NCBI GenBank assembly: GCA_017525525.1
Contig: JAFXSQ010000045.1
Coordinates: 1 to 59,804, forward strand
DNA: 59,804 nucleotides
Origin: Lachnospiraceae bacterium
GTDB taxonomy: Bacteria; Bacillota; Clostridia; Lachnospirales; Lachnospiraceae
Direction of reading: 5' to 3'
Shown: positions 1 through 59,804 of the stretch, one piece after another
Position numbering within the stretch: the first letter of the stretch is position 1
Layout of the letters: each line of letters begins with the position of its first letter
Program-made: the position numbers and the translations under genes
Notes under the pieces: model-generated
Told to the model about the DNA's origin: nothing
Databases searched by the model: none
What the model saw: only the letters and a program-made list of their open reading frames with translations

Positions 1-220
1 GAACAGGATCATAGCGGACCGTGTGCAGAGGGAAAGGTCGAAGTACAACGACTATGATTCTCTCAAGGAAAAGGCTGCCAAGTATGATGCTCATGAGGAA
101 GCTTCAAAGACAGAGCTTCAGAAGGCAATACTTGCCTTTGCGCAGTCAAACGGCTATCCAGAGGTAAGAGATGGCGGAGAGGTCAGAACAACATCCAGGC
201 GGACTACTGCTGAATTGTAG
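1..220 (+). pseudogene. Truncated phage-scaffold-like leader (copy 1)
   Basis: The reading frame is open from the window edge to a TAG at 218-220, so the start lies outside. The sequence is charged and helical (RERSKYNDYDSLKEKAAKYD), as in DUF4355-type phage capsid scaffolding proteins. It is about 91 percent identical at nucleotide level to 867-1078 inside the next such gene (about 18 differences in 212 bp by hand count). Identity stops exactly at TSRRTTAE; here the frame ends one codon later, whereas copy 2 continues into another C-terminal sequence. An open frame at 223-390, shifted by one base, may be the lost C-terminal end. I read this as a decayed or frameshifted copy of a leader gene; the scaffold assignment is inference from composition and context. 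Confidence 0.5.
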
Positions 221-222
221 GG

Positions 223-390
223 CTGTTTGATATTGAACGCAGATGCGATATGGAGTATAATGCATATAAAAGAGAAATAGATATTGCAAAACAGGCTGGA
301 AGAAAAGATATTGTTGAGAAATTAAAGAAATCCTGCAAAGATGAAATTGAGAGGATAGGAGGTGTTTGGGATGAGAAAAGATTTAACTGA
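223..390 (+). pseudogene. Orphan C-terminal fragment after copy 1 leader
   Basis: This 55-codon open frame has no good start codon (an ATG exists internally near 250) and begins right after the stop of the leader copy, one base out of frame with it. It encodes a charged helical peptide containing KREIDIAKQAGRKD and KKSCKDEIERIGGVW. Its stop at 388-390 lies 20 bases inside the following small gene, an overlap typical of translationally coupled toxin/immunity or polycistronic pairs. It may be the C-terminal domain of the leader protein separated by a single-base indel. I do not recognise the family. Confidence 0.35.
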
Positions 391-658
391 TGTATCTGCC
401 GATACTCTTGTTTCAATGCTTTCCGATAAGAATCCGATAAATGTTTGTAGCGCAGTCTGTGAGATTACAAGACGCACGCAACATTCTCCTATAGAACAAA
501 CTGAATTGGTAAAACTAAAGAACAATAAAGATAGTTTTTGGAATAATTATATTATCTCAGATTTTGCAGAGGCAGCATTGGATATATTAGGATGGATAAA
601 GTATAAGGGAAATCGAAAAGAAGTAAAGAATTTGATAGAATCAAAACTTGTGTTTTAG
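371..658 (+). CDS. Small helical protein, immunity-like
   Basis: This is a 95-residue protein. ATG 371 is preceded by AGGAGGT at 357-363, which favours it over the upstream GTG at 362. The protein is helical and ends in a WNNYIISDFAEAALDILGW segment followed by NRKEVKNLIES, reminiscent of HEAT-like small immunity proteins that sit beside polymorphic toxin C-terminal fragments. It overlaps the preceding orphan frame by 20 bases and is followed at once by a hairpin with a T run (658-691). The immunity role is inference from size, overlap and neighbours; no catalytic motif is visible. Confidence 0.5.
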   Translation: MRKDLTDVSADTLVSMLSDKNPINVCSAVCEITRRTQHSPIEQTELVKLKNNKDSFWNNYIISDFAEAALDILGWIKYKGNRKEVKNLIESKLVF

Positions 659-725
659 AAAAAGAGCACTCATTACTGGGTGCTTTTTTAGTGAAATCAA
701 GCAGGGCTTTTGTCCTGCTTTTATT
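658..725 (+). terminator. Two hairpins closing the first cassette
   Basis: AGCAC and GTGCT (665-686) form a small stem followed by TTTTTTA. A second stem, AAGCAGG / CCTGCTT, at about 699-719 has a TTTTA tail. Together they separate the immunity-like gene from the gene at 778. Confidence 0.55.
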
Positions 726-777
726 ATGCCAACTCGTGGCATTAAAACGAGGATAATACTCATAGGAGGAAAGAAGA

Positions 778-1311
778 ATGGACGAAACTGTGAATCAGGG
801 AACAACTACTCAGGAGAATGCTGAGGGCACACAGGATGCGCAGAAGACCTTTACCCAGGAGGAAATGAACAGGATCATTGCGGACCGTGTGCAGAGAGAG
901 CGGTCGAAGTACAACGACTATGACACTCTCAAGGAAAAGGCTGCTAAGTTTGATGCTCAGGAGGAAGCTTCAAAGACAGAGCTTCAGAAGGCAATACTTG
1001 CCTTTGCACAGTCAAACGGCTGTTCTGAGGTAAGAGATGGCAGAGAGGTTAGAATGACATCCAGGCGGACTACTGCGGAAGCTCAAACTCGTATTCACGA
1101 AATGGCTTATTTCTGGTATAATATAAGAAACTGTCAGCAAGCGGAAGCTATCTGTTATGCTATGGAAAAAATGCATGCATTAAATCGTGAGTATTTAACT
1201 ATTGAGGAATGGGAAGATATAGTAAACACTGTTAAGCACAATTATAGTGACATGAAATGGGAGGAAGGCGGATATGGAGACTTTGAACAGTTCAACTTCA
1301 TTAGTGAGTAG
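778..1311 (+). CDS. Phage-scaffold-like protein with exchanged C-terminus (copy 2)
   Basis: This 177-residue protein starts at ATG 778, after TAGGAGGAAAG. Residues 1-30 are acidic and Gln/Thr-rich; FTQEEMNRIIADRVQRERSK and the following Lys/Glu-rich helix resemble DUF4355-type phage scaffolding proteins. From about residue 101 (after TSRRTTAE) the sequence changes to a different domain (IHEMAYFWYNIRNCQQAEA...) that has no counterpart in copy 1 of the leader. The last 38 bases overlap the next gene at 1274. True scaffolds are followed by a major capsid gene; none is present, so this is a relocated or recombined gene, not a working head module. The function of the chimera is unknown. Confidence 0.55.
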   Translation: MDETVNQGTTTQENAEGTQDAQKTFTQEEMNRIIADRVQRERSKYNDYDTLKEKAAKFDAQEEASKTELQKAILAFAQSNGCSEVRDGREVRMTSRRTTAEAQTRIHEMAYFWYNIRNCQQAEAICYAMEKMHALNREYLTIEEWEDIVNTVKHNYSDMKWEEGGYGDFEQFNFISE

Positions 1312-1459
1312 ATTACTATTAGGCGAAGAAGTAAAATGCGATGAATGCAAGAAAGGTATTTATAGACCATTAAATCCTAATTGTAAAATTAACCATAGTT
1401 TTGTTTGCGATGTGTGTGGGAGTACTTATCATTGGGATCCGGTTATAGAAATTGATTGA
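1274..1459 (+). CDS. Small zinc-ribbon protein A
   Basis: This is a 61-residue protein from ATG 1274, with GGAGG at 1260-1264, inside the 3' end of the previous gene. It has two Cys pairs, CDEC near residue 23 and CDVC near residue 45, separated by about 18 residues, followed by a His (STYHW), a plausible zinc ribbon. It is paralogous to the next gene (same MET start, same Cys spacing, shared pattern C-x2-C..G..YP/RP..C/H..C-x2-C-G). The overlap with the upstream gene implies translational coupling; an immunity or antitoxin-like role is possible but unproven. Confidence 0.5.
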   Translation: METLNSSTSLVSRLLLGEEVKCDECKKGIYRPLNPNCKINHSFVCDVCGSTYHWDPVIEID

Positions 1460-1471
1460 GCAAGGAGGCTT

Positions 1472-1657
1472 TTGGAGACTATGGACGATTCGAGTTTGTT
1501 TGAGAATGAACTTTTGAAAAATGACTGTGCACCTTGTCCGCAATGCACAGATGGAATGGTGTATCCTGTTTTTCCGGAACATAAAGTGCATTATGATTAT
1601 GCATGTAAATGTTGCGGATACAGAATTCATTTTGAAGCAAATGTAGTTGTTGAATAG
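1472..1657 (+). CDS. Small zinc-ribbon protein B (paralogue of A)
   Basis: This is the second copy of the tandem zinc-ribbon pair, with CPQC and CKCC-G pairs and a trailing His-Phe. The start is ambiguous: TTG 1472 gives MET like its neighbour but lies only 3 bases from AAGGAGG (1462-1468), while ATG 1481 lies 12 bases from it. It lies 12 bases after gene A and so is probably in the same transcript. Similarity to A is clear but low, so the duplication is old. Confidence 0.45.
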   Translation: METMDDSSLFENELLKNDCAPCPQCTDGMVYPVFPEHKVHYDYACKCCGYRIHFEANVVVE

Positions 1658-1667
1658 CAAATGTATA

Positions 1668-1844
1668 TCAAGGGGTGGTATCATACGGTTCTTCTTCAAC
1701 CTTTTCAAAGAATTTTCCCGGAACGTAATAAGTCTCATCTAATTCTGTCATGACTTTGAAGGTACCGTGTTTGATATCCAAGACTTCATATATTTTGTTT
1801 TGTTTAAGTGCAACTAAATCTGGACCTATGTATTTAACATTCAT
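1668..1844 (-). CDS. Small SH3-like hypothetical protein
   Basis: On the minus strand, ATG at 1844 gives a 58-residue protein (KYIGPDLVALKQNKIYEVL then TFKVMTELDETYYVPGKFF). This is the pattern of small all-beta Firmicute proteins that begin M-x-KYIG and contain KxYEVL...Y.P..FF.V. A longer TTG start at 1883 is less likely. No strong ribosome site is visible. It converges on the zinc-ribbon genes. The function is unknown; such proteins often lie in accessory regions. Confidence 0.5.
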   Translation of the reverse strand: MNVKYIGPDLVALKQNKIYEVLDIKHGTFKVMTELDETYYVPGKFFEKVEEEPYDTTP

Positions 1845-2011
1845 TTTTGAAATACGCTTAATATGCTGAAATATTACAGTCAATGCCTATGAGTAAATGT
1901 CGGTATGGTTTGATGAGCACTCAATAATTGTTTAAGAATATCGTATCTGCAGAGATTATAAAATAGTGCTTACATGGTGTCAATAAAGAATTTTGAAAGG
2001 AGAAATATGAT

Positions 2012-2101
2012 ATGAGGATTGCATTGAACATTATCGGAATTGGACTCGACATACTTCTTATAGTGCTATTGTTAAAAATCAGAAAACAGGAAGGGAAGTG
2101 A
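2012..2101 (+). CDS. 29-residue membrane peptide
   Basis: ATG 2012 follows AAAGGAGA. The product is one hydrophobic helix (residues 3-21, IALNIIGIGLDILLIVLLL) with a basic tail KIRKQEGK. It ends 4 bases before the next small gene, whose ribosome site (AAGGGAAG) is in its 3' end, so the two are co-transcribed. It is similar in size to holin-like or regulatory membrane peptides; the role is unknown. Confidence 0.45.
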   Translation: MRIALNIIGIGLDILLIVLLLKIRKQEGK

Positions 2102-2105
2102 TATA

Positions 2106-2279
2106 ATGTCAACGGAGGCGCAGATTAAAGCATCGCAGAAATACAACCAGAACAATACGAAGATAATAAACCTTCGTCTCAATAACAAGACTGATGCGGA
2201 TGTGATCGAGTGGCTCGAGAAACAGGATAACAAGGCCGGATATATCAAGAGGCTCATCCGTAAGGATATGGCGAGGTAA
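2106..2279 (+). CDS. Small ribbon-helix-helix-like protein
   Basis: This is a 57-residue protein beginning MSTEAQIKASQKYNQ and followed by a short strand (KIINLRLNN) and two helices ending GYIKRLIRKDMAR. This is the pattern of small Arc/MetJ-like proteins common on Lachnospiraceae mobile elements. The strand-helix-helix layout suggests DNA binding by a dimer. It sits 4 bases after the membrane peptide gene. Confidence 0.5.
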   Translation: MSTEAQIKASQKYNQNNTKIINLRLNNKTDADVIEWLEKQDNKAGYIKRLIRKDMAR

Positions 2280-2321
2280 AGTATTATGTTAATAAGGGTT
2301 TATAATTATGAATGAAAAAAT

Positions 2322-2507
2322 ATGATAATAGATGAGCCAAAGACAGGTTGCTTTTTTGCTGACCCCAATATATTACCGGGGGAATATCGACCGGCAAAAA
2401 AGATTGATATAAATGCTGCATTGGCTTATGCAAAAAGAGTAAATAAAGAAGAAAATAGAGAAGTTACCTTTGAAGAAATGCAAAAGTTTATTTCTGAGAG
2501 TATTTGA
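2322..2507 (+). CDS. Short hypothetical, possibly frameshifted at its start
   Basis: This 61-residue frame contains GEYRPAKKIDINAALAYAKR and ends at TGA 2505-2507, overlapping the strong promoter at 2504. ATG 2322 has no ribosome site. A better-placed ATG at 2308 (AAGGG at 2294-2298) is out of frame: it reads five codons through an A run (2315-2320) and stops. A one-base indel in that A run would join them. This is either a decayed gene or one relying on slippage. The family is unknown. Confidence 0.35.
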   Translation: MIIDEPKTGCFFADPNILPGEYRPAKKIDINAALAYAKRVNKEENREVTFEEMQKFISESI

Positions 2508-2532
2508 CACAAAGGTTCAGTTGTTCTATAAT
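2504..2532 (+). promoter_or_regulatory. Consensus promoter of the antitoxin RNA
   Basis: TTGACA at 2504-2509 and TATAAT at 2527-2532 are separated by exactly 17 bp. This is a perfect vegetative promoter, the strongest in the window, and it points into a noncoding stretch, as expected for an abundant small RNA. Confidence 0.8.
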
Positions 2533-2538
2533 GTGCTT

Positions 2539-2650
2539 AGCAGAGCAGTCGGAGGGTGACTACACCTCACCCACCCCGGCGAAAATGTTTTAGGCTAAGA
2601 AAAAGCCGCCCACGCTTTTCCAGAGGTTAGGACGGCTTTTTCTTGTTTTC
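2539..2650 (+). ncRNA. Antisense antitoxin RNA of a type I TA locus
   Basis: The RNA would start near 2539, just downstream of the perfect promoter, and end at the bidirectional terminator 2597-2644. It overlaps the 3' end of the toxin gene on the other strand, as in txpA/ratA-type loci. It also carries CCTCACC at 2565-2571, a perfect 7-nt complement of the toxin's ribosome-binding region (same bases at 2729-2735 on this strand). No ORF of note lies in it. Ends are inferred. Confidence 0.65.
2597..2644. terminator. Bidirectional terminator shared by toxin and antitoxin
   Basis: AAGAAAAAGCCGCCC (2597-2611) pairs with GGACGGCTTTTTCTT (2630-2644), 14 of 15 positions. It provides a U run in both directions. 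The toxin stop codon (2627-2629) lies in the loop. Confidence 0.75.
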
Positions 2651-2725
2651 TTTACGGTACTTAATGAACTCTATTGCAAGTCTTGCTGAAGAGATAATCA
2701 ACATAAAAGCTTCGTAGATACTCAC
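2627..2725 (-). CDS. Holin-like type I toxin, 32 residues
   Basis: On the minus strand, GTG at 2723-2725 is preceded by GGGAGGTGAGGC and begins a 32-residue peptide starting MSIYEAFMLIISSARLA. It continues with a basic tail (KYRKENKKKP). This matches the short 'putative holin-like toxin' type (TxpA/BsrG relatives, which often begin M-x-x-YEA-x-x-L): one short membrane helix followed by Lys/Arg. Such toxins insert into the membrane and are silenced by antisense RNA. The start codon is GTG and the 5' UTR (about 2726-2787) is GC-rich and can fold (CTCTCTCGCTTCGGCTCTGCGAAG). Family assignment is from recognisable pattern; regulation is inferred from the opposing RNA. Confidence 0.7.
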   Translation of the reverse strand: MSIYEAFMLIISSARLAIEFIKYRKENKKKPS

Positions 2726-2793
2726 AAGCCTCACCTCCCTTCGCAGAGCCGAAGCGAGAGAGGAGCACGTCCCCCGACTACCCTGTTAAGCAT

Positions 2794-2799
2794 ATTATA
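2794..2799 (-). promoter_or_regulatory. -10 box of the toxin promoter
   Basis: TATAAT on the minus strand (2794-2799); a recognisable -35 is weak. Bases 2771-2799 read on the minus strand match 2527-2555 on the plus strand at 24 of 29 positions, all five differences being transitions. Confidence 0.5.
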
Positions 2800-3034
2800 T
2801 TCTCTTATTAAAATTTATGACGTGATTCCACAACCTTTCCTAAACTGATACATTTATGAAAACACCTTCATCGTGTATGCAATGATAATACATAAAAAAA
2901 CATATTTCAATGATTTGTGAGAAAACGGGTATATGACAGTAAGTTTACTTCGTCGTAAATGTCTGCTTGAAACAAGTTGGTGAAAATGATAAAGTAAAAT
3001 CACAAGATAAATTATTTCATAGAAGGTTAATGCT

Positions 3035-3937
3035 ATGCATTTTGTTGAGGCAAAAGGAATACTTACAGGTAGTGGCGGGCACTGCGGAATAAATGTATAT
3101 CGGGGCTGTACACATGGCTGTATTTACTGCGACAGCAGGAGCTTGTGCTATCATTTTACACACCCTTTCGAGGATATAGAAGTAAAGCAGAATGCACCGG
3201 AGCTTTTGGAAAAGGCACTGAAGGCAAAAAGGAAAAAGTGCATGATTGGCACGGGTGCAATGTCGGATCCGTATATGCATTGCGAGGAAAGCTTGGAGCT
3301 TACAAGGAAGTGCCTTGAAATCATATTAAGGAACGGTTTCGGGGCGACGGTTCAAACAAAATCCGACCGTATCCTCCGGGATATCGATCTGCTTTCCGAA
3401 ATCAACCAATCTGCGAAATGCGTGGTGCAGATGACACTTACAGCTTATGATGATGATTTGTGCCGGATATTGGAGCCGAATGTCTGCAACACAAAGCGCC
3501 GTATAGAGGTGCTCGGGAAGATGCGGGAAAGAGGGATACGGACGGTTGTATGGCTTACACCTATATTACCGTTTATCAATGATACAGAGGAGAATATAAC
3601 AGCTATTCTGAATGAATGCGTGCGCACGGGGGTTAAGGGCGTTATCGACTTTGGCATGGGACTGACGCTTCGTGAAGGAGACAGGGAGTACTACTACGCG
3701 GCGCTTGATAAGCATTTCCCGGGAATGAAAAAACGGTATGCCCAAACTTACGGGAATTCATATGTGCTTCCGAGCCCGAATGCGGAAAGATTAATGAAGC
3801 TTTTCCGTGACATATGTAAGAGCAACGGAATCCTATCAACTCCGGAAGAGTGTTTTGAATACATACAGGAGCTGCCGGATAAGTATACGCAGCTGAGCTT
3901 GTTTGATATGGGGGTAAAAGTTTATGATTTTTGGTAA
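3035..3937 (+). CDS. SPL-family radical SAM protein
   Basis: This 300-residue protein has the radical SAM cysteine motif C25-x3-C29-x2-C32 (RGCTHGCIYCDSRS), which ligates the [4Fe-4S] cluster used to cleave S-adenosylmethionine. The following region (MIGTGAMSDPY near 71-81, TVQTKSDRILRD near 111) matches the spore-photoproduct-lyase-like radical SAM family often annotated 'SPL family radical SAM protein'. The substrate is not known for these short members; they are not true SplB because they lack the larger N-terminal part. ATG 3035 follows GAAGGTTAATGCT. The 3' end overlaps the next gene by 14 bases, so they form an operon. Confidence 0.8.
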   Translation: MHFVEAKGILTGSGGHCGINVYRGCTHGCIYCDSRSLCYHFTHPFEDIEVKQNAPELLEKALKAKRKKCMIGTGAMSDPYMHCEESLELTRKCLEIILRNGFGATVQTKSDRILRDIDLLSEINQSAKCVVQMTLTAYDDDLCRILEPNVCNTKRRIEVLGKMRERGIRTVVWLTPILPFINDTEENITAILNECVRTGVKGVIDFGMGLTLREGDREYYYAALDKHFPGMKKRYAQTYGNSYVLPSPNAERLMKLFRDICKSNGILSTPEECFEYIQELPDKYTQLSLFDMGVKVYDFW

Positions 3938-4205
3938 GGGTAATATATCAAAGGATTACGAGGGCAGGTGCGGTAACTGCCATACATTATTTGATGATGA
4001 TGAGGATGAGTACTGCAGATACTGCGGGACGAAGCGTGGAGAAGGCGACTTCCTTCCGTATGAGAATTTTAATGCCTGCGTGTACGGGCCGCCGCCGGAG
4101 GAACGTGTACATATCTGCGGTGAGTGCGGTTTCTCATGGACTACGATTCGGATGCTCGACCGCTCGGCTTATTGTCCGAAGTGCGGATCGAGGTTGAAGC
4201 AGTAA
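3924..4205 (+). CDS. Double zinc-ribbon protein
   Basis: This 93-residue protein has four Cys-x2-Cys knuckles: C16/C19, C31/C34, C65/C68 and C84/C87. They form two treble-clef or zinc-ribbon units separated by an acidic linker (DDDEDE near 25). There is no enzymatic motif, so it is probably a binding or scaffold protein. It starts inside the end of the radical SAM gene (14-base overlap) and is likely translationally coupled to it. It may be an accessory partner of that enzyme, which is inference from coupling only. Confidence 0.65.
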   Translation: MIFGKGNISKDYEGRCGNCHTLFDDDEDEYCRYCGTKRGEGDFLPYENFNACVYGPPPEERVHICGECGFSWTTIRMLDRSAYCPKCGSRLKQ

Positions 4206-4224
4206 GTACGGGAGTGCTAAAGCT

Positions 4225-5082
4225 TTGAGGATACATGAATTAAAATACTCGAATACGAATACATATCTGATTGAGAGCGATAAAGGAAAGCTTCTGTTTG
4301 ATACGGGCTGGGCCGGGACATTTCCGGCGTTTTGCAGCTGCATGGGAGATGTTCATATCCCGGTGCAGGATATCGATTATATAATGATATCGCATTTTCA
4401 TCCGGATCATATGGGGATTGCGCAGGAGATTGCTGAGCTTGGCGCGACTGTTGTTTTGATGGATGTACAAAAGGATTACCTTCATGCGGCCGATTCGGTA
4501 TTTGCAAAGGATACAAAAATCAGCTTTCAACCAATCAGGGATGAAAGAGTAAGACAGGTTACAATCGCGCAGAGCCGGGAATTCCTGCATGAACTCGGTA
4601 TTGAGGGGGAGGCGCTGTACACGCCTGGACACAGTGATGACAGTATCTCTTTATGGCTTGACGACGGATATCTCTTTGTGGGCGACCTCAATCCGCTTTA
4701 CGAATTGGAACTTCACAAGGGCACGCTTATCGAAGAGAGCTGGAAACGTCTGTTGGAGCTAAAGCCGAAGACGGTATACTACGGGCATGCTAAAACGGCG
4801 GTGCTTGACGGAGCGGCAAAAAATGCACCGTATAATGCGTCGATAACAGCATCAAAAAATACATCGGAAAATGTATCGAAAAGCGCGTCAGAAAACAGTG
4901 ATTTATACGCTGTAGTGGAACGTATTATAAAATACATCGATAAGGGCTTTTCTATGGATAAGATACAGAAGAAGACCGGATTCGACCGGACATTTATCGA
5001 AGATGTAAACAGGATGTACCTGACACATCGGAATGTCGGGGTACAGGGGATTCTTGACCGTATAGAGATTAAGGGGCGGTAA
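4225..5082 (+). CDS. MBL-fold metallohydrolase
   Basis: This 285-residue protein has the metallo-beta-lactamase-fold metal site H57-x-H59-x-D61-H62 (SHFHPDH), H136 (TPGHSDD), D154 (VGDLN) and H187 (YYGHAKT). It is a cytosolic hydrolase with no signal peptide; its substrate is unknown. The start is TTG 4225 after GGAG; no nearby ATG fits. Residues 198-226 are a low-complexity Asn/Ser/Lys insert (repeats of N/K-x-S-E-N) between the catalytic part and a C-terminal helical domain. It is probably the third gene of the radical SAM operon (19-base gap). Confidence 0.75.
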   Translation: MRIHELKYSNTNTYLIESDKGKLLFDTGWAGTFPAFCSCMGDVHIPVQDIDYIMISHFHPDHMGIAQEIAELGATVVLMDVQKDYLHAADSVFAKDTKISFQPIRDERVRQVTIAQSREFLHELGIEGEALYTPGHSDDSISLWLDDGYLFVGDLNPLYELELHKGTLIEESWKRLLELKPKTVYYGHAKTAVLDGAAKNAPYNASITASKNTSENVSKSASENSDLYAVVERIIKYIDKGFSMDKIQKKTGFDRTFIEDVNRMYLTHRNVGVQGILDRIEIKGR

Positions 5083-5115
5083 AAATATTCTGTGTTCTTT
5101 CTTGTTTTTTTGTGG

Positions 5116-5121
5116 TATAAT
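5116..5121 (+). promoter_or_regulatory. Extended -10 promoter before 5181
   Basis: TGG-TATAAT forms an extended -10 box (TGn-TATAAT) at 5113-5121; the -35 region (near 5093) is weak. A very similar TGTGGTATAAT occurs before the GIY-YIG gene at 23536-23546. Confidence 0.45.
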
Positions 5122-5180
5122 CTCTTGGATTGTGCAGACAACAATTCTTTTTCAAAAACGCTGATTAAGGAATATGATAG

Positions 5181-5666
5181 ATGAAGGTTAAAGTAGGTTT
5201 TATAACTGCATGGCGCCGGGCAGTGTTTATCGCGGTGATGTTCGGGATTCTCTTTGTGGGACTCGGAGCATCGCTGGGCAATGTATTCTTCGGGAAGACG
5301 GCGATAGCCAATGCGATAGGAGTGCTATCTCTATTTGTAGCCTTGATTCCGTTTGCGCTTGTATTTGCTGACAGAAACGATCGCTTCACGGACGAGGGAG
5401 AGGGCAGGGTTGAGAACGGAGTGCTCTTCTATAAGGACAGAAAGAGAAACTATGAGATAAAGCTCGACGAGATAAAGACCATGGACATGAAGGATGTGAA
5501 GATGTCTGAGAGGTCGAAATCGGCGCTTTGCTACGCGCTGACGATAAAGACGGAGAAGAAGACTTACATAATAGAGTCAGACAGAGCTGCCGGCAGGAGT
5601 GAGAGAGATGTAGATCTTTACAGGCTATACAGCTACCTGCTTGACCTGAGGAAAAAGGAGGCTTAA
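5181..5666 (+). CDS. Two-TM membrane protein with PH-like tail
   Basis: This is a 161-residue protein. Two hydrophobic helices (about 12-34 and 42-63) form a hairpin, followed by a cytosolic beta-rich part (NGVLFYKDRKRNYEIKLDEI ... YIIESDRAAG) resembling bacterial PH-like domains. The function is unknown. It ends 6 bases before the cellulase gene and is probably co-transcribed with it. Confidence 0.55.
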   Translation: MKVKVGFITAWRRAVFIAVMFGILFVGLGASLGNVFFGKTAIANAIGVLSLFVALIPFALVFADRNDRFTDEGEGRVENGVLFYKDRKRNYEIKLDEIKTMDMKDVKMSERSKSALCYALTIKTEKKTYIIESDRAAGRSERDVDLYRLYSYLLDLRKKEA

Positions 5667-5672
5667 AGACAG

Positions 5673-7283
5673 ATGGACAAGACAAAGAAAATCCTTATCG
5701 GCGTATGCGCGGTTCTGACTCTTGTTGTGGTCGGACTTGTGGGCTACTTAATCGGCTCGAGCAAAAGCAAGGACGGTAATTCGGGAACCACAACCGAGGC
5801 TGCGCAGTCAACGACGGCAGCTGCACAGAGCACTGAGGCGCCTGCGACCGAGACTACTACGGAGAAGAAGTCCGAAGCATCCTCCGAAACTACTCAGGCT
5901 ACAACAGAAGCAAAGGCTGAAAACAAAACAGAAGAAACGGGTGGTACAACCACCGCAACCGGCGATACTTATGCAGTCTTAACTCTTGCAAATAACTGGG
6001 AGAGCGGAAGCTTAAAGTGCGGACAGTTTGCACTCAGAGTGGTAAACGGCGAGAAGGAACCTCTTAAGAACTGGAAGGTTGAGATCGGTCTTCCCGAGGG
6101 CGCAAAGCTTGATAACGGGTGGAACGGAGATTACAAGGAAGAGGGCGGCAAGCTTATAATAGAGGCCGTTGATTATAATAACGAGATCAATGCCGGAAGC
6201 TCGCTTTCGGATGTAGGCTTTATCGTAAGCTGTAAGAGTGAAGCCGGCATAAGACAGATGCCTGACGACGTGAAGCTCTACGTGGGAGGCAAGGAGGTAA
6301 AGGCAGATTCAAGCGCCAAGAAGACCACGGAGTCAGCTGAGGCCGAGAAGAAGCCCGCGCCGAAGACCGAGACCGGAACGCCTCTTGAAAACCACGGAAG
6401 GCTTAAGATATCCGGAACGGATATAGTGGATAAGAACGGAGATAAATATCAGCTCAAGGGCGTGTCCACACACGGGTTGGCATGGTTCCCGACCTTTGTT
6501 AACAAAGAGGCCTTCAAGACCATAAGAGATGACTGGGGCGGAAATCTTATAAGACTTGCGATGTACACCGATGAGGGCGGAGGCTACTGTACGGACGGCG
6601 ACAAGGAGGCATTAAAGCGGCTGGTTGAAAACGGAGTCGACTACGCTACCGAGCTTGGAATGTATGTGATAATAGACTGGCACATACTACACGACCTGAG
6701 CCCGCAGACCTACAAGCCTGAAGCCTTAAAGTTCTTCGAAGAGATGGCTTCTAAGTATGCCGACTACGAGAATGTGCTTTTCGAGATATGCAACGAGCCC
6801 AACGGCGGTACCACCTGGGATGATGTAAAGTCCTATGCCGAGGAGGTTATTCCGGTTATAAGAAAATATTCACAGAACATAGTCATAGTGGGAACTCCTA
6901 CTTGGTCGCAGGACCTTGACAAGGCGGCGGAGAACCCGCTTAAGATGGACAATGTGTGCTATGCGTTACATTTCTACGCGGCTACGCATAAGGGCTGGCT
7001 CAGGGATAAGGTATACGCAGCCAGGAACGCAGGCCTGCCGGTGTTCATTAGCGAATTCTCGATATGTGATGCCTCGGGTAACGGAGGAATAGATTATTAC
7101 GAGGCGGATGACTGGTTCTACATGATAGATGAATTAAACCTTTCCTACGCCGCATGGAATCTTGCAAACAAAGACGAGACCTCTTCGCTTATAAAGAGTT
7201 CATGCGAGAAGACTTCTGACTGGAATGAGTCGGAGCTTTCGGATACGGGAGTGTGGATAAGGTCGAAGATGAGAGGAGACTGA
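5673..7283 (+). CDS. Membrane-anchored GH5 cellulase with CBM2-like domain
   Basis: This 536-residue protein has an uncleaved-looking membrane anchor (7-28), a Thr/Ser/Ala/Glu-rich linker (about 33-96), a beta-sandwich resembling a family 2 carbohydrate-binding module (about 99-210, NNW..G...C..F..RV.N...PLKNWKVE), a second linker, and a GH5 catalytic domain (about 240-536). The acid/base is E375 in ICNEPNG and the nucleophile E461 in FISEFS; H267 in STHGLAW fits GH5 subfamily 2. It would hydrolyse beta-1,4-glucan at the cell surface. The anchor in place of a secretion signal keeps the enzyme attached to the cell, as in other Lachnospiraceae fibre degraders. Confidence 0.85.
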   Translation: MDKTKKILIGVCAVLTLVVVGLVGYLIGSSKSKDGNSGTTTEAAQSTTAAAQSTEAPATETTTEKKSEASSETTQATTEAKAENKTEETGGTTTATGDTYAVLTLANNWESGSLKCGQFALRVVNGEKEPLKNWKVEIGLPEGAKLDNGWNGDYKEEGGKLIIEAVDYNNEINAGSSLSDVGFIVSCKSEAGIRQMPDDVKLYVGGKEVKADSSAKKTTESAEAEKKPAPKTETGTPLENHGRLKISGTDIVDKNGDKYQLKGVSTHGLAWFPTFVNKEAFKTIRDDWGGNLIRLAMYTDEGGGYCTDGDKEALKRLVENGVDYATELGMYVIIDWHILHDLSPQTYKPEALKFFEEMASKYADYENVLFEICNEPNGGTTWDDVKSYAEEVIPVIRKYSQNIVIVGTPTWSQDLDKAAENPLKMDNVCYALHFYAATHKGWLRDKVYAARNAGLPVFISEFSICDASGNGGIDYYEADDWFYMIDELNLSYAAWNLANKDETSSLIKSSCEKTSDWNESELSDTGVWIRSKMRGD

Positions 7284-7284
7284 T

Positions 7285-7836
7285 ATGAGAGTAATAGCGG
7301 GAACGGCGAGAAGCATGCCGCTTAAGACGGTGCCGGGGCTTGACACAAGACCTACGACCGACAGAATAAAGGAAACACTTTTTAATGTGCTTATGCCATA
7401 TGTTCCGGATGCGGACTTTTTGGATCTTTTTGCAGGCAGCGGACAGATAGGGATAGAAGCGCTTTCGAGAGGCGCAAGATCCGCGATTTTCGTGGACAAT
7501 GCCAAGGCGGCGCAGGATTGCATAAAAGATAATCTCAAGTTCACAAAGTTTTCGGACAAGGCAGTGGTATCGAGAATGGATGTCCTAAGCTTCCTGTCTA
7601 CGCAGAAAACCATAGCCTGCGACCTGATATTCATGGATGCGCCGTACGAATCCGGACTGAATAAAGAAGCTTTAAGGATTCTTTCCGGGAAGGCTTTCAA
7701 GTACGAGGAAACCATGATAGTGTGTGAGGATTTGAAGGACGCTGACTATAGCGATGTTTCAGAGCTTGGCTTTGAGATAGTTAAGGAGAAGGTCTACAAG
7801 ACCAACAAGCATGTATTCTTAAAAAAGACTTCATAA
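7285..7836 (+). CDS. rsmD: 16S rRNA (guanine966-N2)-methyltransferase
   Basis: This 183-residue Rossmann methyltransferase begins [10 protein letters not shown], as is typical of RsmD. The SAM-binding motif [14 protein letters not shown] is at 47-60 and the catalytic motif at 118-121. That motif reads DAPY here instead of the usual DPPY, still compatible with base N-methylation. It methylates G966 of 16S rRNA. It starts one base after the cellulase stop and is followed by coaD, the usual rsmD-coaD pair in Firmicutes. Confidence 0.9.
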
Positions 7837-7861
7837 TACAGAAATGAGAGGTACGAAACCG

Positions 7862-8344
7862 ATGATTAAGGCGATTTACCCGGGCAGCTTTGACCCGGTG
7901 ACGCTCGGACATCTCGATATAATTGAGCGTTCGGCGAGGATGTTTGACCATGTTATAGTGGGAGTTTTGAACAATACTGCAAAAAAACCGTTGTTTTCTT
8001 TGGAAGAACGTGTTATTATGTTGCAGAATGTAGTGTCTCATCTAGGGAATGTAACCGTGGAGGCGTTCGACGGATTGCTTGTTGATTTTGCAAGACTGAA
8101 GGGTTCGAATGTAATCGTCCGCGGACTTCGCGCGCTCACGGATTTTGATGTGGAGATGCAGATGGCGCAGTCCAACAGACTTGTGGCACCCGAAGTGGAC
8201 ACGGTGTTCCTTTCCACGAGCACAGAGTATTCGTTCTTAAGCTCGAGCGTGGTAAAGGAGTACGCAAGGTATGGGGTTACCTTGGAGGAGTTTGTACCGG
8301 GGAGTGTAATAGAGAAACTTAAAGAAAAAATAACTGTCGCTTAA
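7862..8344 (+). CDS. coaD: Phosphopantetheine adenylyltransferase
   Basis: This 160-residue protein adenylates 4'-phosphopantetheine to dephospho-CoA. The nucleotidyltransferase motif [15 protein letters not shown] is at 6-20 (T/HxGH), and [10 protein letters not shown] and the [10 protein letters not shown] motif are present. Start ATG 7862 is chosen because GAGAGG lies 11 bases upstream and the family starts M-x-K-A-x-Y-P-G-S-F; the ATG at 7844 lies in the ribosome site. Confidence 0.95.
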
Positions 8345-8380
8345 ATTATCGGCAGCAGCGCTTTCAGGAGGGAAGTAGGA

Positions 8381-9214
8381 ATGGGCAGGAATGACATTGA
8401 TGATATGATCAATCAGATAGAGATATTCATCGATAGATGTAAGACACAGACGTTATCTCAGAACAAGGCTATAGTGCCGAAGGACGAGATAAAGGAGATG
8501 CTTAACGAACTTAGGATGAAGCTTCCGGAGGAAGTAGAAAGATGTAAGAAGATTCTTCGCAACAAGGACAGGATACTTCAGGAGGCTCGTACAAGATCGG
8601 ATGCAATCATCGGTGAGTCGGTGAATGAAGCAAACAGGTTGATAGACCAGCATGAGGTTACAAGACTTGCTCATGTCCGTTCCGAGGAGATTGTGGAAGC
8701 AGCAAGACATGAGGCGCAGCAGATTATAAATCAGGCAACAAACGAAGCAAATGAGATTCGCCTTTCATCTATGTACTATACCAGAGACAGGCTGCAGGGT
8801 ATGAGAGATATATTCGCAAGGGTTTGCGAGGTTGAGAAGGAGAATTACAGAACTCTTATCGAGTCACTCGAGGGCGATAGCCTTCTTTTGGAGAACAATA
8901 TGAGTGAGATGGAGCAGAACATCAACCTCTTTGCGGCTCAGAGTAACATGGGTTATTCAGAGGGCGCGCCTGCCGAGGCAGAGCAGCCGTTTGAGGATCA
9001 GCCTGATACAGCTTTTGAAACAAGTCAGCCTCAGCCGGCTAAGATATCTGAGGATGCAGAGGTTATAGACTCTGTGTTTGAGAATGATGATGCGGATATG
9101 TTCGGTGACGAGATAGATGTCTACGGCGACAGGAATGCAGCCCAAAACGATTCTGCCTTCGGTGACGACGGCGGTTCGGATGATGATGACTTTGACGATT
9201 TTCTTGATGAATAG
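8381..9214 (+). CDS. Coiled-coil protein next to coaD
   Basis: This is a 277-residue cytosolic protein. A long Glu/Arg/Ala helix (about 40-175) has heptad character and resembles DivIVA-like or ATP-synthase-subunit-b-like coiled coils; such genes downstream of coaD in Lachnospiraceae are often misannotated 'ATPase'. The C-terminal third is acidic and disordered, ending in DDDDFDDFLDE. There is no catalytic motif. It could act in cell-envelope or division scaffolding, but that is only analogy. Confidence 0.6.
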   Translation: MGRNDIDDMINQIEIFIDRCKTQTLSQNKAIVPKDEIKEMLNELRMKLPEEVERCKKILRNKDRILQEARTRSDAIIGESVNEANRLIDQHEVTRLAHVRSEEIVEAARHEAQQIINQATNEANEIRLSSMYYTRDRLQGMRDIFARVCEVEKENYRTLIESLEGDSLLLENNMSEMEQNINLFAAQSNMGYSEGAPAEAEQPFEDQPDTAFETSQPQPAKISEDAEVIDSVFENDDADMFGDEIDVYGDRNAAQNDSAFGDDGGSDDDDFDDFLDE

Positions 9215-9246
9215 ATTGTCCTGAACAAAAAAGAGTTGAAGATATA

Positions 9247-10545
9247 TCAGACCATTATAAGCGGAGCGGAGTATGGGTTTTCCGTGACTGTTCCGTAGGC
9301 GTTATAAATAAGAGAATTGTAAAGAAAAGTGGTTCTTATATCGAGGGACCACAGTCTTAAAAGAGCTTCGGAGCTTTCGTGATTCCGGAGCTTTTTTATT
9401 GCTTCGGATTTCTTGGATATGATAGGAGTGTCGGAGAGTTCGTTTATTGCTTTGATAAGCTGTCCTGCGGCTTTACGCGCGCCGAGAACACAGGCGTAGG
9501 AAAGGTCTCCGTGGCTTAAGAAAAGCTTTCTGTCGGCTTCACTGTATCCTGCTATAAGGTGAAGTAAGGCGCGCTTTACGGAAGCAAGAGTGGTATCCTT
9601 TGTGTGAAGCTTATCGGCAAAGCCGTTGAAGGTAACGGGGGTCGAGGCCTTGAGAAGTGAAGAAAACCTTCCAGTGATTCCTTCCGTAAAACCGTAGATA
9701 TCTTCGGGACAGTCTGTCATGGCGGCGGCGTAGGCAAGGTATGCATCAAGCATATCACAGGTTATGGGAGCACTGACCCTGTGCGCGCCGATAAGCAGCT
9801 TAAGGCATTCCGCGGGAATAGCATCTGAAAGACTGCTTATGCCGTCTGGAACGGACAGTTCACCGTTCATGTATTCTTTACTTAGGTATTTTTTTCTGAC
9901 AGAAAGAGCGGAGCTTAAGGCGTTTGCATCGAGTGACTCTGCGTTATAGCCGGCGCCTTTTCTTTCGATTATATGATAGTTCATCGATGCACCTGTTCGC
10001 TTAATAGCGGATATATACTCGAGGGCAAGGATATTGTTGGGAGAGGAAAGAAGAGTGTCTAAAGCCGAGATTTCTTCGGGGGACATATCGGTTATGCAGG
10101 AAGAGACAGCCTCCTGTCTTGCCGCAGGAAACGAAAGTCCTTTTGAGAGCGCAATCTTAAGGGCAGACTTATAGGCCGGCGGTTCATTTACCAAGATATC
10201 AGCAACAGCTTCAAAGAGCCGGGCGTCGGTGGTCTCTGCGCCGAAAGCGATGGTATCGACTACCCTGAGGGAATTGATGAGGTTGACAGCTCCGGTTGCG
10301 AAATCAAAAGCGCTTCCGGAAGCGTACGCAAAGGGAAGCTCGATGACCATATCCATCCCGCATTCAAGCGCTATGCGCGCGCGGGTATACTTGTCCCACA
10401 TGGCGCATTCGCCTCTTTGAACGAAATCGCCGCTCATTACCGAGATTACAAAATCAGGATCTAGTTCTTCACTGATTTTCTTAAGGAGATATGCGTGCCC
10501 GTTCGTAAACGGGTTGTATTCGGATATGATTGCAGTAACCTTCAT
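9247..10545 (-). CDS. tmcAL: tRNA(Met) cytidine acetate ligase
   Basis: This 432-residue minus-strand gene begins MKVTAIISEYNPFTNGH, the nucleotidyltransferase-like TxGH motif of TmcAL (YlbM). TmcAL uses ATP and acetate to form N4-acetylcytidine at the wobble base of elongator tRNA-Met. MSGDFVQRGECAMWDKYTRA and the FGAETTD region also match the family. A GAGGAG ribosome site precedes ATG 10545. It lies 25 bases downstream of the sulfatase gene on the same strand. Confidence 0.9.
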   Translation of the reverse strand: MKVTAIISEYNPFTNGHAYLLKKISEELDPDFVISVMSGDFVQRGECAMWDKYTRARIALECGMDMVIELPFAYASGSAFDFATGAVNLINSLRVVDTIAFGAETTDARLFEAVADILVNEPPAYKSALKIALSKGLSFPAARQEAVSSCITDMSPEEISALDTLLSSPNNILALEYISAIKRTGASMNYHIIERKGAGYNAESLDANALSSALSVRKKYLSKEYMNGELSVPDGISSLSDAIPAECLKLLIGAHRVSAPITCDMLDAYLAYAAAMTDCPEDIYGFTEGITGRFSSLLKASTPVTFNGFADKLHTKDTTLASVKRALLHLIAGYSEADRKLFLSHGDLSYACVLGARKAAGQLIKAINELSDTPIISKKSEAIKKLRNHESSEALLRLWSLDIRTTFLYNSLIYNAYGTVTENPYSAPLIMV

Positions 10546-10570
10546 AAGCGGCTCCTCATTTGCGACTTGT

Positions 10571-12652
10571 TTACTCTTCGGAAATGTATCTGTAAAAATC
10601 GTAGTCTATAATTCCGTTTGCCGCAATCATCTTGTTCGCGGCGTAATTGTTCCAGTAGGAAACGGTTGCCTCGTCCACCTCCCTGTCGTTGCCACGCTTG
10701 TCAAATGTCTCGTTCCACGGAGCATAGTAGCAGAAGTCGTCCGTCATAAAGCTCATGTCGGGATAGATGACAAAGCCGGGAGAGTCGGAGAGTATGTCCT
10801 GGCCGATAATCAGTCGTGAGTCGTATTCGACACCCATCAGGTTGAGGACCGTCGGCAGTATGTCGATGCTCGAGCAGACCTTGTCAACCCTGACGGATTT
10901 TTCCATGGCGCCCGAGAAGATAATCAGACTGCTCTTGTATAGCTCGAACTTTTTGTCCAAGCCTTCGCGCGCCAAGCTGTCCAATACATTCAGATCGTTG
11001 TAGGGCACATGGTCGCCGGCGATTATTATAACCGTATTCTCGTAAAGCCCCTTTTTCTTAAGCCTTGTGACGATGTCTTCCACCGCAAGCTCGAGCTCTA
11101 TCTGGCAGGCAATGTAGGCTTTTGTGGTCTCGTCGTAGTTCATCTTGTCAACTTCAGCCTTGTGTCTTGCGGCCATTGCGTTGCCGGCAAAGTTGTAATT
11201 GACGTGTCCGCTGACCGTGAGGTAGTAGAGGTTGAAGGGCTCATCCTTTGTGTATTTGTCAAATGTATCCTCAATCATAACCTGGTCTGACTGAGGCCAG
11301 AGTACATTTCCGTACTCAGAGTATTGAGGCTCCAAGCCGGAGCCGTTCGCAATCCATTCGTAGCCGAGCAGAGGGTGCGATATATTTCTGTCATAATAAT
11401 CGTAGTCGTTGTTATGGAAGCCGTAGGAGTGGTAGCCGAGCTTGTTTAAGTTGTTGGCAAGCGAAAAGTACATGCCGGCCTTGTTGTTGGAGGCCTGGTA
11501 CATGGAAAGATAGCCGCCGTTCCTGGTGGGACTTCCGAGGAGGTTGGCGTACTCGCCGCCCAAGGTCGAGCCGTACCAGATGGGCTGGTAGTAATTCGTG
11601 AAGTGAAAGCCCTTCTCGGACATCATCTTCAGTGTTGGGAATTTGTCCGTCTCAAAGAGATAACCCGAGAAGCCCTCGGCAGTTATCCAGACGACATTCA
11701 TGCCCTCGAAAAGACCTGTGTACTCGTTCTTGTTCGTGGGTGTCAATGACTTAAAGTAGTCGCACAGCGAGGCAACGCCTCCGCCGGCTTCTTCGGATAT
11801 TTTGTCAAAATCTATGTCCATAACCTGCGGTGAGGTATCAATGGGCTTTTCGGTGGTTGTGACGGTGGTTTCCTCGGTTTTGTTCATGTCCTCGGCGATA
11901 TCGGTTATCATCGCTTCGGTTGTCGGCGCCGCGGTTGTCCCGCCTGTTTCGGCAAATGACAGTTCAAAGTTGTTGTTGGGGAAAATCGCCAGACGAAGAT
12001 CGGCGGTAAAGGCCTCCATAACGCCGAGCTTTTCGACTGCAAGGTCGATTGACGGAAGAGTTTTATACACATTGTAAGCCGAGAAATGCGACTTCGATAC
12101 CGCACCCATGAAAATGATGCTCGAGGGGTAAAGCACAACAAGCGCCGCAAGCAGAATAAAGGAGTTTATAAGCGGTTCCCTGTTGAGCAAAATGTATCGC
12201 CACAATACAAAGATAAGCGCTCCCGACGGAACTATAATGAGCAGCATCATAACGGGATGTCTTAATACATTCTGCCATACCGTGTCGGAATTGTCGGCGG
12301 CCTGGTTGGCGTATCTGACCGTGCCGGCTAAGCTTAAATGGTTCTTGAATACCGAATAGTAGAGAAAGCACGCAAGATAATAAGCCGTTATCAGCAGAGT
12401 GAATATCGTTGCCGTTATTTTGGCCGCAAGCTCCGGAAGAAGAGAAACTATGAAAGCCGGAACGAGCGAAAGCAGGGCAGCAAAAAATAAAGCCCGCAGG
12501 GTGTTGACGGACAACAGAATAAAGTGGTAGCCGTGGAAGATAAGCTCCAGATACACATTCAAAGTGACGAAGTAGAGCAGTGACGGCAAAGGAAGCTTAA
12601 GCTTCGGATATTTGTATAATTTAATTGTAGGTATTTTTTTATTAAAGCCCAT
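10571..12652 (-). CDS. LTA-synthase-like membrane sulfatase
   Basis: This 693-residue protein has about five membrane helices in the first 210 residues, a Thr/Glu-rich linker, and an extracellular alkaline-phosphatase/sulfatase-type domain. The domain contains the GSTLGGEY motif (catalytic Thr) and GDHVPY metal ligands. It belongs to the lipoteichoic acid synthase/phosphoglycerol transferase group that moves glycerol phosphate from phosphatidylglycerol or modifies envelope polymers. I chose ATG 12652 because the upstream 45 codons to 12787 are AT-rich and overlap the recA promoter and SOS boxes; neither start has a good ribosome site. The exact acceptor is unknown. Confidence 0.75.
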   Translation of the reverse strand: MGFNKKIPTIKLYKYPKLKLPLPSLLYFVTLNVYLELIFHGYHFILLSVNTLRALFFAALLSLVPAFIVSLLPELAAKITATIFTLLITAYYLACFLYYSVFKNHLSLAGTVRYANQAADNSDTVWQNVLRHPVMMLLIIVPSGALIFVLWRYILLNREPLINSFILLAALVVLYPSSIIFMGAVSKSHFSAYNVYKTLPSIDLAVEKLGVMEAFTADLRLAIFPNNNFELSFAETGGTTAAPTTEAMITDIAEDMNKTEETTVTTTEKPIDTSPQVMDIDFDKISEEAGGGVASLCDYFKSLTPTNKNEYTGLFEGMNVVWITAEGFSGYLFETDKFPTLKMMSEKGFHFTNYYQPIWYGSTLGGEYANLLGSPTRNGGYLSMYQASNNKAGMYFSLANNLNKLGYHSYGFHNNDYDYYDRNISHPLLGYEWIANGSGLEPQYSEYGNVLWPQSDQVMIEDTFDKYTKDEPFNLYYLTVSGHVNYNFAGNAMAARHKAEVDKMNYDETTKAYIACQIELELAVEDIVTRLKKKGLYENTVIIIAGDHVPYNDLNVLDSLAREGLDKKFELYKSSLIIFSGAMEKSVRVDKVCSSIDILPTVLNLMGVEYDSRLIIGQDILSDSPGFVIYPDMSFMTDDFCYYAPWNETFDKRGNDREVDEATVSYWNNYAANKMIAANGIIDYDFYRYISEE

Positions 12653-12748
12653 AATATTCAAAATCTTACAATATATATCTTTACAAATCAAGAGGAAATG
12701 TGTAAAATAAATCTGCTGTTCCGTAATAAATCTGATATTATCAAAAAT

Positions 12749-12762
12749 CGAACATAGTTTCG
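12749..12762. promoter_or_regulatory. Second, weaker LexA box upstream of recA
   Basis: CGAAC-ATAG-TTTCG matches the Gram-positive SOS box CGAAC-N4-GTTCG at all but one fixed position. It lies 10 bp upstream of the recA -35. Confidence 0.55.
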
Positions 12763-12771
12763 AAAAATATA

Positions 12772-12800
12772 TTGACAAATATGTCATCTTGGTGTATATT
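12772..12800 (+). promoter_or_regulatory. recA promoter
   Basis: TTGACA (12772-12777), a 17-bp spacer and TATATT (12795-12800), with LexA boxes on both sides. Confidence 0.8.
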
Positions 12801-12806
12801 TATGCA

Positions 12807-12820
12807 CGAACACATGTTCA
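12807..12820. promoter_or_regulatory. LexA (SOS) box of recA
   Basis: CGAAC-ACAT-GTTCA matches the Bacillus/Clostridium-type DinR/LexA box. It begins 7 bp downstream of the -10, where bound LexA would block initiation. Confidence 0.8.
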
Positions 12821-12882
12821 ATAAAGAATTCCACATGAATCAATTCAACATTTTAATACATAATTAGGAGGTTTATTTTATT

Positions 12883-13941
12883 ATGGCTAACACAAATATG
12901 AGTGGCGCTCCCGATAAGGAGGAGAGATTAAAAGCGCTTGATGCGGCTCTTGCGCAGATAGAGAAGCAGTACGGAAAGGGTTCCGTAATGAAGCTCGGTG
13001 ACAACGCCGCTAACATGAATATAGAAGTAATACCTACAGGCTCCTTAAGCCTTGACCTTGCGCTCGGCCTCGGCGGCATGCCCAAGGGAAGAATCATAGA
13101 GATCTACGGACCTGAGTCAAGCGGTAAGACAACGGTTGCCCTTCATGTTGTAGCGGAGGTTCAGAAGAGGGGCGGAATTGCCGGTTTTATCGATGCCGAG
13201 CATGCTCTTGATCCGGTTTATGCTTCTCATATCGGAGTTGATATAGACAATCTGTATATATCACAGCCTGACAACGGCGAGCAGGCGTTGGAGATTACCG
13301 AGACAATGGTGCGCTCGGGCGCGGTTGACGTAATAATTGTCGACTCGGTTGCAGCCTTGGTTCCGAAGGCAGAGATTGACGGTGAGATGGGTGACTCACA
13401 TGTGGGGCTTCATGCAAGACTTATGTCACAGGCTTTAAGAAAGCTTACAGGTATAATCAGCAAGTCAAACTGTGTGGTGATCTTCATCAATCAGCTCAGA
13501 GAGAAGGTTGGAGTTATGTTCGGTAACCCGGAGACGACAACCGGAGGAAGAGCTTTGAAGTTCTACGCTTCCGTAAGACTTGATGTTCGTCGTATAGAGA
13601 CACTGAAGGTCGGCGGTGAGGTTGTAGGTAACCGTACACGAGTAAAGGTGGTTAAGAATAAGGTCGCTCCGCCATTCAAGGAGGCAGAGTTTGATATTAT
13701 GTTCGGCAAGGGCATATCCAAGGAGGGAGACATACTTGACTTGGCTGTAGCCAACGACATCATCAACAAGTCAGGAGCATGGTTCTCCTATGGTAGCGAT
13801 AAGATAGGGCAGGGACGTGAGAACACTAAGCTCTACTTAGAGCAGCATCCTGAGTTTACTGCGGATATTGAGCGGCAGGTAAGGGCAAAACTCGGCTTCG
13901 GCGGAGAGGATGCCGATAGCGCTAAGGCTGAAGAGGAGTAG
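12883..13941 (+). CDS. recA: Recombinase RecA
   Basis: This 352-residue recombinase has Walker A GPESSGKT at 76-83, the family-typical [13 protein letters not shown] start, and loop regions [12 protein letters not shown]-like and [12 protein letters not shown]. It forms ATP-dependent filaments on single-stranded DNA, performs strand exchange and triggers LexA self-cleavage. AGGAGG precedes ATG 12883. It is induced through the LexA boxes above and followed by recX after 14 bases. Confidence 0.97.
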
Positions 13942-13955
13942 TTATATAATTCGAT

Positions 13956-14444
13956 ATGAAGCACGATGTGAAGCGTAATAAATGCACGGGCGGCGTCAAC
14001 TGTATGGACGCCGCCCTTAACATAATCACATACAAGGACAGAACCGGGTATGAGCTTGAGAAGAAGCTCAAAGAAAAGGGCTACACCGAGGACGAAATAG
14101 CCGCAGTAACTGAAAAGCTTGCGGAGTACAGATACATAGATGATGAGCGCTACGCTCTTCGCTATGCAAAGGATCGAAGTCTTAATCGCGGAACCCGTGT
14201 TATCCGAATGGAACTCAAAAACAAGGGCGTAGACGATGTTTTTATAGCACGTGCGATGGACGAACTCGACACAGACGAGGTCGACACTGTTCTTTCACTA
14301 CTTAACCGAAGATACCCGGAAGCGGATTTGTCCGACGAGAAAACCCGAAACCGAATATATGGCTTTTTATTGCGGAGAGGTTTTTCTTACGAGACGATTT
14401 CTAAAGCACTATCCGTGTTCGCTTGCAATTCACAGCATAATTAA
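13956..14444 (+). CDS. recX: Regulatory protein RecX
   Basis: This 162-residue protein is made of three-helix repeats. The motifs ALNIITYKDRTGYELEKKLKEKG, EYRYIDDERYA and RRGFSYETISKAL are typical of RecX, which binds RecA filaments and limits their activity. It lies directly downstream of recA in the same transcript. ATG 13956 has no clear ribosome site; ATG 14004 (MDAALNI) is a possible alternative start. Confidence 0.88.
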   Translation: MKHDVKRNKCTGGVNCMDAALNIITYKDRTGYELEKKLKEKGYTEDEIAAVTEKLAEYRYIDDERYALRYAKDRSLNRGTRVIRMELKNKGVDDVFIARAMDELDTDEVDTVLSLLNRRYPEADLSDEKTRNRIYGFLLRRGFSYETISKALSVFACNSQHN

Positions 14445-14465
14445 ACGGCATTTGAGTTAAAATAA

Positions 14466-14545
14466 ATTCTCGGCGCGACGGGAAATTGTTTTCGGGGTGC
14501 CTTTCACAGTAACCCGAAAACAATTATCCCAGGCAGCCAAGCCGG
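14466..14545. ncRNA. Structured 80-nt intergenic element, copy A
   Basis: It begins ATTCTCGGCGCGACGGG and ends CAGCCAAGCCGGT. The centre is a perfect 13-bp hairpin, AATTGTTTTCGGG / CCCGAAAACAATT (14484-14525). GCATAATT and AATTATGC flank the element and can form an outer stem. Copy C at 50731-50810 has the same length and ends but a rewritten hairpin. Confidence 0.6.
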
Positions 14546-14615
14546 TAAACCTCGTGTCGCTAAATTATGCGTCATATTCTCCACTTTTTCTCTGCTCATG
14601 CAACTGATTTTTTTC

Positions 14616-14644
14616 TTGACATATTTATGTAAACAGTATAGAAT
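14616..14644 (+). promoter_or_regulatory. rny promoter
   Basis: TTGACA (14616-14621), 17-bp spacer, TAGAAT (14639-14644), about 50 bp before the rny start. Confidence 0.7.
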
Positions 14645-14697
14645 TAGACCGTTGTATTTCTTTATACGACTAATTTAATAAGGAGGTGCGCCTGGGA

Positions 14698-16239
14698 ATG
14701 ATTTACGTTATTTTCGCTATAATTCTCGTCGTTGCCTGCGTTGCTACATGGTTTGCGGCTGTCACATACAGGAAGAACGTTGCGGAAGCAAAGCTCGGCA
14801 AAGCAGAAGACAAGGCAAGGGAAATTATAGATGACGCTATAAAGTCAGCCGAGGCCAAGAAGCGCGAAATCCTCCTCGAAGCCAAAGAAGATGCGTTGAA
14901 GACAAAGAATGACATGGAAAAGGAAGTTAAGGACCGTCGTAATGAGGTTCAGCGCATGGAGAAGAGAGTACTCCAGAGGGAGGAAAACTTAGACAAGAAG
15001 ATTGAGGCTTGCGAGAAAAAGGAAGCTGAGCTCAGCAGTAAAGAAGATGAGCTTGCTAAGCGCAAGGAAGAGCTTTCGGATTTGGAAGTAAAACGTACTC
15101 AGGAACTCGAAAGGATATCGGGACTCACCTCTGAACAGGCAAAGGAATACTTATTAAGGACTGTTGAAGACGAAGTAAAACACGAAACTGCAGTCATGAT
15201 CAAAGAACTTGAAACCAGAGCGAAAGAAGAAGCAGACAAGAAGGCAAAGGAATATGTGGTAAGCGCTATACAGAAGTGCGCTGCGGATCAGGTATCCGAG
15301 ACAACCATATCACTTGTTCAGTTGCCTAACGATGAAATGAAGGGACGAATCATAGGCCGCGAGGGAAGGAATATAAAAGCCCTCGAAACCCTTACCGGTG
15401 TAGATCTTATCATAGATGATACTCCGGAGGCGGTACTGTTATCAAGCTTTGATCCGGTTCGCCGTGAGGTGGCAAGGATCGCGCTTGAGAAACTCATCTT
15501 AGATGGCAGGATACATCCTGCAAGAATTGAAGAGACAGTCGAGAAAGCGCAGAAGGAAGTTGAGAATGTTATGCGTGAAGCCGGTGAGGCAGCAATCCTT
15601 GAGGTTGGTGTTCACGGTATACATCCCGAGCTTGTCAGACTTCTTGGTAAGATGAAGTACAGGACAAGCTACGGTCAGAATGTATTAAAGCATTCAATAG
15701 AGGTAGCCCTGCTTTCCGGTCTGCTTGCCGGTGAGCTCGGATTAGACGTTCGTTTGGCTAAGCGTGCAGGTCTTCTGCACGATATTGGTAAATCACTTGA
15801 TCATGAGATGGAAGGATCGCATGTCCAGATAGGTGTGGATCTTTGTAGAAAGTACAAGGAGTCGGCTATTGTTATAAACGCCGTTGAAGCACACCACGGA
15901 GATGTTGAGCCGCAGAGCTTGATTGCATGCATAGTTCAGGCAGCTGATACTATTTCAGCCGCAAGACCGGGTGCAAGAAGAGAGACGTTGGAGACATATA
16001 CCACGAGATTAAAGTCGCTTGAGGAAATTGCAAACGGCTTCAAGGGAGTGGATAAGACCTTTGCTATTCAGGCAGGTAGAGAGATCCGTGTAATGGTAGT
16101 TCCTGAACAGGTAAGTGACGCAGACATGATACTTCTGGCAAGAGATATTTCAAAGCAGATTGAAAATGAGCTTGAATATCCCGGTCAGATTAAGGTCAAT
16201 GTCGTAAGAGAGTCACGGGTTATTGATTACGCGAAATAA
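14698..16239 (+). CDS. rny: Ribonuclease Y
   Basis: This is a 513-residue membrane-anchored endoribonuclease that initiates mRNA decay. Layout: an N-terminal TM helix (about 1-22), a long Lys/Glu coiled coil (about 25-150), a KH RNA-binding domain ([15 protein letters not shown]), and an HD phosphohydrolase domain with [10 protein letters not shown]. Start ATG 14698 is chosen with AGGAGG at 14681-14686; the in-frame GTG 14686 overlaps that site. It has its own promoter and ends in a strong terminator. Confidence 0.95.
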
Positions 16240-16245
16240 TCTTGA

Positions 16246-16273
16246 GGGATGCGGAACTACCGCATCCCTTTTC
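16246..16273 (+). terminator. rny terminator
   Basis: GGGATGCGG / CCGCATCCC, a 9-bp stem with a 5-base loop, followed by TTTTCT. Confidence 0.85.
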
Positions 16274-16294
16274 TAATTGTATGGAGGAAAGAAT

Positions 16295-16846
16295 ATGGTA
16301 GAGTTTAAGCGTGTTCGTCTTGAAAAAGCTTATGAATCAAGACTTGTCGAGGCTTATAAGGATTATCTTATCACTCCGGACGGCGAGGAGGTATGCTTTG
16401 ACCTTCTGCATCACAAGAGCGGAGGTGGTTCGGGAGCGCTCCTGGTTGATAAGGACGAGAATACATATCTTGTAAAGCTTTACAGGAATTCGGTTAATAA
16501 GGCAGTTTTGGAGATACCGGCCGGGGCATACAGCTTCATAGGCGAGTCAGGTGAAGTGTGCGCAATCAGAGAGGCTGAGGAGGAGACAGGGTATATTCCT
16601 CAGCGCATGATACATGTTTCCAACATGGTTTCTTCGATAGGCACGTATGATGAGACCACGGATGTATTTATTGGCCTTGATTTGAAGAAGGGTAAGCAGA
16701 AGCTTGATCCCACGGAGTATGTTGAGGTAATAAAGATGAGTATTGACGAAGCCTTTGCTTTGGTAGAGGACGGAACGATAATCGATTCCAAAACCGTTGC
16801 TGCGCTTTACGCATATAAGTATAAGAAGCTTAAGGGTGAGCTTTGA
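16295..16846 (+). CDS. Nudix hydrolase, ADP-ribose-pyrophosphatase-like
   Basis: This 183-residue protein has the Nudix helix REAEEETGY preceded by the GAYSFIGE segment. The glycine-to-glutamate spacing is one residue longer than in the classic GX5E pattern. The layout (N-terminal beta domain, VLEIPAGA before the box) matches ADP-ribose pyrophosphatases (NudF group), but the substrate cannot be fixed from sequence. ATG 16295 follows GGAGGAAAG; the in-frame TTG at 16277 overlaps that site and the terminator tail. Confidence 0.75.
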   Translation: MVEFKRVRLEKAYESRLVEAYKDYLITPDGEEVCFDLLHHKSGGGSGALLVDKDENTYLVKLYRNSVNKAVLEIPAGAYSFIGESGEVCAIREAEEETGYIPQRMIHVSNMVSSIGTYDETTDVFIGLDLKKGKQKLDPTEYVEVIKMSIDEAFALVEDGTIIDSKTVAALYAYKYKKLKGEL

Positions 16847-16918
16847 AAATAAGGGGTAGAAATAAGAAACTTAAAGTATTATAATTGGAATAGTTTATAT
16901 TCGGGGAGGAAAGAGAAG

Positions 16919-18622
16919 ATGTTTTGTAGTATTTGTGGTGCGCAGAATGCAGATGATGCAAGGTATTGCAGTGTTTGTGGTGCAGAACTGGCTGTTTCGG
17001 GCACCGTGCCGAACCCTTCGGAGTCGGATAATGATGATACGCCGACTGAGATACTTACCGGTCCCGATCCGGGGAATACCGCATTCGACAGCGGCAAGAC
17101 GGTTGCCTTTGGTTACGGCAGCAATAATGTCGGACAGCCGGGTACGCCTCAGGGGCAAACCGGGTATTTGAATGGGAATACGGGTTATCTTCAGGGACAG
17201 TCAGGGATGCTTCAGGGACAATCGGGTGTGATTCAGGGAGGTCCGTATAATCCGTCGTTTAACGGTCCGGGCAACAAGAAGAAGCCGTTCCCATGGCTCT
17301 ATGTGCTTGTCGGCGTGGCTGCACTTGCTGTAATCGCAGCAGTTGTCATTGTTATTCTTATGAACAAAAAGAATGGAGACAGCAGCGGAACTGAGGTTGC
17401 AGCTTCTACGGTGCAGACAACGGAAGCGGTATCTACTACTGAGGTAACCGAGAAAACTACCGAGAAGACCACCGAGAAGACGACTGAGGCAACTACTGAG
17501 GAAAAGGTTGCTGAGGCGCATGTTACATACAGGACTTATGTTCAGTCAAACGGATGGATGGACTGGGCCAAGGACGGCAAGGAAGCGGGCACGCAGGGAG
17601 AGTCTAAGCGCATAGAGGCTTTCCAGATGAAGCTCGAGGACTTAAAGCATGTTGACGGCGGAATCACATACAGAGCTTATGTTACCGATGAAGGCTGGCT
17701 TGACTGGGTAAGCAACACAGAGCAGGCAGGTAAGAAGGGTGAAGGAAAAAGCGTCGAGGCTATAGAGGTAAAGCTTACCGGAGAAGTGGCAGATTCCTTC
17801 GATGTATACTACTGTGTGTATGCGCAGGGACAGGGCTGGCTCGGCTGGGCAAAGAACGGTGAAACCGCTGGAACTAACGGCGGAAATAAGAGAGCGGAAT
17901 GCATAAAGATTCAGCTTGTGGACAAAAAGAAGGGTGAGGCGCCGAAGAGCGAAGGCGCTGCATTTGTAAAGATTGAAGAGAAGACTGAAGAGGAGAAGAA
18001 GGAAGGTTTAAGCCAGGAAGAGACGGTCGCGATGTATAAGGCTTATAGGGATGTATTAAATGCCGATGATACAAATAAGGCTGCAGGCGCAGGGGTTGCT
18101 TTGATGGATGTCACCGGAGATTCCGTTCCCGAGCTGATATATGAATCAATCGTTTCGGCTGATGATATCGGTATCAATATTGCAACCTTCTCGGATGGAG
18201 CGGTAAAGAACCTCTGTCAGCTTACAAGTAACAAAATGATGGCGGATTATTTTATCTTCACAAGGAAGGGAGAAAACACTCTATACCTGTGTCAGATGAA
18301 TAAGGCCAATATTATAGTGTTCTCATACAGCAGATTCCTCGTAAATGAAGCAGGAGGGTTAGGTACTGAAGTAATCCTCGGATCGGAAGCGGTGGATGGA
18401 CAGAGGGTATATCACGATAATTCCACCGGAACGATAGATGAAGCTGCATATAATAAGGCAGAGAGTGATCTTTTAGGTGGTATCGATAAGATAGTTACCC
18501 GCTCCGGAGATGACGAGGTTAAGCTTAACGACGGAACCGTTATCAAGATGTCGGGGTATGAGAATCTCGGCGGAACGGCAGAAGCTCTGACGAATTACTT
18601 AAGCTCCTTTATCGGAGAGTAA
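16919..18622 (+). CDS. Zinc-ribbon membrane protein with three ChW repeats
   Basis: This is a 567-residue protein. An N-terminal zinc ribbon (FCSICGAQN...YCSVCGAEL, residues 2-25) is cytosolic; a Gly/Gln-rich linker with NTGYLQGQSG-type repeats follows; one TM helix at about 124-146; a Thr/Glu-rich stalk; then three ChW (clostridial hydrophobic with conserved W) repeats at about 201-335, each with the pattern YR-x-YV..GW..W...G..AG..G..KR-x-EA-x-x-x-KL; and a C-terminal domain of unknown function (about 365-567, VALMDVTGDSVPELIY). The outer part probably binds envelope or host/substrate polymers. It shares the ChW repeats with the genes at 21378 and 23841. Confidence 0.7.
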   Translation: MFCSICGAQNADDARYCSVCGAELAVSGTVPNPSESDNDDTPTEILTGPDPGNTAFDSGKTVAFGYGSNNVGQPGTPQGQTGYLNGNTGYLQGQSGMLQGQSGVIQGGPYNPSFNGPGNKKKPFPWLYVLVGVAALAVIAAVVIVILMNKKNGDSSGTEVAASTVQTTEAVSTTEVTEKTTEKTTEKTTEATTEEKVAEAHVTYRTYVQSNGWMDWAKDGKEAGTQGESKRIEAFQMKLEDLKHVDGGITYRAYVTDEGWLDWVSNTEQAGKKGEGKSVEAIEVKLTGEVADSFDVYYCVYAQGQGWLGWAKNGETAGTNGGNKRAECIKIQLVDKKKGEAPKSEGAAFVKIEEKTEEEKKEGLSQEETVAMYKAYRDVLNADDTNKAAGAGVALMDVTGDSVPELIYESIVSADDIGINIATFSDGAVKNLCQLTSNKMMADYFIFTRKGENTLYLCQMNKANIIVFSYSRFLVNEAGGLGTEVILGSEAVDGQRVYHDNSTGTIDEAAYNKAESDLLGGIDKIVTRSGDDEVKLNDGTVIKMSGYENLGGTAEALTNYLSSFIGE

Positions 18623-18656
18623 CAGTTTACATAAATGTTAAGCATAATATGATAAA

Positions 18657-18690
18657 AGAACCGTATTTTGATAATACGGTTCTTTTTTTG
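18657..18690 (+). terminator. Terminator after the ChW membrane protein gene
   Basis: AGAACCGTATT / AATACGGTTCT, an 11-bp stem with a 5-base loop, followed by a T run (18683-18689). Confidence 0.85.
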
Positions 18691-18793
18691 CCTTGGCAAA
18701 TACCCTATATATAGACTGAAACTAACAAAAAAATCGATATATTGTACTATTACAAAAGAGTTACATTTTTGTTAAAAAAATCTTAAAAAGTAT

Positions 18794-18822
18794 TTGATTT
18801 TATGTAAATAAGATATTATAAT
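18794..18822 (+). promoter_or_regulatory. xerD promoter
   Basis: TTGATT (18794-18799), 17-bp spacer, TATAAT (18817-18822); the transcript would start about 25 bp before the ATG. Confidence 0.65.
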
Positions 18823-18854
18823 ATTCCTTGCTAAAACCATGAGTGAGGGTTCGT

Positions 18855-19745
18855 ATGAATGTATATGTAGAGCAATATGTTAATTATCTGAATACGGAGA
18901 AGAGGTCGAGCGCCAATACGGTGGCTTCCTATATCAGGGATTTAAACAAGTTGTTTGATTACCTGGGGGAGAAGGGAGCCGGAGACATAAATGATGTCAC
19001 TGAGTCGGATCTTACCTCTTATATCTTAAAGCTTGAGGAAACCGGCATGTCGCATGCCACGATTTCGAGGAGTATCTCATCTATCAAGTCGTTTTTTATG
19101 TACCTTTTCAGGAAGGGCGTAATACATGAGGATTTGACTGACAAGCTTAAGTCGCCTAAGGTTGAGAAAAAGGTACCGGATACCCTGTCCGTAAAAGAGA
19201 TAAACCTTCTGCTGGAGCAGCCGAAGGGCTCGGGCGCAAAGGAGGTCAGGGACAAGGCCATGCTGGAGCTTTTGTACGCCACGGGAATGAGAGTGTCGGA
19301 GCTTATATCAATTAAGGCAACTGATGTCAATCTGCAGTTTGGCTTCATTGTGTGCAAGGATGCCAACAAAGAGAGGGTAATTCCGATTGAGGAGATTGCC
19401 GAGGAAGCTTTGAAGAAATACATGGATGAAGTGAGAATGACTATATGCGGAGATTCGGAGTACCTGTTCGTGAACATGAAGGGACAGCCGATGTCGCGTC
19501 AGGGCTTCTGGAAGCTTATAAAGGCGTATGCTTTAAAGGCAGGCATAGATAAGGATATAACCCCGCACATGATAAGACATTCGTTTGCTTCGCATCTTGT
19601 GTCAAACGGAGCCGATTTAAAGGCGGTTCAGGAGATGCTCGGACATTCTGATATATCTACGACTCAGATATACCTTAGAAGTCGACAGAGCAGACTTAAA
19701 GAAGAGTATGAAAAGGCGCATCCGAGAGCAAGGATGAGAGCATAG
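18855..19745 (+). CDS. xerD: Site-specific tyrosine recombinase XerD
   Basis: This 296-residue protein has an N-terminal core-binding SAM-like domain (about 1-85) and the catalytic domain with all tyrosine-recombinase residues: R146 (TGMRVSEL), K172, H238-x2-R241 (HMIRHSF), H264 (LGHSDISTT) and Y273. It resolves chromosome dimers at dif. ATG 18855 is preferred over GTG 18843, which overlaps the ribosome site GTGAGGG. It is a stand-alone chromosomal gene, not adjacent to mobile cargo. Confidence 0.9.
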   Translation: MNVYVEQYVNYLNTEKRSSANTVASYIRDLNKLFDYLGEKGAGDINDVTESDLTSYILKLEETGMSHATISRSISSIKSFFMYLFRKGVIHEDLTDKLKSPKVEKKVPDTLSVKEINLLLEQPKGSGAKEVRDKAMLELLYATGMRVSELISIKATDVNLQFGFIVCKDANKERVIPIEEIAEEALKKYMDEVRMTICGDSEYLFVNMKGQPMSRQGFWKLIKAYALKAGIDKDITPHMIRHSFASHLVSNGADLKAVQEMLGHSDISTTQIYLRSRQSRLKEEYEKAHPRARMRA

Positions 19746-19767
19746 TGAGTATAACATAAAAAAGCAA

Positions 19768-19938
19768 GTGTCATCCTGAGTGATTGCGACGCAGACCTCA
19801 ATGCGAAGCGTTGAGGTGCCGGCCTTCGATGTCATAAGGAATCCACCGCAAGCGGTACCCCTTATGACGAAATGCGAGGGCTTGCGAAGCAACAGGAAGG
19901 ATCTTAATAAAGATTCTTCACTTCGTTCAGAATGACAC
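19768..19938. repeat. Composite GTGTCAT repeat with terminal inverted ends
   Basis: It begins GTGTCATCCTGAG and ends with the reverse complement, CTTCGTTCAGAATGACAC. Internal hairpins: CCTCAA/TTGAGG (about 19796-19816) and GTCATAAGG/CCTTATGAC (19829-19868). The 171-bp, MITE-like unit has no ORF and lies between the convergent xerD and aroC genes. Confidence 0.6.
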
Positions 19939-19956
19939 TTTTTTATGTACACGTTA

Positions 19957-20082
19957 GCGTAATGTAAATTGTCACTTCGTCGCGGACAGCGTAGCGATAA
20001 GTGAGACCGGAAATCTTTGATTTCCGTTGTCGAACTTATACAGAGTAGCAGGGCGCGACTTCGTCTGTCCTGCCGGATAGCA
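19957..20082. ncRNA. Structured intergenic element, copy D
   Basis: It begins GCGTAATGTAAATTG, a sequence shared with 22640-22654. GGACAG (19984-19989) pairs with CTGTCC (20065-20070); ATAAGT (19997-20002) with ACTTAT (20034-20039); and GGAAAT (20009-20014) with ATTTCC (20020-20025). The last two stems recur with changes at 37257-37298. Confidence 0.5.
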
Positions 20083-20085
20083 TAA

Positions 20086-21180
20086 TTAGTATATTTTCTT
20101 CATGTTCTCTATTTTAGCGCCCATATTCGAGAGCATAAGGTCAAGTATTGTAATGGCGCACATGCTCTCAACCACAACCACGGCGCGCGGACCGATTATC
20201 GGATCGTGGCGGCCCTTGATGGCAAGGGTTACATTTTCGTGATTTTGGTTGACGGTCTGCTGTTCACTGAAGATGGAAGGCGTGGGTTTGAAGGAGGCGC
20301 GAAGAACAAGCTTGCTTCCGTCGCTTATACCGCCTAAGGTTCCGCCTGAGTGGTTTGAAAGCTTTGTTACAACATTGCCGTCCGACGAGAACGGATCGTT
20401 GTTAAGAGAACCGCGGTTTCGCGCGGCCTCGGTACCGTCGCCTATCTCGACAGCCTTAACGGCGCCGATTGACATGACAGCCTGCGCAAGCCTGGCGTCG
20501 AGCTTGTCGAATACCGGATCGCCTATGCCGGCCGGAAGTCCGGTTACGATGCATTCGACGGAAGAGCCGACAGAGTCATACTCGGACATGATGTGCTTTA
20601 AGTAGTCGGAGGCTGCATTAGCGCAATCTGCGTCAGGCATGTAATGCGGATTTCGCATAATCTCGGCAGCATCGAACTTTTCGTAATCTATTGTAAGCTC
20701 TCCGATGGAGCGGGTGTAGGCAAGAAAGCTTATTCCAAATTCGGAGAGCGCCTTTTCGGCTATCGCGCCTGCGGCAACCCTTCCTATGGTCTCTCTTCCG
20801 GAGGAGCGTCCGCCTCCTCGGTAATCACGAAAACCGTATTTTTCATCAAAGGTGTAATCTGCGTGGCCGGGGCGGTAAGTGTAGGCTATCTCACCATAGT
20901 CTCCGGAGTGCTGGTCGGTGTTGCTGACCATGATTGAAATCGGTGTGCCTGTAGTTTTTCCTTCGAATACTCCCGAGAGTATGACGGCGGTGTCAGCTTC
21001 GTTTCTCTGAGTGGAGAAGCTGCTTTGTCCCGGCTTTCTCCTGTCCAAAAGCTTCTGTATATCGTCCTCGCATAGGGGCACGCCTGCGGGGCAGCCGTCT
21101 ATCACTGCTCCCAAGCCCTTACCGTGTGATTCTCCCCAGGTTGTAACTGTAAATATTTTTCCGAAAGATGATCCGGCCAT
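20086..21180 (-). CDS. aroC: Chorismate synthase
   Basis: This 364-residue enzyme converts EPSP to chorismate using reduced FMN, the last shared step of aromatic amino acid synthesis. Signatures: GESHGKGLGAVIDGCPAG near 16-33, RPGHADYTFDEKYGFRDYRGGGRSS region (His/Arg ligands) and RAVVVVESMCAI near the C-terminus. It is transcribed away from the ChW-transglutaminase gene; the 197-bp divergent region holds that gene's promoter. Confidence 0.95.
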   Translation of the reverse strand: MAGSSFGKIFTVTTWGESHGKGLGAVIDGCPAGVPLCEDDIQKLLDRRKPGQSSFSTQRNEADTAVILSGVFEGKTTGTPISIMVSNTDQHSGDYGEIAYTYRPGHADYTFDEKYGFRDYRGGGRSSGRETIGRVAAGAIAEKALSEFGISFLAYTRSIGELTIDYEKFDAAEIMRNPHYMPDADCANAASDYLKHIMSEYDSVGSSVECIVTGLPAGIGDPVFDKLDARLAQAVMSIGAVKAVEIGDGTEAARNRGSLNNDPFSSDGNVVTKLSNHSGGTLGGISDGSKLVLRASFKPTPSIFSEQQTVNQNHENVTLAIKGRHDPIIGPRAVVVVESMCAITILDLMLSNMGAKIENMKKIY

Positions 21181-21287
21181 TTTTATATCCCTTTCTTTTG
21201 TTATAGTGGATGTAAAACATCCCCATTATACTTATGTTTTGCAAAAAAATAAAGAAAAAAATTTTGATGAGAATAACACGAAAATAG

Positions 21288-21316
21288 TTGACAATAGTTT
21301 ACATAAGTGATATTGT
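21288..21316 (+). promoter_or_regulatory. Promoter of the ChW-transglutaminase gene
   Basis: TTGACA (21288-21293), 17-bp spacer, TATTGT (21311-21316). Confidence 0.6.
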
Positions 21317-21377
21317 TACGAAAGTGTTACAAAGAATGTTAAGAAAAGTAATAGAAATTCGGGAGATATATTAAGTT

Positions 21378-22571
21378 ATGAAAATCAAAAGATTAATAGC
21401 AAGTTTACTTGTGTTTGGAATGATACTCAGCGCATTTGTTGCAGGCGCTCCGGCGACGGACGCAAAGGCGGCAACATCGGTTGTGCCGGCTACTGTTAAT
21501 TATAAGGTTCATCAGCAGGGCTATGGATGGCTGCCCTTTGTTCAGAACGGTAAGCAATCAGGGAATATCGGCGTGAACAAGCGTATAGAGGCGCTTAGGC
21601 TTACGGTCACCTCAAAGCTTACGGGCAATATAAAGTACAGAGCTTACGTTCAGAAGCTTGGCTGGACCGCATGGGCGCAGAACGGCGCCATCGGAGGAAC
21701 TACAGGCCAGAAGCTTAGGATAGAAGCGTTACAGATCAAGATAACAGGACAGCTCCTTCAGAACTATGATGTGTACTACAGAGTGTATGTTGAGGGCGCA
21801 GGCTGGCTTGGTTGGGCCAAGAACGGAGAGAAGGCCGGTTCGGGCGGCGCTTCAAAGCGTATAGAGTCCCTTCAGGTAAAGCTTGTCAGAAAAGACGGCG
21901 GCGGTAAGAAGCCTGTGAACGGTTCCATAACAGAGCCGTATGTGACTAAGGAGTTTTTCACCAGAGAGGCAAGCGTGGAGGAGATGCTTAACGCCTATCC
22001 GCTTAATCCTCAGATCACACACGATGAGGTCCTCGATGCAAGGGTTAAGGAAATCCTTGATGAGGTCATCACAAGCAATATGACAACTTATGAGAAGCTT
22101 GCAGCAGCTTACAGCTGGATAGTTGATAATTCCGAGTACGGCGAGGGTACAATCTACTCATCCTATAACTGGAATAATTCTAAGATGAATTATTATACAA
22201 ACTATGATGCAATGGTTGTGAACGCAAGCTATTCAATCCTCTTCGAGGGTAAGGGAAGCTGTCATAATTATGCAGCGGCATTTGTTATACTTGCAAGAGC
22301 AATTGGAGTTGACGCATATTGGATAGACGGTAATCTAACATACAATGAGCATAAATGGGTATATGTGATGCTGAATGGAAAACCGTACTTCACGGATCCG
22401 CAGATTGGAGACAGCTGTGAGAGATACGCGATGATGAACAGGATGATGTTCTTCTTCCAGACTCCCGACAAGATAGGCAACGACGGTTATGAGAACTATT
22501 ACTATGATGAGAGCAAGATAGAAGAGTACATAAATAAGTTTGGCAATTTTGCAGCCTGGGCTGTATTATAA
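21378..22571 (+). CDS. Secreted ChW-repeat transglutaminase-like protein
   Basis: This is a 397-residue exported protein. Signal peptide 1-31 (cleavage likely after AKA). Three ChW repeats at about 41-170 (YK/YR-x-x-V-x-x-x-GW..W..NG...G..G...RIEALQ). C-terminal transglutaminase-like cysteine peptidase fold with the triad C295 (GKGSCHNYA), H325 (NEHKWVYV) and D340 (YFTDPQ). It may crosslink or cleave proteins at the cell surface; the substrate is unknown. It carries its own promoter and terminator. Confidence 0.8.
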   Translation: MKIKRLIASLLVFGMILSAFVAGAPATDAKAATSVVPATVNYKVHQQGYGWLPFVQNGKQSGNIGVNKRIEALRLTVTSKLTGNIKYRAYVQKLGWTAWAQNGAIGGTTGQKLRIEALQIKITGQLLQNYDVYYRVYVEGAGWLGWAKNGEKAGSGGASKRIESLQVKLVRKDGGGKKPVNGSITEPYVTKEFFTREASVEEMLNAYPLNPQITHDEVLDARVKEILDEVITSNMTTYEKLAAAYSWIVDNSEYGEGTIYSSYNWNNSKMNYYTNYDAMVVNASYSILFEGKGSCHNYAAAFVILARAIGVDAYWIDGNLTYNEHKWVYVMLNGKPYFTDPQIGDSCERYAMMNRMMFFFQTPDKIGNDGYENYYYDESKIEEYINKFGNFAAWAVL

Positions 22572-22582
22572 TTGATAATGAC

Positions 22583-22625
22583 AAAAAGAAGGAGATGCAT
22601 GATTTGAATGCATCTCCTTCTTTTT
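22583..22625 (+). terminator. Terminator after the transglutaminase gene
   Basis: AAAAAGAAGGAGATGCAT pairs fully with ATGCATCTCCTTCTTTTT (18 bp, 7-base loop) and ends in T5. Confidence 0.9.
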
Positions 22626-22639
22626 GCTTTTATGCGCGC

Positions 22640-22726
22640 GCGTAATGTAGATTGCCGCTTTGCGGCGCGCGTGCGGCAAAGCGATTAGGGCACGACTGCG
22701 TCTTCCCTAATCGATTGCATACCTTA
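22640..22726. ncRNA. Structured intergenic element, copy E
   Basis: It starts GCGTAATGTAGATTG and continues into GC-rich stems. GATTAGGG (22683-22690) pairs with CCCTAATC (22705-22712) around CACGACTGCGTCTT. This resembles the GGCGCGACTTCGTCTG loop at 20052-20067 in copy D. Confidence 0.45.
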
Positions 22727-22736
22727 TATGCATACC

Positions 22737-23360
22737 TTATCTGAAGGTGCGGAAAAGTCCTATAACCTTGCCGGCGATGGAAACCTTATCAACGATTATC
22801 GGTTCCATGTAATCATTCTCCGGCTGCAGACGGTAGTGTCCGTTCTCCTTGAAGAATCTCTTGACTGTGGCTCCGTCTTCTACCAGGGCAACAACTATCT
22901 CTGAGTTGGAAGCAGTATCGCTTTCCTCAACCATAACCAGATCTCCGTCATAGATGCCGACATTTACCATGCTGTCACCGCGCACTTTAAGCATAAAGGT
23001 ATTCTTGCCATTGGACTTTAGGTATTCCGGCGGAACCGGAAAGTAGCCTTCGATGTTCTGTTCGGCAAAGAGCGGTTCGCCTGCTGCGACATTGCCCAAA
23101 ATGGGAACATTCACAAGCTCTCTTCTGGGAAGATTAAACTGGTCGTCTAAAATCTCGATAGCTCTGGGCTTGGTCGGGTCTCTCCTGATAAAGCCTTTTT
23201 CCTCAAGTGTTGAAAGATGTGCATGCACGGATGAGGTGGACTTTAGGTTGACAGCCTCGCATATCTCTCTGACTGCGGGCGGATAGCCCTTTGCAATTAT
23301 ATTATCGCGGATGTATTCAAGTATTTCCTGCTGCTTTGCGGTAAGCTTATTACCTGCCAT
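22737..23360 (-). CDS. lexA: SOS repressor LexA
   Basis: This 207-residue repressor has a winged-helix N-terminal domain (about 1-65), cleavage site A93-G94 (GNVAAGEP) and the Ser130/Lys167 dyad (RGDSM, ATVKRF). RecA filaments stimulate self-cleavage, which releases recA and lexA. It is a typical length for Firmicutes. The upstream region holds two degenerate LexA boxes around its own promoter, so it is autoregulated. It is transcribed away from the GIY-YIG gene. Confidence 0.95.
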   Translation of the reverse strand: MAGNKLTAKQQEILEYIRDNIIAKGYPPAVREICEAVNLKSTSSVHAHLSTLEEKGFIRRDPTKPRAIEILDDQFNLPRRELVNVPILGNVAAGEPLFAEQNIEGYFPVPPEYLKSNGKNTFMLKVRGDSMVNVGIYDGDLVMVEESDTASNSEIVVALVEDGATVKRFFKENGHYRLQPENDYMEPIIVDKVSIAGKVIGLFRTFR

Positions 23361-23396
23361 AGCGCGCCCTCCTTTTGTTGAAATATGAATAATCGA

Positions 23397-23450
23397 AAAA
23401 CGTTTGTTCTATAATATCATACATTTCGACAAAATGCAAACAAATGTTCA
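23397..23450 (-). promoter_or_regulatory. lexA promoter with two SOS boxes
   Basis: On the minus strand, TTGCAT, a 17-bp spacer and TATTAT form the promoter. One LexA-like box, TGAAC-ATTT-GTTTG (23437-23450), lies at the -35; a weaker one, AGAAC-AAAC-GTTTT (23397-23410), lies just downstream of the -10. Confidence 0.6.
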
Positions 23451-23516
23451 TGAAAAAACGGAAAATAATAATTGAAAAACAGAATGAAAAATGGCGTGAA
23501 AAATAATATGAAAAAG

Positions 23517-23546
23517 TTGGAAAAAAGTGTTCTGGTGTGGTATAAT
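23517..23546 (+). promoter_or_regulatory. Promoter of the GIY-YIG gene
   Basis: TTGGAA (23517-23522), 18-bp spacer, extended -10 TGG-TATAAT (TATAAT 23541-23546). Confidence 0.55.
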
Positions 23547-23588
23547 ACCTAAGCCTATGTTTTGTAATAAGTATTACGGGAGTTCATT

Positions 23589-23837
23589 ATGAATTACACT
23601 TACCTTGTTGAATGCGCGGACAAAACCTTGTATTGCGGCTGGACGAATGATCTTGATAAGAGGATGAAGGCTCACAATGAAGGTAAGGGCGCGAAGTACA
23701 CAAGAAGCAGGCTTCCCGTAAAGCTGGTGTACTATGAGGCATTTGACACAAAGGAGAAGGCTATGAGCAGGGAGTGGCAGATAAAGCATCTGTCACGTGA
23801 AGAGAAGCTCAAGCTGGCAGAAGAATCGGAGGGGTAG
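23589..23837 (+). CDS. GIY-YIG domain protein (YhbQ/UvrC-like)
   Basis: This 82-residue single-domain protein matches the GIY-YIG nuclease core of the small YhbQ/URI group: [19 protein letters not shown] then [28 protein letters not shown]. The usual GIY/YIG triplets read TYL and YCG. The conserved Arg in the KR region and a Glu in AMSREWQIK, the metal-binding position, are kept. These proteins are thought to cut branched or damaged DNA. It ends 3 bases before the next gene, so it is co-transcribed with a secreted ChW protein. Confidence 0.8.
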
Positions 23838-23840
23838 TTT

Positions 23841-25010
23841 ATGAAGAAGGTTGCAAAGAGAATAATGGCGTTTATGCTTACGCTGGCTGTTGCATTTTCA
23901 CTTGCACAGCTAAGTACCGGGGAAGCAAAGGCGGCCATGTCCATGGGAATTAACTATCGGACCTATGTGCAGAAGGAGGGCTGGCAGAGCTGGGTTAACA
24001 ACGGGGCATTTTCGGGCACTAAAGGAAAGGGCTACAGGCTTGAGACCATACAGATTAAGCTGAACGGCTTAAAGGGTGGAGTATCCTACAGGACCTATGT
24101 GCAGAAGAAAGGCTGGCAGAACTGGGCAAAGAATGGCGAGAAGTCAGGCACCACGGGTCAGGGCCTTCGGCTTGAGGCTATACAGATAAAGCTTACGGGC
24201 GATGCGACTAAGAAGTTTGACGTTTATTACAGGGTATACGCGCAGAGCTACGGATGGCTCGGCTGGGCAAAGAACGGCGCTTCGGCAGGAACCAGCGGAC
24301 TGGGCCTTCGGCTTGAGGGAATACAGATAAAGCTTGTGGCCAAGGGCAACAAGGCTCCGACTTCGACGGAGGACCCGTATGTTACCATGAGGAAGGTAAC
24401 GGAGGCTTCCGTACCTGAGTATGAAGCTGCGGAGTATCTGCTCTTCAGATTCCAGAATACTACCAATGATAAGGCATTAACCTGGACTTATGACTACACC
24501 AAGCCGGATACCTCCTACTTCGGTATTATGTATTCGGTGCTCGGATCGCCTTCTGTGCTTGGAATAGATACATATTGCGAGTTCCCGGTATTTGTCGAGA
24601 AATCGGATGAATTTGATCCGCAGGGAAAATTCATGGATGACGGATACTGGATGATATCCATAGAAGATTATGAGTGGATATGTAAGAATGTGCTCAATAT
24701 GTCCGATGCGAATATAAAGAAGATGAATGATGTATATAATGCGAGCACGACTTATTATAATTCGTATAAGTATTACTCGTCATATATAGTCAGCTCAAGC
24801 ACGCCGTACGGGGAACTGCACTGTCCGATAGAGGTTACGGAGATAAGGACTGACGGAAGATACTACTACTTTGATTACGAGCTTTTCGGTACGGATTATG
24901 AAGATGAACATGATATGAATCCGCTTGATATAAGATTTACCGCTAAAATGAAGCTTAAGACTTACAATAATAAAAAATACTGGAGCGTATACTCCGTAAA
25001 AAGAAGATAA
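23841..25010 (+). CDS. Secreted protein with three ChW repeats
   Basis: This 389-residue protein has a signal peptide (1-32, ending EAKAA) and three ChW repeats at about 37-170 (YRTYVQKEGWQSWVNNGAFS pattern, thrice). The C-terminal domain (about 190-389) is of unknown function, Tyr-rich and has many Asp/Ser segments (YDYTKPDTSYFGIMY). It has no recognisable catalytic site. The repeats are closest to those of the transglutaminase-like neighbour, suggesting domain duplication within the region. It is likely an adhesin or wall-associated protein. Confidence 0.7.
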   Translation: MKKVAKRIMAFMLTLAVAFSLAQLSTGEAKAAMSMGINYRTYVQKEGWQSWVNNGAFSGTKGKGYRLETIQIKLNGLKGGVSYRTYVQKKGWQNWAKNGEKSGTTGQGLRLEAIQIKLTGDATKKFDVYYRVYAQSYGWLGWAKNGASAGTSGLGLRLEGIQIKLVAKGNKAPTSTEDPYVTMRKVTEASVPEYEAAEYLLFRFQNTTNDKALTWTYDYTKPDTSYFGIMYSVLGSPSVLGIDTYCEFPVFVEKSDEFDPQGKFMDDGYWMISIEDYEWICKNVLNMSDANIKKMNDVYNASTTYYNSYKYYSSYIVSSSTPYGELHCPIEVTEIRTDGRYYYFDYELFGTDYEDEHDMNPLDIRFTAKMKLKTYNNKKYWSVYSVKRR

Positions 25011-25023
25011 GGGGGATAAACAT

Positions 25024-26451
25024 ATGAATTATCAGTTTTGGATTGAGCGTATTGATGGTCTTGCAACAATCAGTTCGTTTGATGTAATGGAGGATGGCAC
25101 ATTTGGGGAAATAAAGCTCACATCCTCAAACAGGCAGTACAAGGCCATGTTGAGCATGATACCGGATGCACCGGAGTTTTATCCGGGTATTCCTTACCGC
25201 AGCTACTGGCATGATCCTAATTTTGAAAACTTCGTTTACAACTGCGCAAGCAATTGCCAGCCCATTTATTCGTATGAGAAGAATCATGGGGTATGGCTGA
25301 AGGAGTTCTTTGTTCCGGTTACTCCTCCCGATGAGCTTCCGGAGGATGAGGAAAAGCCGGAGGGCGTGGTTAAGACGCTTTATTGCCTGAATGTCATGAC
25401 CTATTCGGACGAGCTTGAGACCGAGGCTATGTCCAAGAAATCTCCGGATGTTGTGTACGCGATATCCGAGATAAGCGTCAAGCTGCATGAGACGCGAGAT
25501 TACTTTAGTGATATGACCAACACCGTGGCGTACTTAAAGCAGTTTTTCGGCGCTGAAAGATGCGCTGTCTACACGATGGACAAGAATTCCGGAAAGTGTG
25601 CCATGATCAATGACGAAGGCTTGCAGAAGGAATTCATGGAGCTCTTTACCAGCCAGATGAACCGTACGCCTTTGGAGGCTGCGGAGAAGTGGGAAGAGAT
25701 TATAGGAGACAGCAATTTCCTTCTGCTTGAGAATCTGAAGGTTATAGAAGAAAAGGATCCTATATGGTACAATTCGCTTTTGCAACATGGTATCCATAAT
25801 ATCATACTCTGCGCGATACATTACAATCGGAGGCTTGTGGGCTTTATCTGGGCGGCAAACTATGATTCCGAGAAGATGGTGCTTATCAAGGATACGCTCG
25901 AGCTTGCGGCTTATCCGATAGGCGCTGTGGTTGCGAACCATCAGCTTGTGTCAAGGCTGCAGCTTAAGGGAACCTTAGATGAGCTGACCCAGGTTAACAA
26001 CAGGCTTGCGTTGAATGAGAGACTTGAGAGGTCAACGGCCGGAGAGCTTACCCAGCCTGAGGTTATGGGTATTGTATCCGCTGACTTAAACGGCCTTAAG
26101 AAGGTAAATGATGAGCAGGGCCATGAGTCCGGCGACAGGCTTATCAAGAGAGCGGCAGGCATATTAAAGATTGCCTTCGGTGATTACGAGATATTCCGTG
26201 CGGGCGGTGACGAATTCCTGATACTGTGCCCCGATATCGAAGAGGAGCAGCTTAACAATCAGGTAAGTCAGCTTCGCAGACTTGCGGATAATGCAAACGA
26301 TGTAAGCTTCGCAGTCGGTACGGCTTATTGCACCGGCGATTATAACTTAAGCGAAGGAATAAAGGCTGCCGACGAAAGTATGTACAAGGACAAAGAATTG
26401 TATTATACTGAACACCCTGAAATGGACAGAAGAAAGAGAGACAGGGAATAA
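25024..26451 (+). CDS. GAF-like diguanylate cyclase
   Basis: This 475-residue cytosolic protein has an N-terminal unknown domain (about 1-130), a GAF-like sensor (about 165-310, AVYTMDKNSGKCAMI ... GIHNIILCAIHYNRRLVGFIW) and a GGDEF domain (about 318-465) with an intact FRAGGDEFLIL active site. It would make cyclic di-GMP from GTP. There is no membrane helix, so it senses an internal signal. ATG 25024 follows AAGGGGGATAAACAT, and it lies 13 bases after the ChW gene. Confidence 0.8.
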   Translation: MNYQFWIERIDGLATISSFDVMEDGTFGEIKLTSSNRQYKAMLSMIPDAPEFYPGIPYRSYWHDPNFENFVYNCASNCQPIYSYEKNHGVWLKEFFVPVTPPDELPEDEEKPEGVVKTLYCLNVMTYSDELETEAMSKKSPDVVYAISEISVKLHETRDYFSDMTNTVAYLKQFFGAERCAVYTMDKNSGKCAMINDEGLQKEFMELFTSQMNRTPLEAAEKWEEIIGDSNFLLLENLKVIEEKDPIWYNSLLQHGIHNIILCAIHYNRRLVGFIWAANYDSEKMVLIKDTLELAAYPIGAVVANHQLVSRLQLKGTLDELTQVNNRLALNERLERSTAGELTQPEVMGIVSADLNGLKKVNDEQGHESGDRLIKRAAGILKIAFGDYEIFRAGGDEFLILCPDIEEEQLNNQVSQLRRLADNANDVSFAVGTAYCTGDYNLSEGIKAADESMYKDKELYYTEHPEMDRRKRDRE

Positions 26452-26478
26452 AAGTAACTTATTATTAGGAGGAACACC

Positions 26479-27702
26479 GTGAGTAAGAATTTACTTCACA
26501 CGCCGGAGGGCGTGAGAGATGTCTATGACCTTGAGTGCGCTAGGAAGAAATACGCCATGGGAAGGATAAGGGATGTGCTTCACAGCTTCGGCTGCAGGGA
26601 CATAGAGACACCGTCCTTTGAGTATTTCGATATATTTAATATGGACACCGGCTCGGCAAAGTCAAATGAGATGTACAAGTTTTTCGACAGGGAGAACAAC
26701 ACGCTGGTTTTAAGACCTGACTTTACACCGAGTGTGGCAAGGTGCGCCGCGAAGTATTATGCAAAGGAGCAGCTTCCGGTAAGACTTGCCTACGAGGGTA
26801 GTGCATTTATAAATGCCCATCAGCACCAGGGAAAGCTCTCGGAGTTCACCCAGATAGGAGCAGAGTTTATAAATGACGACTCTTCCGCAGCGGATGCGGA
26901 GATAGTTGCCTGTGCCATAGAGTGTATGCTGGCGGTGGGCATTAAAGAGTTTCAGATAGAGCTTTCGGATGTGGGCTTTTTTATGGGGCTTATGGAAGAG
27001 GCCGGACTTGATGAGGATACCTCGGACAGGATAAGAGAGTTTATACATATCAAGAACTTCTACGGACTTTCAGGTTATGTGGAAAAGCTTGATATCCCGG
27101 AGCATATAAAGAAAGCGATAAACGGTTTTGAAAACCTCTTCGGAGGGATTGAGGCCTTAGATAAGGCCGCAGAGCTTACGGGAAATAAGACATCCATCGA
27201 GGCGGTGGAGAGGCTTAAGAGAGTTTATGCCGCTATAGAGGCGTACGGCTACGGCGAATACGTGAGCTTCGATCTTTCGATGATCAGCAGATATAATTAT
27301 TACACCGGCATAGTGTTCAGGGCATATACCTACGGAACCGGAGATGCCGTGGTCAAGGGCGGAAGGTATAACAATCTTCTTACAAAGTTCGGCAAGGAGG
27401 CTCCGTCGGTAGGCTTTTCGGTTTATGTGGATGATCTGATGAATGCATTGAGCAGGAATAAGATTGAGCTTGATGTAGACATACTGAATGAGCTTATTCT
27501 CTACGAGCGTGAGCAGCAAAGCATAGCTATAGAGCTCGCCGCAAAAATTCGCGGTGAGGGTAAGCGTGTGGAGCTTGTCAGAAAGTCGGCAAGGTTTACA
27601 CTCGAGGATTACAGGGAATATGCGTCAAGGATGCATATAAGTCACATTTACAGGGTTAAGGAGGACGGTGGTCATGAGATACTTGACATTTGCGCTGGCT
27701 AA
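26479..27702 (+). CDS. hisZ: ATP phosphoribosyltransferase regulatory subunit
   Basis: This 407-residue protein is a HisRS-like paralogue (class II synthetase motifs [11 protein letters not shown] and [10 protein letters not shown]) that lacks tRNA-binding function and instead activates short-form HisG by forming a hetero-octamer. Start GTG 26479 follows AGGAGGAACACC. It overlaps hisG, confirming the HisZ-HisG pairing and ruling out a true hisS. Confidence 0.9.
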
Positions 27703-28321
27703 GGGAAGGCTTGCGAAGAAGACCCTAAAGCTGTTTAACGAGATGGGTATCGACTGCACGGAGGCGCTTGCCCCGGATACAAGAAAGCTTATATTTACAA
27801 ACGAAGAGCATAAATTGAAGTTCTTTCTTGCGAAGGCTTCGGATGTGCCGACCTATGTGGAGTACGGAGCGGCAGACTGTGGAGTGGTAGGACTTGACAC
27901 TATCCTTGAAGAGGGAAGGAACTTGTATGAGGTTATGGACTTAGGTTTCGGAAAGTGCAGGATGTGCGTGTGCGGACCCGAAAGTGCAAGGGAGCTCCTT
28001 AACAGGAATGAGATAATCAGGGTTGCCAGCAAGTACCCGAATATTGCGAAGAACTATTTCTTCGAGAAGAAGAACCAGACGGTTGAGATCATCAAGCTCA
28101 ACGGATCGGTGGAGCTTGCGCCGATTGTCGATCTCTCGGAGGTGATAGTTGATATAGTTGAGACCGGTTCGACCTTGAAGGAGAACGGGCTTACCGTGCT
28201 TGAGGAGATATGCGAGCTTTCGGCGAGAGTGGTTGTGAACCGCGTCAGCTTAAAGCTCGAGCACGACAGGATAAAGGGGCTGCTTGATAAGATTAATGAG
28301 CTGATTAAAGAAGAGCAATAG
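27674..28321 (+). CDS. hisG: ATP phosphoribosyltransferase, short form
   Basis: This 215-residue short HisG catalyses the first step of histidine synthesis (ATP plus PRPP). It begins [13 protein letters not shown]; the PRPP loop [15 protein letters not shown] is near 159-173. It lacks the C-terminal regulatory domain and so depends on hisZ. ATG 27674 lies 10 bases after GGAGG and within the last 29 bases of hisZ. Confidence 0.93.
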
Positions 28322-28368
28322 AGATTTGTAGTGGCTATAAAGGCCGAAGTGACTTATTACGGCTAAGG

Positions 28369-28383
28369 CGACGCAATTCAGCG
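28369..28383 (-). repeat. 15-bp sequence shared with 33646-33660
   Basis: CGACGCAATTCAGCG is the exact reverse complement of CGCTGAATTGCGTCG at 33646-33660, just before argB. It lies shortly after hisG and upstream of the 73-bp array. Confidence 0.4.
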
Positions 28384-28452
28384 ATAACAAGCGGGGAAAG
28401 AAGGCTGAGATGGGCTTTAGGAAGGCTCTTGGTTCCGTGGCTCGTGGCTCTT

Positions 28453-28756
28453 GACTACCAAAGGTTGTAGAAAGGCCGAAAAAGGTAGCCAAAAACGCTA
28501 AAATGAGCCCGGGATTGCGGAGAATGGCTACCAAAAGTTGTTAAAACGCCGAAAAAGGTAGCCAAAAGTGAAAAAAACAGCCGGAAATCGCGGAGACTGG
28601 CTACCAAAAGTTGTTAAAACACCGAAAAAGGTAGCCAAAAGCGAGAAAAACAGCCGGAAATCGCGGAGATTGGCTACCAAAAGTTGTTAAAACACCGAAA
28701 AAGGTAGCCAAAAACGAAAAAATAAGCTTAAAAATTACCGAATATGGCTACCCAAA
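28453..28756. repeat. 73-bp tandem repeat array 1 (between hisG and hisD)
   Basis: Units begin at 28453, 28526, 28599 and 28672, with a final partial unit at 28746. Each has GGCTACC-AAAA near its start (GACTACC in the first) and GGTAGCC about 30 bases later; these are exact inverted repeats and could form a hairpin. The units are near-identical throughout, so this is not CRISPR-like, and the period of 73 is not a multiple of 3, so it is noncoding. The array sits between histidine genes hisG and hisD. Confidence 0.85.
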
Positions 28757-28803
28757 TACGGTTTTTATAAAGAATTGTATGTTTTATGATCGGAGGATAT
28801 AGG

Positions 28804-30093
28804 ATGAGAATTGTAAAGTTAGATGAGACAAGCAAGAAGGACTTGCTTAGTAATCTGTTAAAGAGAAGTCCTGATAACTACGGGGAGTATGAGAAGATAG
28901 TTAAGGATATAGTGGAAGATGTGCATGTGAATAAGGATGAGGCTCTCTTGAAATACACCGAGAAGTTCGATCACGCTAAGCTTGACAGTAAGACTATGAA
29001 GGTGACCAAGGCGGAGATTGATGAGGCTTATAAGTCAGTTGATCAGGAGCTGCTTGAGGTTATAAGACGCGCTATAAAGAATGTGCGTGATTACCATGAG
29101 AAGCAGAAGCAGAGAAGCTGGTTTGATACGGACAAGAAGGGCATAATGCTCGGCCAGAAGGTGACTGCCTTAGAGAAGGTGGGAGTTTATGTGCCGGGCG
29201 GTAAGGCTGCGTATCCTTCGTCTGTTTTGATGAATGTAATTCCTGCCAAGGTTGCAGGCGTTGACAGGATAGTAATGACTACTCCGTGCAACAGTGAGGG
29301 AGTGGTTTATCCCATGACCTTAGTTGCGGCAAATGAGGCCGGAGTAGACGAGATATACAAGGCAGGCGGCGCGCAGGCTATAGCGGCTCTTGCTTACGGT
29401 ACGGAGACAATCCCGAAGGTGGATAAGATTGTGGGCCCGGGCAACATCTTCGTGGCGCTTGCGAAGAGAACCGTGTTCGGACATGTGAGCATAGACTCCG
29501 TTGCGGGACCGAGCGAGGTAATGGTGCTTGCGGATGAGACAGCGAATCCGCGTTATGTGGCAGCAGACCTTCTCTCGCAGGCAGAGCATGATGAGCTTGC
29601 TTCTGCAATCTTAGTGACAACCTCAACTGAGTTTGCAGAAAAAGTGTCTACCGAAGTAGACGGATTTGTTAATGTATTAGACAGAAAAGAGATCATACAG
29701 AAGTCACTCGATAACTTCGGGTACATACTTGTAGCCGACAGTATGGAGGACGCAATAGATACAGTCAATGAGATAGCAAGCGAGCACCTTGAGATAGTGA
29801 CCGCGAACCCCTTCGAGGTCATGACTAAGATTAGGAACGCAGGCGCCATCTTCATAGGAGAGTACAGCTCGGAGCCCCTGGGCGATTATTTCGCCGGCCC
29901 CAACCATGTGCTCCCGACCAACGGAACCGCCAAGTTCTTCTCGGCGCTTTCGGTAGACGACTTCATCAAGAAGTCAAGTATTATCTACTATAGCCGTGAA
30001 GCCCTCGCCGAGGTTCACGAAGATGTAGAGAAGTTTGCGAAGTCCGAAGGACTTACCGCGCATGCTAATTCAATACATGTGAGATTTGAATGA
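28804..30093 (+). CDS. hisD: Histidinol dehydrogenase
   Basis: This 429-residue enzyme carries out the last two NAD-dependent oxidations of histidine synthesis. Signatures include GVYVPGGKAAYPSSVLMN, DKIVGPGNIFVALAKR and DSVAGPSEVMVLAD, with the zinc-site GPNHVLPT-type His. Start ATG 28804 has CGGAGGA at 28790-28796; the ATG at 28786 precedes that site. The ATGA overlap with the next gene couples them. It is separated from hisZ-hisG by the repeat array. Confidence 0.95.
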   Translation: MRIVKLDETSKKDLLSNLLKRSPDNYGEYEKIVKDIVEDVHVNKDEALLKYTEKFDHAKLDSKTMKVTKAEIDEAYKSVDQELLEVIRRAIKNVRDYHEKQKQRSWFDTDKKGIMLGQKVTALEKVGVYVPGGKAAYPSSVLMNVIPAKVAGVDRIVMTTPCNSEGVVYPMTLVAANEAGVDEIYKAGGAQAIAALAYGTETIPKVDKIVGPGNIFVALAKRTVFGHVSIDSVAGPSEVMVLADETANPRYVAADLLSQAEHDELASAILVTTSTEFAEKVSTEVDGFVNVLDRKEIIQKSLDNFGYILVADSMEDAIDTVNEIASEHLEIVTANPFEVMTKIRNAGAIFIGEYSSEPLGDYFAGPNHVLPTNGTAKFFSALSVDDFIKKSSIIYYSREALAEVHEDVEKFAKSEGLTAHANSIHVRFE

Positions 30094-31157
30094 TAATATA
30101 TACCAACAAAGCCCGCAAAACTGAATACGACTACCTAAGCTCGATGTACGACTTGAACGAGGTCGCAATATTCGACATCGAGACCACGGGCTTTGCTGCG
30201 GAAACCACAAAGCTCTACCTTATCGGCTGCGCGGTGTATGACGGAGAGGACTTCGTGATCACGCAGTGGTTCAATGATGACGGTGAGTCTGAGGAGGAGA
30301 TTCTCACTGAGTTTATGGATGCCATAAGCAAGTACAAGCTTCTCTTTACATACAACGGAGATGGGTTCGATATCCCCTACCTTATGAAGAAGCTTCATTC
30401 TTACTTCATCAGGGACGACTTCGCCGATTTCGAGAGCGTGGACCTGTACAAGGAGCTTCGTCATATGAAGGACATCCTTCATTTGGACAACCTAAAGCAG
30501 AAGACCGTGGAGAACTTCCTTGGCATAAAGCGCTTAGACAAGTATTCGGGCGGAGATTTGATCAAGGTCTACAATACATATTTGGAGACCGGTGGGGAGA
30601 AGGAGAAAAAGCTTCTTCTGCAGCACAACTACGAGGACATAGAGGGCTTTATCGCCTGCTGTTCGATGCTTGCCTACAACAGGTTCAGGATGGGTGACTT
30701 CGAAGTGGTAAAGATGCAGGTCAAGGAGAATCATCTTGTGTTCTCGTTGCATTTGAACCACAGAGTGCCAAAGAGGTTCAATATCTCCGTGTCAGCGATA
30801 CAGATTACTGGCTATAAGGACGAGGCGACGATTACGGCGCCGATATACAGGGACGAGCTTAAGTTCTTCTTTGATAACTATAAAGAATACTATTATCTTC
30901 CTACCGAGGATATGGCGGTGCACAAGTCTGTTGCAAGCTTCGTCGATAAGGGCTACCGCGAGCAGGCTAAGAAGGAAACCTGCTACACAAGGAAGGAAGG
31001 CTATTACATCTCCCAGGTGGATGACGGGATAGTTTCCGGGTATAAGAAGAATTACAAGGATAAGGAAAGCTATATAGCGCTTGTGGATTCTTTTTTGAAA
31101 GATATGGGATTGATTACTGCATACGCAAGGCATGTGGTTAAAAAAGCGTTTGATTAA
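30090..31157 (+). CDS. RNase-H-like 3'-5' exonuclease domain protein (YprB-like)
   Basis: This 355-residue protein has a DEDD-type nuclease core: FDIETTGF at about 29-36, YNGDGFDIPYL near 88-98 and HNYEDIEGF near 179-187 (final Asp). This matches the ribonuclease-H-like domain of the YprB family. The C-terminal half (about 205-355) is unassigned, with beta-strand and basic character. It probably degrades nucleic acid ends, but the substrate is not known. It is translationally coupled to hisD. Confidence 0.75.
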   Translation: MIIYTNKARKTEYDYLSSMYDLNEVAIFDIETTGFAAETTKLYLIGCAVYDGEDFVITQWFNDDGESEEEILTEFMDAISKYKLLFTYNGDGFDIPYLMKKLHSYFIRDDFADFESVDLYKELRHMKDILHLDNLKQKTVENFLGIKRLDKYSGGDLIKVYNTYLETGGEKEKKLLLQHNYEDIEGFIACCSMLAYNRFRMGDFEVVKMQVKENHLVFSLHLNHRVPKRFNISVSAIQITGYKDEATITAPIYRDELKFFFDNYKEYYYLPTEDMAVHKSVASFVDKGYREQAKKETCYTRKEGYYISQVDDGIVSGYKKNYKDKESYIALVDSFLKDMGLITAYARHVVKKAFD

Positions 31158-31177
31158 TAAGAAAAGAGGATGAAGTA

Positions 31178-32221
31178 ATGGTAAAGGTTGGAATAATAGG
31201 TTCAACAGGCTATGCGGGACAGGAGCTGGTAAGACTTCTTCTCGGCCATAAGGATGCGGAGATCGTGTGGTACGGCTCGAGAAGCTACATCGACCAAAGC
31301 TACGCTTCCGTATACGGAAATATGTTTAAGCTGGTAGACAGCAAATGCTTGGACGATAATATGGATGAGTTGAGCAGCGCGGCGGATGTTATATTTACCG
31401 CAACTCCACAGGGGCTTTGCGCATCGCTGGTAAATGATGAGGTTCTTTCGAAGACTAAGATAATAGATCTTTCCGCGGACTTCAGAATAAAGGACGTGTC
31501 CGTCTACGAGAAGTGGTACGGAATAGAGCACAAGAGTCCACAGTATATTAAAGAGGCTGTGTACGGTCTGTGTGAGATCAACAGAAAGGACATACCGGGA
31601 GCAAGACTTATCGCTAATCCGGGCTGTTATACAACCTGTTCGATACTGTCGCTCTATCCGCTTGTTAAGGAAAGACTGATAGATGTTGATACCATTGTTA
31701 TAGATGCAAAGTCGGGCACCTCCGGCGCCGGAAGAGGAGCAAAGGTTGCTAATCTCTTCTGTGAGGTTAACGAGAGCATGAAGGCTTACGGTGTCACGAC
31801 TCACAGACACACTCCGGAGATCGAGGAGCAGCTAGGCTACGCTTACGAAGGCAAGCCGCTTACATTGAATTTCACGCCTCATCTTGTTCCGATGAACAGA
31901 GGCATACTTGTTACGGCTTACGCAAAGCTTACAAAGAAAGCTGACTGGGATGAGCTTCGCGCAGCATACGAGAAGTATTACAAGGATGAGTTCTTCATCA
32001 GGCTTCTTGACAAGGGCGTGTGCCCCGAGACGAGATGGGTTGAAGGAAGCAATTTTACCGACATTAATTTCGTGGTTGACGAGCGCACGGGAAGAGTTGT
32101 TGCCATGGCGGCGCTTGACAACCTTGTGAAGGGCGCGGCCGGACAGGCTGTACAGAACATGAATCTTGTTATGGGAATTGACGAGAAAGAGGGACTTACA
32201 ATGCCTCCGTTATTCCCTTAA
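31178..32221 (+). CDS. argC: N-acetyl-gamma-glutamyl-phosphate reductase
   Basis: This 347-residue enzyme carries out the third step of arginine synthesis (NADPH reduction of the acyl phosphate). Nucleotide loop GSTGYAG at 8-14, catalytic C150 in NPGCYTT. It is the first gene of argC-argJ-argB, with AGAGGATG-type ribosome site before ATG 31178. No arginine operator was identified upstream. Confidence 0.95.
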   Translation: MVKVGIIGSTGYAGQELVRLLLGHKDAEIVWYGSRSYIDQSYASVYGNMFKLVDSKCLDDNMDELSSAADVIFTATPQGLCASLVNDEVLSKTKIIDLSADFRIKDVSVYEKWYGIEHKSPQYIKEAVYGLCEINRKDIPGARLIANPGCYTTCSILSLYPLVKERLIDVDTIVIDAKSGTSGAGRGAKVANLFCEVNESMKAYGVTTHRHTPEIEEQLGYAYEGKPLTLNFTPHLVPMNRGILVTAYAKLTKKADWDELRAAYEKYYKDEFFIRLLDKGVCPETRWVEGSNFTDINFVVDERTGRVVAMAALDNLVKGAAGQAVQNMNLVMGIDEKEGLTMPPLFP

Positions 32222-32257
32222 TTAAAGAATAGAAACACATATAATTCAGGAGGAAAT

Positions 32258-33484
32258 ATGGAAGTTATCGAAGGCGGAGTTACGGCTCCGAAGGGATTTA
32301 AAGCAGCAGGTGTAAGAGCGGGCATAAAGGCTTCGAGCACTAAGAAGGATATGGCCATGATTTATACCGAGATACCTGCGGCGCTTGCCGGTACATTTAC
32401 AAAAAATGCAGTGAAGGCTGCGCCGGTTGTATATGACATGCGTGTCGTGGAGGACGAGAAGATAGCTCAGGCCGTAGTCGTGAACACCGGCGTTGCGAAC
32501 GCCTGCACCGGTGATGAGGGCTATAAGAATACAGAGGAGATGGCAAAGCTTACCGCTGAGGCTCTTGACATAAGCGAAAAGCAGGTGCTTGTCTGCTCAA
32601 CGGGAGTTATAGGCTACAAGCTGCCGATGGACATCATAAGAAGCGGCATAAAGCAGCTTGCGGGTGAGCTTAAGAGCTCGGCTGAGACCTCGGAGGATGC
32701 GGCTATCGCGATACTTACGACGGATACTCATAAGAAGGAGATCGCGTACAAGTTTACAGTGGGCGGAAAGAACTGCTACATGGGCGGTATGTGCAAGGGC
32801 TCGGGTATGATACACCCGAATATGGGAACCATGCTCGGCTTTATTACGACCGACTGCGCTGTGGGACAGAGCCTGTTGCAGAAGGCTTTGCGCGAGTGTA
32901 TAGAGGATACCTTTAACATGGTTTCGGTGGACGGCGATACATCTACCAACGACACCGTATTGCTTATGGCAAACGGTATGGCGGAGAATGCGCTTATAAC
33001 AGAGGAAAACGAGGACTACGAGACCTTCAAGGCGGTGCTCCACGAGATGTGTCTCTACCTTGCAAAGCAGATAGCAGGTGACGGCGAGGGCGCGACAAGG
33101 CTCTTTATAGCCAAGGTTGAGGGCGCGGCTTCCCTTGGGGATGCAAGAACGCTTGCAAAGTCGATAATAACCTCGAACCTCGTAAAATGCGCTATATACG
33201 GCAAGGATGCCAATGTCGGAAGAATCCTTTGCGCCATGGGCTATAGCGGCGCTCAGTTCACGCCGGAAGAGACAGACGTGACCATCATAAGCGAGAAGGG
33301 TACCATAAAGCTCTGCGAGAACGGAGAGTACACGGACTTTTCTGAGGAGGAGGCAACAGAGATTCTCTCTCCTTCGGAGATTACAGCGCTTATCACGCTC
33401 AAAGCAGGAAACTATTCAGCCACGGCGTATGGCTGTGACCTCACTTATGATTATGTAAAGATTAATGCGGACTATCGCAGCTGA
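32258..33484 (+). CDS. argJ: Bifunctional ornithine acetyltransferase / N-acetylglutamate synthase
   Basis: This 408-residue protein recycles the acetyl group from acetylornithine to glutamate. It self-cleaves before T191, in the motif MIHPNMGTMLGF; the position just before Thr is Gly here rather than the common Ala. The oxyanion-hole Thr-Gly of CSTGVIGYKLP is present. AGGAGG precedes ATG 32258, 36 bases after argC. Confidence 0.94.
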   Translation: MEVIEGGVTAPKGFKAAGVRAGIKASSTKKDMAMIYTEIPAALAGTFTKNAVKAAPVVYDMRVVEDEKIAQAVVVNTGVANACTGDEGYKNTEEMAKLTAEALDISEKQVLVCSTGVIGYKLPMDIIRSGIKQLAGELKSSAETSEDAAIAILTTDTHKKEIAYKFTVGGKNCYMGGMCKGSGMIHPNMGTMLGFITTDCAVGQSLLQKALRECIEDTFNMVSVDGDTSTNDTVLLMANGMAENALITEENEDYETFKAVLHEMCLYLAKQIAGDGEGATRLFIAKVEGAASLGDARTLAKSIITSNLVKCAIYGKDANVGRILCAMGYSGAQFTPEETDVTIISEKGTIKLCENGEYTDFSEEEATEILSPSEITALITLKAGNYSATAYGCDLTYDYVKINADYRS

Positions 33485-33512
33485 TAATTCACCGTAATAA
33501 ATAATAAAGAGT

Positions 33513-33633
33513 ATTCTCGGCGCGAGGAGCATGTGTTTTGAGGGAGCATCGACCGAAAAACACATGTCCGGGATAAGTGAGACCTTAGCGAGCTTGCGAG
33601 CGTAGTTCGAACTTATGCAAAGCTCCGAGCCAG
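33513..33633. ncRNA. Structured intergenic element, copy B (two-hairpin form)
   Basis: It has the same ends as copies A and C (ATTCTCGGCGCGA ... CCGAGCCAG, with CTCGG/CCGAG pairing) but encloses two hairpins: CATGTGTTTT / AAAACACATG (33530-33566) and the ATAAGT / ACTTAT module (33573-33616) with tail GCAAAGCT. It lies between argJ and argB, about 45 bp before the argB start. Confidence 0.55.
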
Positions 33634-33645
33634 TATACTATATGA

Positions 33646-33660
33646 CGCTGAATTGCGTCG
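33646..33660 (+). repeat. 15-bp sequence shared with 28369-28383
   Basis: CGCTGAATTGCGTCG, exact inverse of the copy after hisG. GACGC/GCGTC within it can form a short hairpin just ahead of the argB ribosome site. Confidence 0.4.
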
Positions 33661-33676
33661 TTAATTGGAGGAAACA

Positions 33677-34567
33677 ATGACAAACATAGAATCACTGGAG
33701 GTTAATCTTGCCAAGGCGCAGACCTTGATAGAGGCGCTTCCTTACATACAGAAGTTTAACGGAAAGAAGATAGTCGTCAAGTACGGCGGAAGCGCCATGG
33801 TTGACGAGAACCTGAAGATGAATGTAATCAAGGACGTGGCGCTCCTTAAGCTGGTGGGCTTCGAGCCTATCATTGTTCACGGAGGCGGAAAGGAGATCAG
33901 CTCCTGGCTTAAGAAGATAGGCAAGGAGTCGGAGTTCATCAACGGTCTTCGCGTGACGGATGAGGAAACCCTTGATGTGGCAGAGATGGTACTCGGCAAG
34001 GTCAATAAGAGCCTGGTTGCCATGATGGACAGACTGGGGCTTAAAGCCTGCGGTCTTTCGGGCAAGGATGCCGGCCTGCTCAAGTGTACAAAGAAGCTTT
34101 CGGGTGGCAAGGATATAGGATATGTGGGAGAGGTCAAGGAGGTCGACGCATCCATAATCGATACTCTGATTAAGAATAATTTTATTCCTGTTATCGCTCC
34201 GATAGGCACCGGCCTTGAGGATGATCACGGCTATAACATAAATGCAGATGATGCGGCCTGCGCCATAGCAACGGCCGTAAACGCCGAGAAGCTTGCATTC
34301 CTGACTGATATTGAGGGTGTGTTCATGGATCCTTCGGATAAGTCCACCTTAGTATCCGAAATGAATATAGATGAGGCTCAGGAATTCATAGATAAGGGAG
34401 TTGTCGGCGGCGGCATGCTTCCGAAGCTTGCTAACTGTATCGAAGCCATGAAGAACGGAGTTTCAAGAGTGCATATGCTCGACGGTCGTGTAGAGCATTG
34501 TCTGCTCTTGGAGTTCTTTACCGAGAAAGGTATCGGTACCGCAATTATCAAGGAGCCGTATTTCTAA
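33677..34567 (+). CDS. argB: Acetylglutamate kinase
   Basis: This 296-residue amino-acid kinase phosphorylates N-acetylglutamate. Motifs: [12 protein letters not shown] near the start, [10 protein letters not shown] and [10 protein letters not shown]. An Arg-sensitive form would have an N-terminal extension helix; the segment before KYGGS (about 30 residues, [20 protein letters not shown]) fits such a helix, so feedback control by arginine is plausible. ATG 33677 follows TTGGAGGAAACA. It shares TAATG with mnmA. Confidence 0.95.
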
Positions 34568-35661
34568 TGAACAAAAAGGCATTGATCGCCATGAGCGGGG
34601 GAGTGGACTCAAGCGTTGCGGCCGCTCTTATTGCGAAGGCAGGATACGAGTGCATGGGCTGCACCATGCGTCTGTATGAAAATGATATGATAGGCGAGAG
34701 CATCTTCGATACATGTTGTTCCTTGAAGGACACCGAGGATGCGAGGGCGGTCTGTGACAGGCTCGGGATAGAGTATAAGATATTTCATCATGAGACGGAA
34801 TTCACGGAGAAGATAATCGAGCCGTTTGTACAAAGCTATGAGAGGTGCGAGACACCAAATCCGTGTGTGGACTGCAACAGGTATATGAAGTTTGAGTCCC
34901 TGTATGAGAGAGCAAGGGAGATGGGACTTGATTACATAGTTACCGGTCATTATGCGAGGATAGAGGAAAAGGACGGGCATTTCTTCTTGAAGAAGGCTGT
35001 CGACCTAACCAAGGATCAGAGTTATGTACTGCATAACCTGACGGAGGAGCAGCTTAAGAGAACTCTTTTCCCTCTCGGTGAGCATACCAAGGCTCATGTC
35101 CGTGAGATAGCGGATGAGTACGGCTTTGTCAATTCAAAAAAGAAGGAAAGTCAGGATATCTGTTTTGTTCCCGACGGTGATTATGCCGGTATGATAAGGC
35201 GTTACCGCGGCAAGGAATACCCGCACGGAGAGATAGTTGATTCGGAAGGAAATGTGCTCGGCGAGCATGACGGACTGATTAACTATACCATAGGCCAGAG
35301 ACGGGGCTTAGGTGTTGCCTCGGACAGAAGACTCTATGTGGTAAAGCTCGACCCGGATAATAACAGGGTTGTATTATCGGATAATGAGGACCTGTTTGAA
35401 ACGGAGGTTTATGTCAGGGATTTTCACTGGACAACCGGTGAGACACCGAAGGCCGGTGAGAGAATTGCGCTTAAAGCGAAGCTGAGATATCGACAGAAGG
35501 AACAGCCGGCAGAGATGACGGTTATAGATGATGATCATGTGATGCTTATCTTCGATGAACCCCAGAGGGCAGTAACTCCAGGACAGTCTGCAGTCTTCTA
35601 TGATGGCGATTATGTCCTCGGAGGAGGAATTATAGAGCATAAAAAAAATCGAGCAGTGTGA
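34567..35661 (+). CDS. mnmA: tRNA-specific 2-thiouridylase MnmA
   Basis: This 364-residue enzyme thiolates U34 of Lys, Glu and Gln tRNAs. PP-loop SGGVDSS near 10-16; catalytic cysteines in NPCVDCN and QDICFVPDG. Start ATG 34567 overlaps the argB stop (TAATG), so it is translated with the arginine genes although functionally unrelated. It ends just before a bidirectional terminator. Confidence 0.94.
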   Translation: MNKKALIAMSGGVDSSVAAALIAKAGYECMGCTMRLYENDMIGESIFDTCCSLKDTEDARAVCDRLGIEYKIFHHETEFTEKIIEPFVQSYERCETPNPCVDCNRYMKFESLYERAREMGLDYIVTGHYARIEEKDGHFFLKKAVDLTKDQSYVLHNLTEEQLKRTLFPLGEHTKAHVREIADEYGFVNSKKKESQDICFVPDGDYAGMIRRYRGKEYPHGEIVDSEGNVLGEHDGLINYTIGQRRGLGVASDRRLYVVKLDPDNNRVVLSDNEDLFETEVYVRDFHWTTGETPKAGERIALKAKLRYRQKEQPAEMTVIDDDHVMLIFDEPQRAVTPGQSAVFYDGDYVLGGGIIEHKKNRAV

Positions 35662-35681
35662 GCTTTGTCTTCACTGCTCGA
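35649..35681. terminator. Bidirectional terminator between mnmA and DUF4097 gene
   Basis: TCGAGCAGTG (35649-35658) pairs with CACTGCTCGA (35672-35681), with A8 upstream and a T-rich stretch downstream, serving both convergent genes. Confidence 0.75.
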
Positions 35682-35690
35682 TTATTATAT

Positions 35691-36812
35691 TTAATCAAAG
35701 TTGATTCTTACGCTTCCTGTATCGGTCTCGGCCTTGATTCCTTTGTCTGTAGTGCCGCTTGAACTGTAAGACTTTCCTTCTTTATTGTCGTCGATATACA
35801 CATTTCCGGTATCTGTTTCAAGCTCTAAGCTGTATTCCTCGGCTTTGCCCGGAGCATCGATATGAATGCTTCCGGTATCGAGATTAGCTTCTATGTTATC
35901 AAAGCTTGTGTTGTTCACGTGGAGAGAACCTGTATCGCTTTCCAGTATAGCATCTTTAAAGGATGAATTGTCGATATGTATGCTTCCGGTGTCGGCGTCG
36001 ATGTTTAAGGTGTTTTCCACTGTGGTTTTGTCGACATTTATGGAACCGGTGGAAGATGATAATTCCATTGAGGTTGCATGGCTGCCGTTGACCTTTGTGC
36101 TTCCGGTGTCTGTATCAAGCTTAGCGGTTTTGCAGGTAATATCCGTCAGCGCGACTGCACCGGTATCCGAATTCAAGGTTACATCTCCCATATCGGTTCC
36201 CTTAGGAACATGTATGGTGATGTAATTATTTCCGCTCTTCAAAAACCCCCATACATTAGGACTGTCATACTTTAAGGTAAGCTTTCCGCCGTTTACCTCG
36301 TACTTAAGATCGTCGGTCGGAAGAGAGTAATCTACTCTGTAGTCGTCACCGTCCGCAATGAGCTCAACCTTTGATACATCACTATCCACATCAACTGTAC
36401 TGAATTCGCTGATGTTGGTAACTGACTCGGTAATCCTGTTGGAGGAACCGTAGAACTTGAAGTGTTTGAAGTCAAAGGCGAGACCCAAAACTCCCATTGT
36501 CACAAGTCCGCCGGAGATCAGCAGGGCGAGCACTATGAGCAAACCGAGTATTCCGTTGTGTCTGCTTTCTTTCTGCTCCTTGGTTTCGTGAGCTCGGATG
36601 CTTCTTTTGACCGATTTATTGTCTATGCTGCCCGACATAACCTGCCTTGCTGCCTCCTCGGGCGTACCGCAGATTGTGGTCACATCCGTACCCGGAGAAA
36701 GGTTAGCCTTGTGGATATATTCCTCAAAGAAGCGTACCGCATTAATCCTCTCTGTCTCGGGCAGTCCCCTCAGCTTATATTGCAGTTCCTTTAAAAACTC
36801 ATCGCTGTTCAT
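35691..36812 (-). CDS. DUF1700 + DUF4097 membrane protein
   Basis: This is a 373-residue protein. N-terminal DUF1700/HAAS-type helical domain (about 1-70, LRGLPETERINAVRFFEEY), one TM helix at about 88-110, then a beta-helix of DUF4097 repeats (about 135-373). In the repeats 'DTGSIHID', 'DTGSLHVN' and 'STGSINVD' recur roughly every 20 residues, a regular right-handed coil. Related proteins are often paired with PadR regulators; none is adjacent here. It is thought to sense or stabilise the envelope; the function is not established. Confidence 0.75.
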   Translation of the reverse strand: MNSDEFLKELQYKLRGLPETERINAVRFFEEYIHKANLSPGTDVTTICGTPEEAARQVMSGSIDNKSVKRSIRAHETKEQKESRHNGILGLLIVLALLISGGLVTMGVLGLAFDFKHFKFYGSSNRITESVTNISEFSTVDVDSDVSKVELIADGDDYRVDYSLPTDDLKYEVNGGKLTLKYDSPNVWGFLKSGNNYITIHVPKGTDMGDVTLNSDTGAVALTDITCKTAKLDTDTGSTKVNGSHATSMELSSSTGSINVDKTTVENTLNIDADTGSIHIDNSSFKDAILESDTGSLHVNNTSFDNIEANLDTGSIHIDAPGKAEEYSLELETDTGNVYIDDNKEGKSYSSSGTTDKGIKAETDTGSVRINFD

Positions 36813-37020
36813 ATAGCAAGTCTCCTTATTAATGTGTAGTAGTATATATTACTTCAAACGTTTATCAGTTTATCAATCCCAACATATAAAGTCAATTAAA
36901 ATAGTCTTAATTAATTCTTAAATTTTGATTATTTTGATTTATTATTTCTCTAATAATCAGAAACTGTCGTTATATACTATTATCTTAATCCATATCTACC
37001 CAGCAGCCGGGGTCACATAT

Positions 37021-37330
37021 TTAAGTTAAGCAGGCCGCTGTACGACGTCCGTTCTTTGCGGGCGTTCTTTGACCGCTTAGAACGGCTGGAGCGTGTACCC
37101 GACGAACGAAGTGAGTCGTTGGTACCGCCCATGCGACAGGGCTCCGACGAGCTTGCGAGGAGGCTAAGCCCGAACCGCAAGTCGCGACCGGAGTGCGAGG
37201 AGGGGCGCAAATGACGAAGACATTTCTTGCATGCGCCACGACGACTGGACACGACGTAAGTGAGGCTCGAAATCTTTGATTTCGTCAGTCGAACTTATGC
37301 AAAGCTAAGAATGAGTCGTGTCATTACCTA
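37021..37330. ncRNA. GC-rich multi-hairpin intergenic island (element F)
   Basis: Serial hairpins: CCGTTCT/AGAACGG (37049-37085) with inner GCGG/CCGC; GTACC-CGAC/GTCG-TT-GGTAC (37095-37125); GGGCT/AGCCC (37139-37171); AAATG/CATTT (37209-37225); and GACACGAC/GTCGTGTC (37248-37322). The last encloses TAAGT/ACTTA and CGAAAT/ATTTCG. Flanking DNA is AT-rich. The short ORFs on the minus strand have no ribosome sites. This occupies the otherwise empty 36813-37525 gap. Confidence 0.5.
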
Positions 37331-37525
37331 AGCGTCCTGCGTACTTAATATGTGTGCCGCGGCTGCGTAATCGAAGCAGCTTCATCGATGTATAATAATA
37401 TGACAAAAGTCATATATCAAATATTTCTTTTTTCACTACCGAGCATTTTTCAAATCTAATATAATGACGTCGTAAGTTGAAGTTACCCGGTAATAAAGCC
37501 GGAGCATTAAATATGGAGAGACAAT

Positions 37526-38278
37526 ATGAGCACAATTCTTAAAACCAAAGACCTTACAAAGAAATACGACAAGCACATTGTAGTAGACAACCTGAACATA
37601 GAGATCGAGGAAGGTGAAATCTTCGGTCTCCTTGGTCCGAACGGAGCCGGAAAGAGCACAACCATGAACATGATCTGCGGCATAGTCCGTCCGACACTCG
37701 GAGAAGTCGAATTTATGGGCAAGGACTTTGCCAAGAATCGCAAGAAGCTGATCGGCCAGCTCGGTTACATCCCGCAGGAGCTTGCAATCCACGGCAACCT
37801 GAAGGCATGGGAGAATGTCGAACTCTTCACATCGTTATACGGCATAAAGGGAGCTGAGCTTAAGGAGAGAATCGACGAATCGCTTGAGTATGTAGGTCTG
37901 CTCGAGAAGAGAAACGAGTTCGCCAAGACATTTTCGGGAGGCATGAAGAGAAGGCTGAACATAGCGTGCGCTATAGGCCACCATCCGAAGCTTATGATTT
38001 TCGATGAGCCGACGGTAGGCATAGATCCCCAGTCGAGGAACTTCATCCTTGATAAGATTAAGGAGTCGAACAAGAACGGCGCGACGGTCATCTACACCAG
38101 CCACTATATGGAGGAGGTCGAGGCCATCTGCACCAGGATAGCCATTATGGACAACGGCAGGGTGATAGCAACGGGAACAAGCGAAGAGCTTAAGAAGATG
38201 ATAGTTGACGATACCTCGTCCATTACCCTAGAGGAGGTATTTCTCACGATGACAGGCAAAAAGCTCAGAGATGTATAG
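37526..38278 (+). CDS. ABC transporter ATP-binding protein
   Basis: This 250-residue ATPase has Walker A GPNGAGKST (37-45), signature FSGGMKRRLNIA, Walker B LMIFDEP and the H-loop TSHYMEE. It belongs to the ABC-2 exporter type (drug/antibiotic/lipopeptide export, DrrA/LnrL-like). ATG 37526 follows TGGAGAGACAAT. It overlaps the first permease gene, and the gene order ATPase-permease-permease-kinase-regulator resembles the linearmycin-resistance layout of Bacillus. Confidence 0.88.
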   Translation: MSTILKTKDLTKKYDKHIVVDNLNIEIEEGEIFGLLGPNGAGKSTTMNMICGIVRPTLGEVEFMGKDFAKNRKKLIGQLGYIPQELAIHGNLKAWENVELFTSLYGIKGAELKERIDESLEYVGLLEKRNEFAKTFSGGMKRRLNIACAIGHHPKLMIFDEPTVGIDPQSRNFILDKIKESNKNGATVIYTSHYMEEVEAICTRIAIMDNGRVIATGTSEELKKMIVDDTSSITLEEVFLTMTGKKLRDV

Positions 38279-38285
38279 GAGAAGA

Positions 38286-39383
38286 ATGATGATAAGCTAT
38301 CTTATAAAGAACAACATAAAGCTGATGATGAGAAGCGCCTCAAATGTGCTCCTGTTCATTATAGCTCCGGTAATCCTGATAGCGATGCTCTCAAGCGCCT
38401 TCAGCGAGCTGATGGAGAAGTATGAGGGTACCGATAAGATAACCGCAGGCTATAGATATGAGGGGGATGAAGAGTATAAGGCACTGATTGATGAGCTTGT
38501 ATCGGGTTCGAATGATGAGAGCCTGGTTTTAAGAGAGTATACAAGCGGAGAACCTGAGGAAATCATGTACAGGGATGACTTATGCGGTTTCGTGGTATTC
38601 GGAGAAGATTCGTATAAGATATTCTTAAGCGAAGATCATAAGAACGAAGGCAAGGTTCTGGAGTATGCAATAGGAACCTTCTATGACAGGTGGACCACGA
38701 GTGTTGCGCAGGCGCTTTCATCCGTGAAGACTGAGACAACCCCTATAGAGCTTAAGACAGAGCATCCCGAATATATGGAACCTATTGATTCTACGGACTA
38801 CTACGGCATCATCGAGATAGTGTACTTCGGCTGCTGTGCCATAGTTTGCGGAGCCGGACTGTTCTCGAGTGAGAAGAAGAACAGGATAGTGAAGAAGTTT
38901 AGGGTGTCGGACATAAGTGAGACTAAGCTTTTCATAGCAAAGCTCATTTCCATGACGGCGGTTGTGGCAGCAGGTTCGGCAATAGCAACGGCTCTGTCAA
39001 TCGTCCTCTTCGGTATACATTGGGGCAATCCGCTGCTCTCGGCGCTCCTGGTGTTCCTGGCGATAACTGCGGCAACGGCCCTGGGGCTTATGTTCATATA
39101 CGTAACCGATAATATGGTTGCTTCCATAATATTTGTATTCACGGTAGTGTGGATCTCAGGCTTCCTCGGAGGCAGCTTTGAGACATATATGTTCTCGTCG
39201 CATCCCACAAGCCTGAAGCTTATCTCTCCACTCTATCATACAAACAGAGCCTTGGTTGAGCTTTCATGCATGGGAAAGAGTGATTATGTGGTAAGCGCGA
39301 TAGTATACAGCGTGGCGATAATAGTGGTATCCTCTGCGGTAGCGATACTTGCCGGCATGATAAGAAAGAGAGGAAGAGCATGA
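38286..39383 (+). CDS. ABC-2 type permease 1
   Basis: This is a 365-residue membrane protein. TM1 at about 18-40, a large extracellular segment (about 45-170) and five C-terminal helices (about 175-360), the usual ABC-2 export permease topology. ATG 38286 has AGGAGAAG upstream; the ATG at 38271 lies before that site. It is coupled by ATGA to permease 2. Confidence 0.8.
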   Translation: MMISYLIKNNIKLMMRSASNVLLFIIAPVILIAMLSSAFSELMEKYEGTDKITAGYRYEGDEEYKALIDELVSGSNDESLVLREYTSGEPEEIMYRDDLCGFVVFGEDSYKIFLSEDHKNEGKVLEYAIGTFYDRWTTSVAQALSSVKTETTPIELKTEHPEYMEPIDSTDYYGIIEIVYFGCCAIVCGAGLFSSEKKNRIVKKFRVSDISETKLFIAKLISMTAVVAAGSAIATALSIVLFGIHWGNPLLSALLVFLAITAATALGLMFIYVTDNMVASIIFVFTVVWISGFLGGSFETYMFSSHPTSLKLISPLYHTNRALVELSCMGKSDYVVSAIVYSVAIIVVSSAVAILAGMIRKRGRA

Positions 39384-40633
39384 AGGTATTGGTTAAAACA
39401 AGTTTGAGATTACTGTTCAGGGCAAAGGTCTTTTGGTTTTTCCTGGTGATTACGCCGATTCTTTCGACGGTTATCCTGAATGTGAAGTTCGACAGCTCGG
39501 CTGCCTATACGGATAAGGCCGATGAGGAGATAATAGAGCTTGATAGCGTAGATAATAAGGTTGCTTACTTCGGAGGACAGGGAGAGTATTTGATCAAGGT
39601 GTACGATAATTCCGACAGCGAGCTCTCCGAATATTTTCTGAACAAGATATCACACTGCGGCCTGTTCACCGTGTGCAGGGCTAATCTTAAGAACCCTGAG
39701 GTTAACAGTGAGACGGTAACAGACGAGTTCATAAAGAAGCACATAGATTTTGATGGATTCGAGGATAGGATGGGCGCAGCTCTTTACTTAAGCTCGGACT
39801 TTGATAAAGAGGTACGTAACGGTGATGTGTCAAAGGCGCTTACAATCTTCATACTATCAAATGATGAGAGAAATGAGGTCCTTGAGGAAGAGATCAGGGC
39901 TCAGCTTGACAGGATAAGAAATGTATCGTTTATCGAAGAGGCTGACAGGATGATGCCGAAGAAGGAGGTTGTCAGCATCGCGGGAGCAGGCAGCAGAAAG
40001 CTTTCCAAGGATCAGATCAATCAAAAGACTCAGATCGGCTATGCATTTGCCTTTATGACCTTGGGCTTTGTGTTCTGCGGAATCTTCGTTGCTCATACAG
40101 CGATAAATGAGCAGAAGAACGGTGTATACACGAGAATCAATCTAACTAAGGCAACCACCTTAAAGTACTTTGCTTCAAAGATTGTCACGACTCTTATTGT
40201 GACGGTTATGATTACGGCGGTCATGGCAGTCTGCAGCCTGACGCTCAAAATGGAAGACCTGGGAATGAACAGATTGAAGTTCCTGATGATGATATTTCTG
40301 ATGGGATTGATATTTGGCTCATTAAGCATGCTGGTCGGCATCCTGATAGGAGATGTGATGGGCGCAAATGTAGCGGCGTTCACAGTATGGTGCATGTCGG
40401 CATTGTTCTCGGGCCTCTACTTCCCGCTTAAGGACACCTCGGCCGGAATCAAGTTCATCTCGTCGCTTATGCCGCAGCATTGGTTCCTTGAAGGAACGGA
40501 AATGATTTTTGTAGGCGACAACAAGGCCTGTTATATGTTATTATGTATTACAGCAGCATATCTGCTGGTAATAATAAGTCTCGGAAGTCTGGGACTGAAA
40601 ATGAAAAGGGCAGACGAATGGGGAGATTCGTAA
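39380..40633 (+). CDS. ABC-2 type permease 2
   Basis: This 417-residue ABC-2 permease is paralogous to permease 1 in topology: TM1 at about 15-33, an extracellular loop of about 200 residues, and C-terminal helices (ITAVMAVCSLTL, MMIFLMGLIFGSLSMLVGILIG). The pair probably forms a heterodimer with the ATPase. The last 16 bases overlap the histidine kinase gene. Confidence 0.8.
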   Translation: MKVLVKTSLRLLFRAKVFWFFLVITPILSTVILNVKFDSSAAYTDKADEEIIELDSVDNKVAYFGGQGEYLIKVYDNSDSELSEYFLNKISHCGLFTVCRANLKNPEVNSETVTDEFIKKHIDFDGFEDRMGAALYLSSDFDKEVRNGDVSKALTIFILSNDERNEVLEEEIRAQLDRIRNVSFIEEADRMMPKKEVVSIAGAGSRKLSKDQINQKTQIGYAFAFMTLGFVFCGIFVAHTAINEQKNGVYTRINLTKATTLKYFASKIVTTLIVTVMITAVMAVCSLTLKMEDLGMNRLKFLMMIFLMGLIFGSLSMLVGILIGDVMGANVAAFTVWCMSALFSGLYFPLKDTSAGIKFISSLMPQHWFLEGTEMIFVGDNKACYMLLCITAAYLLVIISLGSLGLKMKRADEWGDS

Positions 40634-41751
40634 AAGAGAATTACTTCACACTGGTTCGAATCGTGCTCATGGTGGTGTTCGGCGCCTATGGGTGTGTGGA
40701 GAGTGTTGATGAGGCAGGAGTATCGGCTAAGGTACTCCTGCTTGTTATGTTCGGAGCCTCCGTGTTTTTGCTGAAGGAAACCGTGGAAGGAAAAAAGAAG
40801 CTTTTCTTTCTTGCGATAGCGGGGGCGCTGGTTTTCCTTCAAGTTAAGTATGCGGGTGATGGATTTATACTCATTTTCTATTTTCTTTGCTTTGAGATTC
40901 TAAGGGATCTTAAGGTGAATTATTATTGGTATTTCCTGACATATTTTCTGTTGTTTATGGATAGTCCGGTGGATTTTTTCCTTCGGTTTCTGGCGCTTAC
41001 GATGCTCTTCGTGTGCTATTTGCAGCACGAGTTCGTGGTAAGCTATTACCGTGAATTGATGCGTGAGGATACAATTGAAAACCAGCAGCTCAAACAGGAT
41101 ATAAGTAGCAGGGACCGTGAGGCTAAGGAGGAGCTTGAGAAGAATAAGCTCATGGCCGAGAACAGGATTTTAGAGGAAAGAGCTGAGCTTTCACAGACAC
41201 TTCACGATAAACTCGGACACAATATAAACGGCTCCATCTACCAGCTTGAGGCAAGCAAGGTCATAATGGATGCCGACCCGGATAAGGCAAAGGGGATGAT
41301 TCAGGCGGTTATCGACCGGCTTCGCACCGGTATGGATGAGATACGCGCAATTCTTCGAAAGAAGAGGCCCGAGAAGAAGAAAATGGCCATGCTGCAGCTG
41401 TATGAGCTCTGCGCCGACTGCAATGAGAAGGGCGTATGCGCAGAGCTTAACACCGAAGGAGACCTGTCTTTGATTAAGGATGATACCTGGGAGGCGATCC
41501 TTGACAATGCTTATGAGGCGGTCACAAACTCCATGAAATATGCAAAATGTGACCGGATAGACATAGACCTGAAGGTGATGAAGCAGGTCATCCGTTGCAG
41601 CATAAGCGATAACGGAATAGGGTGCAATAAGATAGTTGACGGAATGGGGCTGTCGGGCATGAGAAAGAGAGTAAGGGCTGTGGGCGGAACCATAAGCTTT
41701 GACACTCACCCCGGCTTCCGCGTAATCATGATAATACCGCTGGAGAATTAA
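40618..41751 (+). CDS. NarL-type sensor histidine kinase (HisKA_3)
   Basis: This 377-residue kinase has four to five membrane helices in the first 135 residues with almost no extracellular loop (intramembrane-sensing style). A coiled coil at about 150-190 is followed by the HisKA_3 phospho-acceptor H196 (QTLHDKLGHN) and a HATPase domain (SDNGIGCNK, GLSGMRKRV). Start ATG 40618 is chosen because the earlier codons are permease sequence. It is probably activated by the export system's own substrate or by membrane damage. Confidence 0.85.
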   Translation: MGRFVKENYFTLVRIVLMVVFGAYGCVESVDEAGVSAKVLLLVMFGASVFLLKETVEGKKKLFFLAIAGALVFLQVKYAGDGFILIFYFLCFEILRDLKVNYYWYFLTYFLLFMDSPVDFFLRFLALTMLFVCYLQHEFVVSYYRELMREDTIENQQLKQDISSRDREAKEELEKNKLMAENRILEERAELSQTLHDKLGHNINGSIYQLEASKVIMDADPDKAKGMIQAVIDRLRTGMDEIRAILRKKRPEKKKMAMLQLYELCADCNEKGVCAELNTEGDLSLIKDDTWEAILDNAYEAVTNSMKYAKCDRIDIDLKVMKQVIRCSISDNGIGCNKIVDGMGLSGMRKRVRAVGGTISFDTHPGFRVIMIIPLEN

Positions 41752-41772
41752 AAACGTGCCGGGATTTGAATA

Positions 41773-41897
41773 TAGCACTGTGTCATGACTTAAGCAAAGC
41801 GCTGTGTCATGACTTAAGCATAGCACAGTGTCATTCTGAGCGAAGCGAAGAATCTTAATCAACAGTGAAGAATCTTAATCAACAGCGAAGAATCTTA
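41773..41897. repeat. GTGTCATTCTGAG repeat cluster (b)
   Basis: A full repeat at 41828-41857 (GTGTCATTCTGAGCGAAGCG then AAGAATCTTA) is followed by two 20-bp echoes ending GAAGAATCTTA (41858-41897). It is preceded by two GTGTCATGACTTAAGCA units (41780-41820). It sits between kinase and regulator genes that would normally be adjacent. Confidence 0.7.
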
Positions 41898-41928
41898 AAA
41901 CATCGAAAACACAATAACGGAGGCAAAC

Positions 41929-42582
41929 ATGGGCGCAATAAAAGTGATAATAGCAGACGACAGCGATTTTGTGCGTGACGGCATGAGGATAATACTTGAT
42001 GTGGATCCGGACTTTGAGGTAATCGGCTGCGCATCAAACGGCAGCGAGGCAATAGAGCTTGCGAAGCAGCAGCAGCCGGACATTTTCCTGATGGATATCC
42101 AGATGCCTGAAATGGATGGGATTGAGGCGACAAAGTACATAGTAGGGCATAATTTGGGCAAGGTGCTGATTCTTACCACATTTGATGATGACGACCTTGT
42201 CAAGGATGCGTTAAAGAGCGGAGCAAAGGGGTACCTGATTAAAAATCATACGCCGGACCACTTAAAGCAGATGATAAAATCCGTGGTGAGCGGAACGGGC
42301 GTTATGGAGGATAGCATCCTGGAAAGCCTGGCAGGTTCGGTCGCTTCTTCAAAGGACACAGTCTCCGAGGCGGGAAGAGGCTTTGATCCTGCGGGTTATA
42401 CAGACAGAGAGCTCGATATTGTGAAGGCAGTATCCGAAGGGCTTTCCAATAAGGAGATAGCAACCAAGCTCTTTATATCCGAAGGCACGGTAAAGAATTA
42501 TATTACTTCAATACTGTCGAAGGAGAACCTGTCGCATCGGACAGCGTTGGCGGTTTACTACCTGACGGGGAGAAAGGCGTGA
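41929..42582 (+). CDS. NarL/LuxR-family response regulator
   Basis: This is a 217-residue regulator: a receiver domain with acidic pocket D10-D11 and phospho-acceptor D56 (FLMDIQMPEMDG), and a LuxR-type helix-turn-helix (YTDRELDIVKAVSEGLSNKEIA ... EGTVKNYITSILSK). It is partner of the kinase upstream and probably controls the ABC exporter genes. The repeat cluster in the 177-bp gap may separate the two translationally. Confidence 0.9.
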   Translation: MGAIKVIIADDSDFVRDGMRIILDVDPDFEVIGCASNGSEAIELAKQQQPDIFLMDIQMPEMDGIEATKYIVGHNLGKVLILTTFDDDDLVKDALKSGAKGYLIKNHTPDHLKQMIKSVVSGTGVMEDSILESLAGSVASSKDTVSEAGRGFDPAGYTDRELDIVKAVSEGLSNKEIATKLFISEGTVKNYITSILSKENLSHRTALAVYYLTGRKA

Positions 42583-42709
42583 AAAACATTCTGTCGGAGC
42601 AGACAGAATAAAAAATGTATAAAGCAAATGTAGATAATTGCGGAAGAATATTGTATAATAATATAGTTATAGGTTTTTTGCAGGATAAAATAATCGGAGT
42701 AGCATAGTA

Positions 42710-45553
42710 ATGGCAAATTCTGAAGAAAAAGATATAAATAAAGGAAAAGTCGGCAGCTTTTGGCGTCTGTATTTGATAGTCGGACTCGTAATACTGATAA
42801 TGCTCCTTATAGTTTATATTGCCCTGAGCAAGTCTAAAAGGGATCAGGCGTATCAGACTTCGGATCTTCTGATAAACCAGATTGAGAACGTGATTCACGG
42901 GAATGAGCGCAAAGAGCAGTCCCTAACCGATTCGCTGAAGGAGAGTTACATCTCCAAGGCCAAGGCGGTTGCATTTATCATAGATAATATACCTAATACC
43001 GAGTACTCGCTCGAAGAACTCAAGCGCATTGCCAAGCTCATGTCCATAGATGAGATACATCTGTTTACAGCAGACGGCGTTATATACAGCGGAACGGTGC
43101 CGGAGTATTACGGCTTCAGCTTTGATTCTGGAGAGCAGATGGCATATTTTAAGCCCATGCTTGAGGATAAAACTCTCTCTATGTGTCAGGATGTCACGCC
43201 GAATACCGCAGAGAGCAAGCCTATGATGTATGCAATATGCTGGAACGACAGCGGTACACGTATCATACAGGCCGGAATAGAACCCACTCGTCTTATAGAG
43301 GAGATGCAGAGCAACGAGATCTCTCAGGTCGTGGCAAATATACCGGCTTACGAAGGCGTGAAAATACTTGTTGCGGACAGGAACACAAAGGAAATCATGG
43401 GTTCCACAAATACGGATTACATCGGGATGACACTCTCCGATGTGGGTCTGGCCGGACACGATATGGAAGGAGAAGCAGTGGGACACTTTACTGCTTCTCT
43501 TGAAGGTAACAATTCATATTGCGCCATGCGGAATATGGAGGACTATTTAATAACGGTCGTGCAGGACAAGGCAACGGTCAATTCCGAGATACCGTTTACC
43601 CTGTTCTTAATCTTTGTATATCTTATGCTTGCGGCAGTATCCATCGCCATCATCGTCAAGCGTATGAACGACAGGAGGAACCGTATACAGGCCATTTCCG
43701 AGAGGGCAATCGCTGCCAGTCAGGCCAAGACCTCCTTCCTGTCTAATATGTCTCATGAGATACGTACGCCGATAAATGCAATCCTCGGTATGAACGAGAT
43801 GATCATGCGCGAGAGTAATGAGGCAGACTCGGATATCCGCATGTACTCGCAGAATATTAAAACGGCCGGCAATACGCTTTTGGGCATCGTCAATGATATA
43901 CTTGACTTCTCCAAGATAGAAGAGGGCAAGCTTGAGATAATCAATGTTGATTACGATCTTTCATCGGCAGTGAACGATCTTGTGAACATGATTAAAACAA
44001 GGCTCGATGACAAGGGGCTTTACTTGAAGCTTGATTTTGATAAGACCACTCCGAGGATGCTTAACGGAGACGAGATCAGGATAAAGCAGATAATCACCAA
44101 TATACTGTCCAATGCGGCAAAATATACGGAGAAGGGCAGTGTGACCTTCAGCGTGTCTTATGAAAAAGTCGAGGATGATCCGAATGCTATCGATCTTAAG
44201 GTGTCTGTCAGGGATACAGGTATAGGAATCCGTGATGAGGATATAGAGAAGCTCTTCTCGAGATTCGAGCGTATAGAGGAGAAGCGTAACAGAAGTATCG
44301 AGGGCGCAGGTTTGGGAATGAACATCACTCAGATGCTTCTTGAGATGATGGGAAGCTCACTGGTTGTGGAGAGCAAGTACGGAGAGGGCTCGGTATTCAG
44401 CTTTTCTATCAGGCAGAAGGTAGTGAAGTGGGAGCCTCTCGGCGATTACGAAGAGACCTGGAAACAGTCAGTAAAGTCGATGGCTGCCTATAAGGAGAAG
44501 TTCGTGGCTCCCGAAGCCGATATCCTTGTTGTGGACGATAACAGCCTTAATCTCATGGTATTTACCAGTCTTCTGAAGCGAACACAGATCAGGATAGATA
44601 AGTGTATGAGCGGCGATGAGGGAATCACGCTGGCATTAAAGAAGCATTATGATGTTATTTTTCTCGATCATATGATGCCGGAGAAGGATGGAGTGGAGAC
44701 GTTGCATGAATTAAAAGAAAACCCATCCAATCCCAATATTGATACGCCTTATATCTGTCTTACGGCCAATGCTATTTCCGGCGCGAGGGAGGAGTATATC
44801 AATGCAGGCTTCAACGATTATCTGACCAAGCCTATCAATACCGATGAGCTTGAGAAGATGCTGATCAGATATCTGCCGGAGGCTAAGGTTACGAAGACAA
44901 AAGCAGAGGAGGATTCTTCGCAGGCAGAGGAAAATACGCAGGAGCTGCCGGAGGCTCTCGCGGGACTCGGAGATATTGGTATCGATGTAGCGTCAGGCGT
45001 TGAAAGCAGCGGTTCGCTCGAGGTTTATATATCTGTTTTGAATGTGTTCTGCAAGTCGATAGACGGCAACAAGGCTGAGATAGAAGAACACTATAGGTCA
45101 GGTGACTTCGGGAATTATACCATCAAGGTGCATGCGTTAAAGAGCTCGGCGCGAATAATCGGAGCTCGGGAGCTCGGAGAGGAAGCGCAGGCACTCGAGA
45201 ATGCCGGCAAGAGTAATGATATAGCATACATCAGGGAGCATCATGATGCGTTTATCGAGAGGTATCTGGCGGTTAAGGAGCCTCTTGAGCATGCAATCGG
45301 AATGCTGAAAGAGGACGAGAGTGACGAGAATGAAGATAAGCCGATTGCGGACAGTGCGCTGCTTTCGGCAGTCTATGATGAGATGAAAAGCGCCGCAGCC
45401 GAAATGGATATCGAAAGTCTAGAGATGATACTCGATGAGATGAAGGATTACAGCATACCGGAGGATGAAAAGGAGTTGTTCGATGTTCTCAAGAAAGCGG
45501 TACAGGATATAGATTATGAAACGATAATCAACAGGCTCGAAGCAAGGCAATAG
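42710..45553 (+). CDS. Hybrid sensor kinase: sensor-HisKA-HATPase-REC-HPt
   Basis: This 947-residue protein has TM1 (about 19-39), an extracellular Cache-like sensor (about 45-290), TM2 (about 296-316), HisKA with H349 (SNMSHEIRTP), HATPase (GIGIRDEDIEKLF, EGAGLGMNIT), a receiver domain (about 604-725, VVDDNSLN and FLDHMMPEKDG), and a C-terminal HPt domain with VHALKSSARIIGA. All phosphorelay elements are on one chain; no DNA-binding output lies next to it, so a distant regulator is expected. Confidence 0.88.
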   Translation: MANSEEKDINKGKVGSFWRLYLIVGLVILIMLLIVYIALSKSKRDQAYQTSDLLINQIENVIHGNERKEQSLTDSLKESYISKAKAVAFIIDNIPNTEYSLEELKRIAKLMSIDEIHLFTADGVIYSGTVPEYYGFSFDSGEQMAYFKPMLEDKTLSMCQDVTPNTAESKPMMYAICWNDSGTRIIQAGIEPTRLIEEMQSNEISQVVANIPAYEGVKILVADRNTKEIMGSTNTDYIGMTLSDVGLAGHDMEGEAVGHFTASLEGNNSYCAMRNMEDYLITVVQDKATVNSEIPFTLFLIFVYLMLAAVSIAIIVKRMNDRRNRIQAISERAIAASQAKTSFLSNMSHEIRTPINAILGMNEMIMRESNEADSDIRMYSQNIKTAGNTLLGIVNDILDFSKIEEGKLEIINVDYDLSSAVNDLVNMIKTRLDDKGLYLKLDFDKTTPRMLNGDEIRIKQIITNILSNAAKYTEKGSVTFSVSYEKVEDDPNAIDLKVSVRDTGIGIRDEDIEKLFSRFERIEEKRNRSIEGAGLGMNITQMLLEMMGSSLVVESKYGEGSVFSFSIRQKVVKWEPLGDYEETWKQSVKSMAAYKEKFVAPEADILVVDDNSLNLMVFTSLLKRTQIRIDKCMSGDEGITLALKKHYDVIFLDHMMPEKDGVETLHELKENPSNPNIDTPYICLTANAISGAREEYINAGFNDYLTKPINTDELEKMLIRYLPEAKVTKTKAEEDSSQAEENTQELPEALAGLGDIGIDVASGVESSGSLEVYISVLNVFCKSIDGNKAEIEEHYRSGDFGNYTIKVHALKSSARIIGARELGEEAQALENAGKSNDIAYIREHHDAFIERYLAVKEPLEHAIGMLKEDESDENEDKPIADSALLSAVYDEMKSAAAEMDIESLEMILDEMKDYSIPEDEKELFDVLKKAVQDIDYETIINRLEARQ

Positions 45554-45608
45554 CCGAATATAAATACCTCGTGGTAAATGCTGCGAGGTGTTTTAATATG
45601 CGGCGTGA

Positions 45609-46265
45609 GAGAAACGAGCTTCGTATGTGCCGATTATATTCGGGATAGTTGTATCGCTGATTCCCGTAAAGAAGGAGCGTAAGGGGAACGCGGGAATTGA
45701 CTTCGCGCATCTTTCGGAGAGAGCCATGCTTTATGTGGTGTTCACCTTTGGTGAGATGGTAATTGCCATAGCGGAGTATTTTGACGGTGAACTGAATTTC
45801 AACAGCATATACTTTTCGCTGATGGCCTTTTTGATTGTGGTCGGGCTGTTCCTAAGCTACGGTACATTTTATGATAAGATTATAGATCGTGAGCAGGAGA
45901 ATAACGGACTGTTCTACATGCTCTTACATATCTTTATAATTTTTGCTCAGAACAGCATCACCAGTTCGCTTGAGTTTATGCGTGACGGGAACATGAAGCT
46001 GCTGCCGAAGGAAGCTTTCCTTATCGGATCGTTATTCACGTTTTTTGTGTTCCTTTTCCTCACAAGAAGGTACTCAAGGACGGTGTGCAGGCCGACTGCG
46101 AAGTTCTATATGCAGATGATTCTGATAGCAATAAGCTTCGTGGTTTTGATGATCATATTCAGGGACAATATGTGTGTGAACATTACAATAAGCGCAGGGT
46201 ATATATGGATTGTTTATTCGGTGATTTATTGGATGAGTAGGAAAGAAAGGCACGTGTCATCCTGA
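45609..46265 (+). pseudogene. 5'-truncated ltrA-like membrane protein
   Basis: The open frame begins after TGA 45606-45608 without an ATG. It encodes about six helices matching the C-terminal half of low-temperature-requirement A (LtrA) proteins (HLSERAMLYVVFTFGEMVIAI). The family is about 370-400 residues, so roughly the N-terminal half is missing. The 3' end is also altered: the last codons, VSS-stop, come from a GTGTCATCCTGAG repeat. It is probably a dead remnant, though GTG 45627 could start a short product. Confidence 0.65.
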
Positions 46266-46283
46266 GCGAAGCGAAGGATCTTA
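46254..46283 (+). repeat. GTGTCATCCTGAG repeat (c)
   Basis: GTGTCATCCTGAGCGAAGCG followed by AAGGATCTTA. It supplies the stop codon (TGA 46263-46265) of the ltrA fragment. Confidence 0.7.
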
Positions 46284-46306
46284 AGGAATGAGGGGAGAAA
46301 AAGGTT

Positions 46307-47185
46307 ATGGGGAAGGAAAAAAATACTGAGAAAAAACGAAGATCAGATTTCTTTGAAATGGTTAAGTATTGGACGGTGGAGGATTATTACAACCCGGGAA
46401 CCAAAGCTGAGGTGATCTGGGATATGCTCTTGTCGGAATTTATTCCGGATATAATCTGCTTCATAGAAGAAAACAAGTCAAATGAGGATAATAGATTCAA
46501 AATTTTGGCAAAAGAGTTTCCTTTGAAAGTCTGTAAAGATAAACAAGATGAAAAAGACAGCAAAAGCTTAAGGAATGTAAAACTTGATTATCTAGTTGAT
46601 AGCCCTGAATACTTGTATTTTGTCGAGCTTAAAACTACCAATTACAGTTTTGATTACGAGCAGTTTGAACGTTACTGTAATTATGTCGGGAAAGATGAAG
46701 ACAAAAAAGAAGAATACAAATGGTGTGGATTATGGGGTTTTTACTATAAAATTCTTGAGAGCAGAATAATACAGAGTTTTTTTGGAAAAACTAAGATAGA
46801 TAATAATTCTTCCGAAAATCATATCGTACATAATAAGTATGAAAAGCAGGCAAAACATATATATGAAGTATATGTAGGACCGTATAAAGATAAAGAAAAA
46901 GATCTTTTTATTAAAAGGCTAAGAGAAAAAGTAAAACAAAATGCTAAACCTATAAAACTTGTGTATTTGTTATTTAATTCTATTGAATTTAAGAAAGAGA
47001 AGCTAACCGAAGAATTACGAAATAGATATTCAAATATAGAGAAGTACATTAGTTTTGTATCATTAAAAGATTTGATAAAAGAAAACACTTTTTCATTGAA
47101 CCAGGAAAAATCGGGAACATGGGCTTCGATAAAGGAGATTATAGAAGAGATATATAGAAGAGTTGAAAGTAAATCGGAGGCATAG
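46307..47185 (+). CDS. PD-(D/E)XK-like protein
   Basis: This 292-residue protein has a candidate nuclease motif: D94 in VKLDYLVD and E107-x-K109 in YFVELKTTNYSFDYEQ, with hydrophobic strands on both sides. This spacing is that of PD-(D/E)XK phosphodiesterases. Lys-rich composition and clearly lower G+C than neighbours suggest recent acquisition. It lies 1 base before the MBL gene (stop 47183-47185, ATG 47187), implying a two-gene unit. Function could be DNA/RNA cleavage; there is no direct family match in memory. Confidence 0.5.
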   Translation: MGKEKNTEKKRRSDFFEMVKYWTVEDYYNPGTKAEVIWDMLLSEFIPDIICFIEENKSNEDNRFKILAKEFPLKVCKDKQDEKDSKSLRNVKLDYLVDSPEYLYFVELKTTNYSFDYEQFERYCNYVGKDEDKKEEYKWCGLWGFYYKILESRIIQSFFGKTKIDNNSSENHIVHNKYEKQAKHIYEVYVGPYKDKEKDLFIKRLREKVKQNAKPIKLVYLLFNSIEFKKEKLTEELRNRYSNIEKYISFVSLKDLIKENTFSLNQEKSGTWASIKEIIEEIYRRVESKSEA

Positions 47186-47186
47186 T

Positions 47187-48599
47187 ATGAACCATATTCG
47201 GATATATCAGGGCAATCAGATAGGCGGGTGTGTGACGGTCATTACGGTCGTGCATAACGGTGAGACGCGCAGGATTATGATAGATTACGGTTCGTCGCTT
47301 CCGGGCAGTGGGGTGGAAAAGGACTTTGATTATCCGTGGGAGGATGAGCCGGTGGATGCGGTGTTCTTCACGCACTATCACGGTGACCATGTGGGAAGGA
47401 TAGCGGAGATACCACGGGGAATCCCGCTGTACATGGGAGCGACGGCGAGGCAGGCGATGATCAATATCGAGGATGCTCTTTCAAAAAGCAGAAAAAGCAG
47501 CGAGGAGGAAAGAGAGCTTCACAGGCAGAAGCTTGAACTGCTACAGGATGATGAGACTGTAAATGTGTTTAATTACAACGGAAGCTTCTATGATCCGATT
47601 GATGACATCCCGGGATTTCACATAGAGCCCTTCAGTGTCGATCATTCGGCTTATGATGCGTATATGTTTCTGATAGAGTTGGAAGATGACACCAGGCCTG
47701 ACGGTAAATATCGAGTGCTTCACACCGGCGATTTCAGGGGACACGGAAGACGAGGCCATGTCATGCTCCCGCTGATATGGAAAGCCGTGCGCCGTAAAGG
47801 AAAGAGAAACGTCGATGCTCTGGTGATAGAGGGTACCATGATGAGCAGGATGACAGAGAAGGTGCTGACCGAGGAGCAGATGCAGCGTGAAGCCGAAGAG
47901 TATCTGACGAAGAACAAGTATGCTTTTTTGATTTGCTCATCGACCAATGTTGATTCGCTTGCGAGCTTTTACGAGGCGGCTCAGTGGGCGGGGGGATATC
48001 CGCATGGAAGGTATATGTATGTTTACAGTAATTATTTTTTAAAGCAGCTGGAGCTTTATACCCATACGGCAGGTTCTTACGCGACGATATACAGATTTTT
48101 AAAGACGGATCTGCTCGATAATATGGATAAGCAGCACAAGAGTGCGAGGATGACCGAACCCATGACACAGCGGCAGCTTATGGAGCGCAACGGATTTCTT
48201 GCAGTGATAAAGCCGGAGGATTTCTGTGAAAAGTATATTGATATGTTCATGGAGGCTTACAACTCCGGGCGAATAAATCAAAAGCCGGTGCTGATCTACT
48301 CAATGTGGGAAGAGTATATAAATCCGAAAAATGATAAAGTACAAAAGGACAAGTGGATTGCCTTTATTGAGAAGCAGAAAGCAAAGGGAATAGAGGTAAA
48401 GCGTCTTCACACAAGCGGACACGCGACAGCTTCGATGATCGAAGAGGTTATAAATGCGGTGGCTCCGACTGATAAGATATACCCGATGCATACGGAACGC
48501 GCCGATGCATTCCCTGAGCTTAACATAGGCAGCTTACGGGATAAAATAGTTCCGCAAAACGACGAGAGCTATGTAAGAATTACATACAAGCATGAATAA
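47187..48599 (+). CDS. RNase-J/CPSF-like MBL-fold hydrolase
   Basis: This 470-residue protein has the metal motif H63-x-H65-x-D67-H68 (FTHYHGDHVGR), SVDHSAYDAY, HTGDFRGHG and a C-terminal LHTSGHATASMIEEVI ... YPMHTE segment. The last resembles the motif order of beta-CASP RNA hydrolases such as RNase J (HVSGHA ... IPIHGE). It is shorter than RNase J (about 555) and lacks its C-terminal domain. ATG 47187 follows CGGAGGCATAGT. The substrate is uncertain, RNA or a nucleotide second messenger. Confidence 0.65.
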   Translation: MNHIRIYQGNQIGGCVTVITVVHNGETRRIMIDYGSSLPGSGVEKDFDYPWEDEPVDAVFFTHYHGDHVGRIAEIPRGIPLYMGATARQAMINIEDALSKSRKSSEEERELHRQKLELLQDDETVNVFNYNGSFYDPIDDIPGFHIEPFSVDHSAYDAYMFLIELEDDTRPDGKYRVLHTGDFRGHGRRGHVMLPLIWKAVRRKGKRNVDALVIEGTMMSRMTEKVLTEEQMQREAEEYLTKNKYAFLICSSTNVDSLASFYEAAQWAGGYPHGRYMYVYSNYFLKQLELYTHTAGSYATIYRFLKTDLLDNMDKQHKSARMTEPMTQRQLMERNGFLAVIKPEDFCEKYIDMFMEAYNSGRINQKPVLIYSMWEEYINPKNDKVQKDKWIAFIEKQKAKGIEVKRLHTSGHATASMIEEVINAVAPTDKIYPMHTERADAFPELNIGSLRDKIVPQNDESYVRITYKHE

Positions 48600-48636
48600 C
48601 CCATCCCGAGTCCCTGTTGCTTTCTAAAAAAGATGT

Positions 48637-48935
48637 GGCTAACAAAACGGCGAAAAATCAAGGAAAAGGTAGCCGAAATCAGGAAAACCGGAGCAAAAAA
48701 ACAGGAAACGGCTAACAAAACAGTAAAAAATTAAGGAAAAGGTAGCCGAAATCAGGAAAACCGGAGCAAAAAAACGGAAAACGGCTAACAAAACAGTAAA
48801 AAACTAAGGAAAAGGTAGCCGAAATCAGGAAAACCGGAGCAAAAAAACGGAAAACGGCTAACAAAACAGTAAAAAACTAAGGAAAAGGTAGCCGGAACCG
48901 AAAACCGGAGCAAAACCAGAACAAAAAACGTCCGA
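48637..48935. repeat. 73-bp tandem repeat array 2
   Basis: Units begin at 48637, 48710, 48783 and 48856, exactly 73 bp apart. Each has GGCTAAC-AAAAC followed about 31 bases later by AAGG-AAAAGGTAGCC and then CAGGAAAACCGGAGC. This is the same period and the same GGCTA-x-C / GGTAGCC pair as array 1, 20 kb away. The period is not divisible by 3, and no cas genes are near. Confidence 0.85.
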
Positions 48936-48946
48936 AGCAAAAATCG

Positions 48947-48986
48947 TATGTGGAAAAATGACTTATACAAAAATCGTATGTGGAAA
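48947..48986 (+). repeat. Short direct repeat before the T-box promoter
   Basis: CAAAAATCGTATGTGGAAAA occurs twice in a row, at 48939-48958 and 48968-48987 by hand reading. The second copy abuts the promoter at 48995. It may be an operator or the residue of array expansion. Confidence 0.35.
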
Positions 48987-48994
48987 AATCGCGG

Positions 48995-49023
48995 TTGACA
49001 AATGTATGCTCCATGTGTTAAAG
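48995..49023 (+). promoter_or_regulatory. Promoter of the T-box transcript
   Basis: TTGACA (48995-49000), 17-bp spacer, TTAAAG (49018-49023). Confidence 0.55.
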
Positions 49024-49034
49024 TCGCATAAACC

Positions 49035-49290
49035 GTTGACGAAGAGTAGTAGGCAGGGTTAAGCTCTTTTAAGAGAGCCGCAGGCGGTGGGATTGCGGCA
49101 GAGACACCTTGTGCGAATGGACTTCCGAGGGCGACCTGAAATCATAGTAGGGAAGACGGAGAGGCCTCCGTTATCAAAGCCGGCATATGAAAGTATGCGA
49201 TGAGTGGATGCAAAAGCATCAAGCCGGGTGGCACCGCAGGTTGAATTGATACCTGTCCCAGCAGTAACTACTGAGGGGACAGTTTTTTTT
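49035..49290 (+). promoter_or_regulatory. Tryptophan T-box leader with terminator
   Basis: The hallmark T-box bulge sequence GGGTGGCACCGC is at 49226-49237, followed by a terminator CCTGTCCC ... GGGGACAG and T8 (49252-49290). A TGG codon followed by A at 49118-49120 (GCGAATGGACTTCC) is the best specifier, matching tRNA-Trp and the downstream TrpB. Uncharged tRNA-Trp would bind and favour the antiterminator, so the gene is expressed on tryptophan starvation. The specifier is inferred from its place in stem I. Confidence 0.85.
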
Positions 49291-49320
49291 GTCCCTTAAA
49301 ATGAAAAGGAGGATTACACT

Positions 49321-50697
49321 ATGTCAGAAAACAAGATCCCTTACAAGATCTATCTTGAGGAAAGCGAGATGCCGAAGCAGTGGTACAATGTACGCTCCGA
49401 TATGAAGAAGAAGCCGGCACCGCTTCTTAACCCGGGCACTTTGGAGCCCATGACTGTTGATGAGCTTTCGGGCGTGTTCTGCCGCGAGCTTGCCATGCAG
49501 GAGCTTGATGATACTACAGCTTATATTGACATACCTGATGAGATACGCGACTTCTACAAGATGTACCGTCCGTCACCACTTGTCAGGGCTTACTGCCTTG
49601 AGAAGAAGCTTGACACACCGGCACACATCTACTACAAGTTCGAGGGAAATAACACCTCGGGAAGCCACAAGCTTAATTCAGCCATAGCTCAGGCTTATTA
49701 CGCAAAGAAGCAGGGCTTGAAGGGTGTTACCACCGAGACCGGAGCAGGTCAGTGGGGTACGGCACTTTCCATGGCATGTTCATACTTTGACCTTGACTGC
49801 CAGGTGTACATGGTTAAGGTTTCTTACGAGCAGAAGCCTTTCAGACGCGAGGTTATGAGAACATACGGCGCAAAGGTTACACCGTCACCTTCGATGGAGA
49901 CAGAGATAGGAAGAAAGATCAACGCTGAGTTCCCGGGAACCACGGGAAGTCTTGGATGTGCCATATCGGAGGCTGTTGAGGCAGCTACGACCCAGGAGGG
50001 TTATCGTTATGTGCTCGGTTCAGTGCTCTCACAGGTTCTCCTTCACCAGAGTGTGATCGGTCTTGAGACAAAGGCAGCTCTTGACAAGTATGGAATAAAG
50101 GCTGATACCATCATCGGCTGCGCAGGCGGCGGTTCAAACTTAGGAGGTCTTATCTCTCCTTTCGCAGGCGAGATACTTCGTGGCGAGAACAACTACGAGA
50201 TAATCGCTGTTGAGCCCGCTTCATGCCCGAGCTTGACCAGAGGTGTCTATGCTTACGACTTCTGTGACACCGGAAAGGTGTGCCCGCTCGCGAAGATGTA
50301 CACTTTAGGAAGCGGCTTCATTCCATCCGCAAACCATGCGGGCGGACTTCGTTACCACGGTATGAGCTCGATAGTATCTGAGCTTTACGACCAGAAGATT
50401 ATCACCGCAAGAAGCGTCGAGCAGACAAGCGTATTCGAGGCTGCGGAGACCTTCGCAAGAGTTGAGGGCATACTTCCGGCGCCTGAGTCAAGCCACGCTA
50501 TTAGAGTTGCCATAGATGAGGCGTTAAAGTGCAAGGAGACAGGTGAGGAGAAGAATATCGTATTCGGTCTCACAGGTACAGGTTACTTCGACATGGTAGC
50601 ATATCAGAAATACAATGACAGAGAGATGAGTGACTACATACCGACGGACGAGGATCTGCAGAAGTCAATCTCAGCAATGCCTAAGGTAGACAAGTAA
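49321..50697 (+). CDS. trpB: Tryptophan synthase beta-like protein (TrpB2 type)
   Basis: This 458-residue PLP enzyme has the Schiff-base K117 in NTSGSHKLNSA and the phosphate-binding GCAGGGSNLGG. Length and N-terminal extension (about 80 residues before YRPSPLVRA) match TrpB2, the stand-alone form not bound by TrpA. It condenses indole and serine to tryptophan. No trpA or other trp gene lies nearby; an indole-salvage role is plausible. It is controlled by the tryptophan T-box. Confidence 0.9.
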   Translation: MSENKIPYKIYLEESEMPKQWYNVRSDMKKKPAPLLNPGTLEPMTVDELSGVFCRELAMQELDDTTAYIDIPDEIRDFYKMYRPSPLVRAYCLEKKLDTPAHIYYKFEGNNTSGSHKLNSAIAQAYYAKKQGLKGVTTETGAGQWGTALSMACSYFDLDCQVYMVKVSYEQKPFRREVMRTYGAKVTPSPSMETEIGRKINAEFPGTTGSLGCAISEAVEAATTQEGYRYVLGSVLSQVLLHQSVIGLETKAALDKYGIKADTIIGCAGGGSNLGGLISPFAGEILRGENNYEIIAVEPASCPSLTRGVYAYDFCDTGKVCPLAKMYTLGSGFIPSANHAGGLRYHGMSSIVSELYDQKIITARSVEQTSVFEAAETFARVEGILPAPESSHAIRVAIDEALKCKETGEEKNIVFGLTGTGYFDMVAYQKYNDREMSDYIPTDEDLQKSISAMPKVDK

Positions 50698-50708
50698 ACT
50701 AAGATATT

Positions 50709-50833
50709 AAGAGCAGTTTCAACAAAGTACATTCTCGGCGCGACGGGAAAATGTTTTCAGAGTGCATTTCAAAGCACTCTGAAAACAATTATCCCGGGCA
50801 GCCGAGCCAGACACTTGGTAAACTGCTCTTTTT
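50709..50833 (+). terminator. Terminator stem enclosing the structured element
   Basis: AAGAGCAGTTT (50709-50719) pairs exactly with AAACTGCTCTT (50820-50830) and is followed by TTTGTTT. The 80-nt element C is the loop of this unusually large terminator-like hairpin downstream of trpB. Confidence 0.6.
50731..50810. ncRNA. Structured 80-nt intergenic element, copy C
   Basis: Its ends are ATTCTCGGCGCGACGGG and GCCGAGCCAG, with a 6-bp CTCGGC/GCCGAG closing stem. The inner 13-bp hairpin GTTTTCAGAGTGC / GCACTCTGAAAAC (50753-50786) differs from copy A on both strands, so pairing is kept by matching changes. Confidence 0.65.
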
Positions 50834-50897
50834 GTTTACAAAAAAAGCCCCGAGTGGTAAAATTTTATAGTCAGAATTCTTATGGGGAGAACGCTTG

Positions 50898-53825
50898 ATG
50901 GATAGCAATCCGGAAAACAAATTAAGACCTTATCTTTCACCCTTTGCGGTGTGGGCGCTTTCCTTCGGCTGTGCCGTGGGATGGGGCGCTTTTGTTATGC
51001 CCGGCAATACATTTCTCCCGGCGGCAGGTCCTCTCGGCTCGGTAATCGGTATTGTCCTGGGCGGCCTTTTGATGATAATTCTGGGTGTGAACTATGCTTA
51101 CATGATGAAGCGTTATCCCAATGCGGGCGGCGCCTTCACTTATACGAATAAGACATTCGGGTACGACCATGGATTTCTTAACGCATGGTTCTTGATCTTA
51201 ACCTACATTGCCATCGTCTGGGCAAATGTAACGGCTCTTGCCCTGATAGTGAGGAATGTATTCGGCAAGACTCTTCAGTTCGGTTTCCACTACAAGCTTT
51301 TTGATTACGACATCTACTTTGGCGAGATTCTGTTCGAAGTGCTTGTCCTCGTTCTGTGCGGGCTTGCATGCATACACTTAAAGAAGGGCTCGGCAGTGCT
51401 GCAGCTTATCTGTGCCGTGATACTTATTGTGGGTATAATCGTGTGCGCATGCATGGTTTTCAATAAGGACGGTTTTGAACCGGAGAGACTTCTGCCGTCC
51501 TTTAGGAGTGAGGGAAACAAGGTTATCCAGGTGCTGAATATTATGCTGCTTGCGCCCTGGGCTTTTATCGGCTTTGAGTCGGTGTCACACTCGGCGGAGG
51601 AGTTTAAGTTCCCGGTTAAGAAGGTGTTCGGAATAATGACGGCGGCAATCATCACGGGAATAGTTGCCTACTGTCTGCCGATACTGATGGCGGCTTACGT
51701 AAGGCCCGAGGGCTTTGACAGCTGGGAGACATACATTTCCGGATTGGGCAGCCTGTCGGGAAGACAGTCCATGCCTGTGTTCAATGCGATATACGAGAGC
51801 GTGGGTGCAATGGGAGTAAAGCTTCTCGGAATTGTGGTCTTGTGCGGTATCATAACAGGTATCGTGGGAAATATGATAGCAATAAGCAGAATTCTCTATG
51901 TGCTTTCGGCTGACGGCACACTTCCGGCAGGTTTTGATAAGCTTAATAAGAACGGTTCGCCTGCGAGAGCATTTACAGTGATCATCATTGTCTCTGCCAT
52001 TATACCTTTCTTCGGAAGAACGCCTACGGGCTGGATAGTGGATGTGACTACGGTGGGTGCTACGATAGCTTATGGCTATACATCAGCTGCAGCCTTAAAG
52101 CAGGCGGTAAAGGAAAAAAATGCACGTATCAGGGTGACGGGCATAGTGGGTGTTGTAGTGTCGGTACTGTTCTGTATAGTGCTGCTGATACCGAATATAT
52201 GGATTGTGTCTACCCTTGCGGCGGAGTCCTACCTAATACTTGCTGTGTGGAGTATACTCGGCTTCCTGGTTTTTCGATATGTATTCAGGCATGATACGGG
52301 TCAACGCTTCGGTAAGTCGACGATAGCCTGGATAGCCATGTTGTTCCTCATATTCTTCACCTCACTTATTTGGATGCGCCAGGCTATGCACAGAAGCACC
52401 GAGAAGCTTGCGAATGAAATAAGCACATATTATACCAACGAGATGACAGAGGCAGGAGTTGCGAGGGAGGATATGGATGTCGAGGAGGAAAAGGCTTATC
52501 TTGAAGACCAGATGGTATCCTCAAGCAACGCACTGCTTACCAACAGCCTTGTCCAGTTTGTGATCATACTTATAGCGCTTTTTGTGCTGTTCAGCATGTA
52601 CGCAGCTATAATGAAGCGTGAGAGGAAGCTTGAGATAGAGAAGACGAAGGCTGAGGAAAACAGCCGGGCCAAGAGTACTTTTCTCTCGAATATGTCCCAT
52701 GACATAAGGACGCCGATGAATGCCATAATCGGTTACACGAATTTAGCTAAGCGTGATGACATAGGTCTGGACGAGGTGAAGGATTATCTTGACAAAATAG
52801 ACGGTTCGAGCCGGCACCTTCTTGCGCTTATCAACGATGTCCTCGAGATGAGTCGCATAGAGAGCGGTAAGATGGAGCTTGACCTGGTAGACACCGACTT
52901 GAGAAAAGTTATGGGTGGGTTGAAGGATATGTTTGTCAACCAGATGTCCGCAAAGAAGATAGACTTCAATGTGTACTATAGCGAGATTGAGCATTATCTG
53001 GTAAAATGTGACAGCAACAGTTTAAACAGGGTCCTTTTAAACCTGGTAAGCAACGCCATGAAATTTACACCGGAGGGCGGAAATGTAACTGTGTGCCTGA
53101 AGGAATTAAGCGCTTCAGGCGGGAACACCGGGCAATATTACCTCTCCGTTAAGGATAGCGGTATAGGTATGACGGAGGAGTTTGCGGAGAAGGTCTTTGA
53201 GGCTTTCGAGAGGGAGAGAACCTCCACCGTGAGCGGCATACAGGGCACGGGACTCGGCATGGCTATAACGAAGAGCATAGTTGAACTTATGGGCGGCGAT
53301 ATAAGTGTAGATACCGCGCCCGGCAAGGGAACAAGCTTTATAGTGCATCTTCCGCTTGAGATAATCGACAAGCCCGTTTCGGACAGCGCCGAAGGCGAAG
53401 AGGGCAGGAAAACTGAGGGCGAAGGCTTCGCGGGCATGAGGCTTCTTTTGGTAGAGGATATAGAGATGAACCGGGAGATAGCGGAGGTGCTGCTTGAGGA
53501 GCTTGGCTTTGAGATTGAGAGCGCCGAGAACGGACAGGAGGCCTTGGACAAGGTAAAGGCTTCAAAGCCCGGTTACTTTGACGGAATTCTGATGGATATT
53601 CAGATGCCGGTTATGGACGGCTATGAGGCTACGGAGAAGATAAGGTCACTTGAGGACGACAGGCTCAAAAGCATCCCGATTATAGCCATGACTGCCAATG
53701 CCTTCTCCGAGGATGTAAAGAAGGCGACGGACGCAGGCATGAACGCCCACGTTGCAAAGCCAATAGATATGGATGTTCTTGAGGAGACATTGAAGAAGGT
53801 ATTGAAAAAACAAGTGTCATTCTGA
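50898..53825 (+). CDS. Amino acid permease fused to hybrid histidine kinase
   Basis: This is a 975-residue fusion. Residues about 10-465 are an APC-superfamily permease (about 12 helices; SFGCAVGWGAFVMPGNTF at the start, IGFESVSHSAEEFKFP in the middle). They are followed by a helix (about 473-490), an extracellular loop, another helix (about 548-570), HisKA with the SNMSHDIRTP box, HATPase (KDSGIGMTEEFAEKVF, GTGLGMAI) and a C-terminal receiver (GILMDIQMPVMDG). It would transport or bind an amino acid and signal its presence by phosphorelay. Start ATG 50898 after GGGGAGA. The last codons (QVSF) come from a dispersed repeat. It is the only transport gene near the Trp T-box unit. Confidence 0.9.
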   Translation: MDSNPENKLRPYLSPFAVWALSFGCAVGWGAFVMPGNTFLPAAGPLGSVIGIVLGGLLMIILGVNYAYMMKRYPNAGGAFTYTNKTFGYDHGFLNAWFLILTYIAIVWANVTALALIVRNVFGKTLQFGFHYKLFDYDIYFGEILFEVLVLVLCGLACIHLKKGSAVLQLICAVILIVGIIVCACMVFNKDGFEPERLLPSFRSEGNKVIQVLNIMLLAPWAFIGFESVSHSAEEFKFPVKKVFGIMTAAIITGIVAYCLPILMAAYVRPEGFDSWETYISGLGSLSGRQSMPVFNAIYESVGAMGVKLLGIVVLCGIITGIVGNMIAISRILYVLSADGTLPAGFDKLNKNGSPARAFTVIIIVSAIIPFFGRTPTGWIVDVTTVGATIAYGYTSAAALKQAVKEKNARIRVTGIVGVVVSVLFCIVLLIPNIWIVSTLAAESYLILAVWSILGFLVFRYVFRHDTGQRFGKSTIAWIAMLFLIFFTSLIWMRQAMHRSTEKLANEISTYYTNEMTEAGVAREDMDVEEEKAYLEDQMVSSSNALLTNSLVQFVIILIALFVLFSMYAAIMKRERKLEIEKTKAEENSRAKSTFLSNMSHDIRTPMNAIIGYTNLAKRDDIGLDEVKDYLDKIDGSSRHLLALINDVLEMSRIESGKMELDLVDTDLRKVMGGLKDMFVNQMSAKKIDFNVYYSEIEHYLVKCDSNSLNRVLLNLVSNAMKFTPEGGNVTVCLKELSASGGNTGQYYLSVKDSGIGMTEEFAEKVFEAFERERTSTVSGIQGTGLGMAITKSIVELMGGDISVDTAPGKGTSFIVHLPLEIIDKPVSDSAEGEEGRKTEGEGFAGMRLLLVEDIEMNREIAEVLLEELGFEIESAENGQEALDKVKASKPGYFDGILMDIQMPVMDGYEATEKIRSLEDDRLKSIPIIAMTANAFSEDVKKATDAGMNAHVAKPIDMDVLEETLKKVLKKQVSF

Positions 53826-53848
53826 GGGCTTTAGCCCGAAGAATCTTA
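53814..53848 (+). repeat. GTGTCATTCTGAG repeat (d)
   Basis: GTGTCATTCTGAGGGCTTTA then GCCCGAAGAATCTTA, with its own short stem GGGCT/AGCCC. It provides the stop codon TGA (53823-53825) of the permease-kinase gene. Confidence 0.7.
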
Positions 53849-53878
53849 TAATAATCACAATAACGGAGGTAAGAATAA

Positions 53879-55333
53879 ATGAGTAACGACAAGTATGTAA
53901 GTCCATTATCCGAGAGGTATGCAAGCAAGGAGATGCAGTATATATTCTCTCCGGATATGAAGTTCAAGACATGGAGGAAGTTGTGGATAGCTTTGGCCGA
54001 GACCGAGCAGGAGCTTGGCCTCAAGGATGCCGAGGGCAATCCGCGTATTACCTCGGAGCAGATAGACCAGCTCAAAGCCCATGCCGAGGATATAAACTAT
54101 GATGTGGCCAAGGCACGCGAGAAAGAGGTAAGGCATGATGTCATGAGTCATGTTTATGCTTACGGTGTACAGTGCCCGGATGCGGCCGGCATCATACATC
54201 TCGGTGCGACCAGTTGCTATGTGGGCGACAATACCGATGTTATCATCATGCGCGAGGCATTAAAGCTCGTCAGAAAGAAGCTTATCAATGTCATAAGCAA
54301 GCTTGCCGAGTTCGCTATGAAGTATAAGGATCTGCCTACACTTGCATTTACACATTTTCAGCCGGCACAGCCGACAACCGTGGGAAAGAGAGCGACTCTC
54401 TGGCTTCAGGAGCTTCTTCTCGATCTGTCGGATATAGATTACCAGATAAGCCAGCAGAAGCTTCTTGGTTCGAAGGGAACAACCGGAACACAGGCAAGCT
54501 TCCTCGAACTCTTCAACGGTGACCATGAGACGGTAAAGAAGATAGACGGCAAGATAGCCGAGAAGATGGGGTTTGATGCCTGCTACCCGGTCTCGGGCCA
54601 GACCTACTCGAGAAAGGTTGATGCTAGAGTATTGAATGTGCTTTCGGGCATAGCCATGTCGGCTCACAAATTCTCGAACGATATAAGACTGCTTCAGCAC
54701 TTAAAGGAGATAGAGGAGCCCTTCGAGAAGAATCAGATAGGCTCAAGCGCCATGGCCTACAAGAGAAATCCGATGCGTTCCGAGAGAATAGCTTCTCTTG
54801 CGGACTATGTTATGACGGATGCCTTAAACCCTGCCATAGTTGCATCCACACAGTGGTTTGAGAGAACGCTTGACGACTCGGCCAACAAGAGGCTGTCAGT
54901 GCCTGAGGGCTTCCTTGCGATAGACGGTATCTTAGACCTCTACTTAAATGTAGTGGATGGACTTGTGGTATACGACAAGGTTATAGAGCAGCACTTCATG
55001 AAGGAGATTCCTTTCATGGCTACGGAGAATATCATGATGGATGCCGTAAAGAAGGGTGGTAACCGTCAGGAGCTTCATGAGAAGATCAGAACCTACTCCA
55101 TGCAGGCAGGCGAGCAGGTAAAGAAATACGGCAAGGAGAACAACCTTGTGGAGCTTATCGCCGCCGATCCCGCTTTCGGCATGAACGAGGATGAGATAAG
55201 AGCGCTGCTTAAGCCAATCAATTTCGTGGGACGCGCGCCTCAGCAGACAGAGGAATTCATAGGCGAGTGCGTACAGCCTATACTTGATGCAAACAAGGAT
55301 ATCTTAGGTGCGGTTGCGGAGATAAATGTATGA
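53879..55333 (+). CDS. purB: Adenylosuccinate lyase
   Basis: This 484-residue fumarase-superfamily enzyme carries out two steps of purine synthesis, releasing fumarate from SAICAR and adenylosuccinate. Motifs: TSCYVGDNTD (substrate binding), THFQPAQPTTVGKRA (catalytic His) and GSSAMAYKRNPMRSE (signature loop Ser). ATG 53879 follows CGGAGGTAAGAATAA. The stop overlaps the asparaginase start. Confidence 0.95.
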   Translation: MSNDKYVSPLSERYASKEMQYIFSPDMKFKTWRKLWIALAETEQELGLKDAEGNPRITSEQIDQLKAHAEDINYDVAKAREKEVRHDVMSHVYAYGVQCPDAAGIIHLGATSCYVGDNTDVIIMREALKLVRKKLINVISKLAEFAMKYKDLPTLAFTHFQPAQPTTVGKRATLWLQELLLDLSDIDYQISQQKLLGSKGTTGTQASFLELFNGDHETVKKIDGKIAEKMGFDACYPVSGQTYSRKVDARVLNVLSGIAMSAHKFSNDIRLLQHLKEIEEPFEKNQIGSSAMAYKRNPMRSERIASLADYVMTDALNPAIVASTQWFERTLDDSANKRLSVPEGFLAIDGILDLYLNVVDGLVVYDKVIEQHFMKEIPFMATENIMMDAVKKGGNRQELHEKIRTYSMQAGEQVKKYGKENNLVELIAADPAFGMNEDEIRALLKPINFVGRAPQQTEEFIGECVQPILDANKDILGAVAEINV

Positions 55334-56250
55334 TGAAGATAATCACACTTTTCACCGGAGGGACTATCTGCTCGTCGGATGACGGAAGCGGCATACTCTC
55401 TCCGGATGAGAGTAAGAAAGCAAGGATAATCGAGCTGTACAAAAAGTCGCATCCTGCAGTGGATGTGGACTTTGTGTGCAAAAGCCCTTTCTTTATCCTG
55501 AGCGAGAATATAGGTGCGGAGCACTTTAACGCACTTAACCGGGCAGTGAGCGATGCGCTTGATGAAGCTGCTTTAAATGGTGAGGTGGCAGGTATCATCG
55601 TGCTTCACGGAACGGATACACTGCAGTATTCGGTGGCCTCTGTCGGGCTTTGCCACAGAGAGTCGCAGGTTCCGGTCGTATTTGTTGCGACGAATTATAT
55701 TATAGAGGATCCGAGGTCTAACGCTTTAGACAATATGTCTAAGGCGGTAGACTTTATCTCAAAGGCGGGGGATAAGGGTATAAGGGGCTGCTATGCCGCA
55801 TTTGACGGCAGATGCATACCTTCTCTTTCCATGCTCCCTCATCTGCCGTATGATAACAGGGCGTTTGAATTGAGCGGAACCGACAGGCAGACTGTGGCAC
55901 GCATAGAAGAAACCGGAATAAAACTTCCGAACAGGGACACGAGGCTTATTTCCCCGTGTCCCGTTCTTTTTATAAAACCGCTTCCCGGACAGCTTCTTCC
56001 GGTTATCCCTGCCCATGTAAGTGCAGTGCTGCTTGACACATACCACAGCGGAACGGTGAATACTGCGGACGGTCAGCTTGAAGAATTGTGTGACAGGGCA
56101 AAAAGAGCGGGGGTTAAGGTGTATGTCCTCTCGAGATTAAAAGAGACACATTATGAAAGCGAGAATCTGATAAAGCAGCTTGATGTGTGCAGTCTTCCCG
56201 GACTTTCACCTGTAGCTGCATATATGCTTTTATGGTATATGTACAGCTAA
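55330..56250 (+). CDS. L-asparaginase
   Basis: This 306-residue cytosolic type I-like asparaginase has both Thr motifs: TGGTI with T12 and LHGTDTL with T95-D96. It hydrolyses asparagine to aspartate and ammonia; aspartate feeds the purine step before PurB, which may explain the coupling. Two adjacent ATGs (55330, 55333) overlap the purB stop codon. There is no signal peptide. Confidence 0.88.
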   Translation: MMKIITLFTGGTICSSDDGSGILSPDESKKARIIELYKKSHPAVDVDFVCKSPFFILSENIGAEHFNALNRAVSDALDEAALNGEVAGIIVLHGTDTLQYSVASVGLCHRESQVPVVFVATNYIIEDPRSNALDNMSKAVDFISKAGDKGIRGCYAAFDGRCIPSLSMLPHLPYDNRAFELSGTDRQTVARIEETGIKLPNRDTRLISPCPVLFIKPLPGQLLPVIPAHVSAVLLDTYHSGTVNTADGQLEELCDRAKRAGVKVYVLSRLKETHYESENLIKQLDVCSLPGLSPVAAYMLLWYMYS

Positions 56251-56377
56251 ATATGTAAAGTTGAAAAACAGTGACTGTTATGTGACTTACAGGGAGTTAT
56301 AATGCGCCCGATGAACGAAAGCTGTACTTGAATTCAGCACTTAATATATCTTTAATGTGTGAAAGGAGAAAAAGAAA

Positions 56378-58609
56378 ATGTCGGACATGAAAGGTTTTGT
56401 TACAAAGGATAATATCAGTGAGAAGAAGAATTTCGAGGCGCATACTGTCCATGTGGACGAAATTAAAAACAATGAGTGGACTGACCTTACCGAGGAGGCA
56501 GAACAGTCACAGTACAGGGCTGCATATGACAATCATATGAGCCTTCGCCAAAGGCTGTTGAACGCAAATCAGAGCAAGAAGCTTAAGGACTTTAGGCGCA
56601 TGGACATGGTAAAGACTGCTATGTCGGAGCTTACAGAGCTGCTTCAGAAGGAAATGCCCGAGGATGATATCAGATTTGAGATAGCCCTTAAGAGTGTGAC
56701 CTCGGCTTACGCCAAGCTTATGCGCGCATGTAAGGATTACATAGACAAGACATGGGGAACTTCGAAGGAGATAAGAGGCAGAATCCGCATGGTCAAGGAA
56801 CTTTTTGCTTATGCAAAGAACTGCCGCAGATGCTTCTCGGACAGAGGAAGCATAAAGGAGATAAGAGAGTCAGGAGAGGGTCAGGGACTTCTCTTTTATA
56901 ACATCCTTGGTATAAGTCTTGCGGATTACAGGAGTAAGGAGATCGGTGGTGCGGATGCAACCAAGTGGGATGAGATTGGCGATATGTACCATAAAGAGTT
57001 TGAAAATGCTGACGGAGGCAATAAGACCGAGTATTATATAAGCAAAGAGACTAACCGTATATCTACAGTGGCGAAGAGTACAACATCCATGAGCAGGCTG
57101 GCGCGCTTCCTCGGTGAGGGTGGCTTAGTCAGGAAAACCGAGATAGTGGCAGCAAAAAACAGTAAGGGAGAGAGACTTTTCGGCATGAAGAGGGCAGGGT
57201 ATTTCTCTGAGGAAAACAAGTCTGTTACAGATTTACAGCAGATTGTGGAAGATGAACGTAACAAGTCCAAAATGCCGGTGACTCTTACCTACTCTTCAAC
57301 AGCAATCCGTCAGATGTCTTCTTTAAAACTGCTCGGCATTCTGTGCGGAAACGATATGAAGGATGCAGAGTCAAGCTTCACTTTGTCGTATTCAAGGAAG
57401 GAAGTCGGCGATAAGATCATATATAACGTAGACGGTGTGTATTATGATTTTATGTTAGAAGGTTTCTCGGGAAAGTATGATGCTAAGAAGCTTAAGAAGA
57501 ATCTTGATCTGTCGAAATTCCCGGGGATTGACAAGGAATTTGCAAATGCAATCCTTACCATGGAACCGGAGGATATAGGTGTTATATGCGGTGATCTGTT
57601 AAGTAAGAAGGAAATAGCAGCATTTGGCGAGAGACTGGTGGTTCTGCAGGACAAGCTCATGCAGCAGCAGGAGAATGACTTTAAATTCAATGCAGGCAAA
57701 GTGATCTTAAGCAGAAATGACTGGGAGTCTGAGACAAACAGTAACAGGCTTAATGACCGCATGAGGAAAGAGAGCAATGTGGTCTTTAGGAATATGTTTG
57801 TAGTTAGTGACGGCATAGAGGGAATGGAGCATGATGACAAGACTGAGGGTGAAGCCTTCTATGAAGGATTATACTATGCTGAGAGAAAGAAGCTTCTTTC
57901 CGCCAAAACGCCTGAAGAAAAGTACGAGATCCTCAATAAGCTTTGCTCACTCTCGGCTAATGAATACTACGGGGTTGAGGGAGTGTTCAAGACAAAGAAG
58001 GGCACCATACTTGAGAACGTATTTGACAGACTTATGGGAGAGTTTATAAGCGCAGATATAATAGGTGCTGCATATCATGCAAGGCTGAATGCTTACAGAG
58101 AGATAGAGTCTGCTTATATCAATTGGCGCTCTAAAATTAAGATGGTTCCTGACGAGTATGTCCGCGAGGATAAAAGAGGAAAATTAAGCGAAAAGGAGCA
58201 GGGGACGGCTAAAATGCAGTACGCAGCGCTGCTTGTCTTCTCAGAGAAGCCGCATCTGTTTCATGCTATATTCGGATCAAATAAGTACACCAATTTGTAC
58301 CACGGTCTTGAAAACAAGACAATGAAAGGAAAGTATAATTCACTTACTCCGGCCAAGATTAAAAAGTTTGTGGCTGAGTATGACCTGAAGAAAGGGATGA
58401 AACCGGATGCTCAGACTTTAGTCCAGAGAGATAAGAGTGCATCTTTCGGAAAAGAGGCTTATGATTACTTTGCCGGTGGCGAGGGTCTCCTTGACAAAGC
58501 AAAGTATGATGAGGTATATAACCGTGTCGTGGCAGGGCTTGCAAAGGGCTATGATGAGATAATTCCGGAGGCGTACAGAGTACCAAAGCAGCAGAAGAAA
58601 GAACAATAA
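56378..58609 (+). CDS. Large protein with degenerate kinase-like region
   Basis: This is a 743-residue protein without signal peptide or TM helix. Residues 238-272 (MSRLARFLGEGGLVRKTEI ... GERLFGMKRAGY) resemble the N-lobe of a kinase-like fold seen in other large Lachnospiraceae proteins, and 309-360 (IRQMSSLKLLGILCGNDMKD ... VDGVYYDFML) align by eye with their catalytic loop ICGN-x-DRH-x2-N ... ID-x-D-x-SF. Here the DRH, Asn and final metal Asp positions are altered, suggesting a pseudokinase. The N-terminal 200 and C-terminal 380 residues are mostly helical. ATG 56378 follows AAAGGAGAAAAAGAAA. It stands alone. Confidence 0.5.
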   Translation: MSDMKGFVTKDNISEKKNFEAHTVHVDEIKNNEWTDLTEEAEQSQYRAAYDNHMSLRQRLLNANQSKKLKDFRRMDMVKTAMSELTELLQKEMPEDDIRFEIALKSVTSAYAKLMRACKDYIDKTWGTSKEIRGRIRMVKELFAYAKNCRRCFSDRGSIKEIRESGEGQGLLFYNILGISLADYRSKEIGGADATKWDEIGDMYHKEFENADGGNKTEYYISKETNRISTVAKSTTSMSRLARFLGEGGLVRKTEIVAAKNSKGERLFGMKRAGYFSEENKSVTDLQQIVEDERNKSKMPVTLTYSSTAIRQMSSLKLLGILCGNDMKDAESSFTLSYSRKEVGDKIIYNVDGVYYDFMLEGFSGKYDAKKLKKNLDLSKFPGIDKEFANAILTMEPEDIGVICGDLLSKKEIAAFGERLVVLQDKLMQQQENDFKFNAGKVILSRNDWESETNSNRLNDRMRKESNVVFRNMFVVSDGIEGMEHDDKTEGEAFYEGLYYAERKKLLSAKTPEEKYEILNKLCSLSANEYYGVEGVFKTKKGTILENVFDRLMGEFISADIIGAAYHARLNAYREIESAYINWRSKIKMVPDEYVREDKRGKLSEKEQGTAKMQYAALLVFSEKPHLFHAIFGSNKYTNLYHGLENKTMKGKYNSLTPAKIKKFVAEYDLKKGMKPDAQTLVQRDKSASFGKEAYDYFAGGEGLLDKAKYDEVYNRVVAGLAKGYDEIIPEAYRVPKQQKKEQ

Positions 58610-58648
58610 TCCTACCTGTCACGGGAGAAGAGTGACAATTCAATAATC

Positions 58649-58677
58649 TTGCATATAGTGTGGTTTTATGGTAAAAT
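58649..58677 (+). promoter_or_regulatory. Promoter of the 54-residue repeat peptide gene
   Basis: TTGCAT (58649-58654), 17-bp spacer, TAAAAT (58672-58677). Confidence 0.55.
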
Positions 58678-58679
58678 CA

Positions 58680-58719
58680 GGGAGCGCCGGGACATTTGAA
58701 GCGCTCCCATTTATTTTTG
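58680..58719 (+). terminator. Hairpin GGGAGCGC/GCGCTCCC
   Basis: An 8-bp stem (58680-58687 / 58701-58708) is followed by ATTTATTTTTG. It may end the 743-residue gene's transcript, but it also falls at the very start of the next transcript, where it could act as a stabilising or attenuating 5' hairpin. Confidence 0.5.
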
Positions 58720-58767
58720 AGCGATAGGCCGGCATCATTATATGGATTGAAAGGAGAAACATGCATT

Positions 58768-58932
58768 ATGGGACTTAAGGATGCAATCAACGGGGTACTT
58801 GACAAGACTGATATCGACGAGAAGATCAAGGAGAATCCTGCTATCATTAAGGATAAGGTGCAGGAGGTACTTGACAAGACTGATATCGACGAGAAGATCA
58901 TGGCAAAATTCAAGAAGGATGATAAGGAGTAA
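58768..58932 (+). CDS. 54-residue protein made of a tandem duplication
   Basis: ATG 58768 follows AAAGGAGAAACATGCATT. The peptide contains VLDKTDIDEKI twice, separated by a linker, within a charged helical chain. The underlying DNA repeats exactly for 35 bases (58794-58828 and 58866-58900, 72 bp apart), so the duplication is recent or under gene conversion. There is no Cys or catalytic motif. Its size and helices resemble small stress-type proteins, but I do not recognise a family. Confidence 0.6.
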   Translation: MGLKDAINGVLDKTDIDEKIKENPAIIKDKVQEVLDKTDIDEKIMAKFKKDDKE

Positions 58933-59016
58933 AGACAGGCAGAAGATGACGAGAGTTTAGCCCTTGCCTGAATTAAAGCTCAAGGCAGGCGGTTAAGCAA
59001 TACGGAGGTTTGATTC

Positions 59017-59424
59017 GTGGATATAATATGGAAACAGCGAAAGAGAAACTGGATGGGGCTCCCGTGGACCTTTACGGTATACAGCTATACAAAGGACAGG
59101 CTTTTCGTAAAGAAGGGATTCTTCTCAGTAACGGAAGATGAAGTAAGATTCTACCGTATCCTCGATCTGTCTTTCAAGCAGAGCTTCTGGCAGAGGCTTT
59201 GCGGCATGGCGACTATCATGGTAGACAGTTCGGACAAGACACTCGGGAAGTTCGAGCTCAAAAACATCAGGAATGCCCGTGATGTGAAGGAGGAGCTTTC
59301 CAACTTAGTCGAGGAGGAGAGGGAGAGAAAGAGAATCTCCACCAGAGAGTACATAAGTGACGGCCACGACCATGACTTTGATCATGATCACTTCGATGAT
59401 GACCACATGGGAGAGGTACAGTAG
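59017..59424 (+). CDS. PH-like domain protein with His/Asp-rich tail
   Basis: This 135-residue protein has a core (about 15-97) that reads as a bacterial PH-like domain (bPH2/DUF304 type: YSYTKDRLFVKKGFFSVTEDEV then MATIMVDSSDKTLGKFELKNI). The C-terminal 25 residues are a metal-binding-looking tail, HDHDFDHDHFDDDH. GTG 59017 is the start, with CGGAGG at 59003-59008. No helices are seen; it is probably cytosolic or peripheral. Confidence 0.6.
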   Translation: MDIIWKQRKRNWMGLPWTFTVYSYTKDRLFVKKGFFSVTEDEVRFYRILDLSFKQSFWQRLCGMATIMVDSSDKTLGKFELKNIRNARDVKEELSNLVEEERERKRISTREYISDGHDHDFDHDHFDDDHMGEVQ

Positions 59425-59443
59425 ATTATTTAGACCATGCATT

Positions 59444-59473
59444 GTGTCATTCTGAGCGAAGCGAAGAATCTTA
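59444..59473 (+). repeat. GTGTCATTCTGAG repeat (e)
   Basis: GTGTCATTCTGAGCGAAGCG followed by AAGAATCTTA, identical to the full unit at 41828-41857. It lies 20 bases after the PH-like gene. Confidence 0.75.
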
Positions 59474-59486
59474 TAATAAGGAGAAT

Positions 59487-59722
59487 TTCTTAAGTAACTA
59501 ATAATATTATCAAATGTGAGTAAATATACTCAAAGATACTCAAAACCCAGAGTATTAGTTGGTAACTTAAAACCACTGAAAACACAGGAAATACCAGAGC
59601 AGTTTGAAATAGTCCTGCTAACTATGGTGTAGAAACCTGATGGTTGTGTTTGAGTAATGGTATAAGACTACAAAAACCAAGTAGCAAATTAAAATATTAA
59701 GAAAGGAGAGTCTACTATTTAG
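59487..59722 (+). other. AT-rich hairpin-bearing leader near the window end
   Basis: It contains small stems AGTA/TACT (59519-59530) and ATACTC/GAGTAT (59538-59557) and no ORF. An AAAGGAGAG ribosome-site-like sequence at 59702-59710 precedes ATG 59723. It looks like a long 5' leader, but the gene it serves is cut off. Confidence 0.3.
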
Positions 59723-59804
59723 ATGAAATCCATATTATGCCACATACAAGGCAATATGGATATGTACCGATGGCTTAGTCGGGAATTAACGACTGTGGAG
59801 TGTA
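59723..59804 (+). CDS. Possible start of a truncated gene
   Basis: The frame is open from ATG 59723 (MKSILCHIQGNMDMYRWLSR) to the window edge, 27 codons, with AAAGGAGAG 12 bases upstream. ATCCATATT (59729-59737) pairs exactly with AATATGGAT (59753-59761), a hairpin that could hide the start or could mean the region is RNA rather than coding. The product cannot be named. Confidence 0.3.
   Translation, partial: MKSILCHIQGNMDMYRWLSRELTTVEC

Follow-up and report, generated by a model that had tools for sequence, protein, structure and literature searches.

The element and its three copies in the window

The window, a stretch of 59,804 nt from a Lachnospiraceae bacterium, contains three related structured elements (copies A, B and C), the coordinates of which are given in Table 1. 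Protein family searches placed recX upstream of copy A, argJ upstream of copy B and a trpB-like gene upstream of copy C, in agreement with the sequence-only reading, which had put the copies after recX, argJ and trpB. The RecX protein falls below the NCBIfam cut-offs, although every one of the 17 families listed for it is RecX. The 5′ arm of the outer stem of copy A begins within the last codons of recX.

Table 1. Elements, stems and isolated modules in the window
Feature	Position	Strand	Remarks
Copy A, full element	14435..14570	+	subtype I; between recX and RNase Y gene
Copy A, P1 arms	14435-14451 / 14554-14570		
Copy A, P2	14469-14474/14536-14541		
Copy A, internal loop			GCGAC/AGGCA
Copy A, P3	14480-14530		terminal loop CTTTCACA at 14501-14508
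P4 module, solo copy	19998..20039	+	outside any three-stem element
Lone P1 3′-arm-like GCTGAATTGCGTCG	28369..28382	-	no partner or core seen
Copy B, full element	33486..33654	+	subtype II with extra hairpin P4; between argJ and argB
Copy B, P1	33486-33495/33645-33654		one mismatch
Copy B, P2	33516-33521/33625-33629		
Copy B, P3	33526-33569		
Copy B, P4 module	33574-33616		TAAGTGAG..ACTTAT
P4 module, second solo copy	37257..37298	+	inside different repeat; overlaps borderline GA-cis Rfam match
Copy C, full element	50710..50833	+	subtype I; 3′ of trpB-like gene
Copy C, P1	50710-50719/50820-50829		then T run to 50833
Copy C, P2	50734-50739/50801-50806		
Copy C, P3	50745-50795		terminal loop ATTTCAAA at 50766-50773

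The cores of copies A (14466-14545) and C (50731-50810) are 85% identical over 85 nt in an ungapped alignment, and copy B (33513-33633) has its ends in common with them and two hairpins inside, as had been claimed. The opening of the core, TTCTCGGCGCGA, has three exact matches in the window and nine in the genome, and the reversed control pattern has none. None of 200 shuffles folds as well as the core of A or of C (z -4.5 and -8.1, respectively; -5.0 and -10.3 when the outer stem is included). The signal of copy B is weaker, with a z of -2.1 for the core (8/200 shuffles equally good) and -2.4 for the full element (1/200); its P1 is a weak helix (score 10.7) that is absent from the predicted minimum-energy fold.

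The sequence-only reading described one covarying hairpin with an inner stem rewritten on both sides. Covariation is present, and the architecture consists of three stacked stems: an outer stem, P1, which had been overlooked, P2 (CTCGGC/GCCGAG-like) and an inner hairpin, P3, often with a ATTTCAAA-type loop. The rewriting was overstated for A and C as a pair, since their inner stems are separated by two genuine double substitutions (G-C to A-T), a G·T and a pair that is broken in A; across the family it is correct. The original observation is confirmed, and is bigger than first described.

Distribution of the family

Family members have a median length of 136 nt. The bacterium's own genome (G000) provided 36 copies for examination, and further copies were found in two other genomes of the genus, those of the relative G012 (nine copies) and of G018 (five copies); none were detected in the remaining 34 of the 37 genus genomes searched. 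An order-wide search of 392 genomes provides weak evidence of absence, with eight candidates scored per genome and just eight own-genome copies recovered. A scan of genome contigs gave at least 118 stretches; among the 80 listed, the titles were mostly those of unrelated taxa, and one was a relative (L088). One model match (L228) was dropped as false, because by eye it resembles the terminal part of a tRNA gene. Single-pattern or single-copy comparisons, which are weak tests, gave no match to viral, plasmid or phage sequences. In the comparison with Rfam that had been proposed (4227 models), nothing reached the gathering threshold over any element region in the window, and in ten copy-bearing loci the elements remained unmatched with the E-value limit raised to 1.

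The copies share unpaired motifs: GCGA or GCG[A/C]C, GGCA/GGGA and the loop of P3. At the ends, AAACA lies 5′ of P1 in 13/48 copies, against 2.6 expected by shuffling, and GTCA 3′ of P1 in 15/48, against 1.8; these motifs are enriched, not general. CAATTCAGC is common to the outer arms of several copies, and the paired outer arms differ in sequence among most copies, so the conserved terminal inverted repeats of a MITE are absent. The repeat around the second solo P4 module has, by eye, an outer stem of its own (GACACGAC/GTCGTGTC), and the lone arm on the minus strand is a possible remnant. P1 does not form an independent repeat family: a search of three genomes with GCTGAATTGCGTCA (up to two mismatches) gave seven matches with zero or one mismatch, six at elements and one at this lone arm; some of the two-mismatch matches were inspected.

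The element had been described as a structured RNA family rather than a simple repeat. Structure does hold the family together, and at the same time the family is a repeat dispersed through the genome, given its 36 copies in one genome, the failure to detect it in 34/36 other genus genomes, the empty orthologous sites and the lack of a fixed gene orientation described below.

Covariation of the stems and strand polarity of P3

All three stems covary, as judged by permutation and shuffle tests on the family copies, standing in for R-scape, and in larger alignments the covariation exceeds chance. For P1, tested in 48/50 copies with nine core ends placed by hand (L038, at a contig end, and L213, with a recombined 5′ side, were omitted; L213 was also omitted for P2 and P3), own arms score 13.69, vs 8.49 for permuted partners (sd 0.29; maximum of 10,000 permutations 9.64). 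P1 is nevertheless weak or absent in several copies, with scores below 8 in L051, L061, L218 and L199, and P2 is imperfect in 19/49. In P2 and P3 of subtypes II and III, 17/25 pairs are altered on both sides and 93.8% of cells are paired, vs 74.7% after shuffling (0/500 shuffles as high). In subtype I, a single P2 pair occurs as GC, AU, UA and CG.

Mismatch polarity provides information about the strand that folds. A count over all stems came first, under looser rules, and had no G·T excess (60 G·T vs 67 A·C; sense 34:37, antisense 20:25); the stem-by-stem count came after it. The 44 distinct P3 helices, read on the element's strand, contain 29 G·T vs 3 A·C, with ratios of 17:2 in copies sense to their genes and 12:1 in antisense copies. 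Copies have common ancestry, so these counts are non-independent; events grouped by hand give 21:3, and antisense events without L039 give 6:1 (p 0.125). P1 (strict count, 4 G·T vs 8 A·C) and P2 (3 vs 5) have no such excess. The excess in P3, present on the element's strand in sense and antisense contexts alike, suggests that one strand's own fold is under selection in this stem, whatever the direction of the genes.

Stems could also be matched in the absence of selection, by mutational self-correction of palindromes through template switching, a DNA-level process that acts on any long hairpin and changes both arms together. The counts for P1 and P2 taken by themselves would fit such a process. 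It should, however, erase G·T and A·C equally, contrary to the ratio in P3, and it leaves the recurring unpaired loops unexplained; we consider it highly improbable as the source of the pattern.

Genomic context and conservation between species

Copies lie mostly just 3′ of a stop codon, and the core of many sense copies ends 20-63 nt before the next start. In G000, 14 copies are sense, 12 antisense, seven convergent, two divergent and one undetermined; in G018, three of the five lie between two sense genes, one is sense with the downstream gene uncalled and one is divergent. Some orthologous copies are nearly invariant: L001/L048 are identical at 133/134 positions (four-fold sites 60% identical), L045/L038 at 71/71 in the core and L060/L040 at 138/140, and flanking four-fold identity around such orthologues is 50-74%. 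Some orthologues are too conserved for a neutral parasite. The core of L061 equals that of its paralogue L060, not that of its orthologue L042, which makes an exchange of sequence between copies of one genome probable.

The position of the copies behind stop codons and before start codons, the sense context in G018 and the near-invariant orthologues would all suit a cis-acting structured RNA in operon messages, with a role in processing, stability or attenuation between genes and spread by duplication only. An element acting in one direction on mRNA is unlikely given the lack of a fixed orientation in G000, and the P3 excess stays on the element's strand in sense and antisense copies alike. 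Furthermore, an unsystematic look at the neighbours revealed no shared gene class, and the element is missing at orthologous sites. This explanation is, on balance, unlikely.

The comparison with terminators proposed in the sequence-only reading may apply to some copies, such as C, in which P1 and the T run resemble an intrinsic terminator. By eye, a GC stem followed by a T run is seen in C and a few other copies, and P1 of C, L045, L221, L054 and L002 is A-rich on the 5′ side and T-rich on the 3′ side. After trpB, the hairpins of G012 and G018 are plain and terminator-like and have different stems, and 4/7 of the subtype III copies in G000 lie between convergent genes. A family of intrinsic terminators with diverged stems and an incidental stacked core nonetheless seems improbable. 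Inspection by eye (uncounted) revealed no T run after the stems in most of the other copies, and termination requires neither the recurring internal loops nor the 8-nt loop. A terminator scanner, blind to long-loop stems and to T runs paired with A runs, was silent at L005 and L221, and at C it reported two short sites in the P2/P3 arms (0.3 expected) and not P1.

Possible mobility and relation to known systems

At the sites orthologous to L054, L056 and L043, G012 has a short spacer or none and lacks the element; G018 is likewise empty at L043. At the copy B site, about 60 nt replace about 220. Gains in G000 and losses elsewhere would look the same in the present data. The hairpin-free empty sites in G012, together with the enrichment of AAACA and GTCA, led to the rejection, as a general rule, of insertion into pre-existing hairpin loops, an idea derived from the site of copy C.

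The reading that we prefer, at a probability of about 0.46, is a non-autonomous, REPIN- or ERIC-like mobile structured intergenic element of about 140 nt, later co-opted between genes. Its own strand, whether RNA or single-stranded DNA, would fold into P1, P2 and P3, stacked and separated by the recurring unpaired motifs. A putative factor would read the shape and the unpaired letters rather than the letters of the stems, and would spread or keep the element; the stems would drift by paired changes because this factor ignores their letters. Copies would land just behind a stop codon and become part of the intergenic region, where some stems appear to serve as terminators and some copies are near-unchanged between species. 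Several observations weigh against this reading: the near-invariant orthologues, the weak P1, the imperfect P2, a polarity seen in P3 alone and end motifs that are not general. The mismatch counts of P1 and P2 and these end motifs slightly reduced our confidence in it. Movement itself is read from sequence comparison, and filled and empty sites define no target-site duplication, the empty sites of G012 and G018 retaining almost no intergenic sequence to align.

REPINs are paired REP sequences moved by RAYT transposases. According to excerpts of PMC3116915, their motifs are conserved, the hairpin spacer changes in a compensatory way and a single-strand intermediate has been proposed; like the family, they are short, intergenic, multicopy and hairpin-forming, and combine motifs with a compensating stem. 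REPINs have two conserved REPs around a spacer, whereas the family has three stacked stems of variable sequence, and its internal and terminal loops recur; a compensatory hairpin between conserved motifs is present, but the RAYT/Y1 gene is absent from the carriers. Insertion of the IS608 type should show a bias between leading and lagging strands. An IS200- or REPIN-like element mobilised in single-stranded form by a trans-supplied Y1 (HUH) transposase, since lost, would share its features with REPINs, and the polarity of P3 suits single-stranded DNA as well as RNA. We regard it as quite improbable: Y1 (PF01797) was found in 0/3 carriers, of which G012 and G018 have a completeness of about 80%, with the same search positive in 8/37 genus genomes, and there is no leading/lagging bias, 20/36 copies lying on the positive-skew strand (one, L060, misplaced at the site of an identical paralogue). 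Y1 was therefore rejected as the mobiliser, and no mobilising gene was found.

ERIC- and NEMIS-type MITEs measure about 100-150 nt. They too are palindromes repeated between genes, and are regarded as non-autonomous (PMC3116915, excerpts). The family differs from them in that its terminal stem sequence varies from copy to copy, and neither a parent transposon nor a target-site duplication was found. Integron attC sites have an anatomy and motifs unlike those of the family. Their recognition as a folded strand with little sequence conservation, as outlined in part of PMC2727003, is similar to that proposed here. The family also resembles, by description, the palindromic candidate structured RNAs reported from human microbiomes, described in part of PMC8040213 as covarying palindromes, many of them predicted to form terminators.

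Within the preferred reading of a mobile element, shape might itself be the inherited identity: three stacked stems and unpaired letters, a mover outside Y1/RAYT, stems rewritten in each copy and a modular P4 common to other repeat families in the genome. This fuller version is unlikely.

Significance

Short palindromic repeats are common in bacteria, and the feature of them that is selected is rarely clear. Here, the many diverged copies in one genome show that what is retained is the pairing, together with certain unpaired loops. In the inner hairpin, the constraint shows up on one strand whichever way the genes run, and the question of whether RNA, single-stranded DNA or a cruciform is involved is therefore directly testable. 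The family points to a putative shape-reading factor in this lineage.

Copies, anatomy and genomic context

The three elements in the window (copies A, B and C) share the 5' end TTCTCGGCGCGA, in agreement with the sequence-only reading that the near-identical ends of A and C are kept in B; the 3' end is GAGCC in B and C and AAGCC in A. The 5' 12-mer occurs nine times in the whole source genome (G000; assembly of 3.19 Mb in 75 contigs), always within elements, and its reversed control does not occur there. Two covariance models, R1 (seeded with A, C and a third copy) and R2 (built from twelve copies of subtypes II and III), were used to enlarge the set. After the removal of reverse-strand duplicates and one false match, 50 copies remained and were examined, of which 36 are in G000, nine in G012 and five in G018, the last two being relatives from the same genus. 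R2 (E up to 0.1) detected no copy in 34 of the 37 genomes of the genus, G000 being counted among the 37.

From the outside inwards, the element consists of an outer stem (P1), spacers, a middle stem (P2), an internal loop and an inner hairpin (P3). The P1 helix spans 6–23 nt (median 12.5), the 5' spacer between P1 and P2 is 7–29 nt long (median 17) and the 3' spacer 2–30 nt (median 13); total length from P1 to P1 is 114–201 nt (median 136). P2 is CTCGGC/GCCGAG or a variant, and the internal loop is GCGAC/AGGCA in subtype I and GCGA/GGGA in subtypes II and III. The 8-nt terminal loop of P3 is recurrent in many copies (ATTTCAAA, CTTTCACA, ATCACAAA), and loops of other kinds occur in some subtype II copies and also in G018. 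AAACA directly precedes P1 in 13 of 48 copies (2.6 in shuffled letters) and GTCA directly follows it in 15 of 48 (1.8 in shuffled letters). Some copies, including B, contain an additional hairpin, P4 (TAAGTGAG..ACTTATGCAAAG), which one G000 locus (L222) has in clean form and its G012 orthologue (L044) lacks, and which is also found by itself within two other repeat kinds. Five G018 loci (L193, L196, L199, L202 and L205) form a sub-family with a nearly constant P3 base, in which P1, present in four of the five copies with differing stems, is preceded by AAACA and followed by GTCA each time; judging from this sub-family, P1 seems to be the fastest-changing stem.

The 36 G000 copies are sense to their neighbouring genes in 14 cases, antisense in 12, between convergent genes in seven, between divergent genes in two and undetermined in one. 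Most copies lie just 3' of a stop codon, whichever their orientation, and subtype III has convergent neighbours at four of its seven G000 sites. No strand bias relative to local GC skew was found for these 36 copies (20 positive, 16 negative, an approximate split with L060 assigned to the site of its identical paralogue). Other repeats and signals in the window are listed in the table; the GTCATTCTGAGCGAAGCGAAGAATC-type repeat also lies close to elements at loci L006, L055 and L060, and at L311 in G018.

Elements and neighbouring features of the window
Feature	Position (nt)	Strand	Remarks
Copy A	14435-14570		Subtype I
Copy B	33486-33654		Subtype II
Copy C	50710-50833		Subtype I
Repeat cluster	28452-28727		73-nt spacing; 60–94% to reference copies; GGCTACC..GGTAGCC inverted motifs; next to lone P1 arm at 28369
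Repeat cluster	48637-48911		73-nt spacing; 60–94% to reference copies
GTCATTCTGAGCGAAGCGAAGAATC-type intergenic repeat	19904-19947, 41819-41862, 46249-46283, 59439-59473	both orientations	
Direct repeat	1-214, 867-1080		Contig start; 214 nt, 92% identical
Borderline Rfam GA-cis match	37195-37278	+	36.1 bits (threshold 34.7); overlaps solo P4 inside a different repeat with outer stem GACACGAC/GTCGTGTC; near-copy in L258 (6233, minus strand)
Promoter-like site	50835-50863	+	TTTACA, 17 nt, TAAAAT; TG precedes second hexamer; directly 3' of copy C, 5' of hybrid histidine kinase gene

Covariation of the stems

The sequence-only reading held that pairing is kept while the letters of the stem change, and called for a covariance model and a covariation test. 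In subtypes II and III (12 sequences), double-sided changes affect 17 of 25 pairs, and 93.8% of cells are paired, versus 74.7% after shuffling, with none of 500 shuffles as high; shifting the partners by 1–3 columns gives 31–58%. For subtype I (15 sequences, 14 pairs), eight pairs have double changes and 90.5% of cells are paired, versus 77.9% (0/500), the further pair-type count being unexceptional (60/500 shuffles). P2 forms 4.43 of its five pairs on average over 49 copies, versus 3.83 with permuted partners (permuted maximum 4.10), and is completely paired in only 30 of the 49. The P1 helix score of 48 copies is 13.69 with their own partners and 8.49 with permuted ones (maximum of 10,000 permutations, 9.64; G000 subset of 36 copies, 14.1 versus 8.6). 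P1 scores above the 95th percentile of the cross-pair distribution in 34 of the 48, and the own partner ranks best in 22, a test blunted because several copies have CAATTCAGC in common in P1. Pairing in P1, P2 and P3 exceeds permuted or shuffled controls: this is a dispersed element that is kept foldable, with some recurrent loops and free stem letters.

Folding strand

Where one strand has a G·T pair, its complement has an A·C mismatch. A double-stranded cruciform would therefore show no preference between the two, whereas folding of a single strand would tolerate G·T on the folded strand. In P3 (49 copies scanned, L213 excluded), 44 distinct helices have 29 G·T mismatches on the element strand against 3 of the A·C type, both scored alike. 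By orientation, sense copies give 17:2, antisense copies 12:1 and the remainder 0:0, and the total is 21:3 (p 0.0003) after hand-grouping for shared descent; the hand-grouped antisense copies with L039 removed give 6:1 (p 0.125). The sense group covers all three genomes, with the divergent L010 and two copies without a called downstream gene included, and orientation was taken from simple ORF calls at two settings, L039 and L056, which conflicted, being entered as antisense. Contrary to this polarity, P1 under strict counting has 4 G·T against 8 A·C and P2 has 3 against 5; when all stems are counted together under looser rules, with P1 alignments extending into A-rich spacers, the figures are 60 against 67, and sense and antisense copies do not differ. 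The strand polarity thus depends on P3 alone. P3 reveals the folding strand. The selection step would act on the element strand, as RNA or single-stranded DNA, and, because the strand preference is independent of neighbouring gene direction, this step would most simply be the spread or upkeep of the element.

Relation to known systems

REPINs are closest in working to this family; they are reported to show compensatory changes, and a single-strand intermediate has been proposed for them (PMC3116915). The transposase RAYT, which defines REPINs, was not found in the element carriers, and the family is not classed as REPIN for this reason. The attC sites provide an analogue for recognition by shape (PMC2727003). 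The elements have no Rfam match, the family is not described in the titles and abstract openings of the open-access literature searched, and no open-access paper was found on the skipping-rope/terminator topic.

Orthologous sites and history

Seven orthologous pairs were compared between G000 and G012. Three are nearly identical (L001/L048, 133/134; L060/L040, 138/140; L045/L038, core 71/71, with the 5' flank lost at a contig end), while flanking four-fold sites are merely 50–74% identical. Both outer and inner stems are rewritten in L004/L046 (48/64), and L222/L044 (62/70) shows paired changes in P3, with P4 carried by one member only. L061/L042 (66/70) shows the paired change CCCGTC/GACGGG to CCCGAC/GTCGGG; L061 has probably undergone conversion or replacement, since its core is identical to that of its paralogue L060. 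L226/L213 is recombined on its 5' side. G012 has no element at the sites of L054, L056 and L043, and G018 has none at L043, just a short spacer at the copy B site and other sequence at the L049 site; after trpB, both relatives have plain hairpins and T runs, with different stems. The near-identity of some orthologues suggests that the element may have acquired a later local function at some loci.
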